Source: Aphrocallistes beatrix (taxonomy: Eukaryota > Porifera > Hexactinellida > Sceptrulophora > Aphrocallistidae). From it: a stretch of 64,000 nt of DNA. Below the pieces are notes generated by a model. It had not been told where the DNA came from. It saw only the letters and a program-made list of their open reading frames with translations, and ran no database searches. The stretch spans positions 10,947,524 to 11,011,523 of the forward strand of contig OY725488.1 of assembly GCA_963281255.1 (NCBI GenBank), given 5' to 3'. Shown here piece after piece: positions 1-64,000 of the stretch. A program made the position numbers and the translations under genes. Every line of letters starts with the position of its first letter. Position 1 is the stretch's first letter.

Positions 1-179
1 GAATATGTCTGTACTTGCTTCCTTTATACATTCACGGTATAATCTAACATAATACACAATCATCTTCACAAAGTAAACATTCCATACTAAGGTTAATACT
101 ATAAAAATACAAATGTATGGAATCATCAGTAACAGTAAGTATATATCATCACCGATCTTTTGAGTATAATGATTAACAT
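1..179 (-). CDS. Subfamily A 7TM receptor, 5' end only (runs off left edge)
   Basis: This is the N-terminal part of a subfamily A receptor read leftwards out of the window. From an ATG at 126-124 the frame is open to base 1 (42 codons) and encodes TM1 plus the start of the first basic loop, ending in LYRECIKEASTDIF. Relatives start about 17 codons further upstream; the matching ATG here is at 179-177, but one base is missing just after it, so that start reads out of frame and soon stops. Either translation begins at the internal Met (126), giving a shortened extracellular N-terminus, or the gene is broken. A TATA-like box (GTATAAATAC, minus strand) lies at 224-233. Confidence 0.75.
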
Positions 180-223
180 TTTTATCAAATGTAAATACTT
201 GTCAGTTGTATGACTTTTATTAT

Positions 224-233
224 GTATTTATAC
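224..233 (-). promoter_or_regulatory. TATA-like box of the left-edge subfamily A gene
   Basis: GTATAAATAC on the minus strand, about 54 nt before the ancestral ATG at 179. The same box, in the same sequence neighbourhood, precedes the other subfamily A genes. Confidence 0.6.
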
Positions 234-2090
234 AAGTACCTGTGATTTTACTTAAGAGAATTGTCATGTTAGCATGACTAATGTGTGTACAACAGGATAT
301 TATGCACCATAACATCCTCATAATCGATTACATCTAGTAATCAAATGAGCTTTCCTATTATGTCATCCGATATACCTTTGAAGAGTTTATCCAACTTAAT
401 AAAAATGCTTTCATTTATTTACTTAAAACAGGCAGGCATCTCAAACTTACAAATTCTCAAATTAATATATTCCTATTTGCATATCAAATGTAAAAAAGGG
501 CTTGCCTAATTTCCTGGACGGGACGGGACCGTCCCCGAAATTAAGCATCTTAACCCGTCCCTGAAATTAGGTACCTTTTCTATTCCGTCCTGGAGATTAG
601 ACATCTTGACTCGTCCCATCCCGGAAATTAGGTACGTGATGGTTCCGTCCCGTCCCGAAAATTAGGCATGACCTGTAGAAAAGGATCAACCATATAAATA
701 TTAATGATGTCGTTCTTTTTATTCTTTTTATCCCCAAAATCCAAATTATAGAATTCGGGCTATTTTATAATTTAAGTACAACCTACTTGTAGATAAAACT
801 CTTTTTCAATTTCTGGGTTAAGTTTCTTTTTTGAATTTTATGTATTAGCACCATATTATCAGATTATACCCGGGAAATACACAATCTAACTATCAGTATG
901 TAATGGTTCAAATTTCTTGATTTATTATCTCCTCATATAGCACAATTCGCCATGCTAAGATGAATAGAATTTTCTTAAGGCAAGTATATCATACATATAT
1001 TTAAGATTAATCATAATGTTATGGAGATAAAGCTTCGAGTGACCTTGAGATGAAGATGCTCAGTCATGATTTCAAATGCATTGATAGTAATGCATAAATG
1101 CTACTGCTGTCTTAGAACTTATGCATTTTGGAGAGTGATATGGCTAAGAACTTAGTGAAAGGAAACATTTTAAGAGCAATTGTTGATAAGAATTTTTAAA
1201 AATATTTGACCATAAATAAGTTAAATTTAAATTGTGAAATAGTAACTACGACATGGAGAAATGATTATTCTCCCAGAATGAATGCAATATATGCAATCAT
1301 ACGACCTTAATTATTGGCAGTATGAACTGAGCTTAAGCTTTTAATTCTAACAAGTTTTGTCTAGCTTTTTAAACAAAAACATACCAAACCTTATAGTAAC
1401 ATCATGGAGACAAATCTCCCATTTTTCTGTGTTGTTGTATATTTGAGTTTTCTTCCAGCACTACATGTATGTACATTGTTACAAAGTACATTGTTGCAAA
1501 AAAAGATCAGAAAATGTAGAGATCAGAGTTGTGATCCTTTTTGAAAATTTGATTTTGATTAGGATCGTCGATCATAATAACAGCTAGGATCGGGATTGCG
1601 ATCTTCTTTTTCGACATCGACTAATGCCCTAAGTTATTGGTAATACTATTGACTATAAATGTTATAAGAAAATAATTTAGGCTAATCCTCATATGACCCC
1701 ACAAATAGCTACTCTGTGTGTGAAACCACGGCTAGCAACTAAGAAAAGGTCACTAAGTACGTAATTCGCTTTATGAAAATCCGTTCATCACAGTTCTTAA
1801 TCACTTAAATACGATAAAGTAGGAATTACAAACGTCACTTCAAACTATTCATGGAATTAATATGCGCTTTATTCAGTTTAAGATTGTCCGTCCCATAGAT
1901 TCGTGCACATATTTAGTCCGTATTTTAGTGAAATACCGCACCTATACCCACCTCCAGCTGTACAAGATATATTCAACACTTATTCCGCACCAAGAAGATA
2001 AAAAAGTGAAGACTACCTGATTATTACACAGATAAACAGACATAAAACAAGATACAGATACTATTCTAAAAGCCTTATTGCTATTATAAG
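234..2090. other. Spacer between two minus-strand subfamily A genes
   Basis: About 1.9 kb with no convincing coding sequence. It holds the palindromic MITE at 498-674. The rest is AT-rich and I see no further recognisable element in it. Confidence 0.6.
498..674. mobile_element. Palindromic MITE, GGGCATGCCTAATTT family, long copy
   Basis: Begins GGGCTTGCCTAATTTC and ends with the inverted form AATTAGGCATGACC. The interior repeats GGGACGGGAC-like blocks and their complements. Flanks GTAAAAAA (490-497) and GTAGAAAA (675-682) differ at one base, consistent with an 8-bp target duplication. Smaller members lie at 35336 and 54279. It has no coding capacity. The 8-bp duplication suggests mobilisation by a hAT-type transposase, which is inference. 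Confidence 0.65.
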
Positions 2091-3215
2091 TTAGGCTATA
2101 AGAAGTGGGTCTGTAAGGCTGGGAGTGAACCTAGTACGGACTTTACCAAAACGATACTTCAAACTTTTCCAGAGTTTTGTGCCGAAAAATCCAATGGTGG
2201 CGAATAGGTACTGCAAACCTATTGAAAGATGTGCAAATAGCATTAGAACTGTGATAATCCATAATCCAATCTTAACACTGAGGTTGAGGGCTTCAATCTG
2301 TTTGTTTGTTGTTAGTAAGGGCTCGAAGAGTGGAGTCCCATAGAGATAATGGAATAGGCAAGGACCGTAGTGAATTGCTATCATGATTAATGAAAACGCT
2401 TTATCGATAATGGCAAATGCAATTAAAGACAGCAAACCTAATCCCATCAAACTCATAATGACAGCGAAATGTTGGTAGCTTTTGATTGATCTCCTGATTA
2501 TCTGAAGACTCACTCCTCTGATCTTATAACCTATACACCTCCATCTTAGAGTCTTGTAGAAAGTCCGAGTTTGCCTAAACCATATGTAGAAATATATTGT
2601 CATGAAGACAGGCTCAGTTAGTTTCTGAAGAATGAAAAGTTGTGGAATTGATCCAGTGATGATCAAAAAAATTCCGATCAAGCATGAAACCAGGAGAAAA
2701 CTACGGACATGCTCAAAGGGTTCACCATAGATATCGTGATATACAACATCTAGATATTTCATCAGACATATCACCAGAGATAGTGAAAATAAAAATCCCG
2801 CTTCTCCTGTAGATGTGGCTACTGCTATAATTGGATTTGCAATAACTCTGAAATTATCGAAGTCGTAAATATCTCCTGTAGTACAATTGTCGATTGTTTG
2901 ATAATTTGTTGGTATTGAAGAGATCCAAAAACCTAATTCACAAGTTAATACTGCAATAGATTCAATGACAGTGATTGCTAACATGAATGCATACTTAACT
3001 ATTTCTGTTTTGTAATGGAGTGCTAGCTCTGATGCGTTACCGAGTATGTCTGTATTCGCTTCCATTATGTACTCACGGTATAATCTAACATAATACACAA
3101 TCATCTTCACAAAGTAAACATCCCAAACGAAAGATAATAAGATGAGAATACATGTGTAGGGAACCATCAGCAAATAAAAATCATTATCAATGTGTTGGAA
3201 ATAAAGTTTGAGCAT
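2091..3215 (-). CDS. Subfamily A 7TM chemoreceptor-like protein (intact)
   Basis: An uninterrupted 374-aa single-exon reading frame. Likely segments: TM1 15-37; basic loop 38-72 with NASELALHYK; TM2 73-95; an outer loop with the glycosylation sequon NCT at 110-112; TM3 126-153 ending CLMKYLD; TM4 170-193; TM5 201-220; a basic loop 221-248 (RRSIKSY); TM6 249-271; a second hydrophobic stretch 275-292 ending in GPCLFHYLYG; a last membrane span 316-346; and a basic tail ending SLTDPLLIA. Positive charges put the loops after TM1, TM3 and TM5 and the tail inside, so the N-terminus is outside, as in GPCRs. The start is the ATG shared with the genes at 5073 and 16137; a TATA-like box is at 3261-3270. 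Ligand and partner are unknown. The sensory role is inferred from family expansion. Confidence 0.85.
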   Translation of the reverse strand: MLKLYFQHIDNDFYLLMVPYTCILILLSFVWDVYFVKMIVYYVRLYREYIMEANTDILGNASELALHYKTEIVKYAFMLAITVIESIAVLTCELGFWISSIPTNYQTIDNCTTGDIYDFDNFRVIANPIIAVATSTGEAGFLFSLSLVICLMKYLDVVYHDIYGEPFEHVRSFLLVSCLIGIFLIITGSIPQLFILQKLTEPVFMTIYFYIWFRQTRTFYKTLRWRCIGYKIRGVSLQIIRRSIKSYQHFAVIMSLMGLGLLSLIAFAIIDKAFSLIMIAIHYGPCLFHYLYGTPLFEPLLTTNKQIEALNLSVKIGLWIITVLMLFAHLSIGLQYLFATIGFFGTKLWKSLKYRFGKVRTRFTPSLTDPLLIA

Positions 3216-3260
3216 CTTTATCTAACGTATTCACTTGTATAGTGATATGGCTCATGGGAA

Positions 3261-3270
3261 GTATTTATGC
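3261..3270 (-). promoter_or_regulatory. TATA-like box of the gene at 2091-3215
   Basis: GCATAAATAC on the minus strand, about 55 nt upstream of the ATG. It is a one-base variant of the GTATAAATAC box of its paralogues. Confidence 0.5.
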
Positions 3271-3823
3271 AAGAACTTGGGATTCTCTAAAAGGGAATTA
3301 TCTTCATCTTAGCATGATTATTATGAGTGCAGCAGGATATTATATTTCAATAAACTCAAGAATTGCGTCAAGTAGTATCAGATGAACTTTCCCAAGATGC
3401 CACCCGATATCATAGTATAACTCACAATTATATATCGAACTCTAAAGAAATTCAATCACAGTTCAACATATTTAAGGTTAAATCATTTACGTATGGTTTA
3501 GTCTTTCATTTTAAAATATCCTCCGATCAAAAAAAAATTAGAAAGGTTTAGCTCCTGTTTTAGCTGGATGACTACATATGAGCTAGAATACGTTCTTTGT
3601 ATCAGAGTGCTAATTATTCCAAAGTTTATCGCATCGGGAAAATTTATGAGAAATCAGCTTTTGTGTACTAGATTAAAGGTGATTTCAGAATACTCTATCA
3701 CAAAACAACCTGTTTGATTTTTTTGCGGCTGATTAAAGATTAAAATATATCAGGAAATCTATTTGTGACCTTAATTCAACTTGCGATGTAGTCTCGAATG
3801 GTTTGAAATATATAGTCGACTCT

Positions 3824-4470
3824 ACTTAATCGGGCCAATCGTTGAACAATTGTTCACAGGACCCGAATATTCCTCACACATATGAGGGTCACTCGATAAG
3901 TTTTGAGCGTGGAGTAGTTGCTTCCATTTGATTGTGCTGAAAATTCCTAGGATTATTCATCTACCTATTATTACTTGTATCTTTGGCTTTGAGTTAGATT
4001 GGACAAGTTTCTAAAATATTATACCACATATAATGAAGTGTCTCCTATGGAATTGTATTTACTCTCTTCATGGAAAAATGATAGTTGGGAACAAACTTTT
4101 GATAATTCAATATTATCAATGATGCGATATATTCACAAACCGGGGGGATTCTATGATTATCATATTTAAATTTCGTTTGCAAAATTTAAATAAATGTTCA
4201 AGGATATTCCAATTCAACACTTGTGGTTGTGTTTTCATAGATGCTAATACAAATATCTTAGACAATTTTTTCATCACAATATTTTAGAAACTTATCCGAT
4301 TGAAATCAAACTCAAAGTCAAAGATAATAATAGGTAGGTGAATAATCCTAGAAATTTTCAACATAATCAAACGGAAGCAACTACTCCAGGCTCAAAACAT
4401 ATTGGGTGATCCTCGTAGAAGCTAATATAATTTTTTTCAGGTAATAGCGTTCTCGGTGTAATCGAGATGA
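3824..4470 (+). mobile_element. Tigger-like MITE remnant, split by a mariner-type insertion
   Basis: The left part (3824-3882) starts GTCGACTCTACTTAATCGGG. The right part (4416-4470) contains GAAGCTAATATAAT and a decayed terminus. Both halves match the intact 187-bp element at 28251-28437 in order, and the break coincides exactly with the element at 3883-4415. Confidence 0.65.
3883..4415. mobile_element. Mariner-type foldback MITE, 533 bp
   Basis: Two arms of about 138 bp (3883-4020 and 4278-4415) are inverted copies of each other. The ends read TGAGGGTCAC and, reversed, CGAGGATCAC, which resemble mariner ends. TA dinucleotides flank both sides (3881-3882 and 4416-4417). Removing the element restores continuity with the Tigger-like unit, as seen in the copy at 28251. 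It has no transposase. Confidence 0.8.
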
Positions 4471-4489
4471 TACAAATATGATACAACTC

Positions 4490-4712
4490 TCATCAAATGA
4501 TGACTCATCAGTCTATTATGATGTCATCAAAATTTGAAAAATTGATAAATTATTTGATCTTTCTAGTGATATCAATTCTAACAAATACAGACATATTTAG
4601 ATATGTCATCCACCTTATAATTAATCAATGTGAGCCAAGACGCCCAAAGGACGGCTCTGGCAGACACAAAGTGTCCTCAAACCACGAAGCGTAAGCAAAC
4701 GAAGCGCGCTTG
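4490..4712 (+). mobile_element. Helitron-like non-autonomous element, second subfamily, decayed
   Basis: It ends in the family's 3' block: a palindrome around GACACAAAGTGTC followed by GAAGCGCGCTTG. The interior (ATATTTAGATATGTCATC..) matches the copies at 19380-19691, 46050-46340 and, inverted, 58401-58618. The left boundary is uncertain. No Rep/helicase is present. Confidence 0.65.
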
Positions 4713-5072
4713 TGTAGGATAATGTTATCCCATACTTATGCCGCATCCATGGCAATAGTGATTTAAATAGTGATTTATGAGCCTGCCCAAACGAGTGTCA
4801 TTAAATCCAAATTTAATGTAGATAATGATTAGGACCATCTTAAAATATCACACTTCGCGTGCTTGAAAATATTAAAAGCTTTGAAAAACGGTTAAACCCT
4901 GCTCTAAATCGAAACCGTAATTTTTTCAACTAGAATTTAGACCAAATTACAAATGAGGTGTTATTCAAATAGTTCCTGGGTATTAAAACATAAATTATAA
5001 TTATACAGGTACTTGATTAGTAGTAAACAAAATTACATACTAGATACAGTTATCCTAAAAACCTTTATAAAG
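4713..5072. other. Short AT-rich spacer
   Basis: No gene, repeat or regulatory signal seen between the Helitron-like end and the stop codon of the next minus-strand receptor. Confidence 0.5.
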
Positions 5073-6197
5073 TTAAGTTATAAGAAGTGGATCTGTAAGG
5101 CTAGGAGTGAATCGAGTACGAACTTTTCCAAAACGATACTTCAAACTTTTCCAGAGTTTTGAACCGAAAAACCCTAAGCTGGCGAATAGGTACTGCATAC
5201 CTATTGAAAAGTGAGCAACTAGCAATATACTTGTTCCGATCCATGAAAAAATCTCAATACTGAGGTTGAGAGCCTCAATCTGCTTGTTTGTTGTTAGTAA
5301 GGGCTTGTAGAGAGGAGTCCCATAGAGATGATGAAATAGACAAGGGCCATAGCGGATTGCAATCGTGGTCAAGAAAAGGGCTTTATCGATGATGACAAAT
5401 AAAATCATAAACAGAAAACCTATTCCCATCATACTCATAATGACAGTGAAATGTTGGCAGTTTTCAACTGATCTCCTGAGTATCTGACGACTCACACCTC
5501 TAATCTTATATTCTACACACCTCCACCTTAGTGTCTTGTAGAAAGTCCGAGTCTGTCTAACCCAGGCATAGAAATAGATAAGAGTGATGACAGGCATAAA
5601 TATTTTTTGTAAAATGAGAAGTTGCGGGATTGATCCAGTAATAATCCAAAAAATTCCGATCAAACATGAAAACAGGAGAAAACGACGCACAAACTTAAAG
5701 GGTTTACCATGGATATCATGATATATAACGTCTAAATATTTCATCAAGCATATTACTAGAGTATCAGAAATTAGAAACCCCGCTTGTCCTGTTGATGTGG
5801 CTACTCCTGCGATTGGATCTGCCATAACTCTAAAATCCTCAAAATTATAGATACTTCCTGTCGTACAATTATATACTTTTTGATAGTCTGATGATATTAA
5901 AGATTTCCAAAAACCCAATTCAAATGTTAGTACTGCAATAAATTCAATGGTATTGATTGCTAACATAAATGCATGCTTAACTATTTCAGTTTTATAATGA
6001 AGAGCTAACTCTGATGCATTACCGAGTATGTCTGTATTTGCTTCTTTTATACACTCACGGTATAATCTAACATAATACATTATCATCTTCACAAAGTAAA
6101 CATCCCAAACTAAAGATAATACGAAGAGAAGACAAATGTAAGGGAACACCAGTAAGTATACATCATGACTAATGTATTTAAAATAATTATTGAGCAT
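5073..6197 (-). CDS. Subfamily A 7TM chemoreceptor-like protein (intact)
   Basis: A 374-aa uninterrupted frame, colinear with the gene at 2091-3215 without gaps. All family landmarks are present: YFVKMIMYYVRLYREC after TM1, the NCT sequon in the outer loop after TM2, CLMKYLDVIYHDIHGKPF after TM3, the ILRRSVEN basic loop, YGPCLFHHLYGTPLYKPLL, and tail FTPSLTDPLLIT. The outer loop (KSLISSDYQKVYNC) and TM7 differ most from the neighbours, while inner loops and tail are nearly constant, as expected if outer faces contact varying ligands and inner faces a common partner (inference). A TATA-like box lies at 6248-6257. Product location: plasma membrane, inferred. Confidence 0.85.
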   Translation of the reverse strand: MLNNYFKYISHDVYLLVFPYICLLFVLSLVWDVYFVKMIMYYVRLYRECIKEANTDILGNASELALHYKTEIVKHAFMLAINTIEFIAVLTFELGFWKSLISSDYQKVYNCTTGSIYNFEDFRVMADPIAGVATSTGQAGFLISDTLVICLMKYLDVIYHDIHGKPFKFVRRFLLFSCLIGIFWIITGSIPQLLILQKIFMPVITLIYFYAWVRQTRTFYKTLRWRCVEYKIRGVSRQILRRSVENCQHFTVIMSMMGIGFLFMILFVIIDKALFLTTIAIRYGPCLFHHLYGTPLYKPLLTTNKQIEALNLSIEIFSWIGTSILLVAHFSIGMQYLFASLGFFGSKLWKSLKYRFGKVRTRFTPSLTDPLLIT

Positions 6198-6247
6198 CTT
6201 TGTATAATGTACTTAGTTAGTTTAGTGATTTGGAATATTATAATCAA

Positions 6248-6257
6248 GTATTTATAC
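6248..6257 (-). promoter_or_regulatory. TATA-like box of the gene at 5073-6197
   Basis: GTATAAATAC on the minus strand, 60 nt from its far end to the ATG. It matches the boxes at 224, 13002 and 17304. Confidence 0.6.
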
Positions 6258-6854
6258 AAGTGCTTGGGATTCTTCTCAATATCACGTTAGCAAGACTATT
6301 ACGAGTAAAAGAGGAGATTATATAGCAATAATACCTCAATTATCACGTCTAATAATGTGATCATCTAGTGCAGTACTGACGCATACATTTAAAATGAACT
6401 CATAATCATAAATGAAAATATCGAAATTATGAGCTGTTACAAAAACTTTTATATATACTACCCTTATATCCACTTATTTAAGCAATTATTAGGAAGTTTT
6501 AGCTTGTATATGCTAGTTGGATGACAACATACAAGCTAGAATAATTATTGCATCAGAGTGCACGAAGTATTGCAAATATATTGCACCAAGGTGAATCTTT
6601 GTGGGAACATTTAAATCTTCTATGTAATCAATTAGACTAAAGGAGATTTCTGATTATTCTAACACAATTCTAACACAATTAATTATCCTGGTGATAGTAT
6701 AAGAAAAATATTTCAGGAAATCTTCTTGTGGAGTTCATTCAACTTGCAATGTACTCTCAGATAATTTTGAATATATATCTATAAACCTCTAATATTATAT
6801 TATTCAGACCTCTACTTCAGTAATTTATAGAAGATAATCTATGTAGTATGTACA

Positions 6855-7630
6855 TCTTATATATTAAAATGCTAGGATTTTTTTGTTTGTTTGTTTGTTT
6901 GTTTGTCCGAATTGATTGAAGAATTGGCAAGTCGTAGAGATGCGAAAATTGGCATGTAGATGTCAAATGATGAATCTAGGATTAAGTTCGAAAATTTAAG
7001 CGAAATTTTCACACCTCTGCAAAAAAATGGAAAACAAATTTTCACACCTTTTCTATACTAAATAAATGACTACACTATCACAATAGAAACCATTGTATGA
7101 CACTACAATGATCGTCATTGTTATTAATATTTCAAAGCCACAACTTATGTTTGATATCTTAAATGTATTATAGTATTTGGCAATAAAAAAGATTATGTGC
7201 ATATTTTCATACCTTTATATACATATTTTCGCACCATTTGATGAATTTTGAAAATAATGCTAGAGACTAGCTTCCAACGGTTGACATGGGGTTTTCAGGA
7301 GTGTAGATTTCGAATATCATATTTTCGAGTAAATTTGAGATCAATTTGTTTACTTTTGTTTACAATAGATACATAAAGTAAACAAATTACAAAAATAGGC
7401 CAGAGACTAGCTTCCAACGGTTGACATGGGGTTTTTAGTGCTGTAGATTTCGAATATTATATTTTCGGATCCATACGAGAAATTTTTCGTTGACCTTTGT
7501 TTAAAATATTTATATAAAGGAAAAAATTCCCAAAATATGTTAGATTGAGTAACTACAGGCACCCGTAGGGTGACTCTGCGGACACACAGTGTCCGCAAGC
7601 CGCGCAGCGCAAGCAAGCGAAGCGTGCTTG
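6855..7630 (+). mobile_element. Complete Helitron/Helentron-like non-autonomous element
   Basis: The 5' end is TCTTATATATTAAAA, followed by a T-rich (GTTT)n run. The 3' end has a palindrome GCGGACACACAGTGTCCGC at about 7576-7594, then the GC-rich hairpin block ending GAAGCGTGCTTG at 7630. There is no terminal inverted repeat. A ~141-bp internal unit (AGAGACTAGCTTCCAACGG...) occurs twice, at about 7261 and 7402. There is no Rep/helicase gene, so it would be mobilised in trans. The Helitron assignment is by structure only. Confidence 0.65.
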
Positions 7631-7749
7631 TAAATATATAAGATTCATTCCAGGCTGAGATAGCATTTGAGGAGTGAAGATTTGTAGAGTAGAACCAGAG
7701 AAGAATTGAAGAATTCCAGACAGACATAACGCTAATAGAGAACATCTGA

Positions 7750-7870
7750 TATGCTTAAATAGTTACTACAACATCATAATATGGGGTATTTAGATATTTC
7801 ATCGAACATGAAACTAGATATGAGGAAAATAATAATAATATGTCTCCAAAGGATGTAACCATATTTGTTG
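7750..7870 (-). pseudogene. Receptor relic, TM3 region
   Basis: Read on the minus strand, the bases translate roughly as VTSFGDILLLFSSYLV followed by CSMKYLNTPYYD. This aligns with the TM3 block ATSFGEAGFLFSLALV...CLMKYLDVIYHD of subfamily A. No long open frame remains. Confidence 0.55.
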
Positions 7871-7933
7871 CTTTTTTATCAAAAAAAAGCAACTGAAGCA
7901 CTACTACTGCAATATAATCGCGTATTAGCTTAA

Positions 7934-8049
7934 CCCTACTTGGACTTGGAGTACAAAGTATAAATAGAAAAATCCCACTTTCATTTTCACTTTCAATTCA
8001 TTTTCAATTAACTTTCACTTTCACTTCAACATTCCGAGTCCAAGTAGGG
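7934..8049 (+). mobile_element. piggyBac-like MITE, 116 bp, copy 1
   Basis: It is bounded by TTAA on both sides (7930-7933 and 8050-8053). Its ends are inverted repeats CCCTACTTGGACT...AGTCCAAGTAGGG. The inside is a CTTTCACTTTCA-type repeat. TTAA targets and CCC ends suggest piggyBac mobilisation (inference). Confidence 0.7.
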
Positions 8050-8329
8050 TTAATTGCTAATAGAAACATCAAAACAAGTTGAATTGTACTATCACCTGAT
8101 AGGAAATAGAATATTGCCTTCAAATACTTGTATGATCAAATTTGAAGACTTAGTTACTATAGAACGATATGGCAAAATGCTTTACCATAGCAACGCAGGA
8201 ATGTAACAATATTCCACATAAAAATTCTAAATTTTTCAAATCAACAGTGCTAATCTTGATTTTATGCAAAATCATGCCTTAATTACATTTAAAAATAGGA
8301 TTAAAATTGCTCAGAAAATCATCCCTTAA

Positions 8330-8445
8330 CCCTAATTGGACTTGGAATGTTGAAGTGAAAGTGAAAGTTAATTGAAAGTGAACTGAAAGTGAAAATGAAA
8401 GTGGGAATTTTCTATTTATACCTTTGACCCCAAGTCCAAGTAGGG
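8330..8445 (-). mobile_element. piggyBac-like MITE, 116 bp, copy 2 (inverted)
   Basis: Same length and ends as the copy at 7934 but in the opposite orientation, with TTAA at 8326-8329 and 8446-8449. The two copies 280 bp apart could fold into a large hairpin. Confidence 0.7.
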
Positions 8446-9289
8446 TTAATTCCACTTTTACCTGGGGTATTTTCTATTTATAGTCTGGATCCCAAATTTT
8501 CCATAATGACTTTCCCGCCCAAAATGACTTAAACAGGAAATGACGCAAAATGTTATTAAATTATTTTTCATTTAAATAATACTGATTCCTTTTAATTCTA
8601 AGGGATATATTTCTAAACTGTAAGAGATAGCGTACCCTATATCGAAACACATACTACGTATTTGAATTCTACATGTGAATTACATATTTTGAACAATTCA
8701 ATTCAATTCAACAATTCACTAATAATGGTATTCGCCAAGTGCCACTTTGTTCCTCTTATATCTAGTCTTAATCACTCTGCATGGAGGTGATTAGTGAATC
8801 CTGGTATCTCTTGTTTATACATAGTTGTAATGAGATAATAGGGCAATAGGGTCGTAATTTTAATGTGTTTAAATTTTTAAAAAATCCAGATATAGTACAG
8901 TTTTGAAACATCCCTTATGTTCCTTCATGAGTAAATACACTAATTACTAATTGAATATGGGAATAACACTGTTAAAATGCTTTTGTTCATTTTGAGCAAT
9001 TATATCTTTTTGGAATTATCCTCACCTTATCACTCACTATTGGAGCACACAGGGAAATGATGTATCAACATAAATTCTAATCATTACATTTAGTAATAAG
9101 ACTTATAATACTTTCAATTCATATTCAAAGTCTAATGATTTCTGAAAGAAAGTAATTGTGAGCATACATCATCTATAATATCTCAACTACATAGCTCTCT
9201 GTAATCTGATGATCGATAGTAGCCACAAATAATTACAAAGAATTTTGAATGATTAGACTAACAGAATAGTATTTGTATCTTTCCTAAAA

Positions 9290-9298
9290 GTATATAAG
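9290..9298 (+). promoter_or_regulatory. TATA box of subfamily B gene at 9359
   Basis: GTATATAAG, 69 nt before the ATG at 9359. It is followed by the conserved AAATTCACTATCAAC stretch seen before other B genes. It appears intact although the gene is broken. Confidence 0.55.
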
Positions 9299-9358
9299 TA
9301 GATGTAAGTATAAATTCACTATCAACTGATACACAATAATCAACTAAAATACTAAAGT

Positions 9359-10497
9359 ATGAATTCCAGTACAAGTAACTTCCATATCGGATTTGATCGG
9401 GACGTGACTTACTACCATGTGATTTATGTATATTCACTGCATTATCAGTGTTATGGAATGTCTACTTCGTAAAGAGGATACTGTACTTCATTAGATTATA
9501 TCGTGAGTCAATGGAAGAAGCTAAAACTGACATATTTGGTAACTCTTCAGAGCTAGCAGTCCATTATAAGGTCGAGATAGTCAAATACGCGTTTCTGTTA
9601 GCGATTAATATTATTGAGATAAGTGCAATGGTGATGTATGGATTAGGCAGCCACTCCATGACACGACAAAATAAAAGTACTCGTATAATTAGCAATTGCA
9701 CCATTGGAAATACCTTTAACATTGAATTGCATGATCTCATTGGAAACCCAATAGCAAAAATATTTCTTTCGTTCGCTCAAGCAGACCTTATAATCTCCAT
9801 GGCACCTGTAATCTACCTCATGAAGTATCTGGATGTTACCTACCATAACATCAATGGTAAACCGTTTCGTTTCATCAAATCTTTTCTTCCGATTTCATCT
9901 TTGATTGGTTTATCTCTAATCGTAACTGGATCTGTCCCGCAATTGTTCATTTTGCATGAGTTCTATGAGCCTATAGTAGAATTTGTCTATTTCTGTTTGT
10001 GGTTTAGACAAACTCGAACCTTCTATAGAACACTGAAGTGGAGGTCGGTAGAGTTTCAGGTTAGAGGTAGAAGCACTCAGATGGTAAGGAGATCAATTAA
10101 AGGCTACCGTCAGTTTGCATTCATTATGAGTTTAATGGGAATAGGGATTGTGTGTATAATTTTGACCGAGTTTTTAGAAACATATTTTTTCTTGTTTCTC
10201 ACTTTGGTTCGCTACGGTCCTTGTCTATTCCATCATCTCTACAATACTCCTCTCTATCAACCATTATTCAACACACAGCTCCAACTGGAAGCTCTACACA
10301 CCTCTAATACTGTTTTTTCAAAGATTGAAACAATTTTAAGTATAATCTCTCCTCTATCGATAGGGTTACAATACGTTTTCGTCACGATTATATTTTTTAG
10401 TGAGAGACTATTGAGAAAACAGAATTACCGTTTTGGAAGAGTGCGCACAAGGTTCACGCCTAATCTTACTAACCCACTTCTCATTAATTCCAACTAA
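9359..10497 (+). pseudogene. Subfamily B receptor with a 4-nt deletion in TM1
   Basis: The expected start ATG at 9359 opens MNSSTSNFHIGFDRDVTYYH, matching the N-terminus of the gene at 63574. About 20 codons later, near 9432, four bases are missing relative to that paralogue, and the frame ends at a TAA near 9470. The rest of the receptor (from LWNVYFVKRI at 9451 to NPLLINSN at 10497) is intact in another frame, but has no upstream ATG in that frame before TM1; the first in-frame ATG lies after TM1. The body keeps all landmarks: NCTIGN outer loop, CLMKYLDVTYHNI, VRRSIKGYRQF, YGPCLFHHLYNTPLYQPLF. The loss looks recent, because no other defect is seen. A non-canonical start or an assembly error could restore it. 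Confidence 0.75.
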
Positions 10498-11799
10498 AAT
10501 GGACCCTGTATTAACTTATTTTTCTTTGTTCAACATTTAATTAAATGTTCATTTGGATATACTATGACAAAATGATAAGTTAAATATTCTCTAAATTTCT
10601 CTAAACGATAGACCATTTCAATACTGGTCTATTTTTCTTATTCAGACTAAAATCCATTGTAACTTTGAAAATTAGGGGTCGGGTTAACTCCCATACTTGA
10701 CCTAGACCGGGCATGCCTAATTTCACAAAATTTGAAAAACAGGCTTTTCTCACAAGCTATAAAATTTCTGCAAAATCTAAGAATCACCTTCCGTAATTGT
10801 TATTTTTGTTATTTTTTATCGAAAGATTATTTGAATCATCCTTCTATCAGTTAGATTGATATAATGGGTATTGCATCAGAGTTCGTTCGGATCACGAATA
10901 TCGTTGGGAATCGGGATTACTCAAAATATACTTATACAATTTGTTATTATGCAATCATGATCTAATAAAACACTGAGATAAAAACTTAATTATGCATCTC
11001 TTGACTTTAAGAGCATATGTCAACGCTATACATCATTAAATAAGAAGGTTTCATTCAGGATAGATTGAGGAATTCGCTTGTTAGATATTCTGTAACTACA
11101 AGTATTAAATTTGAAGTAGTAAGTATACTTTGTACTCTATGGCTCTATCAATATGTTTTACACCATACTTAATAATGTGATACGTACGTATAATAAAACT
11201 CGCTTGTAAGTCTTTTTTTGACTATTTTGTCAGTTGATATTACGTAATGGGATTATGTACTATCAGAAATATGCTCAATCAAACACTAAACAATCAACTC
11301 TGTTTAATTAGAACACCACGTAAACGGGACAACTGGTTAATTGGGACAGGTTTCCAGGGATGGAACGATTCCAATACATAGGAGCTAATTCTAAATTTCA
11401 TCGGTTAATAAGCGAAGTCACCTGTAAGTTGTGGTTGGGAATTAGTAATTTAATATAGCGTACTTGTTTACTCAGCAAGAAGAGGGTACATTCATCACAA
11501 AAGTGCAAAATCCATCAAAACGTACACTTATTCTGTAGTGCAAATCTAAATCAAATTCTTGTAAAATATAGCAGTTGAGATATCACCCGCTTGTATCTCC
11601 ACTGAAGATCTTTTTGTAGCTGAAACAAGTTTACTATTAACATTTACCTTACTAATGAAGTACAAGTATTATTCAGATACTTCCCGGATGATAAAACTTA
11701 AAAACAGAATTAGAGCATTTGATTATCAACACCAAAACAAGCAAACAAACAAGTAAATACGAATACTACTATCCTAAAAGCCTTATTATATGTATAATG
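10498..11799. other. Spacer between convergent B and A genes, duplicated elsewhere
   Basis: No coding sequence. From about 10590 on it is colinear with 34283-35546. Parts (GATATAATGG..GCATCAGAGTTCGTT..) recur at 14090-14560 and 17515-18000. It includes a GGGCATGCCTAATTTC half-end at about 10706 and the single-copy TTAACATT (11638-11645) that is the empty site for the MITE at 35336. Confidence 0.65.
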
Positions 11800-12876
11800 T
11801 TAAGTTATGAGAAGTGGATCCGTAAGGCTGGGAGTGAACCTTGTACGGACTTTACCGAAACGATACTTCAAACTTTTCCAGAGTTTAGCGCCGAAAAATC
11901 CAATGCTGGCGAATAGATATGGTAAACCCACAGATAGGTGAGCAACTAGCAATAGAACTGTTCCGGTCCATGATACAATTTCAATACTGAGGTTCAGCAG
12001 AGCTTGAATCCGTTGATTTGATGCTAGTATAGGCTTGTAAAGAGGAGTCCCATAGAGATGATGGAATAGACAGGGACCGTAGTGAATGGCTATTGTTATT
12101 ATGAAAAAGCCTTTATCAATAATGATAAATAAAATTAAGCACAGCGTACCTATTCCAATCATACTCATAATGACAGTGAAGTGGCGGCAGTTACTGATTG
12201 ATCTCCTGACTATCTGGTGACTCATACCTCTAATCTTATATTCTGCACACCTCCACCTTAGTGTCTTATAGAAAGTCCGAGTTTGCTTGACCCAGATATA
12301 GAAATAGATCATCGTGATGACAGGCTCAAATATTTCTTGAAGAATGAAAAGGTGCGACATTGATCCAGTGATGATCAGAAACATTCCGACAAAACATGAG
12401 ACCAGGAGAAAACGACGCACATACATAAAGGGATTACCATGGATATCATGATATATAACATCTAGATATTTCATCAAGCATGTCACTAGAGCTAAGGAGA
12501 ACAGAAATCCTGCTTCTCCAAAGGAATTGGGTACTGCTGCGAATGGATTAGCAGTAACTCTAAAATCATATAAATTGTCAATATTCGTTTCAGTACAATT
12601 GTCGAATTTTTCATAATTTGTTATTAATGAGAAGCCAAAACCTGACTCCAATGTTAGTACGGCAATAAATTCAATGGCATTGATAGCTAACATAAATGCA
12701 TACTTAACTATTTCTGTTTTGTAATGGAGTGCTAGCTCTGATGCGTTACCGAGTATGTCTGTATTCGCTTCCTTCATACATTTACGGTATAATCTAACAT
12801 AATACACAATCATCTTCACAAAGTAAACATCCCAAACTAAAGATAATACGAGGAGAATACATGTGTACGGAACCAT
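11800..12876 (-). CDS. Subfamily A 7TM receptor with lost ancestral start
   Basis: The open frame of 358 aa begins MVPYTCILLVLSLVWDVYF, that is, directly at TM1. The ancestral ATG is still visible at 12936-12934 (MPEHYFQSIVNDI) but is followed in frame by two adjacent TAG codons, so the first ~20 residues are cut off. From TM1 to the tail SLTDPLLIT everything is intact, with an extra residue (ALLNLS) before the last span and NCTE in the outer loop. Initiation at the internal Met would leave almost no extracellular N-terminus; the left-edge gene shows the same situation. The TATA-like box (13002-13011) is conserved. It is either functional with a short N-terminus or an early pseudogene. Confidence 0.7.
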   Translation of the reverse strand: MVPYTCILLVLSLVWDVYFVKMIVYYVRLYRKCMKEANTDILGNASELALHYKTEIVKYAFMLAINAIEFIAVLTLESGFGFSLITNYEKFDNCTETNIDNLYDFRVTANPFAAVPNSFGEAGFLFSLALVTCLMKYLDVIYHDIHGNPFMYVRRFLLVSCFVGMFLIITGSMSHLFILQEIFEPVITMIYFYIWVKQTRTFYKTLRWRCAEYKIRGMSHQIVRRSISNCRHFTVIMSMIGIGTLCLILFIIIDKGFFIITIAIHYGPCLFHHLYGTPLYKPILASNQRIQALLNLSIEIVSWTGTVLLLVAHLSVGLPYLFASIGFFGAKLWKSLKYRFGKVRTRFTPSLTDPLLIT

Positions 12877-13001
12877 CAGTAACGGTAAGTACTACTATAT
12901 ATCATTTACAATGCTTTGGAAATAATGCTCGGGCATATTTATCTGATGTAGCTACTTGCAGTATAAGGAGTAATATGGCATATCATCCATGTATCTATAC
13001 A

Positions 13002-13011
13002 GTATTTATAC
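13002..13011 (-). promoter_or_regulatory. TATA-like box of the gene at 11800-12876
   Basis: GTATAAATAC-type box on the minus strand (plus-strand AGTATTTATAC), 75 nt from the ancestral ATG at 12936. Confidence 0.55.
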
Positions 13012-16000
13012 AAGAACTTGAGATTCTCTACTAGTGACTATTAGCATGACTGATATGAACACAACAGGAGATTATATATCATTCATTTCATCCTATATTC
13101 ATATAAATTTTCCAATCGCTGAAAAAATGACAGGTAGTTAAAAATCACATTTGGTTTAGTTTTGTAAATTAAAATGTTGTATTATCTAACGAGTAATAAG
13201 GTTTTGTTCCTGATTATTACATCCAAGCTAGAACATGCTGTTTACACCAGAGTGCTATAGTGTTTTAAAGTTGATATCATCAAGGTGAAACATTGAGAGA
13301 TCATTAAAGCTTCTGTATAATGAATTGCATTAAAAGTGATTTCTGAATACTCACGCCAGGGGTAGAACTGCCATTGAGAGAGTGGAGGCATCTACTCTAT
13401 TTCGCCTCCACTCTATTTCCTGGTCAGGGTACAGACCTAACTCGTGATGTCTTTCAAATCTTGTGGAGGAGCAGTTAAGAACTCTTTTCCACTATTGTCA
13501 GCTGCATCCCCGCTGCCTATTCACTGATTGTTTCACTTCAGGTTAGATCTGTTTCAATATCTTCATAGAGGTTTATACAAATATTAAGATTCTTAATTAG
13601 TTCTGTCTGGAGGGAGATCATGTCACTAACACTAACATTTAGTTATACATGGTTGATAAGCGTTCCCTCGGAAAAAATACTGAAGAAACGCTGTTCTCCC
13701 GCGTTTACCCTACTCTGAAAAACATCCCTGGACCTGGCCGTTGAGAAATATTCCTCCTGCTCGATTCCTCACTTTGAGATTCCGGTTACGTCACTGCTAG
13801 CTATTAATGATTGAGTGAATTGTGTTAATCTCAAGTATTGTTCGTGTGGGAAATGCCTAAATTAGTTGGATATTAATGCCATTTTTCCCAGTAAATAACC
13901 CAAAATGGACAATGAAAGAGAAAGTAGCAGCAACATAGACGTTTGGACAATTTTACTCCTGTGCCATCATTGTTTATCTCTAAATTCAGCGAAATATATG
14001 CGAGACTGTCATAGAGCAAAGAAATGTCAGTCTATCTCTGCTATCTCTTTGATATTTTTAAAGAGGAATATTTGAATATCTTTCTATCAGCTAGCTTGAT
14101 ATAATGGAAATTGCATCAGAGTTCGTTATTAAGAGATCACGAATATCGTTAGGATTACCCAAAATATAATTATACAATTTGTTATGCAATTATGATATAA
14201 TAAATCACTGAGATAAATACTTAATTATGCATCTCTTGATTCTAATTGATTCCAAGAGAATATGTCAACACTAAATATCATTATAAAGAAAGATTTATTC
14301 AGGATAGATTGAGCAATTCCCTTTTTCAGTTATTCCGTAACATTAAATTTGAAGTAGTGTCTGTACATTGTACTGTATGGCTCTCGCAACATGTTTTGCA
14401 TTTTATGTTAATATTGTAATACCTATAACAAAACTCCTTTGTAAGATCAAACTTAACATTTTGTTAGTTAGTATTACGTTATGGGATAATGTATTATCAG
14501 AGCCACTGAATCTTATATTAATATGTAATGTTTGGGAATTTAGCGATTTAGTATAACCTGCTTGTTTACTCAGCATTATGAAGTTATATTACCTGGCCAA
14601 GTATTGTAACACCATCTTGCTTTGCATCTTATATATTAAAATGCTAGGATTTTTTTGTTTTTCGCATTGATTAAAGAATTGGCAAGTCATAGAGATAAGG
14701 AAATTAGCACGTGGGTGTCAAATGATCAATCTACGATTAGGTTCTAAGATCTAAGCGAAATCTTCGCACCTCTGCAAAAAAAATGGAAAACAATTTGTCA
14801 ACACCTTTTCTATACAATACTATATATGGTTTCACTCTCACATAGAAATCATTGTACAACACTATTATAGGGTGTCATTGTTATTAATTATTCAATGCAA
14901 TAACTTATATACGTATATGTATCAATTATATTATAGCGTATAGCAATTGAAAAGTTTTTGTGTATATTTTCACACCTTCATATGCATATGATCACCTTTT
15001 TAATAATTTGAAATTTCAGTTTTTCCACTATAACTCAGACTTTAACTGTAGTTAGATCATGATTATTTAATTTGCATGAACTGTCATAACAAGTAAATGG
15101 TGACAATCTGTGAATGATTCAATAATCAACACTTTCAGCTCTTTTAGCAGTTTATAATGGAACATCTATTTGCTTCGTGAATAAAACATCCCATCCAAAT
15201 GGGTATTACGTTCCTTTTGAATAGAGTGTACTTTTTTGTGGGTTGAATTTTGAATTCCAATTAGAGAAATGAATCTATTATACTGAATAGAAAACATAAC
15301 TACCAACTGTCCAGTATTTGACGAGACATCCCGCTTTTTCACCCATTATTGAGTTAATTTTCGCTAGTATTCTGCCCTTTTCAAGAAATTTCCCCATTAA
15401 GTCCAAGTAATTGCTTTGTTTTTATTTATATTACTATTCTATTGCGAAGCCATGTTCCGCGATATTCAACACTGCGTCCCGATTTTACCATGACCCAAGT
15501 TGGAATGTATAAGAAAATAATCTTAGCTTAATTACAAACACAGTTTTCTTGCTTGTCCCGGACAAAAAAATCGAGTGAAACAAAGGATTCGTGTTAAATA
15601 TGCAGTAATGTAGGTACATTTTGGTGTAAGCGAACAAAACTACTAATTGTATTCACAAATTGCGAATTCGAGCATCGGCGTATTAATTATGATATAGCAC
15701 TTAAAGCTAATTTAGAGTAGATCCTTTTATAAGTGCTAGTTTATTAATTGCCAAATTTCACATTCCCATCACTTGCTAGTTCCTCAATCAAGTTTTACAA
15801 ATAAAAACGAATTAAGTTTTAATTTATACGATCGATGGTTATATGGAATTCATTAATCAAATGATTATAAACAATGGTTGTCAAATTATCAGCCATGATT
15901 ATATTATAAAATAATGAGAGGATGGTAATGAAATTCTACCGATCCGCATCCCACTAAAGGTCTTTTGGAATTGAAAAATCTTTACCATTAACCATAACCT

Positions 16001-16136
16001 TAGTAACGAGATATTATCCTAATAGTTTCAGGAAGTTGGAGCATAAAAATATAATTAAAGCACTTGATTTTATAACAAAACAAACAAACAAACAAGGTAC
16101 AAATACTACTATTCTAAAAGCATGCATGATTATAAT
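13012..16136. other. Large spacer between two subfamily A genes
   Basis: No coding sequence found. 14090-14560 is a divergent copy of the spacer at 10850-11280. It is followed by a Helitron-like 5' fragment (14637-about 15010). I recognise nothing in 13380-14030 or 15020-16130. Confidence 0.55.
14637..15010 (+). mobile_element. Helitron-like element, 5' part only
   Basis: Starts TCTTATATATTAAAATGCTAGG, identical over its first 20 bases to the element at 6855, and continues with the same AGAATTGGCAAGTC and CACCTCTGCAAAAAAA blocks. The 3' hairpin part is absent, so the copy is truncated. Confidence 0.7.
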
Positions 16137-17267
16137 TTAGGTTATAATAAGCGGATCTGTAAGGCTAGGAGTGAACCTAGTACGGACTTTCCCAAAACGA
16201 TACTTTAACCTTTTCCAGAGTTTCGAGCCGAAAAATCCAATGCTGACGAATATGTACTGCAAAACTGCTGAAAGATAAGAAACTAGCATTATAGCTGTTT
16301 CGATCTGTAATACAATCTCAATACTTAAGTTCAGAGCTTTAATCTGTTCGTTTGTTGTGAGTAAAGGCTTGTAGAGTGGAGTCCCATAGAGATGATGGAA
16401 TATACAGGGACCGCAATGAATTGCAACTGTGATTAGGAAAAAAACATTATCGATAATGGCATATAAAATTAAGGACAGCAAACCAACTCCCATTATACTC
16501 ATAAAGACAGCGAAATGGTGGTAGCTTTTGATTGATCTCTTGACTATCTGACTACTCAGACCTCTAATCTTATATTCTACACACTTCCACCTTAGGGTGG
16601 TATAGAAAGTTCGAGTTTGCTTAACCCAGATATAGAAATATATCATCATGATGACAGGCCCAAACAGTTCTTGTAAAATGTAAAGTTGCGGAATTGATCC
16701 AGTGATGATCAAAGAAATTCCGACCAAAAATGAAACCAGGAGAAAACGACGAACATATTTAAAAGGTTTACTGTGGATATCATGATATATAACATCTAGA
16801 TACTCCATCAAGCATATCACTAAAGATATAGAAAATAAGAATCCTGCTGTTCCAAAGGACGTGGCTGCTGATGCGATTGGATTTGCAATAACTCTATAAA
16901 CATATAAATTGTATACATTTCCTGTAGTACAATTGTCGAATTTTTCATAATTTAATGGTATTAAAGAGATGCCAAAACCTAGTTCAAATGCTAGTATTGC
17001 AATAAATTCAATGATATTGATTGCTAACATAAATGCATGCTTAACTATTTCTGTTTTGTGGTGGAGTGCTTGCTCTGATGCGTTACCGAGTATGTCTGTA
17101 TTTGCTTCCTTTATACACTCACGGTATAATTTAACATAATACATTATCATCTTCACAAAGTAAACATCCCAAACTAAAGATAATCCGAGGAATATACATA
17201 TGTAAGGAATCATTAGTAGGCTCAAGTATACATGATTACCAATGTTCTGGAAATGAAGATCGCGCAT
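16137..17267 (-). CDS. Subfamily A 7TM chemoreceptor-like protein (intact)
   Basis: A 376-aa single open frame, two residues longer than its neighbours in the N-terminus (NHVYLSLLMIPYIC). Outer loop with NCTTGNVYN after TM2, TM3 ending CLMEYLDVIYHDI (Glu replaces the usual Lys), TM4 ending GSIPQLYILQ, basic loop QIVKRSIKSYHH, HCGPCIFHHLYGTPLYKPLL, tail FTPSLTDPLIIT. The body is closest to the truncated receptor at 35547 (shared YHHFAVFMS, DNVFF and SIEIVLQIETA/SIEIVLRIETA). The start is the family ATG; a TATA-like box is at 17304-17313. Confidence 0.85.
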   Translation of the reverse strand: MRDLHFQNIGNHVYLSLLMIPYICIFLGLSLVWDVYFVKMIMYYVKLYRECIKEANTDILGNASEQALHHKTEIVKHAFMLAINIIEFIAILAFELGFGISLIPLNYEKFDNCTTGNVYNLYVYRVIANPIASAATSFGTAGFLFSISLVICLMEYLDVIYHDIHSKPFKYVRRFLLVSFLVGISLIITGSIPQLYILQELFGPVIMMIYFYIWVKQTRTFYTTLRWKCVEYKIRGLSSQIVKRSIKSYHHFAVFMSIMGVGLLSLILYAIIDNVFFLITVAIHCGPCIFHHLYGTPLYKPLLTTNEQIKALNLSIEIVLQIETAIMLVSYLSAVLQYIFVSIGFFGSKLWKRLKYRFGKVRTRFTPSLTDPLIIT

Positions 17268-17303
17268 CTTTATCTGCTTGTATAGTGATATGGTTTAAAA
17301 CTA

Positions 17304-17313
17304 GTATTTATAC
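17304..17313 (-). promoter_or_regulatory. TATA-like box of the gene at 16137-17267
   Basis: GTATAAATAC on the minus strand, about 46 nt upstream of the ATG. Confidence 0.6.
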
Positions 17314-18380
17314 GAGAAATGAGATTTTCTTTAAGAAAATTATCGTGCAAGCTTGATTAAGATGTGTATAACAGGAGATTATATATCAAGAAGGTTCTAA
17401 TCATTAATTTCAACTAGTAATGATTTGAACTTTCCAAATGATATCATCTGATTATATAATATGTAATTACAATTACTAGATATCGAAATATAAAGAAATT
17501 ACTTGAATATTATCAATATTCCTCAAAGTATAATTAAACAATTGATGATGCAATCATGATATAATAAAACACTGAGACAAACACTTAATGATGCAACTCT
17601 TGATTCTAAGAGCATATGTCAGTACTATATATCATTAAAAAGGAGGGATTCATTCAGGATAGATTGTGTAATTCACCTGGTCAGGTATTCCGTAGCTATC
17701 AAATTGAAGTAGTGAGTATAATCTGCACTTTAAGGCTCACTCAATATGTTTTGCATCATACCTTTGCATCATAGCAATATGTAATGCCTATAATGAAACT
17801 CTTATGTAGTTCAAATTTTGAACATTTTGTTAGTTTGTATTACGCTACGGAATAATGCACTATCAGAGTCAAACTAAATTTTAAGTTAGTGTGTGACGTA
17901 TAATAATATGTAGTAGTTGGAACTTTTATGATTACGCATCACCCGCTTATTTACTCATGCAAAATCTATCAAATCGTACACTTATTCTGTTGTTCCAAAA
18001 TGAATTTTTATGTAAATTATAGCAATCACTCCAAATCGATTAAGTTTTTTGTTACACCTGAGTTCCCCTTCTAGTGCGAATATTCCGTGTGAATGATTTC
18101 CCAAGCGCAGATAATATGCGATATCTAGATGTCACATTTCATGATATCAAAACATTGCCATTTATAGAATGTATAATCGTAGTTTCACTCTTTTGATTGA
18201 CTTTGGTTTGATTGTCGCAGGATCTGTTCTTTAATTATCTATCTCTTCAGAAGATCCTTCATACTATGATCAAATTATATTATCAAATAATCTGTAGATT
18301 AATAAATAAACAGAACCTGCTAAAATGAGCGCTTTTCAGCTAGAGGCTTATATACAGGTAAATAGTTGTAGTTTGATCAC
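17314..18380. other. Spacer with a duplicated block
   Basis: 17515-18000 is another copy of the spacer sequence seen at 10920-11500 and 34640-35220. 18060-18380 holds nothing I can name. Confidence 0.55.
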
Positions 18381-18409
18381 CCTTAGTATTAAAACTCGAT
18401 CAATGTATA

Positions 18410-18885
18410 CACTACCCGGACAAAAGTATTCAACCACCATATAAACCTCCATACAAATAGTATTAAAGTGGGTTTATTCATAAAGGAACATGTACACAAA
18501 CTGTAAGGAATATTATATTTTTTAATCAAATTCGTAAACTACACTCTCTAATTACTCATAATTGATAGTCTCAACTTAACTACTAACTCCCAAGTTAATA
18601 AATATCAATATTTGATATTTGATGCTACTTGTACCAAGTCACAGCCATTATAGATGATGGCGATTAGTGACATAAAGTGGTAGAGGTTGATAATTTTCTA
18701 CATAAGAATAAGTATTTGAGTTGAGACTCTGAATTGTGAGTAATTAGAATGTGTAGATGAAGAATTTAAAATAAAAAATGGAGAATTTCTCCAGTTTGAG
18801 TATATGTTCCTTTTTTAATAGATCCAATTTAATACTATTTGTATGAAAGTTTTCGTGGTGGTCGAATACTTTTGTCCGGGTAGTG
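18410..18885. mobile_element. Tc1/mariner-type MITE, copy 1 of a tandem pair
   Basis: 476 bp, bounded by TA. Ends CACTACCCGGACAAAAGTAT and its inverse. Internal arms (CTAATTACTCATAATTGAT...) are also inverted, so the whole unit can fold back. It has no transposase; short reading frames across it are incidental. Confidence 0.8.
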
Positions 18886-18891
18886 TATATA

Positions 18892-19368
18892 CAATACCCG
18901 GACAAAAGTATTCGACCACCATAGAAACTTCCATACAAATAGCATTAAAGTGGGTCTATTCATAAAGGAATATGTACTCAAACTGTAAGGAATAATCTAT
19001 TTTTTATTTCAAATTCGTAAACTACACATTCTAATTACTCATAATTGATAGCTTCAGCTTAATTACTAACTCCCAAGTTAATAAATATCAACATTTGATA
19101 CTTGATGCTACTTGTCCCAAGTCACAGCCATTATATATGATGGCGTTTAGTGACACAAAGTGGCATAGGTTGATAATTTTCTACATAAGAATAAGTAATT
19201 GAGTTGAAACTCTCAATTATGAGTAATTAGAATGTGTAGATTACGAATTTGAACAAAAAATAGAGTATTTTCTACTGTTTAAGGACATGTTCCTTTTTTA
19301 AAAGATCTAATTTAATACTATTTGTATGGAAGTTTTCGTGGTGGTCGAATACTTTTGTCCGAGTAGTG
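18892..19368. mobile_element. Tc1/mariner-type MITE, copy 2 of a tandem pair
   Basis: 477 bp, highly similar to and in the same orientation as the copy six bases upstream. It begins CAATACCCGGACAAAAG and ends CTTTTGTCCGAGTAGTG, followed by TA. Confidence 0.8.
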
Positions 19369-19691
19369 TATATATATCTGTAACGAATTGATTGAAGAAA
19401 CTGCTGTGCGCAGAAAGCTATTTTTTGGCATGTAGGAGTCTTTTGGCTATAGCTCCACTAAGTTCTGAATTTTGAACAAAATGTCGACGTCATTATTACC
19501 CCTCAAAAATTTAAAAATTGACTAATTTGGCGATGTTTCATGTGATTTCGATTATCACAGTAGGACATACGTATTTCGAGATGTTATCTCCCCTATAATG
19601 AATCAATGGTAACCCCAGGCGCTCAAAGGGCGTCTCCGGCGGACACAAAGTGTCCTCCAGCCGCGCAGCACAAGCAAGCGAAGTGCGCTTG

Positions 19692-20235
19692 TTTATATTA
19701 ATCTCTGAAGTTACAAGTCTATGCTCGTAGTTTCTATCTCGCATTCTATTGAATATTTAATAGAATTTCTACTTTGTATCATTGTTCTAACTGACTGTTA
19801 CAGTCATCATGGTGTGAGTTAGACTCACTAGATCCAGTCTAATAATCCGAATGCTGCTCATCTAAGGAGTGACCATATGAACTAACGGATGTAAGCTTCT
19901 CTATGGGACAACTTGATGGGGTTTTGCGAAGTTTCCGACCTTAATATGTTTGCATTATACTTTAATCATGGCATCATATCTATATGTATAACTCTTTTGT
20001 AAGTCGAAGCATTACCTTTTTGTTAGTTAGTATTACATTATCGGATAATTTATTATCAGAATAAATTCAATATTTCCTAATATATAATATGTAGTGGTTG
20101 GAAATTTCTGAGTATGATCTCATTATTTACCCAGAGTGAGATTAATGTACAATAATGATAAAAAGTATCAAAAACTATAAAGGTTCCGTATGGCCATATT
20201 TCCTTAAGTTATTATACGATTGATTATCATTGAAT
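19692..20235. other. Upstream region of D copy 1; duplicated
   Basis: 19907-20235 is colinear, without net gaps, with 36617-36945 before D copy 2. It contains the TATA-like box. Confidence 0.7.
20175..20183 (+). promoter_or_regulatory. TATA-like box of D copy 1
   Basis: CTATAAAGG, about 60 nt before the ATG at 20236. The same box and spacing are found at 36885 before D copy 2. Confidence 0.55.
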
Positions 20236-21357
20236 ATGTTCGGTCATTATTTCCAAGCCAGAAACAATGATGTCTACTATTTCATGTTCCTCTGCTTATG
20301 TTTATTGATTGTATTATCACTGCTATGGAATGTCTACTTTATCAAGATGATTGTGCATTATATTCGTTTATACCATGAGTGTTTGGAAGAAGCTGAATCA
20401 GACTTTGTAGGTAACTCAGAACTAGCGCTGCATTATAAAGTTGAAATAGTGAAGTATCTATTTTTGCTAGCGATTAATGTTACTGAATACATGGCATTGA
20501 TAGCATACGAGATAAGCGTCATATCCTACTCGGTAGCTGCCAGTTTTGATATATTTGGTAACTGCACTGAAGGAGACATTCATAACTCTGAATTCAATAT
20601 CATCATTTTGAATCCGATTGCAGCAGCTTTTTCATCTATTGGATATGTTGGATTACAATTTTCTTTGTCGCTTGTGATATGCCTTATGAGATATCTTGAC
20701 GTCATGTACCATGATATTAATGGAAAACCAATGCTGAGTATGAGATATGTTATTCTAGTGTCAGGTTGCATTGGAGTTATTTTGATTGTCACTGGATTCA
20801 TTCCTCAATTGTTTCTAGTTCACGTTTTATTTGTACCGATAATCAACTTGGGTTATTTGTGTTTATGGGCTAGACAAACTCGCATCTTCTACAAGACATT
20901 GAGATGGAGGTCTGTGGAGTTCAAGGTCAGAGGCATGAGTTGCCAGATAGTCAGGAGGTCAGTGAAGAACTGTCGTTATTTTGCTATCATGATTTGTGTG
21001 GGGGGAATCGGGTTATTATGCATATTTGTGTGTGAATTTCTTGAGAAATATTATTTCTTAGTCGCCATAGGAGTCCGTTACGGTCCCTGCATATTCCAAC
21101 GCCTCTACGGGACTGCTTACTATGAGCCGTTACTGACTACAAAGCAACAGATTGATGCTCTGAACTTCAGTAATGAGATCGTATCAGGTATCGCGACATC
21201 CCTGGTTGCAGTTATAATAATTACCGTTGGCTCTCCTTACTTACTCGCCACGACTGCATTTTTCGGTGGAAATCTTTGGAAAAAGTTGAAGTATCGCTAT
21301 GGTAGAGTCCGTACTAGGTTCACTCCTAGCCTTATTGATCCTCTTCTCATAGCATAA
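20236..21357 (+). CDS. Subfamily D 7TM chemoreceptor-like protein, copy 1 (intact)
   Basis: 373 aa from the ATG at 20236 (MFGHYFQARNNDVYYF); the two codons before it lack an ATG. Landmarks: LLWNVYFIKMIVHY after TM1, GNSELALHYKVEIVKY (one residue shorter than in A), NCTEGDIHN sequon loop, CLMRYLDVMYHDINGKP after TM3, TGFIPQLFL, CQIVRRSVKNCRYF, YGPCIFQRLYGTAYYEPLL, GSPYLLATTAFFGG, tail RYGRVRTRFTPSLIDPLLIA. It is the only subfamily here with Tyr for Phe in the RFG tail motif and Ala in GTAYY. A second copy 16.7 kb downstream (36946) has about 20 amino-acid differences. Confidence 0.88.
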   Translation: MFGHYFQARNNDVYYFMFLCLCLLIVLSLLWNVYFIKMIVHYIRLYHECLEEAESDFVGNSELALHYKVEIVKYLFLLAINVTEYMALIAYEISVISYSVAASFDIFGNCTEGDIHNSEFNIIILNPIAAAFSSIGYVGLQFSLSLVICLMRYLDVMYHDINGKPMLSMRYVILVSGCIGVILIVTGFIPQLFLVHVLFVPIINLGYLCLWARQTRIFYKTLRWRSVEFKVRGMSCQIVRRSVKNCRYFAIMICVGGIGLLCIFVCEFLEKYYFLVAIGVRYGPCIFQRLYGTAYYEPLLTTKQQIDALNFSNEIVSGIATSLVAVIIITVGSPYLLATTAFFGGNLWKKLKYRYGRVRTRFTPSLIDPLLIA

Positions 21358-21687
21358 CAGTACTTGTATCTTCAGGCATTTTGGAAAACCTATGTTATCA
21401 TCGTCACCAGTAATGAAGTACGCATTTGGAATACATATCTACACGTATATACTATACGTTAGCATTGGTTGTTGTTGTTTGTCTTGTTGTTTATGATAAA
21501 ATACATATATTAAAGTAAATTGTTAACAAAAGTTAGTTTTCCTTCTTCGGGTGCAAACATCTGATAAATCTTACTCTTCTCAACCTATAGTCTTGCTAGT
21601 TAAAATTAAATTTTGAAAGAATATTTTCGAAATATTTTTCCAAATTTGGTATATTTTATGTATCATTAAAAATATTTAGGAGATAGT

Positions 21688-21729
21688 TTGTCCGCCAGCC
21701 GCACAGCGTAAGCAAGCAAAGCGCGCTTG
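21688..21729 (+). mobile_element. Helitron-like 3' end, solo
   Basis: GTCCGCCAGCCGCACAGCG followed by the GCGCGCTTG hairpin end. It is only the terminal ~42 bp of the family. Confidence 0.55.
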
Positions 21730-21739
21730 TGCTGAATAA

Positions 21740-22010
21740 ATTGAATCGATTTATCATTAATATCATGGAATAGAATATCAACGTAGATATATTTCTTAGA
21801 CACGTCACCAGAGATAAGGACAATATTGAGACAGAATTTCTGATGAATCTTGATATTGATTCGATTGGTTTATGATATTTTAGTGATCTGGTTAACTGTA
21901 GTGCAATTATTTATTATGCCGAGATCAGGTGCTAGGAATGAGATAAAATACTTCGCTCAAGAACTAGCTAAAAGATTTAAAAACATTGATTACTAACTAG
22001 GGGATTAGAA
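21740..22010 (-). pseudogene. Decayed minus-strand receptor (type E relic)
   Basis: The minus strand contains recognisable pieces in several frames: an outer loop with CNYS, a TM3-like LSLSLVTCLRNIST, and DINDKS-like sequence. The same relic type recurs at 24600, 26800, 39440, 40890, 43200 and 45880. No intact copy exists in the window. Confidence 0.5.
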
Positions 22011-22852
22011 CTTCCGTCCGTCTGCTCGCACTGAGAAATTCTATTGGAACAAATCTCACTAAATTTGGACCTTATATGCCTTGTCCAAGTATGATAGAGA
22101 TTTGAGCCTAAGTCAAACTCTGAAAATTTGTAAAACCTTTTCACAGAAAGTATCAAAATGATTTGCCAACTAGAATCCAGAAGCTTAAAATAGGCTTTGA
22201 TTTTATTGACAAATAGAGATTAAATCTAACTCAGCGAATATAAATGAATCACAATGACTCCCTAAACTTGAAATTTGATTGTTTGACACGGGAAAAAATT
22301 GATTAAAACGCAATTAAGGCTGTATATTAGACAAATGCCTTACGAATAACTCAATGGAGCTGCACTAACAGCCTATCGACTAACTTTTTTGTTTGCACTA
22401 TGACTAGTATTAAGTACCTACATGCTCTAAATTATACACAAACCTCAAGGGAAATATCTTATCGTTATCATGAGAGTACAATAAGAGTCTGTAATACAGG
22501 GTATTATCTATCCATCAAATCCATTAAATACGTACTAAGAATAAGACTGAACTTTCCAATGATATAATCAAATAATGGTGATTCTATTGTTTAAATATAT
22601 TAAAATTCGGAGAAACTTATAATTACGTAAATGTGGAGGCGACTGCATATATGCAAATCAAAACAGGATAATTTAACAAGATTAACACGTTGTACAGGAG
22701 TACAATGCTGAATTTATTACACAAGATTATTCAACAATTAGGACAGCAGTAGTGGGTTACATTCTCTCTGAAAATCAAAATAGATTCAGAACTTCTCAAA
22801 TAAAAATATCCTCACTACGAAAACTCGATTTATGTGTAATTATATATATATA

Positions 22853-22940
22853 CAGGGTTTCATCCAGCTTTCCAAAGTCATGCACCTAAAGGGATGCCAC
22901 CATTTTTCTACGCGCCTAGACTCTGCATTTTTATATATGT
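22853..22940 (+). mobile_element. Partial hAT-type MITE
   Basis: Begins CAGGGTTTCATCCAGCTTTC, the reversed end of the complete element at 24139-24346, and continues with the inverse of its CGCGCCTAGACTCTGC block. The other end is missing. Confidence 0.65.
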
Positions 22941-23107
22941 TAATGAAACTCTATATTAGTCATTTTTTAAATCAACCAATTCTTCTACAAATACATTCGA
23001 TTATTAATTCATAATCATCGAACCAATTTAACATTACTATTATTTACAACTTAAAATATTCACTTAGTCCTAATTAGCACATGTATTCGGTATTCACATA
23101 CCTTTTT

Positions 23108-23145
23108 CTGCAAACTGCACAGCGCAATCAAGCGAAGCGCGCTTA
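23108..23145 (+). mobile_element. Helitron-like 3' end, solo
   Basis: CACAGCGCAATCAAGCGAAG followed by CGCGCTT; the terminal block only. Confidence 0.5.
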
Positions 23146-23398
23146 TAAGAAACTAATAATTACGTAAATATGAGAGGCAACTGCATATTGTAATCCAAAA
23201 CAGGATAATTTGACACGATTTACACGCACTGCATGACTATTAAGTTTCAATTTATTTCATGAAATATTTAAGAATTTGGAAAGCAGTATTTGCTTACATG
23301 TGCGAAAAAATTCAAGCCTTAGGTCTCAGGGAGAACTAGACCTATAAACAGAAGAATCATCTAGAACAGTTCATCTGATAAAGTCCCATTTAATTAAA

Positions 23399-23836
23399 AT
23401 GAACACATCGGTTTCTGAGCAAAATTACCGATTATTTTGATTACGTTTTTTCCTCTATTCATTCTTGTTTGCTGGATTGACAATCCTATGGAATGATATG
23501 TGCAGAAAGTCCATAGACACAGCTAGGAAAGACATACTCAATAACTACACAAAAATAGCAATACACTACAAAGTAGAAATTGTTAAGTATGCTTTCCTCG
23601 TTGTAATAAATATAATCGAAATCAGTTCACCCATAATATATATATTTCGGCATAGAAGTCAGATAGTGAGAAGATCAATCAAAAGTAGCCATTTCTTTGC
23701 TATTCTAATGTGTCAGATGGGAATTGGGTTTATTTTCTTAACTTTAGCCTCAATCCTCAATGATTCTTTGTTCATTTTCACTTTATTTGCTTTTGGTCCA
23801 AGGATCGTCACTCAACTCTATGGAACTCCTCACTAA
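23399..23836 (+). pseudogene. Subfamily C receptor pseudogene with a large internal deletion
   Basis: The ATG at 23399 begins MNTS, but two bases are missing relative to the sister copy at 40479 (ACATCGG versus ACATATCGG), shifting the frame. Later sequence keeps TM1, then lacks ~10 codons, then TM2 (VEIVKYAFLVVINIIEISS), and jumps straight from the end of TM2 to the third inner loop (SQIVRRSIKSS), deleting TM3-TM5. It stops after LYGTPH, so the last span and tail are gone. The core promoter (TATAAACA at 23343, 56 nt before the ATG) survives. The same TM2-to-loop-3 deletion is present at 40479, so the pseudogene itself was duplicated. Confidence 0.85.
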
Positions 23837-24138
23837 TAACAACGACAGTGTAGTACATTAAATTATACTATGAGGGTGTAGTCCAATATTTTTTATAAAA
23901 AATCTGTGAAAAGTTACTTCCAATTTATTTTTAGCGAAAGTGTTAAAATTTAGCTTATTCGAATATAATTGTAAACTCATCATTTACACCTGCATGTCGA
24001 TTTTCATTTGCTAAGAATTACCGGTTCTTCAACCACTTCTGACAAACAATAATTTAATTGTCTTAGAAGATACGTAGATAATAGACGGGATTTTTGAAAA
24101 TTAAGGTAATTGCATCGCATTCATTCAGATGGTTATAG
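23837..24138. other. AT-rich spacer
   Basis: About 300 bp downstream of the pseudogene. I see no gene or repeat apart from the flank of the next MITE. Confidence 0.5.
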
Positions 24139-24346
24139 CCAGGCTTTCATCTAGGCGTACTGAGCTGGGCGCGCCTAGAGGCGCGTATTTGATCCCATGG
24201 ATCATAATTAGGCGTATGATTTAGGTGCGCGGCATACGCCTACTTAGGCGCGTGGCATAAAACATATATAAAAATGCAGAGTCTAGGCGCGTAGAAAAAT
24301 GGTGGCCCCTATTTAGTATGACTTTGGAAAGCTGGATGAAACCCTA
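24139..24346. mobile_element. hAT-type MITE, 208 bp
   Basis: Ends CAGGCTTTCATC and (reversed) TAGGGTTTCATC; an exact 8-bp target duplication GTTATAGC at 24131-24138 and 24347-24354. The interior carries repeated TAGGCGCG/CGCGCCTA blocks that can pair. It has no coding capacity. Confidence 0.85.
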
Positions 24347-24519
24347 GTTATAGCCATTGTGTAATCAATGACTTGATGCAGGTTAGTTATCTATAACATA
24401 TGCACAACTAGATTCTTAACGATAGGTAGGCGAATAATCATTTGCAAACAATCACTCATGATATTAACTCTTGCTATTAAGTGAGATTATACCAGGGATG
24501 TATACTGCTTTATTGCGTT

Positions 24520-24790
24520 TACTTTTATTGTGTATGGTTCATCATATTTATTCATCACAATTGCATTTATTTCTCGAATGAGTTCCTCATTATGTGAAGA
24601 CTCACATCTCGAGTCAGTTTCAAGTATAAAAGTTGTGAAATGGCTCTGGAAATGATAAAATCGTAATCAAACATTCAAACTAAAAGAAAATGTCGGGTAC
24701 ACTTGATGGATTTATCATTAGCATCATGGAATGGAATATCTAGAGATATCATCAAAGAATGTTATGCTAATGTGTAAGAATAATATTACA
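24520..24790 (-). pseudogene. Decayed minus-strand receptor relic
   Basis: 24520-24780 aligns with 40850-41180, where minus-strand receptor codons are clearer. Here the middle part is shorter. The surviving pieces correspond to TM4 and the loop before it. Confidence 0.5.
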
Positions 24791-24988
24791 ATTTGAGGAA
24801 ACTATAACTACGTAAATGTGGCGGCAAATCCAAAAGATAATTTAAAACAGGATAATTTAACAGGATTTGATATACTACAGTAGCGCACAAAGGTTCAATA
24901 TATTACATTAGGTTATTCAAGAATTAGGATAACAGTGCTTTCTTAAATGTCTACAAAATGTTAAGCTATAGGTTCATGGATATCTATA

Positions 24989-24997
24989 TATAAATAG
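24989..24997 (+). promoter_or_regulatory. TATA box of the gene at 25045
   Basis: TATAAATAG followed by AAGAACTGTC. It lies exactly 56 nt before the ATG at 25045, as in the C genes at 41719 and 44416 and in both C pseudogenes. Confidence 0.7.
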
Positions 24998-25044
24998 AAG
25001 AACTGTCTACAATGTTCCATCAGATAAAGTTTTCTTTAATAAAA

Positions 25045-26169
25045 ATGAACATACATCAGTTTCTGAGGAAGATTAATTTTGATTTAAATCACTTTCTTTT
25101 CTTCTACTCATTCTTGTTTGCTGGGATAACAATACTTTGGGATATCTACTTTGCGAAGAGGATTCTTTACTTCGTTAATTTGTACAGAAAGTCTATGGAA
25201 TCTGCTAAGAATGGTGATATATTCAATAACTACTCAGAGCTAGCACTACATTACAAAGTTGGAATTGTTAAGCATGCATTCCTTCTAGCAATAAATATAA
25301 CCGAAATCAGTTCACTCATAATATATAAATTCGGACTAGGACTAACTCATGTAAATCCACTCAATGCCACAAGTAACACTTGCCGAAGGAAGATAAGCAA
25401 CGTTGAATTACATGTCGTCATTGGTACTCCAATGAAAGCAGTGTTCATCAGTGTTGGACATGTGGGACTTTTAATGTCATTAGCACTTGTGATATGTCTA
25501 ATGAAATACCTTGATACCACTTATCATAACATCAATGAGCAACCTGTCAAGTTTATTAAAATATTTATGACTATTTCGTGTATTGCTGGAGTTCTACTTT
25601 TTGTGTCAGGATCCATTCACCAATCATTTGTTCTTGAAAGGCTAGTATATCCTATCATATTGCTGATATATACCTGCATTTGGATGAAAATAGCTCGTAA
25701 ATTCCACAAAACACTGAAGTGGCAATCTGTAGAGCTTAAAGTTAGAGGTAGGAGCAGTCAGATAGTGAGACGAGCAATCAAAAGCAGCAAACACTTTGCT
25801 ATTATAATGTGCCAGATGGGAATTGGGATAATTTGCTTAACCTTGGCCCAAAATGTCATTGATTCATTTTTCATTTTCACTTTATTTGCTTACTGTCCAA
25901 AGATCGTCGCACAACTCTATGGAACTTCACACTACACTCCTCTCTTCACAACAAAGCCACAAATCGATGCATTAGTACTTTCCAGTGAGATCACCTCAGA
26001 AATCTGTATTGTCCTGTCTGTAATTGCTTACCTAGCCATTACAGCTCAATACTTGCTAGTTACATTCGTATTCTTCGGTGGAATGGTCGTTAGAAAGTTA
26101 AAATATCGATTTGGAAGAATTAAAACGAGGTTTACTCCTAGCCTTACTAATCCACTTCTCATCTCCTAA
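25045..26169 (+). CDS. Subfamily C 7TM chemoreceptor-like protein (intact)
   Basis: 374 aa from ATG 25045 (MNIHQFLRKINFDLNHF). An earlier in-frame ATG at 25012 would add 11 residues, but it lies only 23 nt after the TATA box, at or before the expected transcription start, and other C genes have stops there; 25045 is preferred. Landmarks: LWDIYFAKRILYF after TM1, NYSELALHYKVGIVKH, an outer loop with NATSNTC instead of the NCT of A/D, CLMKYLDTTYHNINEQPVKF, GSIHQSFVL after TM4, SQIVRRAIKSSKHF, YCPKIVAQLYGTSHYTPLF, tail GRIKTRFTPSLTNPLLIS. The GPC motif of A/B/D is CPK here. The downstream spacer is paralogous to that of the gene at 41719. Confidence 0.87.
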   Translation: MNIHQFLRKINFDLNHFLFFYSFLFAGITILWDIYFAKRILYFVNLYRKSMESAKNGDIFNNYSELALHYKVGIVKHAFLLAINITEISSLIIYKFGLGLTHVNPLNATSNTCRRKISNVELHVVIGTPMKAVFISVGHVGLLMSLALVICLMKYLDTTYHNINEQPVKFIKIFMTISCIAGVLLFVSGSIHQSFVLERLVYPIILLIYTCIWMKIARKFHKTLKWQSVELKVRGRSSQIVRRAIKSSKHFAIIMCQMGIGIICLTLAQNVIDSFFIFTLFAYCPKIVAQLYGTSHYTPLFTTKPQIDALVLSSEITSEICIVLSVIAYLAITAQYLLVTFVFFGGMVVRKLKYRFGRIKTRFTPSLTNPLLIS

Positions 26170-26504
26170 GACTGTGACTGATTTGAGCTTGTACAGCGAT
26201 TAACATATCCACTTTAATTCATTTGTTTATTTTGTGAATAACATCTAATTAAATGAGTTGCATGCATTAGTTATTCAGGAAATTTACTTACATTTGTAAC
26301 TATTCTTGATTTTGATTTACACCATTAAAAAACCAAATTATCCTCAAGACAGTATGCAAAATTCGTTTCTAGTGGCTCTTGAAATTCTTTACAATATAAG
26401 GTTTCATTCTTAAAATTTGACTTTTTATTGCACTGTTTGCCGTTAAGCAATTTGTAGTGGCACATCCTGATGAAAAATTCTGAAGATGATATTGTACAAG
26501 TATC

Positions 26505-26782
26505 CAGTGCCGGGTTTAGAAATGTGGGGGCCCTGTGCGAGTGCGATTGTGGGGGCCCTGGCATCTAAAGTTTTTTAAAAAAACGATTATAATTATTATT
26601 ATAATTTTATTAAAATTTTGAAATGAAGATGAAAAATGAGATTTGCTGCATACAATATTCATATTAGTGAGAGTATTTCATTAGAAAAACAAGTACATAT
26701 AATTTATGCCAATTTGTGGGGGCCCGAAAATGTGGGGGCCCTGTGCGGCCGCACACTCCGCACACTCCTAAATCCGCTACTG
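26505..26782. mobile_element. hAT-type MITE, 278 bp
   Basis: Left end CAGTGCCGGGTTTAG, right end CTAAATCCGCTACTG (imperfect inverse); perfect 8-bp duplication CAAGTATC at 26497-26504 and 26783-26790. Subterminal TGTGGGGGCCC repeats near both ends. The paralogous spacer at about 43170-43195 lacks it. Confidence 0.88.
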
Positions 26783-26799
26783 CAAGTATCTCATTTAAA

Positions 26800-27015
26800 A
26801 CTCAACTATTAGTTGCGAGTATCCTTCAACCCAGACACAGAAATTAATTAACTTGTTGATAGGATCAGTCAAACTTTCGAGGATAAAAATTGTGAAATTG
26901 ATCTGATAATAATAAAATGTGATCAGACCTTTAACCAAGAGAAAATATCGTACGCACTCGATGAAATTTATCACTGATATCATTGAATGAATTGTCTAGA
27001 AATTTCATCAACATA
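26800..27015 (-). pseudogene. Decayed minus-strand receptor (type E relic)
   Basis: Minus-strand pieces around CVW, SLTDPINKLINF and KFLDNSFNDISDKFH correspond to TM5, the TM4-TM5 loop and the KYLDxxYHDI block. A parallel copy lies at 43205-43420. Confidence 0.5.
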
Positions 27016-27179
27016 CTTCAACTGCCACGTTTTTGGCAGGACCTCTCGCTTTTCGGACATAAGTTGAAAATAATGCCCCTCCCAAAGTACTGAAAAGTGG
27101 ATTTGTCCCGCTTTTCAGTTTATAGGACAAATATATATATGCACTATGTCCTGCTGAATAGTTCAATATCCTGTCACTG

Positions 27180-27350
27180 GAAAATTGGTCCGCGAAAGTT
27201 TTGGTCCGGGGGACCAATTTTTTCATGGAAAATTGGTCCGGGGACCATTTCTTTCAGGGAAAATTGATCCGAAAGACCATTTTCTTTAGGGAATTTTGGT
27301 CTGGGGACCAATTTTTTCATGGAAATTTGGTCCGGGGGACCAATTTGGCG
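27180..27350 (+). repeat. Tandem GGTCCSGGGACC palindromic repeats, array 1
   Basis: Four to five degenerate units of about 40-50 bp, each built on AATTGGTCCGGGGGACCAATT with TTTTTTCATGGAAA between. The array at 27980-28140 carries similar units with the closing TTCCATG in mirrored order. Confidence 0.7.
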
Positions 27351-27979
27351 CTGCGGTAGCTGTTATTAGGTCTAGCTATTATAGTTGGAATAGGTAGGCA
27401 CTCAATAGGAAGAGAGTTCAGATTTTAGAGAGCAGAAGAAATAAAATACACTTCTTAGATTAGAGATTAGCTAAATATGCATCAAGGTTTCCGTGGGGAT
27501 TAAATTTCAATTCACATTCCCATCCCATTCCAATAGAATTCCTGTGTGAATCCCTATAGGAATCCTATGAGGATCCCCCCGTGGGGGAAAAATCATTCCC
27601 ATTCCCACAGCAACCCTGGTCTATTGGGACATGTCCAGTATTTTAGTTAAAACGGGGGATATCCTGCAGCTGTCCCGTCCTGTCCCGGATATTAGTAACA
27701 ACCATTGTTTAAGTGTTGGTATGACTAGAATTAGTTACTTCTTAGTATCATACTGTGATATAACAAATCCATAACAATACACTATTAATATGCAATTGGG
27801 GATAAGTATATTCAGGAATCTTGAACGCCTGAGTATTGTCCATCTAATGTGTTGAATACTAAAATATGAATTGTCAGTCCGGGGTCAAACAACTTGGTTG
27901 TTCGACAATTGAAAAGTATAAAAATCGAGGATGTCAAATGATTGATAGAATCTTGAAAGAATTAATCTCCCAGACAATT
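27351..27979. other. Sequence between two GGTCC arrays
   Basis: No gene. 27485-27617 starts AAGGTTTCCGTGGGG and ends near CCCACAGCAACCCT, perhaps another small inverted-ended element; I cannot confirm a target duplication. Together with the flanking arrays it may be one inserted unit. Confidence 0.4.
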
Positions 27980-28140
27980 TTTTCTGAAAGAAATGGTCCC
28001 CGGAACAATTTTCCCTGTAGAAAATGATCCCCCGGACCAATATTACCTGAAAAAAATGGTCCCCCCGGACCAATATTCCATGGAAAATTGGTCCATAGTA
28101 GGACCAAAACTTTCAGGGGAGGACCAATTTTCCATGAAAA
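27980..28140 (-). repeat. Tandem GGTCC palindromic repeats, array 2
   Basis: Units such as ATGGTCCCCCCGGACCAATA and GGACCAATTTTCCATG. They are separated from array 1 by about 630 bp and directly abut the ACAT microsatellite. Reading frames through it are artefacts of the repeats. Confidence 0.7.
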
Positions 28141-28142
28141 AT

Positions 28143-28210
28143 ACATACATACATACATACATACATACATACATACATACATACATACATACATACATAC
28201 ATACATACAT
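28143..28210 (+). repeat. (ACAT)n microsatellite, about 17 units
   Basis: Uninterrupted tandem tetranucleotide run. Likely length-variable. Confidence 0.95.
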
Positions 28211-28250
28211 TGTGACAATCCTACTCAAATTACACAATCGTATATAAGTA

Positions 28251-28437
28251 CAGTCGACTCCGCTTAATAGGATCACTGTTTAATCGGGTCAACCGCGTAA
28301 TAACACCACTATTGGCAGAACCGGAATAGCTCTCACACAAGAAGCTAATACAAAATATTTTCAGTTAATAGGGTTCTCCGCTTAATCAGGGCAAAATGTC
28401 CTCTGACCTATGTGACCCTATTAAGTGGAGTCAACTG
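28251..28437 (+). mobile_element. Tigger-like MITE, 187 bp, intact
   Basis: Ends CAGTCGACTCCGCTTAATAG and (reversed) CAGTTGACTCCACTTAATAG; flanked by TA on both sides. It provides the undisrupted template for the remnant at 3824-4470. A stub of the same family lies at 48619. Confidence 0.8.
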
Positions 28438-28439
28438 TA

Positions 28440-29640
28440 TCTTAAATTGTAACTCTATATTTCATAATCGTGACTTACTCTAGTAACTAGATAGTTGTCT
28501 GGATACTTGTACTTTACTTAGATAGTTGTGTACTTTACTGAGATACTATGTACCTTATAATATTGGAGTATGTATTTCCTCATACAAATTATATTACATA
28601 ACTGGGATATTCCAAACAAAGATTCAATTATGATATTTTTATGATCCATGTAGACTGCGGTGGTTTCACTACACAAGCAGTAATTACAATTTTTCCTGTT
28701 TCATGAATCAGTGATCTAACCATTTGATATGTTAAAAGTACCGAAATTGCATCATATTACTCGTAGAATCGATGAAAATAATCTGTAATTACATCGACCA
28801 TAATTTAACTTTCTCCTGAAAGGGAATAATTAGTTAACTGAAGATGTAATATATTACCATCATCTATGCCCCAGTACCAGAGTGCTTTGTAATCTGATGA
28901 TTGATAGCTACCACTGCTTAGTAAGGTTATATAATATACTTATGAATGAGAGTGAAAAATGTGATTTACGTGCACATTTTTTGTTTTGAAGCCTTTCTTT
29001 AATAGTAAATATTAAATGCATACAATATTGCATTACTTACATATAATATTCTCATCTCTATTTGGTAGAATTTCCTTCGCAAATAAGACTAATTTATTAG
29101 TATCATAAGTTTGCAGAAGTGCCTTAACTGACAACTGCATTGATATACAAATATATTGCAGTTGACGATAGAGTAATTAACTTCAAAAGAATTTAGTGGA
29201 ATACTGCATTCTTAAAAGTGAGACGGAGTTTACGGTATCAGCAAGATATGTGCTTGAGAACTGTATTAGCTATAGTAACTATGTCATCTACACCTTTCCA
29301 TTCAGTTTGTTCGATTTGGGATAGCAGTACTACTTTCTTTACTTTTTTCATCAGAGAGTGGAGGTATACATTCTCCAATACATCCTCACTAATCCAAACA
29401 CTTCAATCTTAGAATCCGAACGAAAAATATTATTCGCCTCTTCGTTTTGGAGGTCATGTGATATTTTATCTTTCAATATGATTGATAACCCTCATTGAAA
29501 ACTATCATAACGAAATACGTAATAACCACAATACTCTGATATCACAAACTTATTATCGTTTAATCCCATTGGATTATATTATTTCACTACTCTGGACAAA
29601 TTCACTAATTGGTACGATTTTTCAACCATTAGTACAGAAC
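28440..29640. other. Subfamily B type spacer without its gene
   Basis: 28440-29110 is a copy of spacer sequence also seen at 53670-54230 and 61840-62500, including the AGAGTGCTTTGTAATC..GATAGCTACCAC module that sits upstream of B genes. No receptor follows it here before 31582. Confidence 0.55.
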
Positions 29641-29916
29641 AATTCGGGTTAGCGAAGGTGTACCTTACTACCTCGCTAATCCGATTATATGAGTTGCTAC
29701 GCAGCTGCGAGTGGCATAAATTCTCGGGGTACTGGTGGCACTTAATTCCCACCTTTTGCTTAGGGGTGCACTAATGTAAATTGTGCCCAGCACTTTTCGC
29801 TCGGAACACCTGTATAATTTTTCTATTTTAATGTCAATCTCAGTGCGCTTTGGATTAAGCACACAGTTACTTTTTGATTTATCGGCTTATTAGTTTCCTA
29901 TAACCATCACCTAGAG

Positions 29917-30986
29917 CAGGGGTTCTTAACCGTTTCGTCCTTACGCGCCCCTTTTATAACCATTAAATCATTATGCCCCCTTGACTTTGAAATCTATTTG
30001 TTAAATGTGAATATTTTAATTATTTTGATTAATTGAGTAATAATAATAATAATAATATACATTTATATAGCGCATATTCCATATTAATATGTTCAATTGC
30101 GCTGTACAATTCAATAAAAGTAGGTGTGTGTTATGCATGTACGTATGTATGTGTATGTATGCGTATGTATGTGTATGTATGCTTGTAAGGTATGTATATG
30201 CATTGAAATTAATTTAATAAGTATTTAACCATACAAGATACTGTTACAATAATCAAGACGAGATGTGATAAGAGAATTAACAAGAGTTTCACAGACTTCC
30301 CTAGAGAGATACTTTCTAATACGCCGGATGTTATAGATGTAGTAGAAGCAGGAGGAGGCAACTTTGCTGACCTGAGTAGACTTTGAGAGGGTATTGTCGA
30401 GCCAAGTTCCAAGATTCCGTACTTATTTGGAAGAAGAGATTCTCGACTCACCAACAGAGATGCTATCAGTTTGAACCTTAGATAGTTGTTGACGAGTCCC
30501 TATTATAAGGAACTCAGTCTTGGTGTCATTGATAAGCAACTTTTGGTGAGGAGCCAGGAACGGATCGCGGAGTTGCAAGATTGGATGGCAGAGAAAGCAG
30601 ATTCTTCAGAAGAGATAGAACCGGGTTTAAAAGAAAGATAGACCTGAGTATCGTCGGCATAGCAGTGCATGTCGGGGAGGTGGGACCTAATGAGGTCGAA
30701 TAGAGGACTAGTATAGAGGCTAAAGAGAAGCGGACCAAGACAAGAACCCTGAGGAACTCCGTGTTGGACCGGGATATTGGAGGAATTAGAACCCTTAATC
30801 GAGACGAATTGAGTCCTAAAATTCACATTATGGATGATATTCTAGGTACCAAGCTTCAAATGTAAGTACTAGCCATGTCAAAAATTTAATGATTTATACA
30901 CTTGAAAAAATCAAAATGCTAAATACGAAATCAAATGGCACGCTCCCCTGAAATGATCATGACGCCCTCCAGGTTACGAACCTCTG
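29917..30986. mobile_element. hAT-type element carrying a nested LINE fragment
   Basis: Left end CAGGGGTTCTTAACC; right end, reversed, CAGAGGTTCGTAACC. Perfect 8-bp target duplication ACCTAGAG at 29909-29916 and 30987-30994. Subterminal GCGCCCC / GACGCCCTCC blocks are also near-inverse. The middle is occupied by a LINE fragment, so the original hAT MITE was only about 250 bp. No hAT transposase. Confidence 0.88.
30030..30850 (-). mobile_element. CR1/L2-like non-LTR retrotransposon, 5'-truncated and mutated
   Basis: On the minus strand, 30826-30503 encodes reverse-transcriptase motifs [17 protein letters not shown] and [13 protein letters not shown] (YADD is the catalytic core). After a frame change come [17 protein letters not shown], then ASSCFYYIYNIRRIRKYLS and LVNSLITSRLDYCNSILYG, typical of the RT C-terminal region. 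At least one in-frame stop and the loss of the 5' half make it dead. The 3' end has GCGCTATATAAATG and a (TTA)n tail, normal for this clade. Clade assignment is by motif impression. Confidence 0.8.
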
Positions 30987-31504
30987 ACCTAGAGTGAGTA
31001 CATAGTTCAGCGATTATCACATCCTCTCATCTAACATTAAGGATCAATGTCTCTGAACACACGTTTTTCCAAACTAGCAAATGTGATACATTGGAGACAT
31101 GGCTCTGTCCGTTGTAGAGAATTGTCCCGAATGTCCGCTTCTCGGAGACAATCCATCTTTTTTAGAAAACACCTAATATGCATCATTTTGAAGTATTGCA
31201 TGTTATAAGTAGAATAGTTACGGGAGAAGTCTTAAGTTTTATTATACTGTGATAAGAATGAATATTTTTACGCCTTTGGACACTGGAATATGTGGATACT
31301 TACTATACAAATAAATCAGTCTTGACCAATTCATTTAGATAGTTACTCAAAAAGGATAGTCAATGAGTGAGTTGTAATACAATGATCAATAGCTATCATA
31401 GACTGTTTAGTTATGTTATATAATACAATAATTCGCGGCGAAATGATTCATAAGAATTATGTAATAATTAGATTAGAAGTATGGTGCATGTATGTTTCTT
31501 AGAA

Positions 31505-31513
31505 GTATATAAG
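31505..31513 (+). promoter_or_regulatory. TATA box of subfamily B gene at 31582
   Basis: GTATATAAG 77 nt before the ATG, followed by CTATGTAGCATAAATTCA. The same spacing occurs at 55184 and 59478. Confidence 0.65.
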
Positions 31514-31581
31514 CTATGTAGCATAAATTCATTATCCAACAGACACATATTAATCTACCACAGTAAGTGTTTATTTTCAAA

Positions 31582-32711
31582 ATGAACTTCAGCAACAACA
31601 TACATATCAATCTTGATCGAGACGCGACCTACTGCTCCGTGACTTTTATAGGAGTATTCACTGCATTATCAGTGTTATGGGACATCTACTTCGTGAAGAG
31701 GATACTGTACTTCATTAGATTGTATCGTGAGTCAATGGAAGAAGCTAAAACTGACATATTCGGTAACTCATTAGAGCTAGCAGTCCATTATAAGGTTGAG
31801 ATAGTCAAATACCTATTCCTGCTTACGATTAATATAATTGAGGTGAGTACCGTGGTGATACTTGTATTAAGCAACTCTTTAGTACGACGAAATGGCAGTA
31901 TAACAAGCAATTGCAGCAGTTTAGGTAATTATATGTATAATCTAGAAATTGATCTTGTAGATCCAAGCGAATTATCTTTGTCATCTATTGCTAAAATCGG
32001 GTTCCTATTTTCCCTCACACTTGTGATCTGCCTCATCAAGTATCTGGATGTCACATATCATAATATCAACGGTAAACCGTTTCGGTTTATCAAACCTTTT
32101 CTTTTCTTTTCAGCTTTCATTAGCGTTGTTCTAATCCTACCTGGATCTGTCCCTCAATTGTTCATTTTAGAAAAATTGTATGAACCTATAATACAATTTT
32201 CTTATTTATGTTTGTGGATTAAACAAACTCGAATATTCTATAGAACACTGAAGTGGAGATCTCTAGAGTTTCAGGTTAGAGGGAGAAGCACTCAGTGGTT
32301 AGGAGATCAGTTAAAAGCTATCGTCAGTTCGCATTCATTATGAGCTTATTGGGAATAGGGATTGTGTGTATAATTTTGACTGAGTTTTTAGAAACATACT
32401 TTTTCTTGTTTCTCATTGTGATTCGCTACGGTCCTTGCCTATTCCATCATCTCTACAATACTCCTCTCTATCAACCATTTTTCAACACACAGCTCCAACT
32501 GGAAGTTCTACACACATCTAATACTGTTATTTCAAGCATTGTAACCATTTTAAGTATAACTGCGTCCTTTGCTATAGGATTACAGTACTTTTTGGTTACA
32601 ACCGTATTTTTTGGAGAGAAGCTGTTGAAGAAAATGAATTACCGTTTTGGGAGAGTGCGTACAAGGTTCACTCCAAATCTTACCAATCCTCTTCTCATTA
32701 ATTCCCATTAA
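31582..32711 (+). pseudogene. Subfamily B receptor with a single-base frameshift
   Basis: Starts at ATG 31582 (MNFSNNIHINLDRDATYCSV); the codons just before it have no ATG. It is open through TM1-TM5 and the start of the third inner loop to about 32294. There CAGTGGTTAGG replaces the CAGATGGTAAGG type of its paralogues: one base is missing in the codon after STQ, so the first frame ends at 32343 while the true continuation (VRRSVKSYRQFAFIMS to NPLLINSH) runs in the next frame to 32711. Both halves are otherwise undamaged. The outer loop has NGSITSNCS. A truncated protein would lack TM6, the last span and the tail. A sequencing error or recent null allele would both explain it. Confidence 0.8.
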
Positions 32712-34083
32712 AATCCTGTGAATTTTTATTTATTTATATTTTTCAAATATTTTCATTTGCAAGTTTCATTGAAATAATATAAATTAGGCTGTTTCGCTTT
32801 CATTTCAAAAAGGTTTGCTTATATAAACTAAAAGTGCAATCTGCTTGGGTGTTGTAGTGGTTAGGGAGAATTTGAACACCAAGAGTTAGGTCACGAGTTT
32901 TAACTTCGCCCAAGTCATTTCCAATTTGTTCTCAATTGTATTGCTTTGGTAGTGTAATTTGGCACTACCTTAGTGAACTGAAAGCACTAAGGATGTCATC
33001 TCGCTAAAAGTAAGTTAGGCCTACTGATTGCCGAGTTTTTCTCTGTAAACATGCTATCAAATACACACCGACATGCTGCATACGCATCAATCAGCAGCTA
33101 TCAGTAGGCTAGCACCTCACCCAGAATGTGAACCCCCTGAGAACATATTAGCATGGATTCGGGGGGTATAAATAAGGGGATATAAAATTATGGGAATTAA
33201 TTTGAGATATATATCCCAATCACATTTTTATTCTTTAATATATACATTTGAGCGTCTAAGATCTAAAAATTTTACAGATCCCTGCTAATCCGAGTGCTTT
33301 ATTCCTGGAATCGAAAAACAATTACTCACCTCTTCGCTTTGAATTAAAGTTCATAATACTTGTTTTAAACTTCATAATACACTTGCATTTTATCGTTCAA
33401 TAAGATTGTTAATCGTTGTTAAAACGATCATAACGAAATAATGAAAACAATATTCTAATAATTCAAATTTACCATCTCTTAAATCCCCATTAAATTGTGT
33501 TATTTCACTAATCTGAACAAATTTATTAACCAGCACAATTTTTTTCGATTATTGGTAATATCTATGATCAAATAATTGCTATTATTAGTGGAGCCCTTGT
33601 ATCGTTTCAGGTTTAATTGAATTACCAATTTCTATGAAGACCTTTGTCCCGGCTTTTTTTCTGACATTTCAATATATCGAATTTGCTTAAATAAAATTAT
33701 TGGATAATAATAATTATAGGAGTAGATCTATATTGTACAGAACTGTTAGGATCAGCAAGAATGCACCGTACCAGTATTGTGGGATGTTCAACGCCATTAG
33801 ACTACGTGGATGCTTACTATCATTTTATATCAGTAAATATATCTAGACAAATTTATTTAGATAGTTACTTACATTTTCTACTATCATATTTAGTTATTCA
33901 TAAACATCAAACTAAATATTTTCTTCATATTCTAACGATCAATAGCTACCACATACTGTTTAGTATTGTTGTGTAATACAATAATTCGCGGTGAAGCGAT
34001 TCATAAGAATTTAAAATGATTGGAATAACAGTATGTGATGTTTTCTAGCAGATACAAGCTAGCACAAATCCACTTTCCAACAG
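32712..34083. other. Spacer with a SINE and B-type upstream sequence
   Basis: 32840-33015 is a SINE-like sequence. 33300-33960 resembles the 29400-29640 and 62940-63400 spacers. The TATA position near 34052 reads AGATACAAGC, a decayed version of the B-gene box. No other gene. Confidence 0.55.
32840..33015 (+). mobile_element. tRNA-derived SINE-like sequence (degenerate)
   Basis: GGGTGTTGTAGTGGTTAGGG resembles an A box region, and about 30 bases later GGTCACGAGTTTTAAC resembles a worn B box (GGTTCGAATCC). The 3' boundary is unclear. Confidence 0.45.
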
Positions 34084-34293
34084 ATGCATACGACAATTAT
34101 TAATTGCACCATTGGAAATACTTTTAACATTGAATTGCATGATCTCATTGGAAAGCCAATAGCAAAAATATTTTCTTTCATTCGCTCAGCAGACTTTATA
34201 AACTCATTCGCATTTGTGATCTGCCTCATGAAGTATTTGGATGTTAGCTACCATAACATCAATGGTAAACCGTTTCGTTTCAAATTTCTCTAA
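34084..34293 (+). pseudogene. Internal fragment of a subfamily B receptor
   Basis: Only about 65 codons survive: the outer loop (INCTIGNTFNIELHDLIGKPIAK), TM3 and FRFK of the loop after it, near-identical to 9690-9870. The 5' part (N-terminus to TM2) is missing. At about 34284 the sequence jumps from GTTTCGTTTC directly into the 3' flank of the 9359 gene (AAATTTCTCTAAAC), deleting TM4 to the tail. Confidence 0.8.
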
Positions 34294-35546
34294 ACAACCG
34301 ACCATTTCAATACTGACCTACTTTTTTTATTCAGATTAAAAATCCATTATAACTTTGAAAATTAGGGGTCGCGTTTTCACCCATGCTTGGCCTGGACCTT
34401 GGATGAGACATGTCTCGAAAAATATTCACCCAACTCCAAAATTTGAAAAACAGACTTATCTCACAAGCTTATTTATTTATGGCAATAAAATCTCTGCAAA
34501 ATCTAAGAATCACCTTCCGTAATTGTTCTTTTTTATCGAGATTATTTGAATCATCCTTCTATAGTTAGATTCATATAATGGGCATTGCATCAGAGTTCGT
34601 TCGGATCACGAATATCGTTGGGATTACTCAAAAATATTTAGATAGTTTGTTATTATGCAATCATGATCTAATAAAACACTGAGATTAAGACTTAATTATG
34701 CATCTCTTGACTCTAAGAGCATATGTCAACACTATACATAATTAAATAAGAAAGATTCATTCAGGATAGATTGAAGAATTCGCTTGTTAGATATTCTGTA
34801 ACTAATAAATTTGAGGTAGTATGTACACTTTGACTCTATGGTTCTATCAATATGTTTTACATCATACTTAATAATGTAATACGTATAATACAACTCTTTA
34901 GTAAGTCAATTATTACCATTTTGTCAGTTGATATTACATTATGGGATTATGTACTATCAGAATTTAGCTCAATCATACACTAAATAGTCAACTCTGTTTT
35001 AATGGAACACCACTTAAACAGGACAACTGTTAATTGGGACAGGTTTCCAGGGACGGAATGATTCCAATATATAGGAGCTAATTCTAAATTTCATCGGTTA
35101 ATAAGCGAAGTTACCAGTAGATTGTGTTGAGAATTAGTAATTTAGCATAGCGTGCTTGTTTACTCAGCAAGCAGAGAGTACATTCATCACAAAAGTGCAA
35201 AATCCATCAAAACGTACACTTATTCTGTAGTAAAGTCTAAATCAAATTCATGTGAAATATAGCAGTTGAGATACCGCCCGCCTGCATCTCCACTGAAGAT
35301 CTTTTTGTAGCTGAAACAAGTTTACTATTAACATTGGGCATGCCTAATTTCCGGAACGGTCCCGTCCCGTCCCGGAAATTAGGCATGCCCTTAACATTTA
35401 CTTTACTAATGAAGTATTATTCAGATATTTCCCGAATGTTAAAACTTAAAAATAGAATTAGAGCATTTGATTATCAACACTAAAACAAGCAAACAAACAA
35501 GTAAATACGAATACTATTATCCTAAAAGCCTTATTATATGTAAAAG
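34294..35546. other. Duplicated spacer (copy of 10590-11799)
   Basis: Colinear with the spacer after the 9359 gene, with a nearly constant offset of 23,690 bp, apart from the 55-bp MITE at 35336 and small indels. No gene. Confidence 0.75.
35336..35390. mobile_element. 55-bp palindromic micro-MITE
   Basis: Starts GGGCATGCCTAATTTCCGG and ends with its exact inverse CCGGAAATTAGGCATGCCC, leaving about 17 bp in the middle. Perfect 8-bp target duplication TTAACATT (35328-35335, 35391-35398). The paralogous spacer has a single TTAACATT at 11638-11645. Confidence 0.85.
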
Positions 35547-36166
35547 TTAGGTTATGAGAAGTGGATCCGTAAGGCTGGGAGTGAACCTTGTACGAACTTT
35601 ACCAAAACGATACTTCAAACTTTTCCAGAGTTTAGCGCCGAAAAATCCAATACTGACTAATATGTACTGCAAACCTATTGAAAGATAAACAACTAACAAT
35701 AGAGCTGTTTCGATCCGCAATACAATCTCAATACTTAAGTTCAGAGCATTAATCTGTTTGTTTGCTGTGAGTAAAGGCTTGGAAATTGGAGTCCCATAGA
35801 GATGATGGAATAGACAGGGACCATAGTGAATTGCTATTGTGATTGTGAAAAAAACGTTATCGGTGATAGTATACGAAATCAAAGAGAGCAAACCTATTCC
35901 CATCATACTCATAAAGACAGCGAAATGGTGGTAGCTTTTGATTGACCTCTTGATTATCTGACTATTCACACCTCTAATCTTATATTCTACACACCTCCAC
36001 CTTAGTGTCTTGTAGAAAATTCGAGTTTGCTTAACCCAGATACAGAAATAGATAATAATGATGACAGGCGCAAATAGTTCTTGAAGAATAAAAAGTTGCG
36101 GGATTGATCCAGTGATGATCCAATGAATCCCCACCAAAGATGAAACCAAGAGAAAACAGCGAATAT
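35547..36166 (-). pseudogene. Subfamily A receptor, 5' half replaced by a Helitron-like end
   Basis: Receptor codons run from the IRCFLLVSS block before TM4 to the tail FTPSLTDPLLIT without a stop. Upstream of about 36167 the reading frame enters Helitron-like sequence (MTIFFHLTPTCQFC), so TM1-TM3 are absent. The central part resembles the gene at 16137, whereas the FFGAKLWKSLK segment and downstream flank match the gene at 11800: the fragment is a mosaic. No subfamily A promoter is present. Confidence 0.85.
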
Positions 36167-36167
36167 A

Positions 36168-36576
36168 ATAACAAAATTGGCATGTAGGTGTCAAATGAAA
36201 AAAGATCGTCATTGTTATTAATATTTCAAAGCCACGACTTATGTTTGATATCTTATTGTATTATAGTGTATAGCAATAAAAAAGGTGCATATTTTCACAC
36301 TTTTATATACATATTCCATACCATTTGACAAATTTTGAAAATATTATAGAGACTAGCTTCCAACGGATGACATGGGGTTTTTAGGGGTGTAGATTTCGAA
36401 TATCATATTTTCGAGTAAGTATTATAATTAATATGTATACTTTTGTTTACAATAGATACATAAAGTAAACAAGTTACAAAATAGGCTAGATTGAGTAACT
36501 CCAGGCGCCCACATGGCGACTCTGCGGACACACAGTGTCCGCAAGCCGCACAGTGCAAGCAAGCGAAGCGCGCTTG
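36168..36576 (+). mobile_element. Helitron-like element, 3' part, joined to a receptor
   Basis: From AAATTGGCATGTAGGTGTC through the AGAGACTAGCTTCCAACGG unit to the 3' palindrome GCGGACACACAGTGTCCGC and hairpin end GCGCGCTTG at 36576. The 5' terminus is missing; its left edge is the break inside the receptor at 35547-36166, and D-copy-2 DNA begins within about 40 bp of its right end. Confidence 0.7.
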
Positions 36577-36884
36577 TTTTTATAAAAAATATGTGAAAAA
36601 TAATTTCCCATTTACAGACAACTGGATGGGATTTTGCGAAGTTTCCGACCTTAATATGTTTGCATTATACTTTAATCATGGCATCATATCTATATGTATA
36701 ACTCTTTTGTAAGTCGAAGCATTACCTTTTTGTTAGTTAGTATTACATTATCGGATAATTTATTATCAGAATAAATTCAATATTTCCTAATATATAATAT
36801 GTAGTGGTTGGAAATTTCTGAGTATGATCTCATTATTTACCCAGGGTGAGATTAATGTACAATAATGATAAAAAGTCTCAAAAA

Positions 36885-36893
36885 CTATAAAGG
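36885..36893 (+). promoter_or_regulatory. TATA-like box of D copy 2
   Basis: CTATAAAGG, the same as at 20175, about 60 nt before the ATG at 36946. Confidence 0.55.
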
Positions 36894-36945
36894 TTCCGTA
36901 TGGTCATATTTCCTTAAGTTATTATACGATTGATTATCATTGAAT

Positions 36946-38049
36946 ATGTTCGGCCATTATTACCAAGCCAGAAACAATGATGTCTACTATTTCATGTTCC
37001 TCTGCTTATGTTTATTGATTGTATTATCACTGCTATGGAATATCTACTTTATCAAGATGATTGTGCATTATACTCGTTTATACCATGAGTGTTTGGAAGA
37101 AGCTGAATTAGACTTTGCAGGTAACTCAGAACTAGCGCTGCATTATAAAGTTGAAATAGTGAAGTATCTATTTTTGCTTGCGATTAATGTTACTGAATTC
37201 ATGGCGTTAATAGCATACCAGATAAGCATCATATCCTACTCGGTAGCTGCCAGTTTTGATATATTTGGTAACTGCACTGAAGGAGATATTCATAACTCTG
37301 AATTCAATATCATCATTTTGAATCCGATTGCAGCAGCCTTTTCGTCTATTGTATATGTTGGAATACAATTTTCTTTGTCGTTAGTGATATGCCTTATGAG
37401 ATATCTCGACGTCATGTACCATGATATTAATGGAAAACCAATGCTGAGTATGAGATATGTTATTCTAGTGTCAGGTTGCATTGGAGTTATTTTGATTGTC
37501 ACAGGATTCATTCCTCAGTTGTTTCTAGTTCAGGTTGTATTTGTGCCAATAATCAACTTGGGTTATTTGTGTTTATGGGCTAGACAAACTCGCATCTTCT
37601 ACAAGACATTGAGATGGAGGTCTGTGGAATTCAAGGTCAGAGGCATGAGTAGCCAGATAGTCAGGAGGTCAGTGAAGAACTGTCATTATTTTGCTATCAC
37701 GATGTGTGCGGGGGGAATCGGGTTTTTATGCATATTTGTGTATGAATTTCTTGAGAAATATTATTTTTTAGTCGCCATAGGAGTCCGTTACGGTCCCTGC
37801 ATATTCCAACGCCTCTACGGGACTGCTTACTATGAGCCGTTACTGACTACAAAGCAACAGATTGATGCTCTGAACTTCAGTAATGAGATCGTATCAGGTA
37901 TCGCGACATCCCTGGTTGCAGTTACAATAATTACCGTTGGCTCTCCTTACTTACTCGCCACGACTGCATTTTTCGGTGGCAATCTTTGGAAAAAGTTGAA
38001 GTATCGCTATGGTAAAGTCCGTACTAGGTTCACTCCTAGCCTTACTTAA
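36946..38049 (+). CDS. Subfamily D 7TM receptor, copy 2, with truncated tail
   Basis: 367 aa, colinear without gaps with the gene at 20236 (about 20 substitutions, several clustered around TM6, e.g. ITMCAGGIGFLCIFVYEF). The last six residues of the family tail are lost: after RTRFTPSLT a TAA follows immediately because the sequence switches to a subfamily C gene fragment. The upstream 330 bp and TATA box are duplicated too, so expression is plausible. Whether the missing DPLLI matters depends on the role of this otherwise invariant C-terminus, which is unknown. Confidence 0.85.
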   Translation: MFGHYYQARNNDVYYFMFLCLCLLIVLSLLWNIYFIKMIVHYTRLYHECLEEAELDFAGNSELALHYKVEIVKYLFLLAINVTEFMALIAYQISIISYSVAASFDIFGNCTEGDIHNSEFNIIILNPIAAAFSSIVYVGIQFSLSLVICLMRYLDVMYHDINGKPMLSMRYVILVSGCIGVILIVTGFIPQLFLVQVVFVPIINLGYLCLWARQTRIFYKTLRWRSVEFKVRGMSSQIVRRSVKNCHYFAITMCAGGIGFLCIFVYEFLEKYYFLVAIGVRYGPCIFQRLYGTAYYEPLLTTKQQIDALNFSNEIVSGIATSLVAVTIITVGSPYLLATTAFFGGNLWKKLKYRYGKVRTRFTPSLT

Positions 38050-38053
38050 AATT

Positions 38054-38842
38054 TGCAGTAGTAAGATATACAACACTGAATTGCATGTCGTTATTGGTGC
38101 TCCAATAGAAGCAGTGTTCATCAGTGTTGGACATGTAGGACTTTTAATGTCATTAGCACTTGTGATTTGTCTAATGAAATACCTTGATACCATTTATCAT
38201 AACATCAATGAGCAACCTGTCAAGTTTATTAAAATATTTATGACTGTTTCGTGTGTTGCTGGAGTTCTACTTTTGATAGCAGGATCCATTCACCAATCAT
38301 TTGTTCTTGAAATGTTGATATCTCCCATCATATTGTTGATATATACTTGCATTTCGGTGAAAATAGCTCGCACCTTCTATAAAACACTGAAGTGGCAATC
38401 TGTAGAGTTTATAGTTAGAGGAAGGAGTAGTCAGATAGTGAGAAGAGCAATCAGAAGCAGCAAACATTTTGCTATTGTAATGTGTTCGTTGGGAATTGCA
38501 GAACTTAGCTTAACTTTGGGTGTAATTGTCGATCATTACTTTTTCATTTTCACCTTATTTGCTTACTGTCCAAAAATCGTCACACAACTCTATGGAACTT
38601 CTCACTACACGCCTCTCTTCACGACAAAATCACAAATCGATGCTTTTGAACTTTCCGATAAAATTGCCTCAAAAATCTGTGGATTGCTGACTCTGATTGT
38701 TTACCTTGCCATTTCATCTCAATACTTGTTTGCTACATTTGCATTTTTCGGTGGAATGGTCGCAACAAAGCTGAAATATCGATTTGGAAGAATTAAAACG
38801 AGGTTTACTCCAAGCCTTACTAACCCACTTCTCATCTCCTAG
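38054..38842 (+). pseudogene. Subfamily C receptor, 5'-truncated, fused behind D copy 2
   Basis: Begins in the outer loop after TM2 (CSSKIYNTELHVVIGAPIEAVF) and is open to the normal C-type end SLTNPLLIS. TM1 and TM2 and the C promoter are missing. It lies four bases after the stop of D copy 2 and in a different frame, so it is not translated as a fusion. The remaining codons show no stop or frameshift, so the truncation is probably recent. Confidence 0.85.
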
Positions 38843-39439
38843 GATTGTGACAGAATTAAGCTTGTAAAGTGATTAACATATGCTCTTTAATTAATTTGCT
38901 CATTGTTGTTAACTTTGTATCTACTTTTTATATTTTGTGCTACAAAATTACTGTACTTGCAAACAATTACAATCCTACTCAAATTACATATGACATAATT
39001 GTTAAGTTCCTACTTTATTCGGGCCAAAGGATCGCCGTTATTTTATTTAAGGTTGAGCAACAATATATTCAGGCATTTTGGAGAACCTATTTTATTATTT
39101 GCTACGTGTAATGAAATATTTTGGAATGCATATGCGTATGCTAGTATTGGTTCCTCTTGTTTGTGTCTAGTTGTCCACAATTAATTACATATATTAAAAG
39201 TGCATGTTTCGACAAATAGTTAGTTTTCCTTTTGTTGGTGCAAACATCATACAAATCTTACTGTTAATAAAGTAGTCTAGATATTTCAAAATATAGTTTT
39301 TAAATCGAATTTTCAATTCTAAAGTTACTTCCAAATTTGTTGTACTAGTATTTACCCACTTTATCATTAAAAAAATTAAGCAGAAAGTTTTGAAAAGAGA
39401 CACAGTAAAAATTAAAACTATTATTTTTACAAATCTATT
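38843..39439. other. AT-rich spacer downstream of the C fragment
   Basis: No gene. 39000-39250 resembles sequence after D copy 1 (21370-21600: AGGCATTTTGGA, then GCAAACATC..ACAAATCTTACT), suggesting that D-type 3' flank survives beyond the fused C fragment. Confidence 0.5.
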
Positions 39440-39950
39440 AAATGTTAATGAATAGAATCGTAATCAAACATGTAACTAAAAGAAAACTATATACTGGAAT
39501 GGTTTATCATTGATAGCATGGTATGTGATATCTAGCTGTTTTTCATCAGACATATGATCAAAAGATAGAGCTAGTATTAAAACACTAAATTTCCAAGGAA
39601 TGTTGATATTGATGCGAATGGAATGAAAATATCCTGGTAATCTGATCCACTCCCAAGAAATTATTTGTTATTTCAAGATTAGGCGCTAGGAATTGGATAA
39701 AAATACTTTGTTCATTAACAACCAGACAAAAATATTCAATAATATTGATTACAGTTTGAAATGCGAACAATACAAATTCAGGTTTCTAAAGGATTTCTAG
39801 CTCTGAGAAGTTGCGGATTATGTCAGATTTTACTTCCGTTATAGATTCGTAATATATTTGAAAACACATAGGCAAATTTTCAAAGGAGACTTCCCAAACT
39901 AAAGCGAATATTAGTAAATACATACACGAAGGAAACAAAATTGACAAACA
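39440..39950 (-). pseudogene. Decayed minus-strand receptor (type E relic, best preserved)
   Basis: Minus-strand translation gives CMYLLIFALVWEVSFENL (TM1), SDIIRNFSELEIL then a stop, FVLFAFQTVINIIEYFCLV (TM2), an outer loop NLEITNNFLG, and a worn TM3 and KYLD-like block. The order matches the receptor family, but stops and frameshifts are frequent. It differs from A-D in the outer loop and matches the relics at 43650 and 46370. Confidence 0.7.
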
Positions 39951-40422
39951 TTTCCATCAAATTTATTCATTTGGATATGTAATATACTGGACTTTTGTTT
40001 ATAATATGACTGATATGAAATGATTACATGCTCGAACTAATCCTTTAACCTCAAAGGAAATATGTTAATATCATCATGACAGAACAATAGAAGTTTGAAA
40101 GGACATAATCTATCAAGGAAATGCTAACCATTAATTGCGTACTTGTAATAAGACTGGACTTTTCCATTATATCATCAGATAATTGTGATGCTTAGAGTTT
40201 AAAAACAATATTAACATTTGAAGAAACTTTACGTAATTACGTAAATGTGAGAGGCAACTGCATAATGTAATCCAAAACAGGATAATTTGACACAATTTAC
40301 ACGCACTACATGACTATTAAGTTTCAATTTATTACATAAAATATTAAAGAATTTGGAAAGCAGTATTTGCTTACATGTGCAAAAAAAAAATTCAAACCTT
40401 AGGTCTCAGGGAGGACTAGACC
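39951..40422. other. Upstream flank of the duplicated C pseudogene
   Basis: 40200-40422 is colinear with 23150-23342. No separate feature seen. Confidence 0.5.
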
Positions 40423-40478
40423 TACAAACAGAAGAATCATCTAGAACAGTTCATCTGATAAAGTCCTATTTAATTAAA

Positions 40479-40850
40479 ATGAACACATATCGGTTTCTGA
40501 GCAAAATTACTGATGATTTTGATTACTTTTTTTTCCTCTATTCATTCTTGTTTGCTGGATTGACAATGCTTTGGAATGTCTACTTATCCAAGAGGATTCT
40601 GTACTTTGTTAATTTGTACAGAAAGTATGTGTAGAGTTGGCTAAGAATGACATACCCAATAACTACACATAGTTAGCACTAAACTGTTAAGCTGAAATCG
40701 TTAAGTATGCATTCCTCGTTGTAATAAATATAATCGAAATCAGTTCACTCATAATATATATATTTGGCATAGCAGTCAGATAGCGAGAAGATCAATCACA
40801 AGTAGCAATTTTTTGCTATTATAATGTATCAGAAGGGAATTGGGTTTATT
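40479..40850 (+). pseudogene. Subfamily C receptor pseudogene, sister of 23399
   Basis: ATG 40479 opens MNTYRFLSKITDDFDYFFF and TM1 (LWNVYLSKRILYFVNLYRKY), then meets a stop at 40632. Beyond it, worn codons give the first loop and TM2 and then the same jump from the end of TM2 to the third inner loop (ATTTGGCATAGCAGTCAGATAG) as the copy at 23399. The TATA position (TACAAACA at 40423, 56 nt upstream) is mutated. Confidence 0.85.
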
Positions 40851-40889
40851 TATTGTGTATGGTTCATCATATTTATTCATCACAATTGC

Positions 40890-41200
40890 ATTTACTTCTC
40901 GAATGATCTCCTCACTATGTGAAGACTCACATCTCTAATACTATATTCCATGGAAATCCACTTCAGTGTTTTGCAGAAGGTTCGAAATTGTTTAATCCAG
41001 ACACAGAAATGATAAACTTGTTGCCAGAGTCAGCTAAACTTTCAAGGATAAAAGTTGTGAAATGGATCTGGTAATGATAAAATCGTGATCAAACATTCAA
41101 ACTAAAAGAAAATGTCGAGTACACTTGGTGGATTTATCATTAGTATCATGGAATGGAATATCTAGAGATATTTCTCAGACACGTCACCAGAGATTAAAAA
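40890..41200 (-). pseudogene. Decayed minus-strand receptor relic, TM3 to loop 3
   Basis: Minus strand reads CVWIKQFRTFCKTLKWISMEYSI, a clear match to the TM5/loop-3 block WxRQTRTFYKTLRWRxxEYKIRG. Next to it lie worn TM4 and KYLD-type sequence. The extent is approximate. Confidence 0.7.
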
Positions 41201-41662
41201 AGTGCCAAAATGATTTCCCAATCAGATTCTAGAAATTTAACATTGCATTTGGCTTTGATTTAATGACAAATAGGAATTAAGTATAATTCACTGAATATAA
41301 ATGAATAACAATGACACCCTAAACCTGAATTTTGATTGCTTAACAAGGAAACTGATTATAAAGCAATTTAGGGTGTATATTATACAAATGCTTTACGAAT
41401 CACTTAATGGAGCTGCACTACAGTCTGTCGACTGACGTTTGCAATATGATTACTTGTAGTATTAAGTACTTGCATGCTCTAAATTATCCTCAAACCTCAA
41501 GGGAAATATTTTATTATTATCATGAGAGAACAATTGGAGTAAGTGATACAGGATATTATTATCTAACCTTAAGGATAATTTAACAGGATTTGATGCACTA
41601 CAGTACATGTCTGACACTACATGTCCGCAAAAAATTAAGCTATAGGTTCATGGATATCTACA
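41200..41662. other. Spacer shared with 22140-22500
   Basis: Colinear with the spacer upstream of the 23-25 kb C cluster, then joins the promoter region of the next C gene. No gene. Confidence 0.6.
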
Positions 41663-41671
41663 TATAAATAG
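41663..41671 (+). promoter_or_regulatory. TATA box of the gene at 41719
   Basis: TATAAATAG, 56 nt before the ATG at 41719, followed by AAGAGCCGTC. Confidence 0.7.
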
Positions 41672-41718
41672 AAGAGCCGTCTACAATGTTTCATCAGATA
41701 AAGTTTTCTTTAATAAAA

Positions 41719-42843
41719 ATGAACATACATCAATTTCAGAGGAAAATTAATTTTGATTTAGATTCTTTTCTTTTCTTTTACTCATTCTTGTTTGTTGGGT
41801 TGACAATGCTATGGAATATCTACTTTGCAAGGATGATTTTGCACTTAGTTAATTTGTACAGAAAGTCTGTGGAGTCTGCTAAGAATGATGATATATTCAA
41901 TAACTACTCAGAGCTAGCACTACATTACAAAGTTGGGATTGTTAAGTATGCATTCCTCCTAGCAATAAATATAACCGAAATCAGTTCACTCATAATATAT
42001 ATATCCGGCCTGGGACTAACTCATGTAAATCCACTCAATGCCACAAGTAACACTTGCCTTGGCAAGATAAGCAACGTTGAATTGTATGTCGTCATTGGTA
42101 CTCCAATGGAAGCAGTGTTCATCAGTGTTGGACATGTGGGACTTTTAATGTCATTAGCACTTGTGATATGTCTAATGAAATACCTTGATGCCACTTATCA
42201 TAACATCAATGTGCAACCTGTCAAGTTTATTAAAATCTTTATGACTGTTTCATGTATTGCTGGAGTTCTACTTTTTGTATCAGGATCCATTCACCAATCA
42301 TTTGTTCTTGAAAGGGTAGCATATCCTATCATATTGGCGATCTATACCTTCATTTGGATGAAAATAGTTCGTGATTTCCACAAAACACTGAAGTGGCAAT
42401 CTTTAGAGCTTAAAGTTAGAGGTAGGAGCAATCAGATAGTAAGAAGAGCAATCAAAAGCAGCAAACACTTTGCTATTATAATGTGTTCGTTGGGAATTGG
42501 GATAATTTGCTTAACCTTGGCCCAAAATGTCATTGATTTATTTTTCATTTTCACTATGTTTGCTTACTGTCCAAAGATCGTCGCACAACTTTATGGAACT
42601 CCACACTACACTCCTCTCTTCACAACAAAGCCACAAATCGATGCATTAGTACTTTCGAGTGAGATCACCTCAGAAATCTGCGTAATCTTGTTTGTAATTG
42701 CTTACCTAGCCATGACATCTCAATACTTGCTAGTTACATTCGTATTCTTCGGTGGAATGGTCGTGAGAAAGTTAAAATATCGATTTGGAAGAATTAAAAC
42801 GAGGTTTACTCCTAGCCTTACTGACCCACTTCTCATCTCTTAA
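41719..42843 (+). CDS. Subfamily C 7TM chemoreceptor-like protein (intact)
   Basis: 374 aa from ATG 41719 (MNIHQFQRKINFDLDSF); an in-frame ATG at 41686 is too close (23 nt) to the TATA box to be preferred. It is the closest relative of the gene at 25045, including the extra residue in AKNDDIFNNYSEL. Differences concentrate in TM1 (NIYFARMILHLV), the outer loop (CLGKISNVELYV) and the TM5 start. Landmarks: NATSNTC loop, CLMKYLDATYHNINVQPVKF, GSIHQSF, NQIVRRAIKSSKHF, YCPKIVAQLYGTPHYTPLF, tail GRIKTRFTPSLTDPLLIS. Both genes were duplicated together with their spacers. Confidence 0.88.
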   Translation: MNIHQFQRKINFDLDSFLFFYSFLFVGLTMLWNIYFARMILHLVNLYRKSVESAKNDDIFNNYSELALHYKVGIVKYAFLLAINITEISSLIIYISGLGLTHVNPLNATSNTCLGKISNVELYVVIGTPMEAVFISVGHVGLLMSLALVICLMKYLDATYHNINVQPVKFIKIFMTVSCIAGVLLFVSGSIHQSFVLERVAYPIILAIYTFIWMKIVRDFHKTLKWQSLELKVRGRSNQIVRRAIKSSKHFAIIMCSLGIGIICLTLAQNVIDLFFIFTMFAYCPKIVAQLYGTPHYTPLFTTKPQIDALVLSSEITSEICVILFVIAYLAMTSQYLLVTFVFFGGMVVRKLKYRFGRIKTRFTPSLTDPLLIS

Positions 42844-44359
42844 GATTGTGACTGATTTGAGTTTGTACAGTAATTAACATATCCCCTTTAATTCATTTGT
42901 TTATTCTTGTTAATAATATTTAATTAAATGAGTTGCATGCATTAGTTATTCAGCAAATTTATTTACATTTGTAACTATTCTTGATTTTGATTTATACCAT
43001 TAAAAAACCAAATTATCCTCAATACAGTATGCAAAATGTGCAAAATTCTTGTGGCACTTGGAATTCTTTACAATATAATGTTTCATTCTTAAAATTTGAC
43101 TTTTACCGCACTGTTTTGTTTGCCGTTAAGCAATTTGTAGTGGCTTACATCCTGATGAAAAATTCTGAAGATGATATTGTACAAAACCTCATTTAAAAAT
43201 TAACTATTAGTTGCGAGTGTCTTTCAACCCAGACACAGAAATTAATTAACTTGTTGGCAGGGTCAGCAAAACTTTCAAGGATAAACATTGTTAAATTGAT
43301 CTGATAATGATAAAAATGTGATCAGACCTTTAACCAAGAGAAAATGTCGTACGCACTGGATGAAATTTATCACTGATATCATTGAATGAATTGTCTAGAA
43401 ATTTCATTTACATACTTGTCAACTGTCACGTTTTTGGCAGGACATCTCGCTTTTCGGGCATAAGTTGAAAGTAATGCCCCTCTCAAAGTACTGAAAAGTG
43501 GATTTGTCTCGCTTTTCAGTTTATAGGACAAATATATATATACACTATGTCCTGCTAAATAGTTCAAGATCCCACTAAAATACTTGCACTACTCATGTCC
43601 CGTTTCGTACTTTGCATAGGTTGCTATGTCTGCATTAGACACATCTCCAGAGAGAGGATATAATTAAGACTTAGGGACAATATACATTTCTAAGAAATAT
43701 CGATAGCGATTGGATTTGCAATATTTTGGCAATCTGATCTACTGTAGTAAAACTGTTTATTACTTCGAGATTAGGCGCTAGGAATGAGATAGAATACTTT
43801 GCTTCACAAACTACCAAACTGAAGGATTCAACATCGTTTACTAACTAAGCCAGTAGGAATCATTGTATATATGAATACATTTGACAAACATTTTCATCAA
43901 ATCATTTACAAGGATATAAGATCTTATCTAATTTTTCTAAGAATATGGCAGGTATTAAGTAAGCAATTCAGTACTCTAAATTATCCTCAATATTCAAGGG
44001 AAATATTTATTACTATCACGCTGCACAAAAGTAACTGGATATTATATAACAATAAAATGGTAAATCATTAAGTACGTACTAGTAAAAAGACTTTACATCA
44101 TATCGTCTGACAATTATGATACTTAATTTTTAAAAATAATATTAAATTCGAATAAACATATAATTATGCAAATGTGAGAGGTAATTGCATATATATAATT
44201 CAAAACAGGATAGTTAGCCAAGATTTGCTAGTACTGTAGGAGGATTACGTTTCAATATATTACATAAGATTGTTCAAGAATTAGGCAGCAGTATTTGCTT
44301 AAAAGTTCATACAATATTAAAATTCAAGCTATTTATCTGATGGAAACTACACATACAAG
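42844..44359. other. Spacer with relics, paralogous to 26170-27170
   Basis: It has the empty site for the hAT at 26505 (about 43170-43195) and minus-strand relics at 43205-43860. The last ~250 bp resemble the upstream region of 47169. No intact gene. Confidence 0.6.
43205..43860 (-). pseudogene. Decayed minus-strand receptor (type E relic)
   Basis: 43205-43420 covers loop 2 to TM5 (as at 26800). 43650-43860 covers the TM2-TM3 loop with ECFAPNLEVINS-like codons, as in the relic at 39440. The two blocks are separated by unrelated sequence. Confidence 0.55.
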
Positions 44360-44368
44360 TATAAATAG
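44360..44368 (+). promoter_or_regulatory. TATA box of the gene at 44416
   Basis: TATAAATAG, 56 nt before the ATG, followed by AAGAACCATCCAGAAAGG. Confidence 0.7.
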
Positions 44369-44415
44369 AAGAACCATCCAGAAAGGATTATCTAATAAAG
44401 TATTCCATAATAAAG

Positions 44416-45537
44416 ATGAACAGATATCAGTTTCAGAGCAAAATTAATATTGATTTAGAATATTTCCTTTTCTTCTACTCATTCTTGTTTGCTGGGATAA
44501 CAACACTTTGGAATATCCACTTTGCGAAGAGGATTCAGTACTTCGTTACTAAGTACAGAAAGTACGTAGAGTCAGCTAAGAATGACATACTCAATAACTA
44601 CACAGAACTTGCACTACACTGCAAAGTTGAAATTGTTAAGTATGCATTCCTAGTAACAATAAATATCACCGAAGTCAGTTCACTCATTATATTTATATTC
44701 GGGCTAGGACAAACCCATGTGAACTTAAATAATACCACAAGTAACACTTGCCATAGCCGGATATACAACACCGAATTACAAGTAATAAGTGATACTCCAA
44801 TGAAAGCAGTGTTCATCAGTGTTGGACATGTCGGATTTTTAATGTCATTAGCACTTGTGACATGTCTAATGAAATACCTTGATGCTACTTATCATAACAT
44901 CAATGAACAACCTGTCAAGTTTATTAAAATCTTTATGACTGTTTCGTGTATTGCTGGAGTTCTACTTTTTGTGTCAGGATCCATTCACCAATCATTTATT
45001 CTTGAAAGGCTAGCATATCCTATCATAATGCTGACATATACCTGCATTTGGATCAAAATAGCTCGTAATTTTCACAAAACATTGAAGTGGCGATCTATAG
45101 AGTTTAAGGTTAGAGGTAGGAACAGTCAGATAGTGAGAAGAGCAATCAGAAGCAGCAATCATTTTGCTATTGTAATGAGTTTGCTTGGAATTGGGGCAAT
45201 ATGCTTAACTTTGACTTCAATTGTTGATGATTATTTTTTCATTTTCACTTTGTTTGCTTACTGTCCAAAGATCGTCGCACAACTCTATGGAACCCCACAC
45301 TACACGCCTCTCTTCACAACAAAACTTCAAATCGATGCTTTAGTCCTTTCCAGTAAGATCACCTCAGAAATCTGTATTGTCCTGTCTGTGATTGCTTACC
45401 TAGCCATGACATCCCAATACTTGCTAGTTACATTCGTATTCTTCGGTAGAATGATCGTGATAAAGTTAAAATATCGATTTGGAAGAATAAAAACGAGGTT
45501 TACTCCTAGCCTTACTAACCCACTTCTCATCTCTTAA
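44416..45537 (+). CDS. Subfamily C 7TM chemoreceptor-like protein (intact)
   Basis: 373 aa, MNRYQFQSKINIDLEYF at the N-terminus. Stops lie directly upstream in frame, which fixes the start. ICL1 has NNYTELALHCKVEIVKY (Cys replaces the usual Tyr). Outer loop NNTTSNTC carries overlapping sequons. CLMKYLDATYHNINEQPVKF after TM3, SGSIHQSFIL after TM4, SQIVRRAIRSSNHF, YCPKIVAQLYGTPHYTPLF, tail KTRFTPSLTNPLLIS. It shares the N-terminus with 49916 and TM1/ICL1 with 47169 (QYFVTKYRKYVESAK), a patchwork typical of exchange between neighbours. Confidence 0.88.
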   Translation: MNRYQFQSKINIDLEYFLFFYSFLFAGITTLWNIHFAKRIQYFVTKYRKYVESAKNDILNNYTELALHCKVEIVKYAFLVTINITEVSSLIIFIFGLGQTHVNLNNTTSNTCHSRIYNTELQVISDTPMKAVFISVGHVGFLMSLALVTCLMKYLDATYHNINEQPVKFIKIFMTVSCIAGVLLFVSGSIHQSFILERLAYPIIMLTYTCIWIKIARNFHKTLKWRSIEFKVRGRNSQIVRRAIRSSNHFAIVMSLLGIGAICLTLTSIVDDYFFIFTLFAYCPKIVAQLYGTPHYTPLFTTKLQIDALVLSSKITSEICIVLSVIAYLAMTSQYLLVTFVFFGRMIVIKLKYRFGRIKTRFTPSLTNPLLIS

Positions 45538-45879
45538 GACTGTGACTGATTTGAGTTTGTAAAGTGATTAACATATCCCCTTGAATTCATTTGTTTATTT
45601 TTGCTAATAATTTTTAATTAAATGAGTTCCATGTATTAGTTCTTCAGCAAATTTACTAACACTTGTATCTACTCTTAATTTTGATTAACACCATTAAAAC
45701 AAAATTTACCCTAAACAGTATATAAAATTTGTTTGCTGTGGCACTTGGAATTCTTTAAATAATTTTCATTCTTAAAATTAGAATTTTTATGGTATTGACT
45801 CATAGTCAAGCAATTTGTAGTCGCTTAGACACTTAAGATGCTATTTTACAAGTACCTCATTTAAAACTTAACTATTATT

Positions 45880-46600
45880 TGCGAGTATCTTTACTTCAGA
45901 CACAGAAATTAATTAACTTGTTGGTAGGGTCAGCTAAACTTTCAAGGATAATAATTGTGAAATTGATATAATAATGATAGAAACGCGATCAAAATGATGA
46001 CAAAGTTAAAATATCTTGCGCATTGGATGAAATTTATAATTGGTATCGATGAACTATATATATATAACGAATGATTAAATATACTGCAGGGAACAGAAAG
46101 CTATTTTTGGCATGTGGGAGTCTTTTGATTATGACCCCAGTAAGTTCTGAGTACATCATGAAATTATGACGTCAGTTGGTGATTTTTCGAGAGATATCGA
46201 TTATAAAATCAAGACATAGGTATTTTGATATTTTATCTCCCATATAACTAAATGATGGTGACAACAGGAGCCCAGAGGGCGCCTCTGGCGGACACAAAGT
46301 GTCCGCCAGCCCCGCAGCGCAAGCAAGCGAAGCGTGTTTGTATATATAATATATATAGATACATTTAGAGAGAGGGATACTATTAAAACTTAGGGACAAT
46401 ATAAATTTCCAAGGAATATCGATATTGATGCGATTGGGTTTGAAATATTTCGCAAATTTGAACTGTAATGCAATTGTTTATTACTTCGTGATTAGGCGCT
46501 AGGAATGAGATAAAAAATACAGAAAATACCGAACTAAAAAATTCAGCATTGTTTATCAACCATGGCAGTATGAATCATTTTCTATATGAATAAAATTGGC
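45880..46600 (-). pseudogene. Decayed minus-strand receptor (type E relic) split by a transposon
   Basis: 45880-46045 matches the loop 2 to TM5 relic at 43205; 46370-46600 matches the TM2-TM3 part at 43650. The Helitron-like element lies between them, apparently inserted in the relic. Confidence 0.5.
46050..46340 (+). mobile_element. Helitron-like element, second subfamily
   Basis: Interior CAGAAAGCTATTTTTGGCATG and the TTTTATCTCCCATATAA block match 19400-19600. 3' end: GGCGGACACAAAGTGTCCGCC palindrome and the GAAGCGTGTTTG end at 46340. The 5' terminus is worn. Confidence 0.65.
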
Positions 46601-47096
46601 AAACACTTTAATTGAATTTATTTACAACATGGATATGAGATCTTATATAATTTTGCTAGGAATATGGCAAGTATTAAGTAACCAATTCAGTACTCTAAAT
46701 TATCCTCAATCTTCCAAGGAAATATTTTATCTTTATCGTACAGAACAAAAGTAACTGGATATCATCTATCAAAGAAATGTTAAAACCATTAAGTACGTAA
46801 TAGTAAAAAGACTGGACTTTACATCATATCGTCTGACAATTATGATACTTAATTTTTAAAAATGATACTAAAATTCGAACAAACATATTATTATGCAAAT
46901 GTGAGAGGCAATTGCATATATATAATTCAAAACAGGATAATTTGCCAAGATTTGCTAGTACTGCAGGAGTATTACGTTTCAAAATATTACATAAGATTGT
47001 TCAAGAATTAGGCAGCAGTATTTGCTTAAAAGCTCATAAAATATTAAAATTCAAGTTATATATCTCGTGGAAACTACACATACAAGTATAAATAAA

Positions 47097-47104
47097 AGAA
47101 AAAT
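47097..47104 (+). promoter_or_regulatory. TATA box of the gene at 47169
   Basis: TATAAATA followed by AAAGAAAAATCTAGAATG. It lies 72 nt before the present ATG, because the ancestral start was lost and translation shifted downstream. Confidence 0.6.
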
Positions 47105-47168
47105 CTAGAATGTTTCATTCCATAAAATCTACTTTGATAAAAATAAACAGATATCTGTTTCTGAAAAA

Positions 47169-48263
47169 ATGATTCTCTACTTAGAATACTTTCTTTTCTT
47201 CTACTCATTCTTGTTTGTTGGGTTGGTAATGCTGTGGAATATCCACTTTGCGAAGAGGATTCAGTACTTCGTTACTAAGTACAGAAAGTACGTAGAGTCG
47301 GCAAAGAATGACATACTCAATAACTACACAGAACTAGCACTACACTGCAAAGTTGAGATTGTTAAGTATGCATTCCTCGTTGTGATAAACATTACCGAAA
47401 TCAGTTCACTCATTATATATATATTCGGCCTAGAACGAACTCATGTAAATCCACCTAATGCCACAAGTAACACTTGCCTTAGTAAGATAGACATCGCTGA
47501 ACTACATGTTATCTTTGGATCTCCAATGAAAGCAGTGTTCATCAGTGTTGGGCATGTGGGCTTTTTAATGTCATTAGCACTTGTGATATGTCTAATGAAA
47601 TACCTTGATACCACTTATCATAACATCAATGTGCAACCTGTCAAGTTTATTAAAATCTTTATGACTGTTTCGTGCATTGCTGGAGTTCTACTTTTTGTAT
47701 CAGGATCCATTCACCAATCATTTATTCTTGAAAGGCTAGCATATCCTATCATATTGGCGATCTATACCTGCATTTGGATGAAAATAGCTCGTAAATTCCA
47801 CAAAACACTGAAGTGGCAATCTGTAGAGTTTAAAGTTAGAGGTTGGAGCAATCAGATAGTGAGAAGAGCAATCAAAAGCAGCAAACATTTCGCTATTATA
47901 ATGTGTCAGATGGGAATTGGGATAATTTGCTTAACCATGGGTTCAATTGTCGATGGTTACTTGTCTGTATTTTCAATGTTTGCTTACTGCCCAAAGATCG
48001 TCACACAACTCTATGGAACTCTTCACTACACGCCTCTCTTCACGACAAAACCACAAATCGATGCTTTAGCACTTTCCTTCGAGATTATCTCAGAAATCTG
48101 TGTGGTTCTGTCTGTAATTGCTTTCCTAGCAATTTCATCTCAATACTTGTTTGCTTCATTTTTCTTTTTCGGTGGAATGGTCGCAAGAAAGTTGAAGTAT
48201 CGATTTGGAAGAGTTAAAACGAGGTTTACTCCTAGCCTTACTAACCCACTTCTCATCTCCTAA
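47169..48263 (+). CDS. Subfamily C 7TM receptor with a shifted start
   Basis: 364 aa starting MILYLEYFLFFYSFLFVGL. The position of the family ATG now reads ATAAACAGATATC (ATG to ATA), and that ancestral frame would stop within ten codons. A new ATG at 47169 restores the receptor frame, shortening the N-terminus by nine residues but leaving TM1 whole. The rest is intact: NYTELALHCKVEIVKY, NATSNTC loop, CLMKYLDTTYHNINVQPVKF, WSNQIVRRAIKSSKHF, YCPKIVTQLYGTLHYTPLF, tail GRVKTRFTPSLTNPLLIS. An AATAAA signal lies at 48330-48335, 67 bp after the stop. It is likely functional. Confidence 0.83.
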   Translation: MILYLEYFLFFYSFLFVGLVMLWNIHFAKRIQYFVTKYRKYVESAKNDILNNYTELALHCKVEIVKYAFLVVINITEISSLIIYIFGLERTHVNPPNATSNTCLSKIDIAELHVIFGSPMKAVFISVGHVGFLMSLALVICLMKYLDTTYHNINVQPVKFIKIFMTVSCIAGVLLFVSGSIHQSFILERLAYPIILAIYTCIWMKIARKFHKTLKWQSVEFKVRGWSNQIVRRAIKSSKHFAIIMCQMGIGIICLTMGSIVDGYLSVFSMFAYCPKIVTQLYGTLHYTPLFTTKPQIDALALSFEIISEICVVLSVIAFLAISSQYLFASFFFFGGMVARKLKYRFGRVKTRFTPSLTNPLLIS

Positions 48264-48618
48264 GACTGTGACAGAGTTAAACAAGTTATTTACTTATTCA
48301 CTTTAATTAATCCTCTTCTTTTTGTAAACAATAAATTAAATGAGTGTCACATGTATTAGTTATTCTGCAAAATTTACTAACATTAGGTAACTACTCGTAA
48401 TTTTGAGTGGCACCATCAAGAAACTGCAGTATCCAAAATTCATTTGTTGAGGCATTTAGAATTCTTTACTAAATAACGTAAAATTGTGAAACAAAAATTT
48501 ATGCCACAAACAATTACAATCATACTCTAATTATACATATGACATAATTTTTATGTCAATTCCTCCAAACCAAATGTGTGAATGTATAAGCATCTCACTT
48601 TTATACACTATAGTAATT

Positions 48619-48650
48619 CAGTCGACTCCGTTTAATAGGATCACATCAGT
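48619..48650 (+). mobile_element. Tigger-like terminal stub
   Basis: CAGTCGACTCCGTTTAATAG matches the left end of the element at 28251. The remainder is absent, replaced by the palindromic unit that follows. Confidence 0.5.
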
Positions 48651-48673
48651 CAGATGATATTTTATACTGCGCT

Positions 48674-48791
48674 AGCCTAGATTAACTCCCTGGGTATAAA
48701 CTAGCCTAGCATAGTTTATACCTGGAGGTTAATCTAGGCTAACCCAGATTATACCCAAGGTTTAACTGGGTGGGGAGGTTAATATAGGCTA
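48674..48791. repeat. Nested palindrome of AGCCTAGATTAAC units
   Basis: 48674-48740 is a 67-bp inverted repeat: arms AGCCTAGATTAAC-TCC and GGGTATAAACTA mirrored around a short centre near 48707. Imperfect half-units (ACCCAGATTATACCC, GGTTAATATAGGCTA) continue to 48791. It could form a cruciform. Not a known element to me. Confidence 0.75.
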
Positions 48792-48794
48792 TCA

Positions 48795-49236
48795 CAACGA
48801 GAGTATAATTTATGTATATAATGTAAACAAAAGTAAACAAATAATTTATCATATAGACTTGAAAATATGATATTCGAACTCTACACCCCAAAACCTATGT
48901 CAACCTTCGGAAGGTGGTCTCTAGCATATTTATCAAAATTCGTCAAATAATGTGAAAATATGTATATAAAGGTGAGAAAATATGCACATAACCTTTTTTA
49001 TTGCTATATACATACTGCAATAAGATTAAGATATCAAACATAAATTGTTGCTTTAAAGTATTAATACCCATGGCAATCTATTGTAGGTTTTGCAGAGGTG
49101 TAAAATTTCGCTTAGAACCTCGAAATGAATCGTAGATTCATCATTTGACACCTGCATGCCAATTTTATGCCTTGCTAATTATTCAATCAATTCAGACAAG
49201 CACAAAAAACAAATCCTAGCGTTTTAATATATTTAA
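48795..49236 (-). mobile_element. Helitron-like element, 5' part, inverted
   Basis: Minus-strand order matches the element at 6855: 5' end TATATTAAAACGCTAGGATT near 49236, then GGCATGCAGGTGTCAAATGA, TTTGATATCTTAA and one AGAGACCACCTTCC repeat unit. It lacks the 3' hairpin. Confidence 0.65.
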
Positions 49237-49862
49237 TGCACATATATTATTAGTTGGTATTTGTAATAAAGTATTTTAGAATACTGTGCTCTATCATAGT
49301 GCTTTATATTTAAAATCTAACTTTTAATCTTACATTCCATACCTTTGTATTCGTCTTTTGTTGAAGGTGTGAATTTCATTTCATCAAATCTTTTTACTGT
49401 GATATGTATTCTAGTCTAATCTTTTTAGGAGTATAGCTAGTATATATTAAGCAATCATATTCTCTAAATTGTCCTCACACCACAAGGGAAATATTTTGTT
49501 ATTATCATAACAGATAACAAGAGTATCTAATAGGATATTATCCATCAAACAAATGTTAACCATTAAATACGTACTAGTAAAAAGACTGTGTGACTTTCCC
49601 ATGATATCACCCGACCATTGTAACACTTAGTTTTAAAAAATAATTTTTAAATTCGAATAAACTAATAATTACGTAAATGTGAGACGCGATGGCATATATG
49701 TAAACCAGAACAAGATAATTTGACAATATTTACACGTACTACAGGAGTATTAAGCTTTCACTTATTACATAAGAATATTCAATAATAAAGACAGGAGTAT
49801 TTGGTACATGGTCACAAAATCAAAATTGAAGCTGTATATTCCAAGGAAACTACACATACAAG

Positions 49863-49871
49863 TATAAATAG
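49863..49871 (+). promoter_or_regulatory. TATA box of the gene at 49916
   Basis: TATAAATAG, 53 nt before the ATG. The three-base difference from other C genes comes from a 3-nt gap in the 5' leader. Confidence 0.7.
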
Positions 49872-49915
49872 AAGAACCATCTAGAAAGGATTATCTAATA
49901 AAGTCTATAATAAAG

Positions 49916-51037
49916 ATGAACAGATATCAGTTTCAGAGCAAAATTAATATTGATTTAGAATACTTTCTTTTCTTCTACTCATTCTTGTTTGCTGGGATAA
50001 CAATACTTTGGGATATCTACTTTGCGAAGAGGATTCTTTACTTCGTTAATTTGTACAGAAAGTACGTAGATTCAGCAAAGAATGACATACTCAATAACTA
50101 CACAGAGCTAGCACTAAAATGTAAAGTTGAAATCGTTAAGTATTCATTCCTCGTTGTAATTAGTATCATCGAAATCAGTTCACTCATAATATATATATCC
50201 GGCTTAGGACTAACTCATGTAAATCCACTCAATGCCACAAGCAACACTTGCCTTGGCAAGATAAGCAACGTTGAATTGCATGTCGTCATTGGTACTCCAA
50301 TAGAAGCAGTGCTCATCAGTGTTGGGCATGTGGGCTTTTTAATGTCATTGACACTTGTGATATGTCTAATGAAATACCTTGATACCACTTATCATAACAT
50401 CAATGAGCAACCTGTCAAGTTTATTAAAATCTTTATGACTGTTTCATGTATTGCTGGAGTTCTACTTTTTGTGTCAGGATCCATTCACCAATCATTTGCT
50501 CTTGAAAGGCTAGCATATCCTATCATATTGCTGATATATACCTTCATTTGGATGAAAATAGCTCGTAATTTCCACAAAACATTGAAGTGGCAATCTGTAG
50601 AGTTTAAGGTTAGAGGTAGGAGCAGTCAGTTAGTGAGAAGAGCAATCAAAAGCAGCAAACATTTTGCTATTATAATGTGTTCGTTGGGATTTGGGGCAAT
50701 TTCCTTAACTTTGGCTTCAATTGTTGATAATTATTTTTTCATATTCACTATGTTTGCTCACTGTCCAAATCTAGTCGCACAACTCTATGGAGCTCCTCAC
50801 TACAGGCCTCTCTTCACGACAAAATCACAAATCGATGCATTAACGCTTTCCAGTAAGATTTCCTCAGAAATCTATGTATTCCTGTCTGTGATTGCTTATC
50901 TAGCCATTACATCTCAATATCTGCTAGTTACATTCGCATTTTTCGGTGGAATTGTCGTGAGAAAGTTAAAATATCGATTTGGAAGAATTAGAACGAGGTT
51001 TAGTCCTAGCCTTACTAACCCACTTCTCTTCTCCTAA
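49916..51037 (+). CDS. Subfamily C 7TM chemoreceptor-like protein (intact)
   Basis: 373 aa; MNRYQFQSKINIDLEYF as in the gene at 44416, but TM1 (GITILWDIYFAKRILYFVNLYRKY) is like 25045 and the outer loop (NATSNTCLGKISNVELHV) like 41719: a mosaic of its neighbours. Otherwise standard: CLMKYLDTTYHNINEQPVKF, SGSIHQSFAL, SQLVRRAIKSSKHF, a divergent HCPNLVAQLYGAPHYRPLF segment, and a tail with two rare changes (TRFSPSLTNPLLFS). The changed tail is the most deviant among intact copies, possibly a sign of relaxed constraint. Confidence 0.87.
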   Translation: MNRYQFQSKINIDLEYFLFFYSFLFAGITILWDIYFAKRILYFVNLYRKYVDSAKNDILNNYTELALKCKVEIVKYSFLVVISIIEISSLIIYISGLGLTHVNPLNATSNTCLGKISNVELHVVIGTPIEAVLISVGHVGFLMSLTLVICLMKYLDTTYHNINEQPVKFIKIFMTVSCIAGVLLFVSGSIHQSFALERLAYPIILLIYTFIWMKIARNFHKTLKWQSVEFKVRGRSSQLVRRAIKSSKHFAIIMCSLGFGAISLTLASIVDNYFFIFTMFAHCPNLVAQLYGAPHYRPLFTTKSQIDALTLSSKISSEIYVFLSVIAYLAITSQYLLVTFAFFGGIVVRKLKYRFGRIRTRFSPSLTNPLLFS

Positions 51038-51594
51038 GACTGTCGCAGAATCGAACTTAAATTCATTTATTCCCTTAAAAGATTGCATATTTTTGTAAAC
51101 ATTAAATGAAATGAGTCTTAATTGTTCAGTAAAGTTCCATTAAAATTTGAAAATATGTAGTAATAATCTGATAGTACCATTGAGAAATCGGTTAAATCTT
51201 AATGACAGGACAGGATGTGAATTTGTCATTTTGGTGTTAGGATTTCAATGCAGTCTACTGTTTGAATTCTTAAAATTGACCTTTTTTGTGGTGATTTGTA
51301 GTGGAGCAATTTGTAGTTTATAGATTTTGAAGAACCAGTGACTTTTAATATTAATAGGGAGTCTATTCAATACATGCCAACTGCCCATTTTTCGTCCCGA
51401 TTTTTGCATTCTTCTATAAATGATCCTTGCATACGGGAAAGAAGTGAAGGATAATTGACATTTCCTGAGATGGTAATGAACCATCTATGTAACATCACTT
51501 ACTCAAGAATTTTTATCATTATAGCGTCATTATGATGACGTTTGCGTAATAATAAGAGTATCCAGCTGAATATTTAATAAAAAACAAGCACGCT
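51038..51594. other. Spacer after the last C gene
   Basis: AT-rich 3' flank; no gene seen. Short minus-strand frames have no family resemblance. Confidence 0.5.
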
Positions 51595-51689
51595 TCGCTT
51601 GCTTGCGCTGCGCGGCTTGCGGACACTGCGTGTCCGCAGAGTCGCCCTGCGGGTGCCTGGAGTTACCTAATCTAACATATTTTGGGAAT

Positions 51690-52320
51690 TATTTTTCTTT
51701 ATATAAATATTGTAAACAAAGGTCAACGAAGATTTCTCATATGGATCTGAAAATATAATATTCGAAATCTACACCCCTAAAAACCCCATGTCAACCGTTG
51801 AAATCAAGTTTCTAGCATATTTTTGAGATTTGTTTACTTTATGTATCTATTGGAAACAAAAGTAAACAAATAATTTATCATATCTATCTGAAAATATGAT
51901 ATTCGAAATCTACACCCCTGAAAACCCCATATAACCCGTTTGAAGCTAGTCTCTAGCCAATTTTTGCAAGTTGTTTACTTTATGTATCTATTGTAAACAA
52001 TAGTAAACAAATAATTTATCATATCGATCTGAAAATATGATATTCGAAATCTACACTCATAAAAACCCCATGTCAACCTTTGGAAGCTAGTTTCTAGCAT
52101 AATTTTGTAATTTGTTTACTTTATGTATCTATTGTAAACAAAAATAAACAAATAATTTATCATATCGATCTGAAAATATGATATTCGAAATTTACACCCC
52201 TGAAAACCCCATATAACCCGTTTGAAGCTAGTCTCTGGCCTATTTTTGTAATTTGTTTACTTTATGTATCTATTGCAAACAAAAGTAAACAAATAATTTA
52301 TCATATCGATCTGAAAAATC
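51690..52320 (-). repeat. 141-bp tandem repeat inside the Helitron-like element
   Basis: The block ATTCGAAATCTACACCCC (or a close variant) recurs at 51760, 51901, 52042 and 52183, exactly 141 bp apart each time, with TTGTTTACTTTATGTATCTA in each unit. The element at 6855 has only two units, so unit number varies among copies. Confidence 0.85.
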
Positions 52321-52460
52321 TTAGAATTTAATCGTAGATTCATCATTTGACACCTACATGCCAATTTTCACACCTCTACGACTTGCCAATTCTTCAATCA
52401 ATTCAGACAAACAAACAAACAAACAAACAAACAAAAAAAAAATCCTGGAGTTTTAATATA

Positions 52461-53087
52461 CAGTGCCGGTCAAAAAGAATTGCTCAAAATCAATGCATAT
52501 AGTATAGTAGACGTCAAATAGTTTCGACTCACTAGATAGTTTCTTTCTTGCGAATTCATATACAGCTTTGTTTATTTTGATAAGTAGCACTCTGATACAG
52601 ATATTCCATTCATTATACCTGGATAATTTTCCTTTTTCACTTTTCTACTTTTTATTACAACTTCTCAGTATTTATCGAATTTTCAATGCCTTCGAAACCC
52701 CGAATTTCCTTTGAAAATCTGGAAAACCTGATATTGTTATCGGTAAACGACCATAATCAGTGGGAAGTAGCTAAAATGGTTAGGTATAGCCAAAAAAGCG
52801 TAGGTGAGATCCTAAGGAGACATGGACTGACTTGCTCGGTAAGAGACCTCACTATTCCAGGTAGGCCTCGTGTCACAATCAAAAGGTAGGACAGCTTATT
52901 GGTCAGAAAAAGCAAAAAGGATTGATTTAAGATTGCTACTCAGATAAGAACCGAAGTATTATCAGAATAATCGCTAAAAATTTCCAATTCAACAGTCCAG
53001 AGAAGGTACAATGGGCGAGCTATCATTGTGAAAATCAATCGAACTTTGGGTAAACCCATTTTGAGCAATTCTTTTTGACCGGCAGTG
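52461..53087 (+). mobile_element. Tc1-like transposon, internally deleted
   Basis: Ends CAGTGCCGGTCAAAAAGAAT and (reversed) CACTGCCGGTCAAAAAGAAT, with TA duplications at 52459-52460 and 53088-53089. At 627 bp it is far shorter than an autonomous Tc1 (~1.6 kb); only the 5' part of a transposase gene remains. Confidence 0.88.
52686..52889 (+). pseudogene. Tc1-family transposase N-terminal fragment
   Basis: 67 codons: MPSKPRISFENLENLILLS, then WEVAKMVRYSQKSVGEILRR, a helix-turn-helix like the first half of the Tc1 paired-type DNA-binding domain, followed by GRPR, the AT-hook-like linker usual between its two subdomains. It stops at 52889. Beyond it, IIAKNFQFNSPEKVQWASYH-like codons hint at a second, broken piece. 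There is no DDE/D catalytic domain, so it is inactive. Confidence 0.8.
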
Positions 53088-54278
53088 TATAAGATACGTT
53101 TTATTCTATTGCTCACCATCCATAAGATATGAAATCTTCACAATAATTAAATAATTTTGATTTAGATTCTCTGCTGAGTTTCGTCATGACGTCATCATAA
53201 TGATATGAACATAATATTATAGATATTTCCATATTAAACATTTAATCTGCAAATCTTTTCTATCTAGATATCAATCTTAATGGAAAATGATGACATCCAT
53301 TTTTTATCATAAAAAACTAAGCGAGGCAGTGTCTGATTGATTTGAGACTGAAATAGGTTTTGGTTGTGGCTACTATCCATAATTGAAACCAAGGCCGTCA
53401 GACATGGGTAGGCCGATCCACTTTTGAGTAGCTTCCGATGGCACTGATTGATGTGACTATGGATCTTATACGTTGAATACTCTTATACAAGTATATCATA
53501 TGTAATGTTTGGCTGAGTCGTATATACTAAAGTAGAAAAGTGTCAGATAGATTGTTCAACCTAAGCTCACAAACGAGGACAACGACTCTATTGTTACCAT
53601 GATCTGCTATACGTATACATATCTCAAATTGTCACTACAGAGATATGTTGAGGGCGTGAAACTCTTTTCTTCATAATCCTTACTTACTTTAGAAACTAGA
53701 TAGTTGCCTGGTACCTTATAATATTGGAATATGGTTCATTTAGAGATATTGCTTCATATGGATTATATTACAGCTGAAATTTCCAAAACATAAGTTCAAT
53801 AATGTTATTTTTGTGACATATATAGACTGTGTTAGTTTGATTATTCAAGAAGTAATTTTAAATTTTCCTGTTTTATGAATCATCTAAAATTTTTTGTTAT
53901 GAAAAGAAGTACTGAAATTGCGTCATAGTACATACTTCTAGATATCGATGAAAATAATCAGTAATTACATTGACCATAATTTAACTTTTGTATAAATAAC
54001 ATTAGTAAGTAAATCAGTTCGTTGGTTAGAATACATTCAATAGCGATAAATGAATTGAAGTGATGTAGCTAATACAATTAGCATTAATAAGAATGAAAAT
54101 ATTTAAAAAACATAACTATAAAGTCTTCTTTTCACTGGCAAGCATCAACCGCATACATTATTACGTAACTTACATTCATATTAATACTTTATACATGATG
54201 GAATTTTTCTTTCGTAAAAAATCCGTTTATTTAAGCAATTAAAAGTGACAAAATTTACAAACACATTAAAATAGATGT

Positions 54279-54366
54279 GGGCATGCCTAATTTACGGGTC
54301 AGGAAGAGTCAGATGCCTAATTTACGGGACAGGATGTCGACTCATCCCGTAAATTAGGCATGCCCT
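54279..54366. mobile_element. Palindromic MITE, GGGCATGCCTAATTT family
   Basis: About 88 bp. Starts GGGCATGCCTAATTTACGGG and ends with its inverse. An extra internal TGCCTAATTTACGGGACAGG makes it one unit longer than the 35336 copy. Flanks ATAGATGT and ATGGATGT are probably an 8-bp duplication with one mutation. Confidence 0.75.
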
Positions 54367-55094
54367 ATGGATGTACTATTTTAAAGCCATACATACATAT
54401 AGTACAAATCGGTTAGTTAGGTCATTGATATACTGGTGCTTTTATGCTCTTCGTAATATACTAGCAATACTTCATCCAAACATTTTTGTATTACTAATCA
54501 CGAAAGTGGGCATTATACCTTTTTAAATTGAACTCTCTTTAAACTAAAAATATTATGAATTAAGACTCGCTTTATCCAAGTATAAGCATTATTGTTGACA
54601 AAAGAGTAATCGACTTGATAGAATTTAGCGAAATACTCATAGAAGTGAGAGTTTAAAGCATCAGCTAGTTCTATGACTCAGGAACTGTAGTAATATTAGC
54701 TGCTATGTCAGCCACACTTTCTCTACCCAGCTTTGTAAATTTCGCCTAGATCTTCACCATTGATTTATCATTTGATATCCACGTGCCAAGTTTCATATCT
54801 CCATAACTGACCAAATCGGACAGACTAACAAACAAGCATCTATAGTCAACATTACAAGTATCTCATCGATGTTAACCTACATATAATCTTGTAACAAAGA
54901 CCAATTGTATGGTCACGAATTGTATATATCTCATTTTAGTTATTTCATAAACTACTTCATCAACATTACATCAACCATAATCTAACTTTCCCTAGAAAGG
55001 ACTACCTAGCGATGGTTGTGACTTATCATTATCTATGTTCTAGTAACAAAGTGCTTTGTAATCCAATAATCAATAGCTACCACATACTGTTTAG

Positions 55095-55183
55095 TATGTT
55101 ATGTAATACATTAATTCGCGGTGAAGTGATTCATAAGAATTATGTAATGATTAGATTAGAAGTATGGTACGTGTATGTTAGAA
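55095..55183 (+). promoter_or_regulatory. Conserved upstream module of subfamily B genes
   Basis: AATTCGCGGTGAAGTGATTC, AAGAATTATGTAATGATTAG and AGAAGTATGGTACGTG recur in order, with few changes, at about 31430-31500, 33975-34040, 59395-59470 and 63428-63500, each time just before a B-type TATA box. It may be a shared proximal regulatory region or simply duplicated DNA. Confidence 0.5.
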
Positions 55184-55192
55184 GTATATAAG
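55184..55192 (+). promoter_or_regulatory. TATA box of the gene at 55261
   Basis: GTATATAAG, 77 nt before the ATG, followed by CTATGTAGCATAAATTCGCT. Confidence 0.7.
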
Positions 55193-55260
55193 CTATGTAG
55201 CATAAATTCGCTATCCAACAGACAAACAATAATCTACCAATTCAAGTGACCACTTTCGAA

Positions 55261-56388
55261 ATGATTTCCAGCATCAATTTTCATAGCAAACTATATCAGG
55301 ATTCAACCTACTTCTTCGTGGCCTATATAAGCATATCCATTGCGTTATCAGTGTTATGGAATATCTATTTCGTCAAGAGGATACTGTATTTCATTAGATT
55401 GTATCGTGAGTCAATGGAAGAAGCTAAAACTGACATATTCGATAACTCATTAGAGCTAGCAGTCCATTATAAGATTGAGATAGTCAAATACGCGTTTATG
55501 TTAGCGATTAATATCATTGAGGTGAGTGCAATGGTGATGTATGGATTAGGCAACTCTTTAGCACGACGAAATAACAGCATAACAAACAATTGTATCGGTA
55601 AAGAGAATTATGACCTAGAAATTTATCTCATTGGAAATCCAGTTAGATTTTTATTTGTGTTTCTTGCTAAAATCGGGTTATTATTCTCACTCTCAGTTGT
55701 GATCTGCCTTATGAAGTATCTGGATGTTACATACCATAACATCAATGGTAAACCGTTTCGTTTCATCAAATCTTTTCTTCTGATTTCATCTTTGATTGGT
55801 TTATCTCTGATCATAACTGGATCTGTCCCGCAATTGTTCATTTTGCATGAGTTCTATGAACCTATAGTAGAATTTGTATATCTCTGTTTGTGGATTCGAC
55901 AAACTCGAACCTTCTATAGAACACTGAAGTGGAGGTCGGTAGAGTTTCAGGTTAGAGGTAGAAGCATCCAGATGGTCAGGAGATCAATTAAAAACTACCG
56001 TCAATTCGCATTCATCATGAGTTTAATGGGAATAGGGATTGTGTGTATAATCTTGAGTGTGTTTTTAGAAACATATTTTTTCTTGTTTCTCACTTTGGTT
56101 CGCTACGGTCCTTGCCTATTCCATTATCTCTACAATACTCCTCTCTACCAACCATTATTCAACACACAGCTTCAACTGAAAACTCTACACATTTCTAATA
56201 CTATTATTTTAAAGCTTGAGATAACTTTGGGCATAATCGCATCCTTTATGATAGGATTACAGTACTTTTTGGTTACAATCGTATTTTTCGGAGGGAAGCT
56301 ATTGAGGAGAATGAATTACCGTTTTGGAAGAGTGCGTACAAGGTTCACTCCTAATCTTACCAACCCACTCCTCATTAATTCCCACTAA
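55261..56388 (+). CDS. Subfamily B 7TM chemoreceptor-like protein (intact)
   Basis: 375 aa from ATG 55261 (MISSINFHSKLYQDSTYFF); five in-frame codons upstream lack an ATG. TM1 ends LWNIYFVKRILYFIRLYRES; loop NSLELAVHYKIEIVKY; the outer loop has NNSITNNCIGKENYD, with one sequon before its Cys; CLMKYLDVTYHNINGKPFRF; TGSVPQLFIL; IQMVRRSIKNYRQF; YGPCLFHYLYNTPLYQPLF; tail GRVRTRFTPNLTNPLLINSH. Subfamily B is marked by NTP for GTP, PNL for PSL and the extra NSH/NSN end. TM4-loop 3 is near-identical to the broken gene at 9359, and the outer loop to the gene at 63574. Confidence 0.88.
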   Translation: MISSINFHSKLYQDSTYFFVAYISISIALSVLWNIYFVKRILYFIRLYRESMEEAKTDIFDNSLELAVHYKIEIVKYAFMLAINIIEVSAMVMYGLGNSLARRNNSITNNCIGKENYDLEIYLIGNPVRFLFVFLAKIGLLFSLSVVICLMKYLDVTYHNINGKPFRFIKSFLLISSLIGLSLIITGSVPQLFILHEFYEPIVEFVYLCLWIRQTRTFYRTLKWRSVEFQVRGRSIQMVRRSIKNYRQFAFIMSLMGIGIVCIILSVFLETYFFLFLTLVRYGPCLFHYLYNTPLYQPLFNTQLQLKTLHISNTIILKLEITLGIIASFMIGLQYFLVTIVFFGGKLLRRMNYRFGRVRTRFTPNLTNPLLINSH

Positions 56389-56512
56389 TGTTCTGCAAAT
56401 TTTTATTCTGTTTCTTTATATTTCCAATGTATTTTCATTTAAGAGTTTCATTGAAATAATATCAATACAATATTTAGCTTTCATTTCCCATATTATCTTA
56501 TATCCTTACTAT

Positions 56513-57012
56513 TAAAACTCGATTAATCATTTCAATACAAAATTAATGACTACACTATCACAATATAAATCATTGTACGACACTACAATAGATCGTCATC
56601 GTTATTAATTATACTCCAAAGCCACAACTTATTTTTGATATCTTAAATGTATTATAGTGTATAACAATATAAAAGATTATGTACATAATTTCACACCTCT
56701 ATATACATATTTTCACACCATTTGACGAATTTTGAAAAATAAGCTAGAGACTAGCTTTCAACGGGTGACATGAGGGTTTTAGGGATGTATTTTTCGAATA
56801 TCATATTTTCAGATTAATATGCTAAATTATATGTTTACTTTTGTTTACATTAGATTCATAAAGTAAACAAATCTCAAAAATATGTTAGAAATTACCTTTC
56901 AACGGTTGACATATTATTTTCAGGGGTGTATATTTCGAAAATCATATTTTCGAGGAAAATTGATGATCAAATTTGTTTACTTTTCGCAGCGCAAGCAAGT
57001 GAATCGCGCTTG
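56513..57012 (+). mobile_element. Helitron-like element, internally rearranged
   Basis: 5' end TCCTTACTATTAAAACTCGA (second-subfamily start), but the interior (CAAAGCCACAACTT, AGAGACTAGCTTTCAACGG) is of the first subfamily: a chimaera. The 3' end is reduced to CGCAGCGCAAGCAAGTGAAT followed by CGCGCTTG; the palindrome before it is deleted. Confidence 0.65.
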
Positions 57013-57129
57013 TATGTTATCTTGTTTTGAAATTACGTAGATTTGAAATTGCTTCTGAAAAAATTTCATATCTAACAAAATGTTTGCCTATATAAACTAA
57101 GTGCTATCTTTAAGATATTATAAATTTAT

Positions 57130-57730
57130 ACACCATATATAGGGCTTACAATCCCGTTTATATTTTGTAATCCGGGGATTTCGGGATTGACATTTCTAAT
57201 TTCGGGATCCCTGGATCCCGGAATTAAAGTTTTTTCCCAATCCCGGGATCCCGGAATTAAATCTCATAGACTGGCGAAATTTTGTTTAGAGAGTGTATAT
57301 TACGAAAAATTTATCTTATATAATATTAGGGAAACCTATTTAAATCTACCTCACCAGAATCATTATTATTAAATCCTGTTATTGCTCAACACTGAATCCA
57401 TATGAAAGTTGTAAATAATTTATTGGTAAGCTACAAAACTAAGTAATCTATCGTTACCATGAAGCAGTACGATATTGCTATTGAAAACGAATAATTATCG
57501 AAATTGTTTATAATGTTTAATAGTTATCCAGAAGAAAATTAACCTGATAATAAATCTCGGGGTCCCGGGATTGAGAAACAAATCCCGGTAAAACGGGATT
57601 GAGAAACACATACTTATCCAATCAAAAGATTTAATTACATATATTCGGTCTTTATTAAAATTCCCTTAAATTCTCGAAATATCCAGGGATTTCCCTGGAT
57701 CGCGAATTTCGGAATTCACGTTTATTGATT
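57130..57730. repeat. Interspersed palindromic GGGATCCCGG repeats
   Basis: Motifs such as TCCCGGGATCCCGGAATTAA, GGGATCCCTGGATCCCGG and TCTCGGGGTCCCGGGATTGA occur in clusters at 57170-57262, 57555-57600 and 57680-57715. Each is self-complementary. They are reminiscent of, but distinct from, the GGGACGGG palindromes at 498. No target duplication found. Confidence 0.6.
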
Positions 57731-57873
57731 CATGCTAATTTAGCCATTAAAATTAGAAATATAATAATATTCAGGGATTTACCATTGAGGGGATGTCACT
57801 TCTCAAATTCGATGGAAATTTTCGAGAAGGTTTGGTAAGTATGATAAATACTTAAATTTAATAGAATTTGTTC

Positions 57874-58284
57874 AAGAGATCAATTAAAAACTACCGTCAG
57901 TTTGCATTCATCATGAGTTTAATGGGAATAGGGATTATGTGTATAATTTTGACCGAGTTTTTAGAAACATATTTCTTCCTACTTGTCACTGTATTTCGCT
58001 ACGGTCCTTGTCTATTCCATCATCTCTACAACACTCCTTTCTATCAACCACTTTTCAACACACAACTTCAAATGGAAGCTCTACACACCTCCAATACTGT
58101 GATTTCGAGGATTGAGATAATTTTGGTTATAATCTCGTCCATTTCAATAGGATTACAGTACATTTTGGTTGCAATCATATTTTTCGGAGAGAAGCTATTG
58201 AGGAGAATGAATTACCGTTTTGGAAGAGTGCGTACAAGGTTCACTCCTAATCTTACCAACCCACTCCTCATTAATTCCAACTAA
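57874..58284 (+). pseudogene. Subfamily B receptor, 3' fragment
   Basis: Starts abruptly in the third inner loop (RSIKNYRQFAFIMSLMG) and is open through TM6, YGPCLFHHLYNTPFYQPLF and the last span to NPLLINSN. TM1-TM5 and a promoter are missing, and the sequence before 57874 is unrelated. No damage in the remaining codons. The fragment resembles 55261 and 9359 about equally. Confidence 0.85.
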
Positions 58285-58400
58285 AATTCAATTGTTTTTT
58301 ATATTTCTTTCTATTTCTCTTGTATTTTCATTATAGAGTTTCATTGAAATAATATCTGTAAATAATATCAAGACGATATTTAGTTTACATTTCATATATA

Positions 58401-58618
58401 CAAGCGCGCTTTGCTTGCTTGCGCTGCGCGGCTGGCGGACACTTTGTGTCCACTGGAGGAGCCCTTGGGCACATGGGTTCCCATCGATAATCATAAGAGA
58501 GATAACATCTCTAAATATGTCTGCCCCACTGTTATAATCGATATCGCACAAAAAATCAATTCGTAATATATATATATATATATATATACAAACATTAATC
58601 GAGTTTTAATAGTAAAGA
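58401..58618 (-). mobile_element. Short complete Helitron-like element, second subfamily
   Basis: 218 bp with both ends. Read on the minus strand: 5' TCTTTACTATTAAAACTCGA, a (TA)n run, TTACGAATTGATT, the GATTATAACAGTGGGGCAGA block, a GACACAAAGTGTC palindrome, and the 3' end GCGCGCTTG. It serves as the reference that identifies the insertion at 18381. Confidence 0.75.
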
Positions 58619-59477
58619 TATTTCTATATTATACAAATCAGTGAGTTATGCTATTGATTTACGGGAGCATTTATGCTCTTAGTAGTATACTAGTGACAAG
58701 CATGTGCTGTGCTGCTTGCTGACACTTCATCCAAATATTAAACTATCGCATTATTAACCACGGAAGTGGGCACTATAATCTTTTTTAAATTGCGACCTCT
58801 TTGAATTAATAATGTGAGGTTTAAACTCGATTTTATCCTAGCATGGGCATTATTGTTGGCAAAAAAGTTATTGACTTGAAAAGAATTACTCTTAGAAGTG
58901 AGAGTGAGTTTAGGGCATCAGCTAGATCTGTGGCTCATAAACTGTAGTAACTTTAGCTGCTATGTTAGCCACGCTTTCTCTACCCAGCTTTGTAAATTTC
59001 GCTTAAATCTTCGAACTTAATCGTTGATTTAATATTTGACACCTACAAACCAATTTCCATATCTCAACAACTTACCAATTCGGACAGACTAACTAATAAT
59101 TCATGCGTCCAGTCAACATTACAAGTATCACATCGATGTTATCCTACATATAATCCTGCATGAATTGACTTGTTACGAATTGTACGGACACAAATTGTCT
59201 ATATCCCATTTTAGTTATTTCATAAACTACAATATACACATCAATATTACATCAACCATAATCTAACTTGCCCTAGAAAGGAATACCTAACGAGGGTTGT
59301 GACTTATTATCATTATCTATGTTCTAGTAACAAAGTGCTTTGTAATCCAATAATCAATAGCTACCACAGACTGTTTAGTAACGTTATGCAATACATTAAT
59401 TCGCGGTGAAGTGGTTCATAAGAATTATGTAATAATTAGATTAGAAGTATGGTACGTGTATGTTTCTTAGTATATAA
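58619..59477. other. Subfamily B upstream spacer
   Basis: Similar to 54400-55180 over most of its length and ends in the conserved B upstream module. No gene. Confidence 0.6.
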
Positions 59478-59486
59478 GTATATAAG
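59478..59486 (+). promoter_or_regulatory. TATA box of the gene at 59555
   Basis: GTATATAAG, 77 nt before the ATG at 59555. A second TATATAAG lies 8 nt upstream, overlapping. Confidence 0.7.
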
Positions 59487-59554
59487 CTATGTAGCATAAA
59501 TTCACTATCCAACAGACTAACAATAATCTACCAAAGCAAGTGCCCATTTTCGAA

Positions 59555-60685
59555 ATGATTTCCAATATTAACTTCAATAGCAAACTATATTGGGATGTAA
59601 ACTATTTCCTCGTGGCTTTCATAGGCATATTCATTGCGCTGTCAGTGTTATGGGATGTCTACTTCGTAAAGAGGATACTATACTTCATTAGATTGTATCG
59701 TGAGTCAATGGAAGAAGCTAAAAATGACATTTTCGGTAACTCTTCAGAGCTAGCAGTCCATTATAAAGTTGAGATAGTCAAATACGTGTTTCTGTTAGCG
59801 ATCAATATCATTGAAGTGAGTGCAGTGGTGATGTATGGATTATTCATCTCTTTGCCACTACAAAATAATACCACAATAACCAATTGCACCATTGAGGATA
59901 TTCATAACAGGGAATTAAATGATCTTGTTGAAAATCCAGTCAAATTATTTTTTCTATGTCTTGCTAAAATCGGGATGCTATTCTCCCTTGCACTTGTAAT
60001 CTGCCTCATGAAGTTCCTGGATGTCACACAACATAATATCAATGGTAAACCGTTTCAGTTTATCAATTCTTTTCTTTTAATCACATTTTTGATTGGTATA
60101 GTCCTAATTCTACCTGGATCTGTCCCTCAATTGTTCATCTTAGTAAAAGTGTATGAGCCTATAATACAATTTATTTATTTCTGTTTGTGGCTTAAACAAG
60201 CTCGCACCTTCTATAGAACACTGAAGTGGAGATCTCTAGAGTTTCAGATTAGAGGTAGAAGCACTCAGATGGTAAGGAGATCCATTAAAAGCTACTGTCA
60301 ATTCGCATTCATCATGAGTTTATTGGGAATAGGGATTGTGTGTATAATTTTGGCTGTGTTTTTAGAAACATATTTTTTCTTGTTTCTCATTGTGATTCGC
60401 AACGGTCCTTGCCTATTCCATCATCTTTACAATACTCCTCTCTATCAACCATTTTTCAACACACAACATCAACTGGAAGTTTTGCACACCTCTAATATTG
60501 TGATTTCAAGCATTGTAGTAATTTTAGCTATAATTGCTTATTTTACGATAGGATTTCAGTACTTTTTGGTTACAATAATATTTTTCGGAGAGAAGCTATT
60601 GAAGCGGATGAATTATCGTTTTGGAAGAGTGCGCACAAGGTTCACTCCTAATCTTACCAATCCTCTTCTCATTGATTCACATTAA
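59555..60685 (+). CDS. Subfamily B 7TM chemoreceptor-like protein (intact)
   Basis: 376 aa from ATG 59555 (MISNINFNSKLYWDVNYF). Loop NSSELAVHYKVEIVKY, outer loop NNTTITNCTIEDIHNRE with two sequons, CLMKFLDVTQHNINGKPF (Phe and Gln replace the usual Tyr residues), PGSVPQLFIL (Pro replaces Thr, as in 31582), TQMVRRSIKSYCQF, RNGPCLFHHLYNTPLYQPFF, tail GRVRTRFTPNLTNPLLIDSH. It shares TM4-TM5 and PQLFIL features with the frameshifted gene at 31582 rather than with 55261. A 26-nt copy of its TM3 codons occurs at 61884. Confidence 0.88.
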   Translation: MISNINFNSKLYWDVNYFLVAFIGIFIALSVLWDVYFVKRILYFIRLYRESMEEAKNDIFGNSSELAVHYKVEIVKYVFLLAINIIEVSAVVMYGLFISLPLQNNTTITNCTIEDIHNRELNDLVENPVKLFFLCLAKIGMLFSLALVICLMKFLDVTQHNINGKPFQFINSFLLITFLIGIVLILPGSVPQLFILVKVYEPIIQFIYFCLWLKQARTFYRTLKWRSLEFQIRGRSTQMVRRSIKSYCQFAFIMSLLGIGIVCIILAVFLETYFFLFLIVIRNGPCLFHHLYNTPLYQPFFNTQHQLEVLHTSNIVISSIVVILAIIAYFTIGFQYFLVTIIFFGEKLLKRMNYRFGRVRTRFTPNLTNPLLIDSH

Positions 60686-60790
60686 AATCCTGTAATTTTT
60701 CATCTATTTATTTATATTTGTAGCATATTTTCATCTGTAAGTTTCATTCAAATGATAGAAATATGATATTTATCTCTCATTTGGGATATA

Positions 60791-61037
60791 CACTATCCGG
60801 ACAAAAGTATTTGCACACTTCATTATCTTACGTGCATTTAATACTAAATGGGTCTATTCATGAAGATTAAAATTCCGAAACGGTAAGCGATACAACTAAT
60901 CGGGTTTCAAATTCAAAATCTTCGCATTTAAATTAATTATTGTAGGATATTAGAAATCTTCAACTACTACTAATTCGAATTTGAAGATTTCGAATCTTAA
61001 ATCTGACTCGTGTACAAATACTTTTGTCCGGTTAGTA
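60791..61037. mobile_element. Tc1/mariner-type MITE, 247 bp
   Basis: Ends CACTATCCGGACAAAAGTAT and, reversed, CTAACCGGACAAAAGTAT. TA repeats flank both sides; the right end runs into a (TA)n tract, so it is uncertain by a few bases. Same terminal family as the pair at 18410/18892 with a different interior. Confidence 0.75.
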
Positions 61038-61883
61038 TATATATATATATATATATATTTGATATTGTATTTTGAAGTTACGTATACTTGAAATTACTTC
61101 TGAAAAACTTTTATACTTAAAAACGGTTTGTCAATATAAACTAAAGTGCGATCTTTATACATACATATGGTACATAATGCAATTAACCGCAACGACTTGT
61201 ACTATACTTTTCCACAATTTTATTTTGCGATGTAACATATATATTTAAACTTTTAAGTTTGCGCGTGAGGCAAGCACATGTTACTATGAGTCACCAGCAG
61301 GCGACGGGGAAAGTGTAATGTTTAGACGTCTAGACTCTTAGATACCTTCGTTGAACAACGGATGCATAGGAACCTTGAAAATTCCCTTGATATTGCAGAT
61401 TTATTTAAGAATTTGCTATTTGTACAATATTTGAGATTCATCGTTTGGGAAATCCTCGCAAATCTAAACATATGATATATTATATTGTGTTTCGATTGTC
61501 AATATTCAACAATCATGTGTTAAAAAGAGATCAGTTTAAAGTTATCTTTGCTACGGACATTCAACATTCAAAAGTTAGGATCCATTTAGTTTAAGAATTA
61601 TCTATGAGTTTATTGATTTTGCACAATCATAGCCTAGGAGTGCAACATTTTGATTAAACTCCTATACTATGATGTTATTCAGTGGCTAATCTAAGTTCAC
61701 AATCGCTTACAGCAACTCTATCGTTATCATTATCTGCTATATACGTATCTTAAATTGTCGCAATTGAGATATGTTGTGACAGCCTACTATATATATATAC
61801 TATACAGTAAGCTATGGTTGAGAGCATGAAACTCTTTTCTTCATAATCCTGAGCTACTCTGGAAACTAGATAGTTGTCTGTTA

Positions 61884-61909
61884 CTAAAATCGGGATGCTA
61901 TTCTCCCTT
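61884..61909 (+). other. 26-nt insert copied from receptor TM3 codons
   Basis: The stretch from CTAAAATCGGGATGCTATTC to CTCCCTT equals 59964-59989 inside the gene at 59555. The surrounding spacer is a repeat whose other copies (28490, 53700) lack it. It looks like filler DNA from break repair. Confidence 0.75.
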
Positions 61910-63501
61910 ACCTTATTTATAATACTGGAGTATGTACATTTATTGAGATTATCTCATATAGATTATATGACATAACTGATATATTCCGAAACAAAGGTTC
62001 AATAATTTTGTTTTTATGACATACATATGTAGACTGTGGTGGTTTGATTGCACAAGGAGTAATTATAAATTTTCCTGTTTTATGAATCAGTGATCTAACC
62101 ATTTGATATGTTGAAAGTCCTGAAGTTGCATCATATTACTCCTAGATATCAATGAAAATAATATGTAATTACATCGACCATATTTTAAATTTTCTCCTGA
62201 AAAGGAATAGTCAAAAGTTGTAACTTATTACCATAATATATGTCCCTGTACCAAAGTGCTTTGTAACCCGATGATTAATAGCTACCACTGCTTAGTAATG
62301 TTATATAATATATTTATAAAAATGTGATTTATGTATATATATTTTTGTTATAATGCATTTCTTTAATAGTAAACATTAAATGCATGCAATGTTGTATTTC
62401 TTACACATACGTAATACAACATATTCTCAATATCCATTTGATATAATTTTCCTTCATAAAGAAGACCAATGTATTTATATCATAGGTGTACAGAAGTGAC
62501 TAAATGACGATTACATTGATAAAGATGACAATTTTAAGGTCGCATTTGTATGTTGACGGATTAGTTAGTTAAGTTCTGATTAACAGTTGCTTCTATACTC
62601 CTTAAGATGGATTAATGAGCTTTCACCCAAAAATTACTTAAATTATTGCATTATTAATTAAGGAAATCTGGATTATGATCCTAAATCAATCACATCCTCT
62701 TTAAACAAATTGCACTTAAATGACCACTAAAAATCGCTAACTTTGTTGCAAACATAACCTACTCCACAATTACATGATGACTAATCTAATTTTGACAAGG
62801 TAGATATGATACTTTGACATCAAACTTATATATGCTGGTACTACATTCCCAAGCTCTATGCTGCGTGTTTAATGATTTAAGGCAGCTCATTTATTAGTTC
62901 AATCATTTCAACCGCATTCCTAGTTCAAAATCCGCAAGTTACTGTGAAGCCTTATATATAGTAGGATATGTAACCATAATATTCTGATATTTCAAATTTA
63001 TCATCGTTAAATCTTCATTGAATTGTGTCATTTAACTTTTCGAAACAAATTCATTAATCAGAACGATTTTTTCGATCATTTATTACAGAACAGGTTTGGA
63101 TTAGCGAGGGTGTACTGTACCAGTATTGTAGGAGGTACTACGCTACTTGACTACGTGGATCCATGCTTAAGCTAGTAAATATGTCTAGAACAATTCAGTA
63201 AGTAGATAGTTAATCAATTTTAATAACATTTTCCTACGACTACATTCGTGTTGGTTCATAAACATCAAACAAAATATTACTTCAGCCATAATCTAACTTT
63301 CTCCAAATAAAGGAATAGTCAATGAAAGTTGCAACTTGTTATCATAATCTATGTTCTAGTATCAGAGTGCTTCTTATTCTAAAGATAATAGCTACCACAG
63401 ACTGTTTAGTAACGTTTTGTAATATAATAATTCGCGGTGAAGTGATTCATAAGAATTTTGTAATGATTAGACAAACTACCAATATGCTATGTTTCCTAGA
63501 A

Positions 63502-63510
63502 GTATATAAG
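63502..63510 (+). promoter_or_regulatory. TATA box of the gene at 63574
   Basis: GTATATAAG, 72 nt before the ATG; the leader is 5 nt shorter than in the other B genes. Confidence 0.65.
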
Positions 63511-63573
63511 CTAGCATGAATCACTTTCCAACAGATACATATTAATCTACCAAAGCAAGTGACCATTTTCGAA

Positions 63574-64000
63574 ATGATTTTCAGTAACAACTTCCATATC
63601 AAATTTGATCAAGATGTAACTTACTTCTACGTGACATATCTATGCCTATTCACTGGATTATCAGTGTTATGGGATGTCTACTTCATAAAGAGGATGCTGT
63701 ACTTCATTAGATTATATCGTGAGTCAATCGAAAAAGCTAAAACTGACATACTCGGTAACTCCTCAGAGCTAGCAGTCCATTATAAGGTTGAGATAGTCAA
63801 ATACGCGTTTCTGCTAACGATTAATATCATTGAGGTGAGTGCAATGGTGATGTTTGGGTTAGGCAACTCTTTAGCACGACGAAATAACAGCATAACAAAC
63901 AATTGCATCGGTAAAGAGAATTATAACAAAGAAATTGATCTCATTGGAAATCCAGTTAGATTTTTATTTTTGTCTTTTGCTAAAATCGGGTTATTATTCT
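63574..64000 (+). CDS. Subfamily B 7TM receptor, 5' part (runs off right edge)
   Basis: 142 codons from ATG 63574 (MIFSNNFHIKFDQDVTYFY) through TM1, the first loop (ILGNSSELAVHYKVEIVKY), TM2, the outer loop NNSITNNCIGKENYNKE and into TM3 (AKIGLLF). It is open to the window edge. The N-terminus is closest to the broken gene at 9359, while TM2 and the outer loop are nearly identical to 55261, suggesting exchange between B genes. The rest of the gene is outside the window. Confidence 0.85.
   Translation, partial: MIFSNNFHIKFDQDVTYFYVTYLCLFTGLSVLWDVYFIKRMLYFIRLYRESIEKAKTDILGNSSELAVHYKVEIVKYAFLLTINIIEVSAMVMFGLGNSLARRNNSITNNCIGKENYNKEIDLIGNPVRFLFLSFAKIGLLF

Follow-up and report, generated by a model that had tools for sequence, protein, structure and literature searches.

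A tandem array of single-exon seven-transmembrane genes in a glass sponge: a candidate chemoreceptor family

Results

One Gene Family in the 64 kb Window

The stretch of DNA analysed here, hereafter the window, comprises 64,000 nucleotides of the genome of the glass sponge Aphrocallistes beatrix. An ORF listing together with tblastn searches using 76 family ORFs as queries gave 24 merged stretches, one of which holds two genes, and thus 25 genes or fragments, all belonging to one single-exon family. By our own sorting these are 11 complete members (364–385 aa), 3 near-complete members, 9 broken or fragmentary copies and 2 copies cut by the window edges, as listed below (ORF plus tblastn evidence unless otherwise given in brackets).

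1..183, minus strand, 5' portion of a member that runs off the left window edge (tblastn)
2091..3215, minus strand, complete single-exon member, GPC type, 374 aa
5073..6197, minus strand, complete single-exon member, GPC type, 374 aa
9511..10497, plus strand, near-complete, 328 aa from the first ATG; homology starts upstream at 9397, where the frame is open and lacks an ATG
11800..12876, minus strand, near-complete, 358 aa counted from an internal ATG; the N-terminal part upstream of it contains stop codons
16137..17267, minus strand, complete single-exon member, GPC type, 376 aa
20236..21357, plus strand, complete single-exon member, GPC type, 373 aa
23351..23890, plus strand, broken family fragment or fragments (tblastn)
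25012..26169, plus strand, complete single-exon member, CPK type, 385 aa
31582..32708, plus strand, broken member, 253 aa ORF with the remainder in another frame
34039..34359, plus strand, family fragment (tblastn)
35547..36212, minus strand, 3' half of a family gene, with an ORF of 221 aa
36946..38049, plus strand, near-complete, 367 aa, lacking the last residues (ORF)
38009..38842, plus strand, CPK type, 5'-truncated, 277 aa ORF, fused at about 38045–38047 to the 36946 gene (ORF)
39660..39941, minus strand, weak family fragment (tblastn)
40431..40798, plus strand, family fragment (tblastn)
40895..41023, minus strand, weak family fragment (tblastn)
41686..42843, plus strand, complete single-exon member, CPK type, 385 aa
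44416..45537, plus strand, complete single-exon member, CPK type, 373 aa
47169..48263, plus strand, complete single-exon member, CPK type, 364 aa
49916..51037, plus strand, complete single-exon member, CPN variant of the CPK type, 373 aa
55261..56388, plus strand, complete single-exon member, GPC type, 375 aa
57757..58281, plus strand, C-terminal fragment of a member (tblastn)
59555..60685, plus strand, complete single-exon member, 376 aa, the residue-number reference (ORF)
63556..64000, plus strand, 5' part of member L004, cut by the right edge; its full 375 aa ORF is intact across the edge (tblastn, HMM)

The window contains 17 ORFs that run from ATG to stop over at least 150 aa, and a family HMM matched 16 of them (best E 3e-199); the HMM scan covered ORFs of at least 250 aa, and three of the 16 matched ORFs appear in it as the identical loci L001, L003 and L005. 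The seventeenth ORF (35547–36212) was assigned to the family by tblastn. A preliminary description had reported a dense array of one single-exon family with about ten intact or near-intact copies, which these results confirm, and more than ten broken ones, which is slightly too many. The local expansion that it proposed is evident in the flanking DNA, since tandem copies in the window have up to 864 flanking bases in common, and the 36946 gene up to position 38044 is 97% identical in DNA to the 20236 gene, upstream flank included.

Family Size and Branches across the Genome

The family has two branches, which were joined by profile-profile comparison (E 1.4e-10), and its loci lie on most contigs. 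A hand count gave at least 120 open-frame loci for branch 1 and 106 for branch 2, at least 226 together, where a locus had to be open over 340 aa or more and stop-free in the row used, irrespective of start codons. Scoring covered 109 of 443 and 107 of 452 candidates, which makes the branch-1 count a lower bound. Included in the 226 are two window genes classed as near-complete and four loci that are stop-free in one search and carry a stop in another (C13:4134370, C11:1000954, C16:1476276 and C20:246623). The loci C4:4694354 and C5:5478 have identical scores, perhaps through double assembly of a single gene. Single-exon structure is commonplace in glass sponges in any case, Aphrocallistes vastus having 12,409 transcripts of one exon and 19,578 genes, which counts against the interpretation favoured below. 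For the analyses below, alignment A2 holds 66 branch-1 rows (10 of the 76 family ORFs, truncated or short, were excluded), A3 holds 19 of 20 branch-2 frames, and A4 holds 48 members, 31 of the 66 from branch 1 and 17 of the 19 from branch 2.

Seven Hydrophobic Segments and a Predicted N-out Orientation

Hydropathy revealed seven hydrophobic segments in a plan common to both branches, so that the seven-transmembrane (7TM) architecture claimed at the outset is well supported. Lysine and arginine are concentrated in the odd (inner) loops relative to the even (outer) ones, 27.8 vs. 5.0 in the 66 branch-1 members and 28.0 vs. 6.6 in the 19 branch-2 members, a bias that predicts an N-out/C-in orientation, as in GPCRs and opposite to that of the insect GR/OR receptors. 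The seven helices with outside N-terminus that define the GPCR superfamily are thus indicated in both branches by two kinds of evidence, hydropathy and charge bias. An N-x-S/T sequon is present in loop 2 of all 66 branch-1 members and 12 of the 19 branch-2 members; in 39 of the 66 branch-1 members the predicted inner loop 1 has sequons too, and the sequons by themselves therefore do not fix the orientation. The N-terminus is short, inner loop 1 long, outer loop 2 very short, and outer loops 1 and 3 long. Cysteines co-occur in outer loops 1 and 3, being found in both loops in 39 of 48 members, in neither in 6 and in one only in 3, a pattern suggestive of a disulfide between the two loops. In the CPK/CPN genes of the window the cysteine of loop 3 is found two columns earlier and that of loop 1 one column later; this shift was given no weight as support for the bond, the CPN-type members L016 and L049 lacking the loop-1 shift. 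Helix 2 carries an invariant glutamate (48/48), and helix 3 has a basic/aromatic stretch at its inner end.

The first-loop motif and the GPC/CPK segment named in the preliminary description are real. So is its C-tail motif, but not the invariance ascribed to it: the strict form RFGx[VI]x[TI]RF[ST]P occurs in 35 of the 66 branch-1 members, and the branch-2 tail differs.

Conserved Inner Loops and Purifying Selection

Mean column entropy was 1.34 bits in the inner loops vs. 2.05 bits in the outer loops (P 1e-8, with columns treated as independent). Over 207 close pairs, from a set that excluded 7 of the 76 family ORFs (those under 340 aa), dN/dS had a median of 0.48 and a range of 0.21 to 1.00; no pair exceeded 1, and selection on close pairs is purifying. 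The lowest values were found in inner loop 2 (0.27) and in the C-tail and outer loop 3 (both 0.31); values peaked in TM6 (0.59) and outer loop 1 (0.58). The variability earlier attributed to the outer loops thus holds for outer loop 1 and fails for outer loop 3. The latter is among the more conserved regions, which counts against the interpretation favoured below.

Searches against Known Families and Motifs

Pfam-A gave no match better than E 0.002 for the 48 members; no 7TM family, including 7tm_7, 7tm_6 and the nematode serpentine chemoreceptor families, was among the 25 of 28 weakly matching families listed for them, and the searches with nine window proteins and with two consensus sequences showed none either. 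NCBIfam yielded weak scattered matches (best E 0.0064), and profile searches of the PDB returned nothing credible and no GPCR. The outcome named beforehand as speaking against novelty, a strong match of the HMM to a family already described, was thus sought in Pfam-A, NCBIfam and PDB and did not occur; homology to any described GPCR class was undetectable by Pfam-A and PDB profiles. Within these three resources and the papers searched the family is undescribed, as first proposed. As also stated at the outset for DRY, NPxxY and TYhhhhhQF, the classical signatures are not motifs of the family: anywhere in the protein, [DE]R[YFW] occurs in 3/66 branch-1 and 4/19 branch-2 members, NPxxY in 6/66 and 0/19, TYhhhhhQF in 0/66 and 0/19, and a CWxP-like motif in 0/66 and 0/19.

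Elsewhere in the genome, PF00001 gave one rhodopsin-family match, class C (PF00003) gave 36 matches, 31 of them over the cut-off, and G-alpha matches are present. A search with PF08395 gave no match, as was also the case in control genomes. A separate rhodopsin-like gene, L012, matches Srx and Srw.

Discussion

The array seen in the preliminary description is confirmed, and its interpretation as an undescribed chemoreceptor family is partly supported. The account that we consider probable is a lineage-specific family of GPCR-like chemoreceptors, evolving as a tandem birth-and-death cluster in a glass sponge (Hexactinellida). Each single-exon gene would encode a surface receptor of seven helices with its N-terminus outside. 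Outer loop 1, long and variable, would be glycosylated and disulfide-bonded to outer loop 3, and together with the variable helices 6 and 7 it may form a ligand pocket that differs among paralogues. The inner loops and C-tail, which are basic and conserved, would engage a common partner, most likely heterotrimeric G proteins, and the array would serve as a chemoreceptor repertoire for food, microbe or conspecific cues.

A class A GPCR expansion diverged past recognition would share the predicted orientation, and the helix-2 glutamate and helix-3 stretch are reminiscent of class A positions. A comparable case is the sponge Amphimedon, for which 126 Rhodopsin-family genes (AqRho) in sponge-specific clusters are reported (PMC4302439). 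Theirs too is a large 7TM expansion, with the same predicted orientation. However, the AqRho genes were identified as rhodopsin family by a Pfam search, whereas no class A family is among the 25 of 28 listed for the 48 glass-sponge members or found with the two consensus sequences; DRY, NPxxY and CWxP are not conserved, and the loop plan is unlike the class A norm. Rhodopsin ancestry was also tried with a class A profile, a thin one of six rows, and the relation was undetectable: probabilities of 0.7, 0.3 and 0.2% (A2, A3 and A4) were no better than those of reversed controls (0.5, 0.3 and 0.2%), while a class A set split in two as positive control gave 99.9%. We regard this derivation as somewhat unlikely. 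Receptors of immune, microbe-recognition or allorecognition function, in place of outward chemosensors, would fit the birth-and-death dynamics and the fast outer loop 1, which suit both roles, but the ceiling of 1 on dN/dS over the 207 pairs speaks against them, as does the lack of a large ectodomain that follows from the short N-terminus, and we judge that role unlikely.

In insects, the GR and OR families have expanded in tandem into large chemosensory sets of 7TM proteins, similar in length to those described here. Ligand-gated ion channels of that kind would account for the length (about 370–400 aa), the seven segments and the tandem birth-and-death; yet the predicted orientation is opposite, TYhhhhhQF is absent from all 85 proteins, and the 25 of 28 families listed include neither 7tm_7 nor 7tm_6, while the PF08395 search was as empty in the control genomes. 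Such channels are very improbable, and a spider-mite gustatory receptor expansion was dropped, the host being a glass sponge, as its mitochondrial contig shows, and the charge bias N-out. That the copies are a mobile or viral element family and not host genes is hardly credible: their high number on most contigs and one member with a weak integrase match (rve_2, E 0.027) would suit it, but the window copies stand in tandem with common flanking DNA, close pairs are under purifying selection, and scans of viral and genome contig collections for a viral or bacterial origin turned up nothing related to branch 1.

Vertebrate odorant, V1R and TAS2R receptors have single coding exons and are clustered, often in hundreds of copies of which many are broken. 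The glass-sponge family resembles them in all these respects, but they are GPCRs with Pfam models, none of which is among the families listed for it. Class C GPCRs of the same genome are likewise 7TM, locally clustered and largely encoded in long single open frames; they differ in being recognised by Pfam and in open frames of up to 885 aa. Scaffold 022 of A. vastus, also a glass sponge, has tandem clusters with many single-exon genes, and only one of its three clusters allowed a functional prediction; compared here by description, it differs in that the largest cluster has AIG1 domains (PMC10282587).

A further proposal, which is possible though we hold it with some doubt, is that this is a GPCR-like superfamily without detectable kin, in which outer loop 1 is bonded to outer loop 3, in place of the helix 3 to outer loop 2 bond of class A, and that it might supply the main chemoreceptors of glass sponges, which would have lost nearly all of the rhodopsin family; a large 'sense of smell' would then have arisen independently in nerveless animals. 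By its own account the genome paper on Oopsacas minuta covered G proteins and GPCRs, and its signalling section gives G-alpha numbers and no such family (PMC10280926).

A new 7TM family would serve structural comparison, and homology-based receptor counts could badly miss sensory genes in early animal lineages. Sponges lack neurons, and glass sponges conduct electrical signals via a syncytium. A set of over 200 receptor-like genes with open frames, absent from the searched catalogues, would be a concrete candidate for chemical sensing without nerves.

A Single-Exon Gene Family in the Window

All 17 window ORFs of at least 150 aa (ATG start, standard code; the list covers unsplit ORFs) were assigned to one family, 16 of them through HMM searches and one through tblastn. 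When 76 family ORFs were used as tblastn queries against the window (G000:C1:10947524-11011523, in an assembly of 28 contigs and 100.5 Mb), 24 merged stretches were obtained, one of which held two genes. The resulting 25 genes or fragments were sorted by hand into 11 complete, 3 near-complete, 9 broken and 2 edge-cut copies. The complete proteins are encoded by one exon each and measure 364-385 aa, and mean column identity was 62% among the 13 window proteins aligned first. Single exons alone mean little, because they are common in A. vastus, where 19,578 genes are reported together with 12,409 transcripts of a single exon (PMC10282587). No tRNA and no Rfam match at the gathering threshold was found within the window. 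Two tandem arrays, at window 51671-52317 and 7262-7537, have periods of 141 and 140 bases, and their units appear by eye to be related on opposite strands. In addition, window 18403-19375 holds a 483-base tandem repeat in two copies, with a 75% match to its own reverse complement.

Two Branches Across the Genome

Searching the genome with a window protein gave at least 109 matches, spread over C1 and numerous further contigs (of 443 candidates 109 were scored, all of them matching), and a query from contig C13 gave at least 107 (107 of 452 candidates scored). A single-exon ORF adjoining one member was itself a distant relative, and through it a second branch was reached, with sub-branches and at least 144 matches (144 of 208 candidates scored). 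Profile-profile comparison of branch 1 with branch 2 (66 vs 19 sequences) returned a probability of 96.9% (E 1.4e-10) over 278 columns, and reversing either profile dropped this to 0.1-0.2%. In an 85-row tree branch 2 formed one side of a branch with 100/100 support; several rows, locus L068 foremost, sit on long branches and their placement is unsure. At least 226 non-overlapping loci, 120 in branch 1 and 106 in branch 2, have a frame that stays open over 340 aa or more and is stop-free in the row used; another counted member of the same branch lay within 15 kb of 89/120 and 65/106 of these loci, respectively. The members at C5:5478-6578 (on a 33.7 kb contig) and C4:4694354-4695454 have identical scores and are possibly one locus assembled twice. 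A 361 aa ORF adjoining family members on C13 (L025:4222-5307) appears to resemble a mariner-type transposase.

Predicted Protein Architecture

Averaged hydropathy showed seven segments in both branches. Basic residues were concentrated in loops 1, 3, 5 and 7 relative to the remaining loops (mean counts per sequence of 27.8 vs 5.0 for branch 1 and 28.0 vs 6.6 for branch 2), and an N-out, C-in orientation is therefore predicted. An N-glycosylation sequon is present in outer loop 1 of 66/66 branch-1 and 12/19 branch-2 members; since sequons also occur in predicted inner loop 1 (39/66 branch-1 members), the orientation argument is carried by the charge bias. The hydropathy segment calls give a long inner loop 1 and an outer loop 2 of only ~4 residues, a loop plan unlike that of class A receptors. 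Among 48 mixed members the sole invariant column is a glutamate in helix 2. Both the Cys of outer loop 1 and that of outer loop 3 were found in 39 of these, neither in 6 and a single one in 3 (Fisher P 1.5e-5, a value drawn from related and not independent sequences). This co-occurrence is a good hint, not proof, of a disulfide between the two loops.

Comparison With Known Families

A Pfam-A scan of the 48 members gave a best family E of 0.0022, and the weak families listed, 25 out of 28, include no 7TM family; for the first member, the score fell below cut-off. All matches of nine window proteins scanned singly, and of two consensus sequences, were likewise below cut-off. PDB profile searches yielded a single match with one family alignment (A1), to a calcium pump at E 0.16, which was judged chance, and none with the branch-2 (A3) or mixed (A4; 31 + 17 members) alignments. 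A class A profile, built from the sponge's own rhodopsin-like gene at L012 and five PDB receptors, matched the branch-1, branch-2 and mixed alignments at probabilities of 0.7, 0.3 and 0.2%, and the reversed controls gave 0.5, 0.3 and 0.2%. As a positive control, the class A profile was split in halves, which matched each other at 99.9%. In the main text of the open-licence papers searched, no description of such a family was found. There is good support for a single large family that has a 7TM plan and a GPCR-like predicted orientation and is absent from the catalogues tested, and we regard it as a new 7TM receptor family. We place it in none of the GPCR classes, since homology at the sequence level defines membership and the tests for it gave no match.

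Duplication and Constraint

Window duplicates have flanking DNA in common, up to 864 bases before the gene and up to 543 after it, so the copies arose through DNA duplication and not retroposition. Around 38045, a copy 97% identical to the intact GPC-type gene at 20236..21357 (+) is fused to a CPK-type remnant. This junction between family genes of different subgroups (window 38009-38049) is likely a scar of unequal recombination.

Across 207 close pairs (dS 0.05 to 0.8), median dN/dS was 0.48 (range 0.21 to 1.00) and no pair exceeded 1; from these values, the family genes are under constraint. With region borders drawn by hand from the hydropathy segments, dN/dS was lowest in inner loop 2 (0.27) and in outer loop 3 and the C-tail (both 0.31). 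It peaked in helix 6 (0.59), with outer loop 1 close behind (0.58). Column variability was 1.34 bits in inner loops vs 2.05 bits in outer loops, outer loop 3 being the exception.

The Mitochondrial Contig

Contig C28 (17,996 bases) is the mitochondrial genome. Its recognised genes all lie on one strand, atp9 is present by ORF reading, and the gene order includes atp6-cox3-nad2-nad5-nad1-cob. AGA codons fall at serine positions of conserved cox1 stretches, and the stretches examined for codon use contain 72 TGA but just 2 TGG. The cox3 gene occupies two reading frames (G000:C28:8806-9588). For hexactinellids or A. vastus, AGR as serine, atp9 kept, TGG rare, cox3 with a +1 frameshift, and an atp6-to-cob block in common are reported (PMC2267718). 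The Oopsacas mitochondrion has atp9 and lacks the frameshift (PMC4520895). These traits mark the host as a glass sponge. As in A. vastus, cox3 lies in two frames in C28, but nad6 is frameshifted in A. vastus and the ORF read as nad6 appears open in C28, and the host is therefore probably a different species.

Other Receptors, G Proteins and Proposed Function

A six-frame search without introns, which may miss multi-exon genes, gave one PF00001 match at E ≤0.001 in the genome. This is the single-exon class A receptor at L012:1345-3201 (G000:C10:4157164-4158087; 618 aa, DRF motif, 99.5 bits), which also matches nematode Srx and Srw barely above their cut-offs. The demosponge Amphimedon is reported to have 126 rhodopsin-family genes (PMC4302439). 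Class C (PF00003) gave 36 genome matches, 31 over cut-off; clusters, mostly of long single open frames, lie at G000:C14:1109791-1186899, C9:429299-444882 and C20:76066-155402. The genome also has 54 stretches matching G-alpha, of which many represent single exons or score under the cut-off; for Oopsacas minuta, 8 G-alpha genes are reported (PMC10280926).

By analogy with other large, tandem 7TM families that are variable outside and conserved inside, the members most likely act as G-protein-coupled chemoreceptors. In this one genome, the near loss of class A stands in striking contrast to the presence of a very large, unrelated 7TM family.
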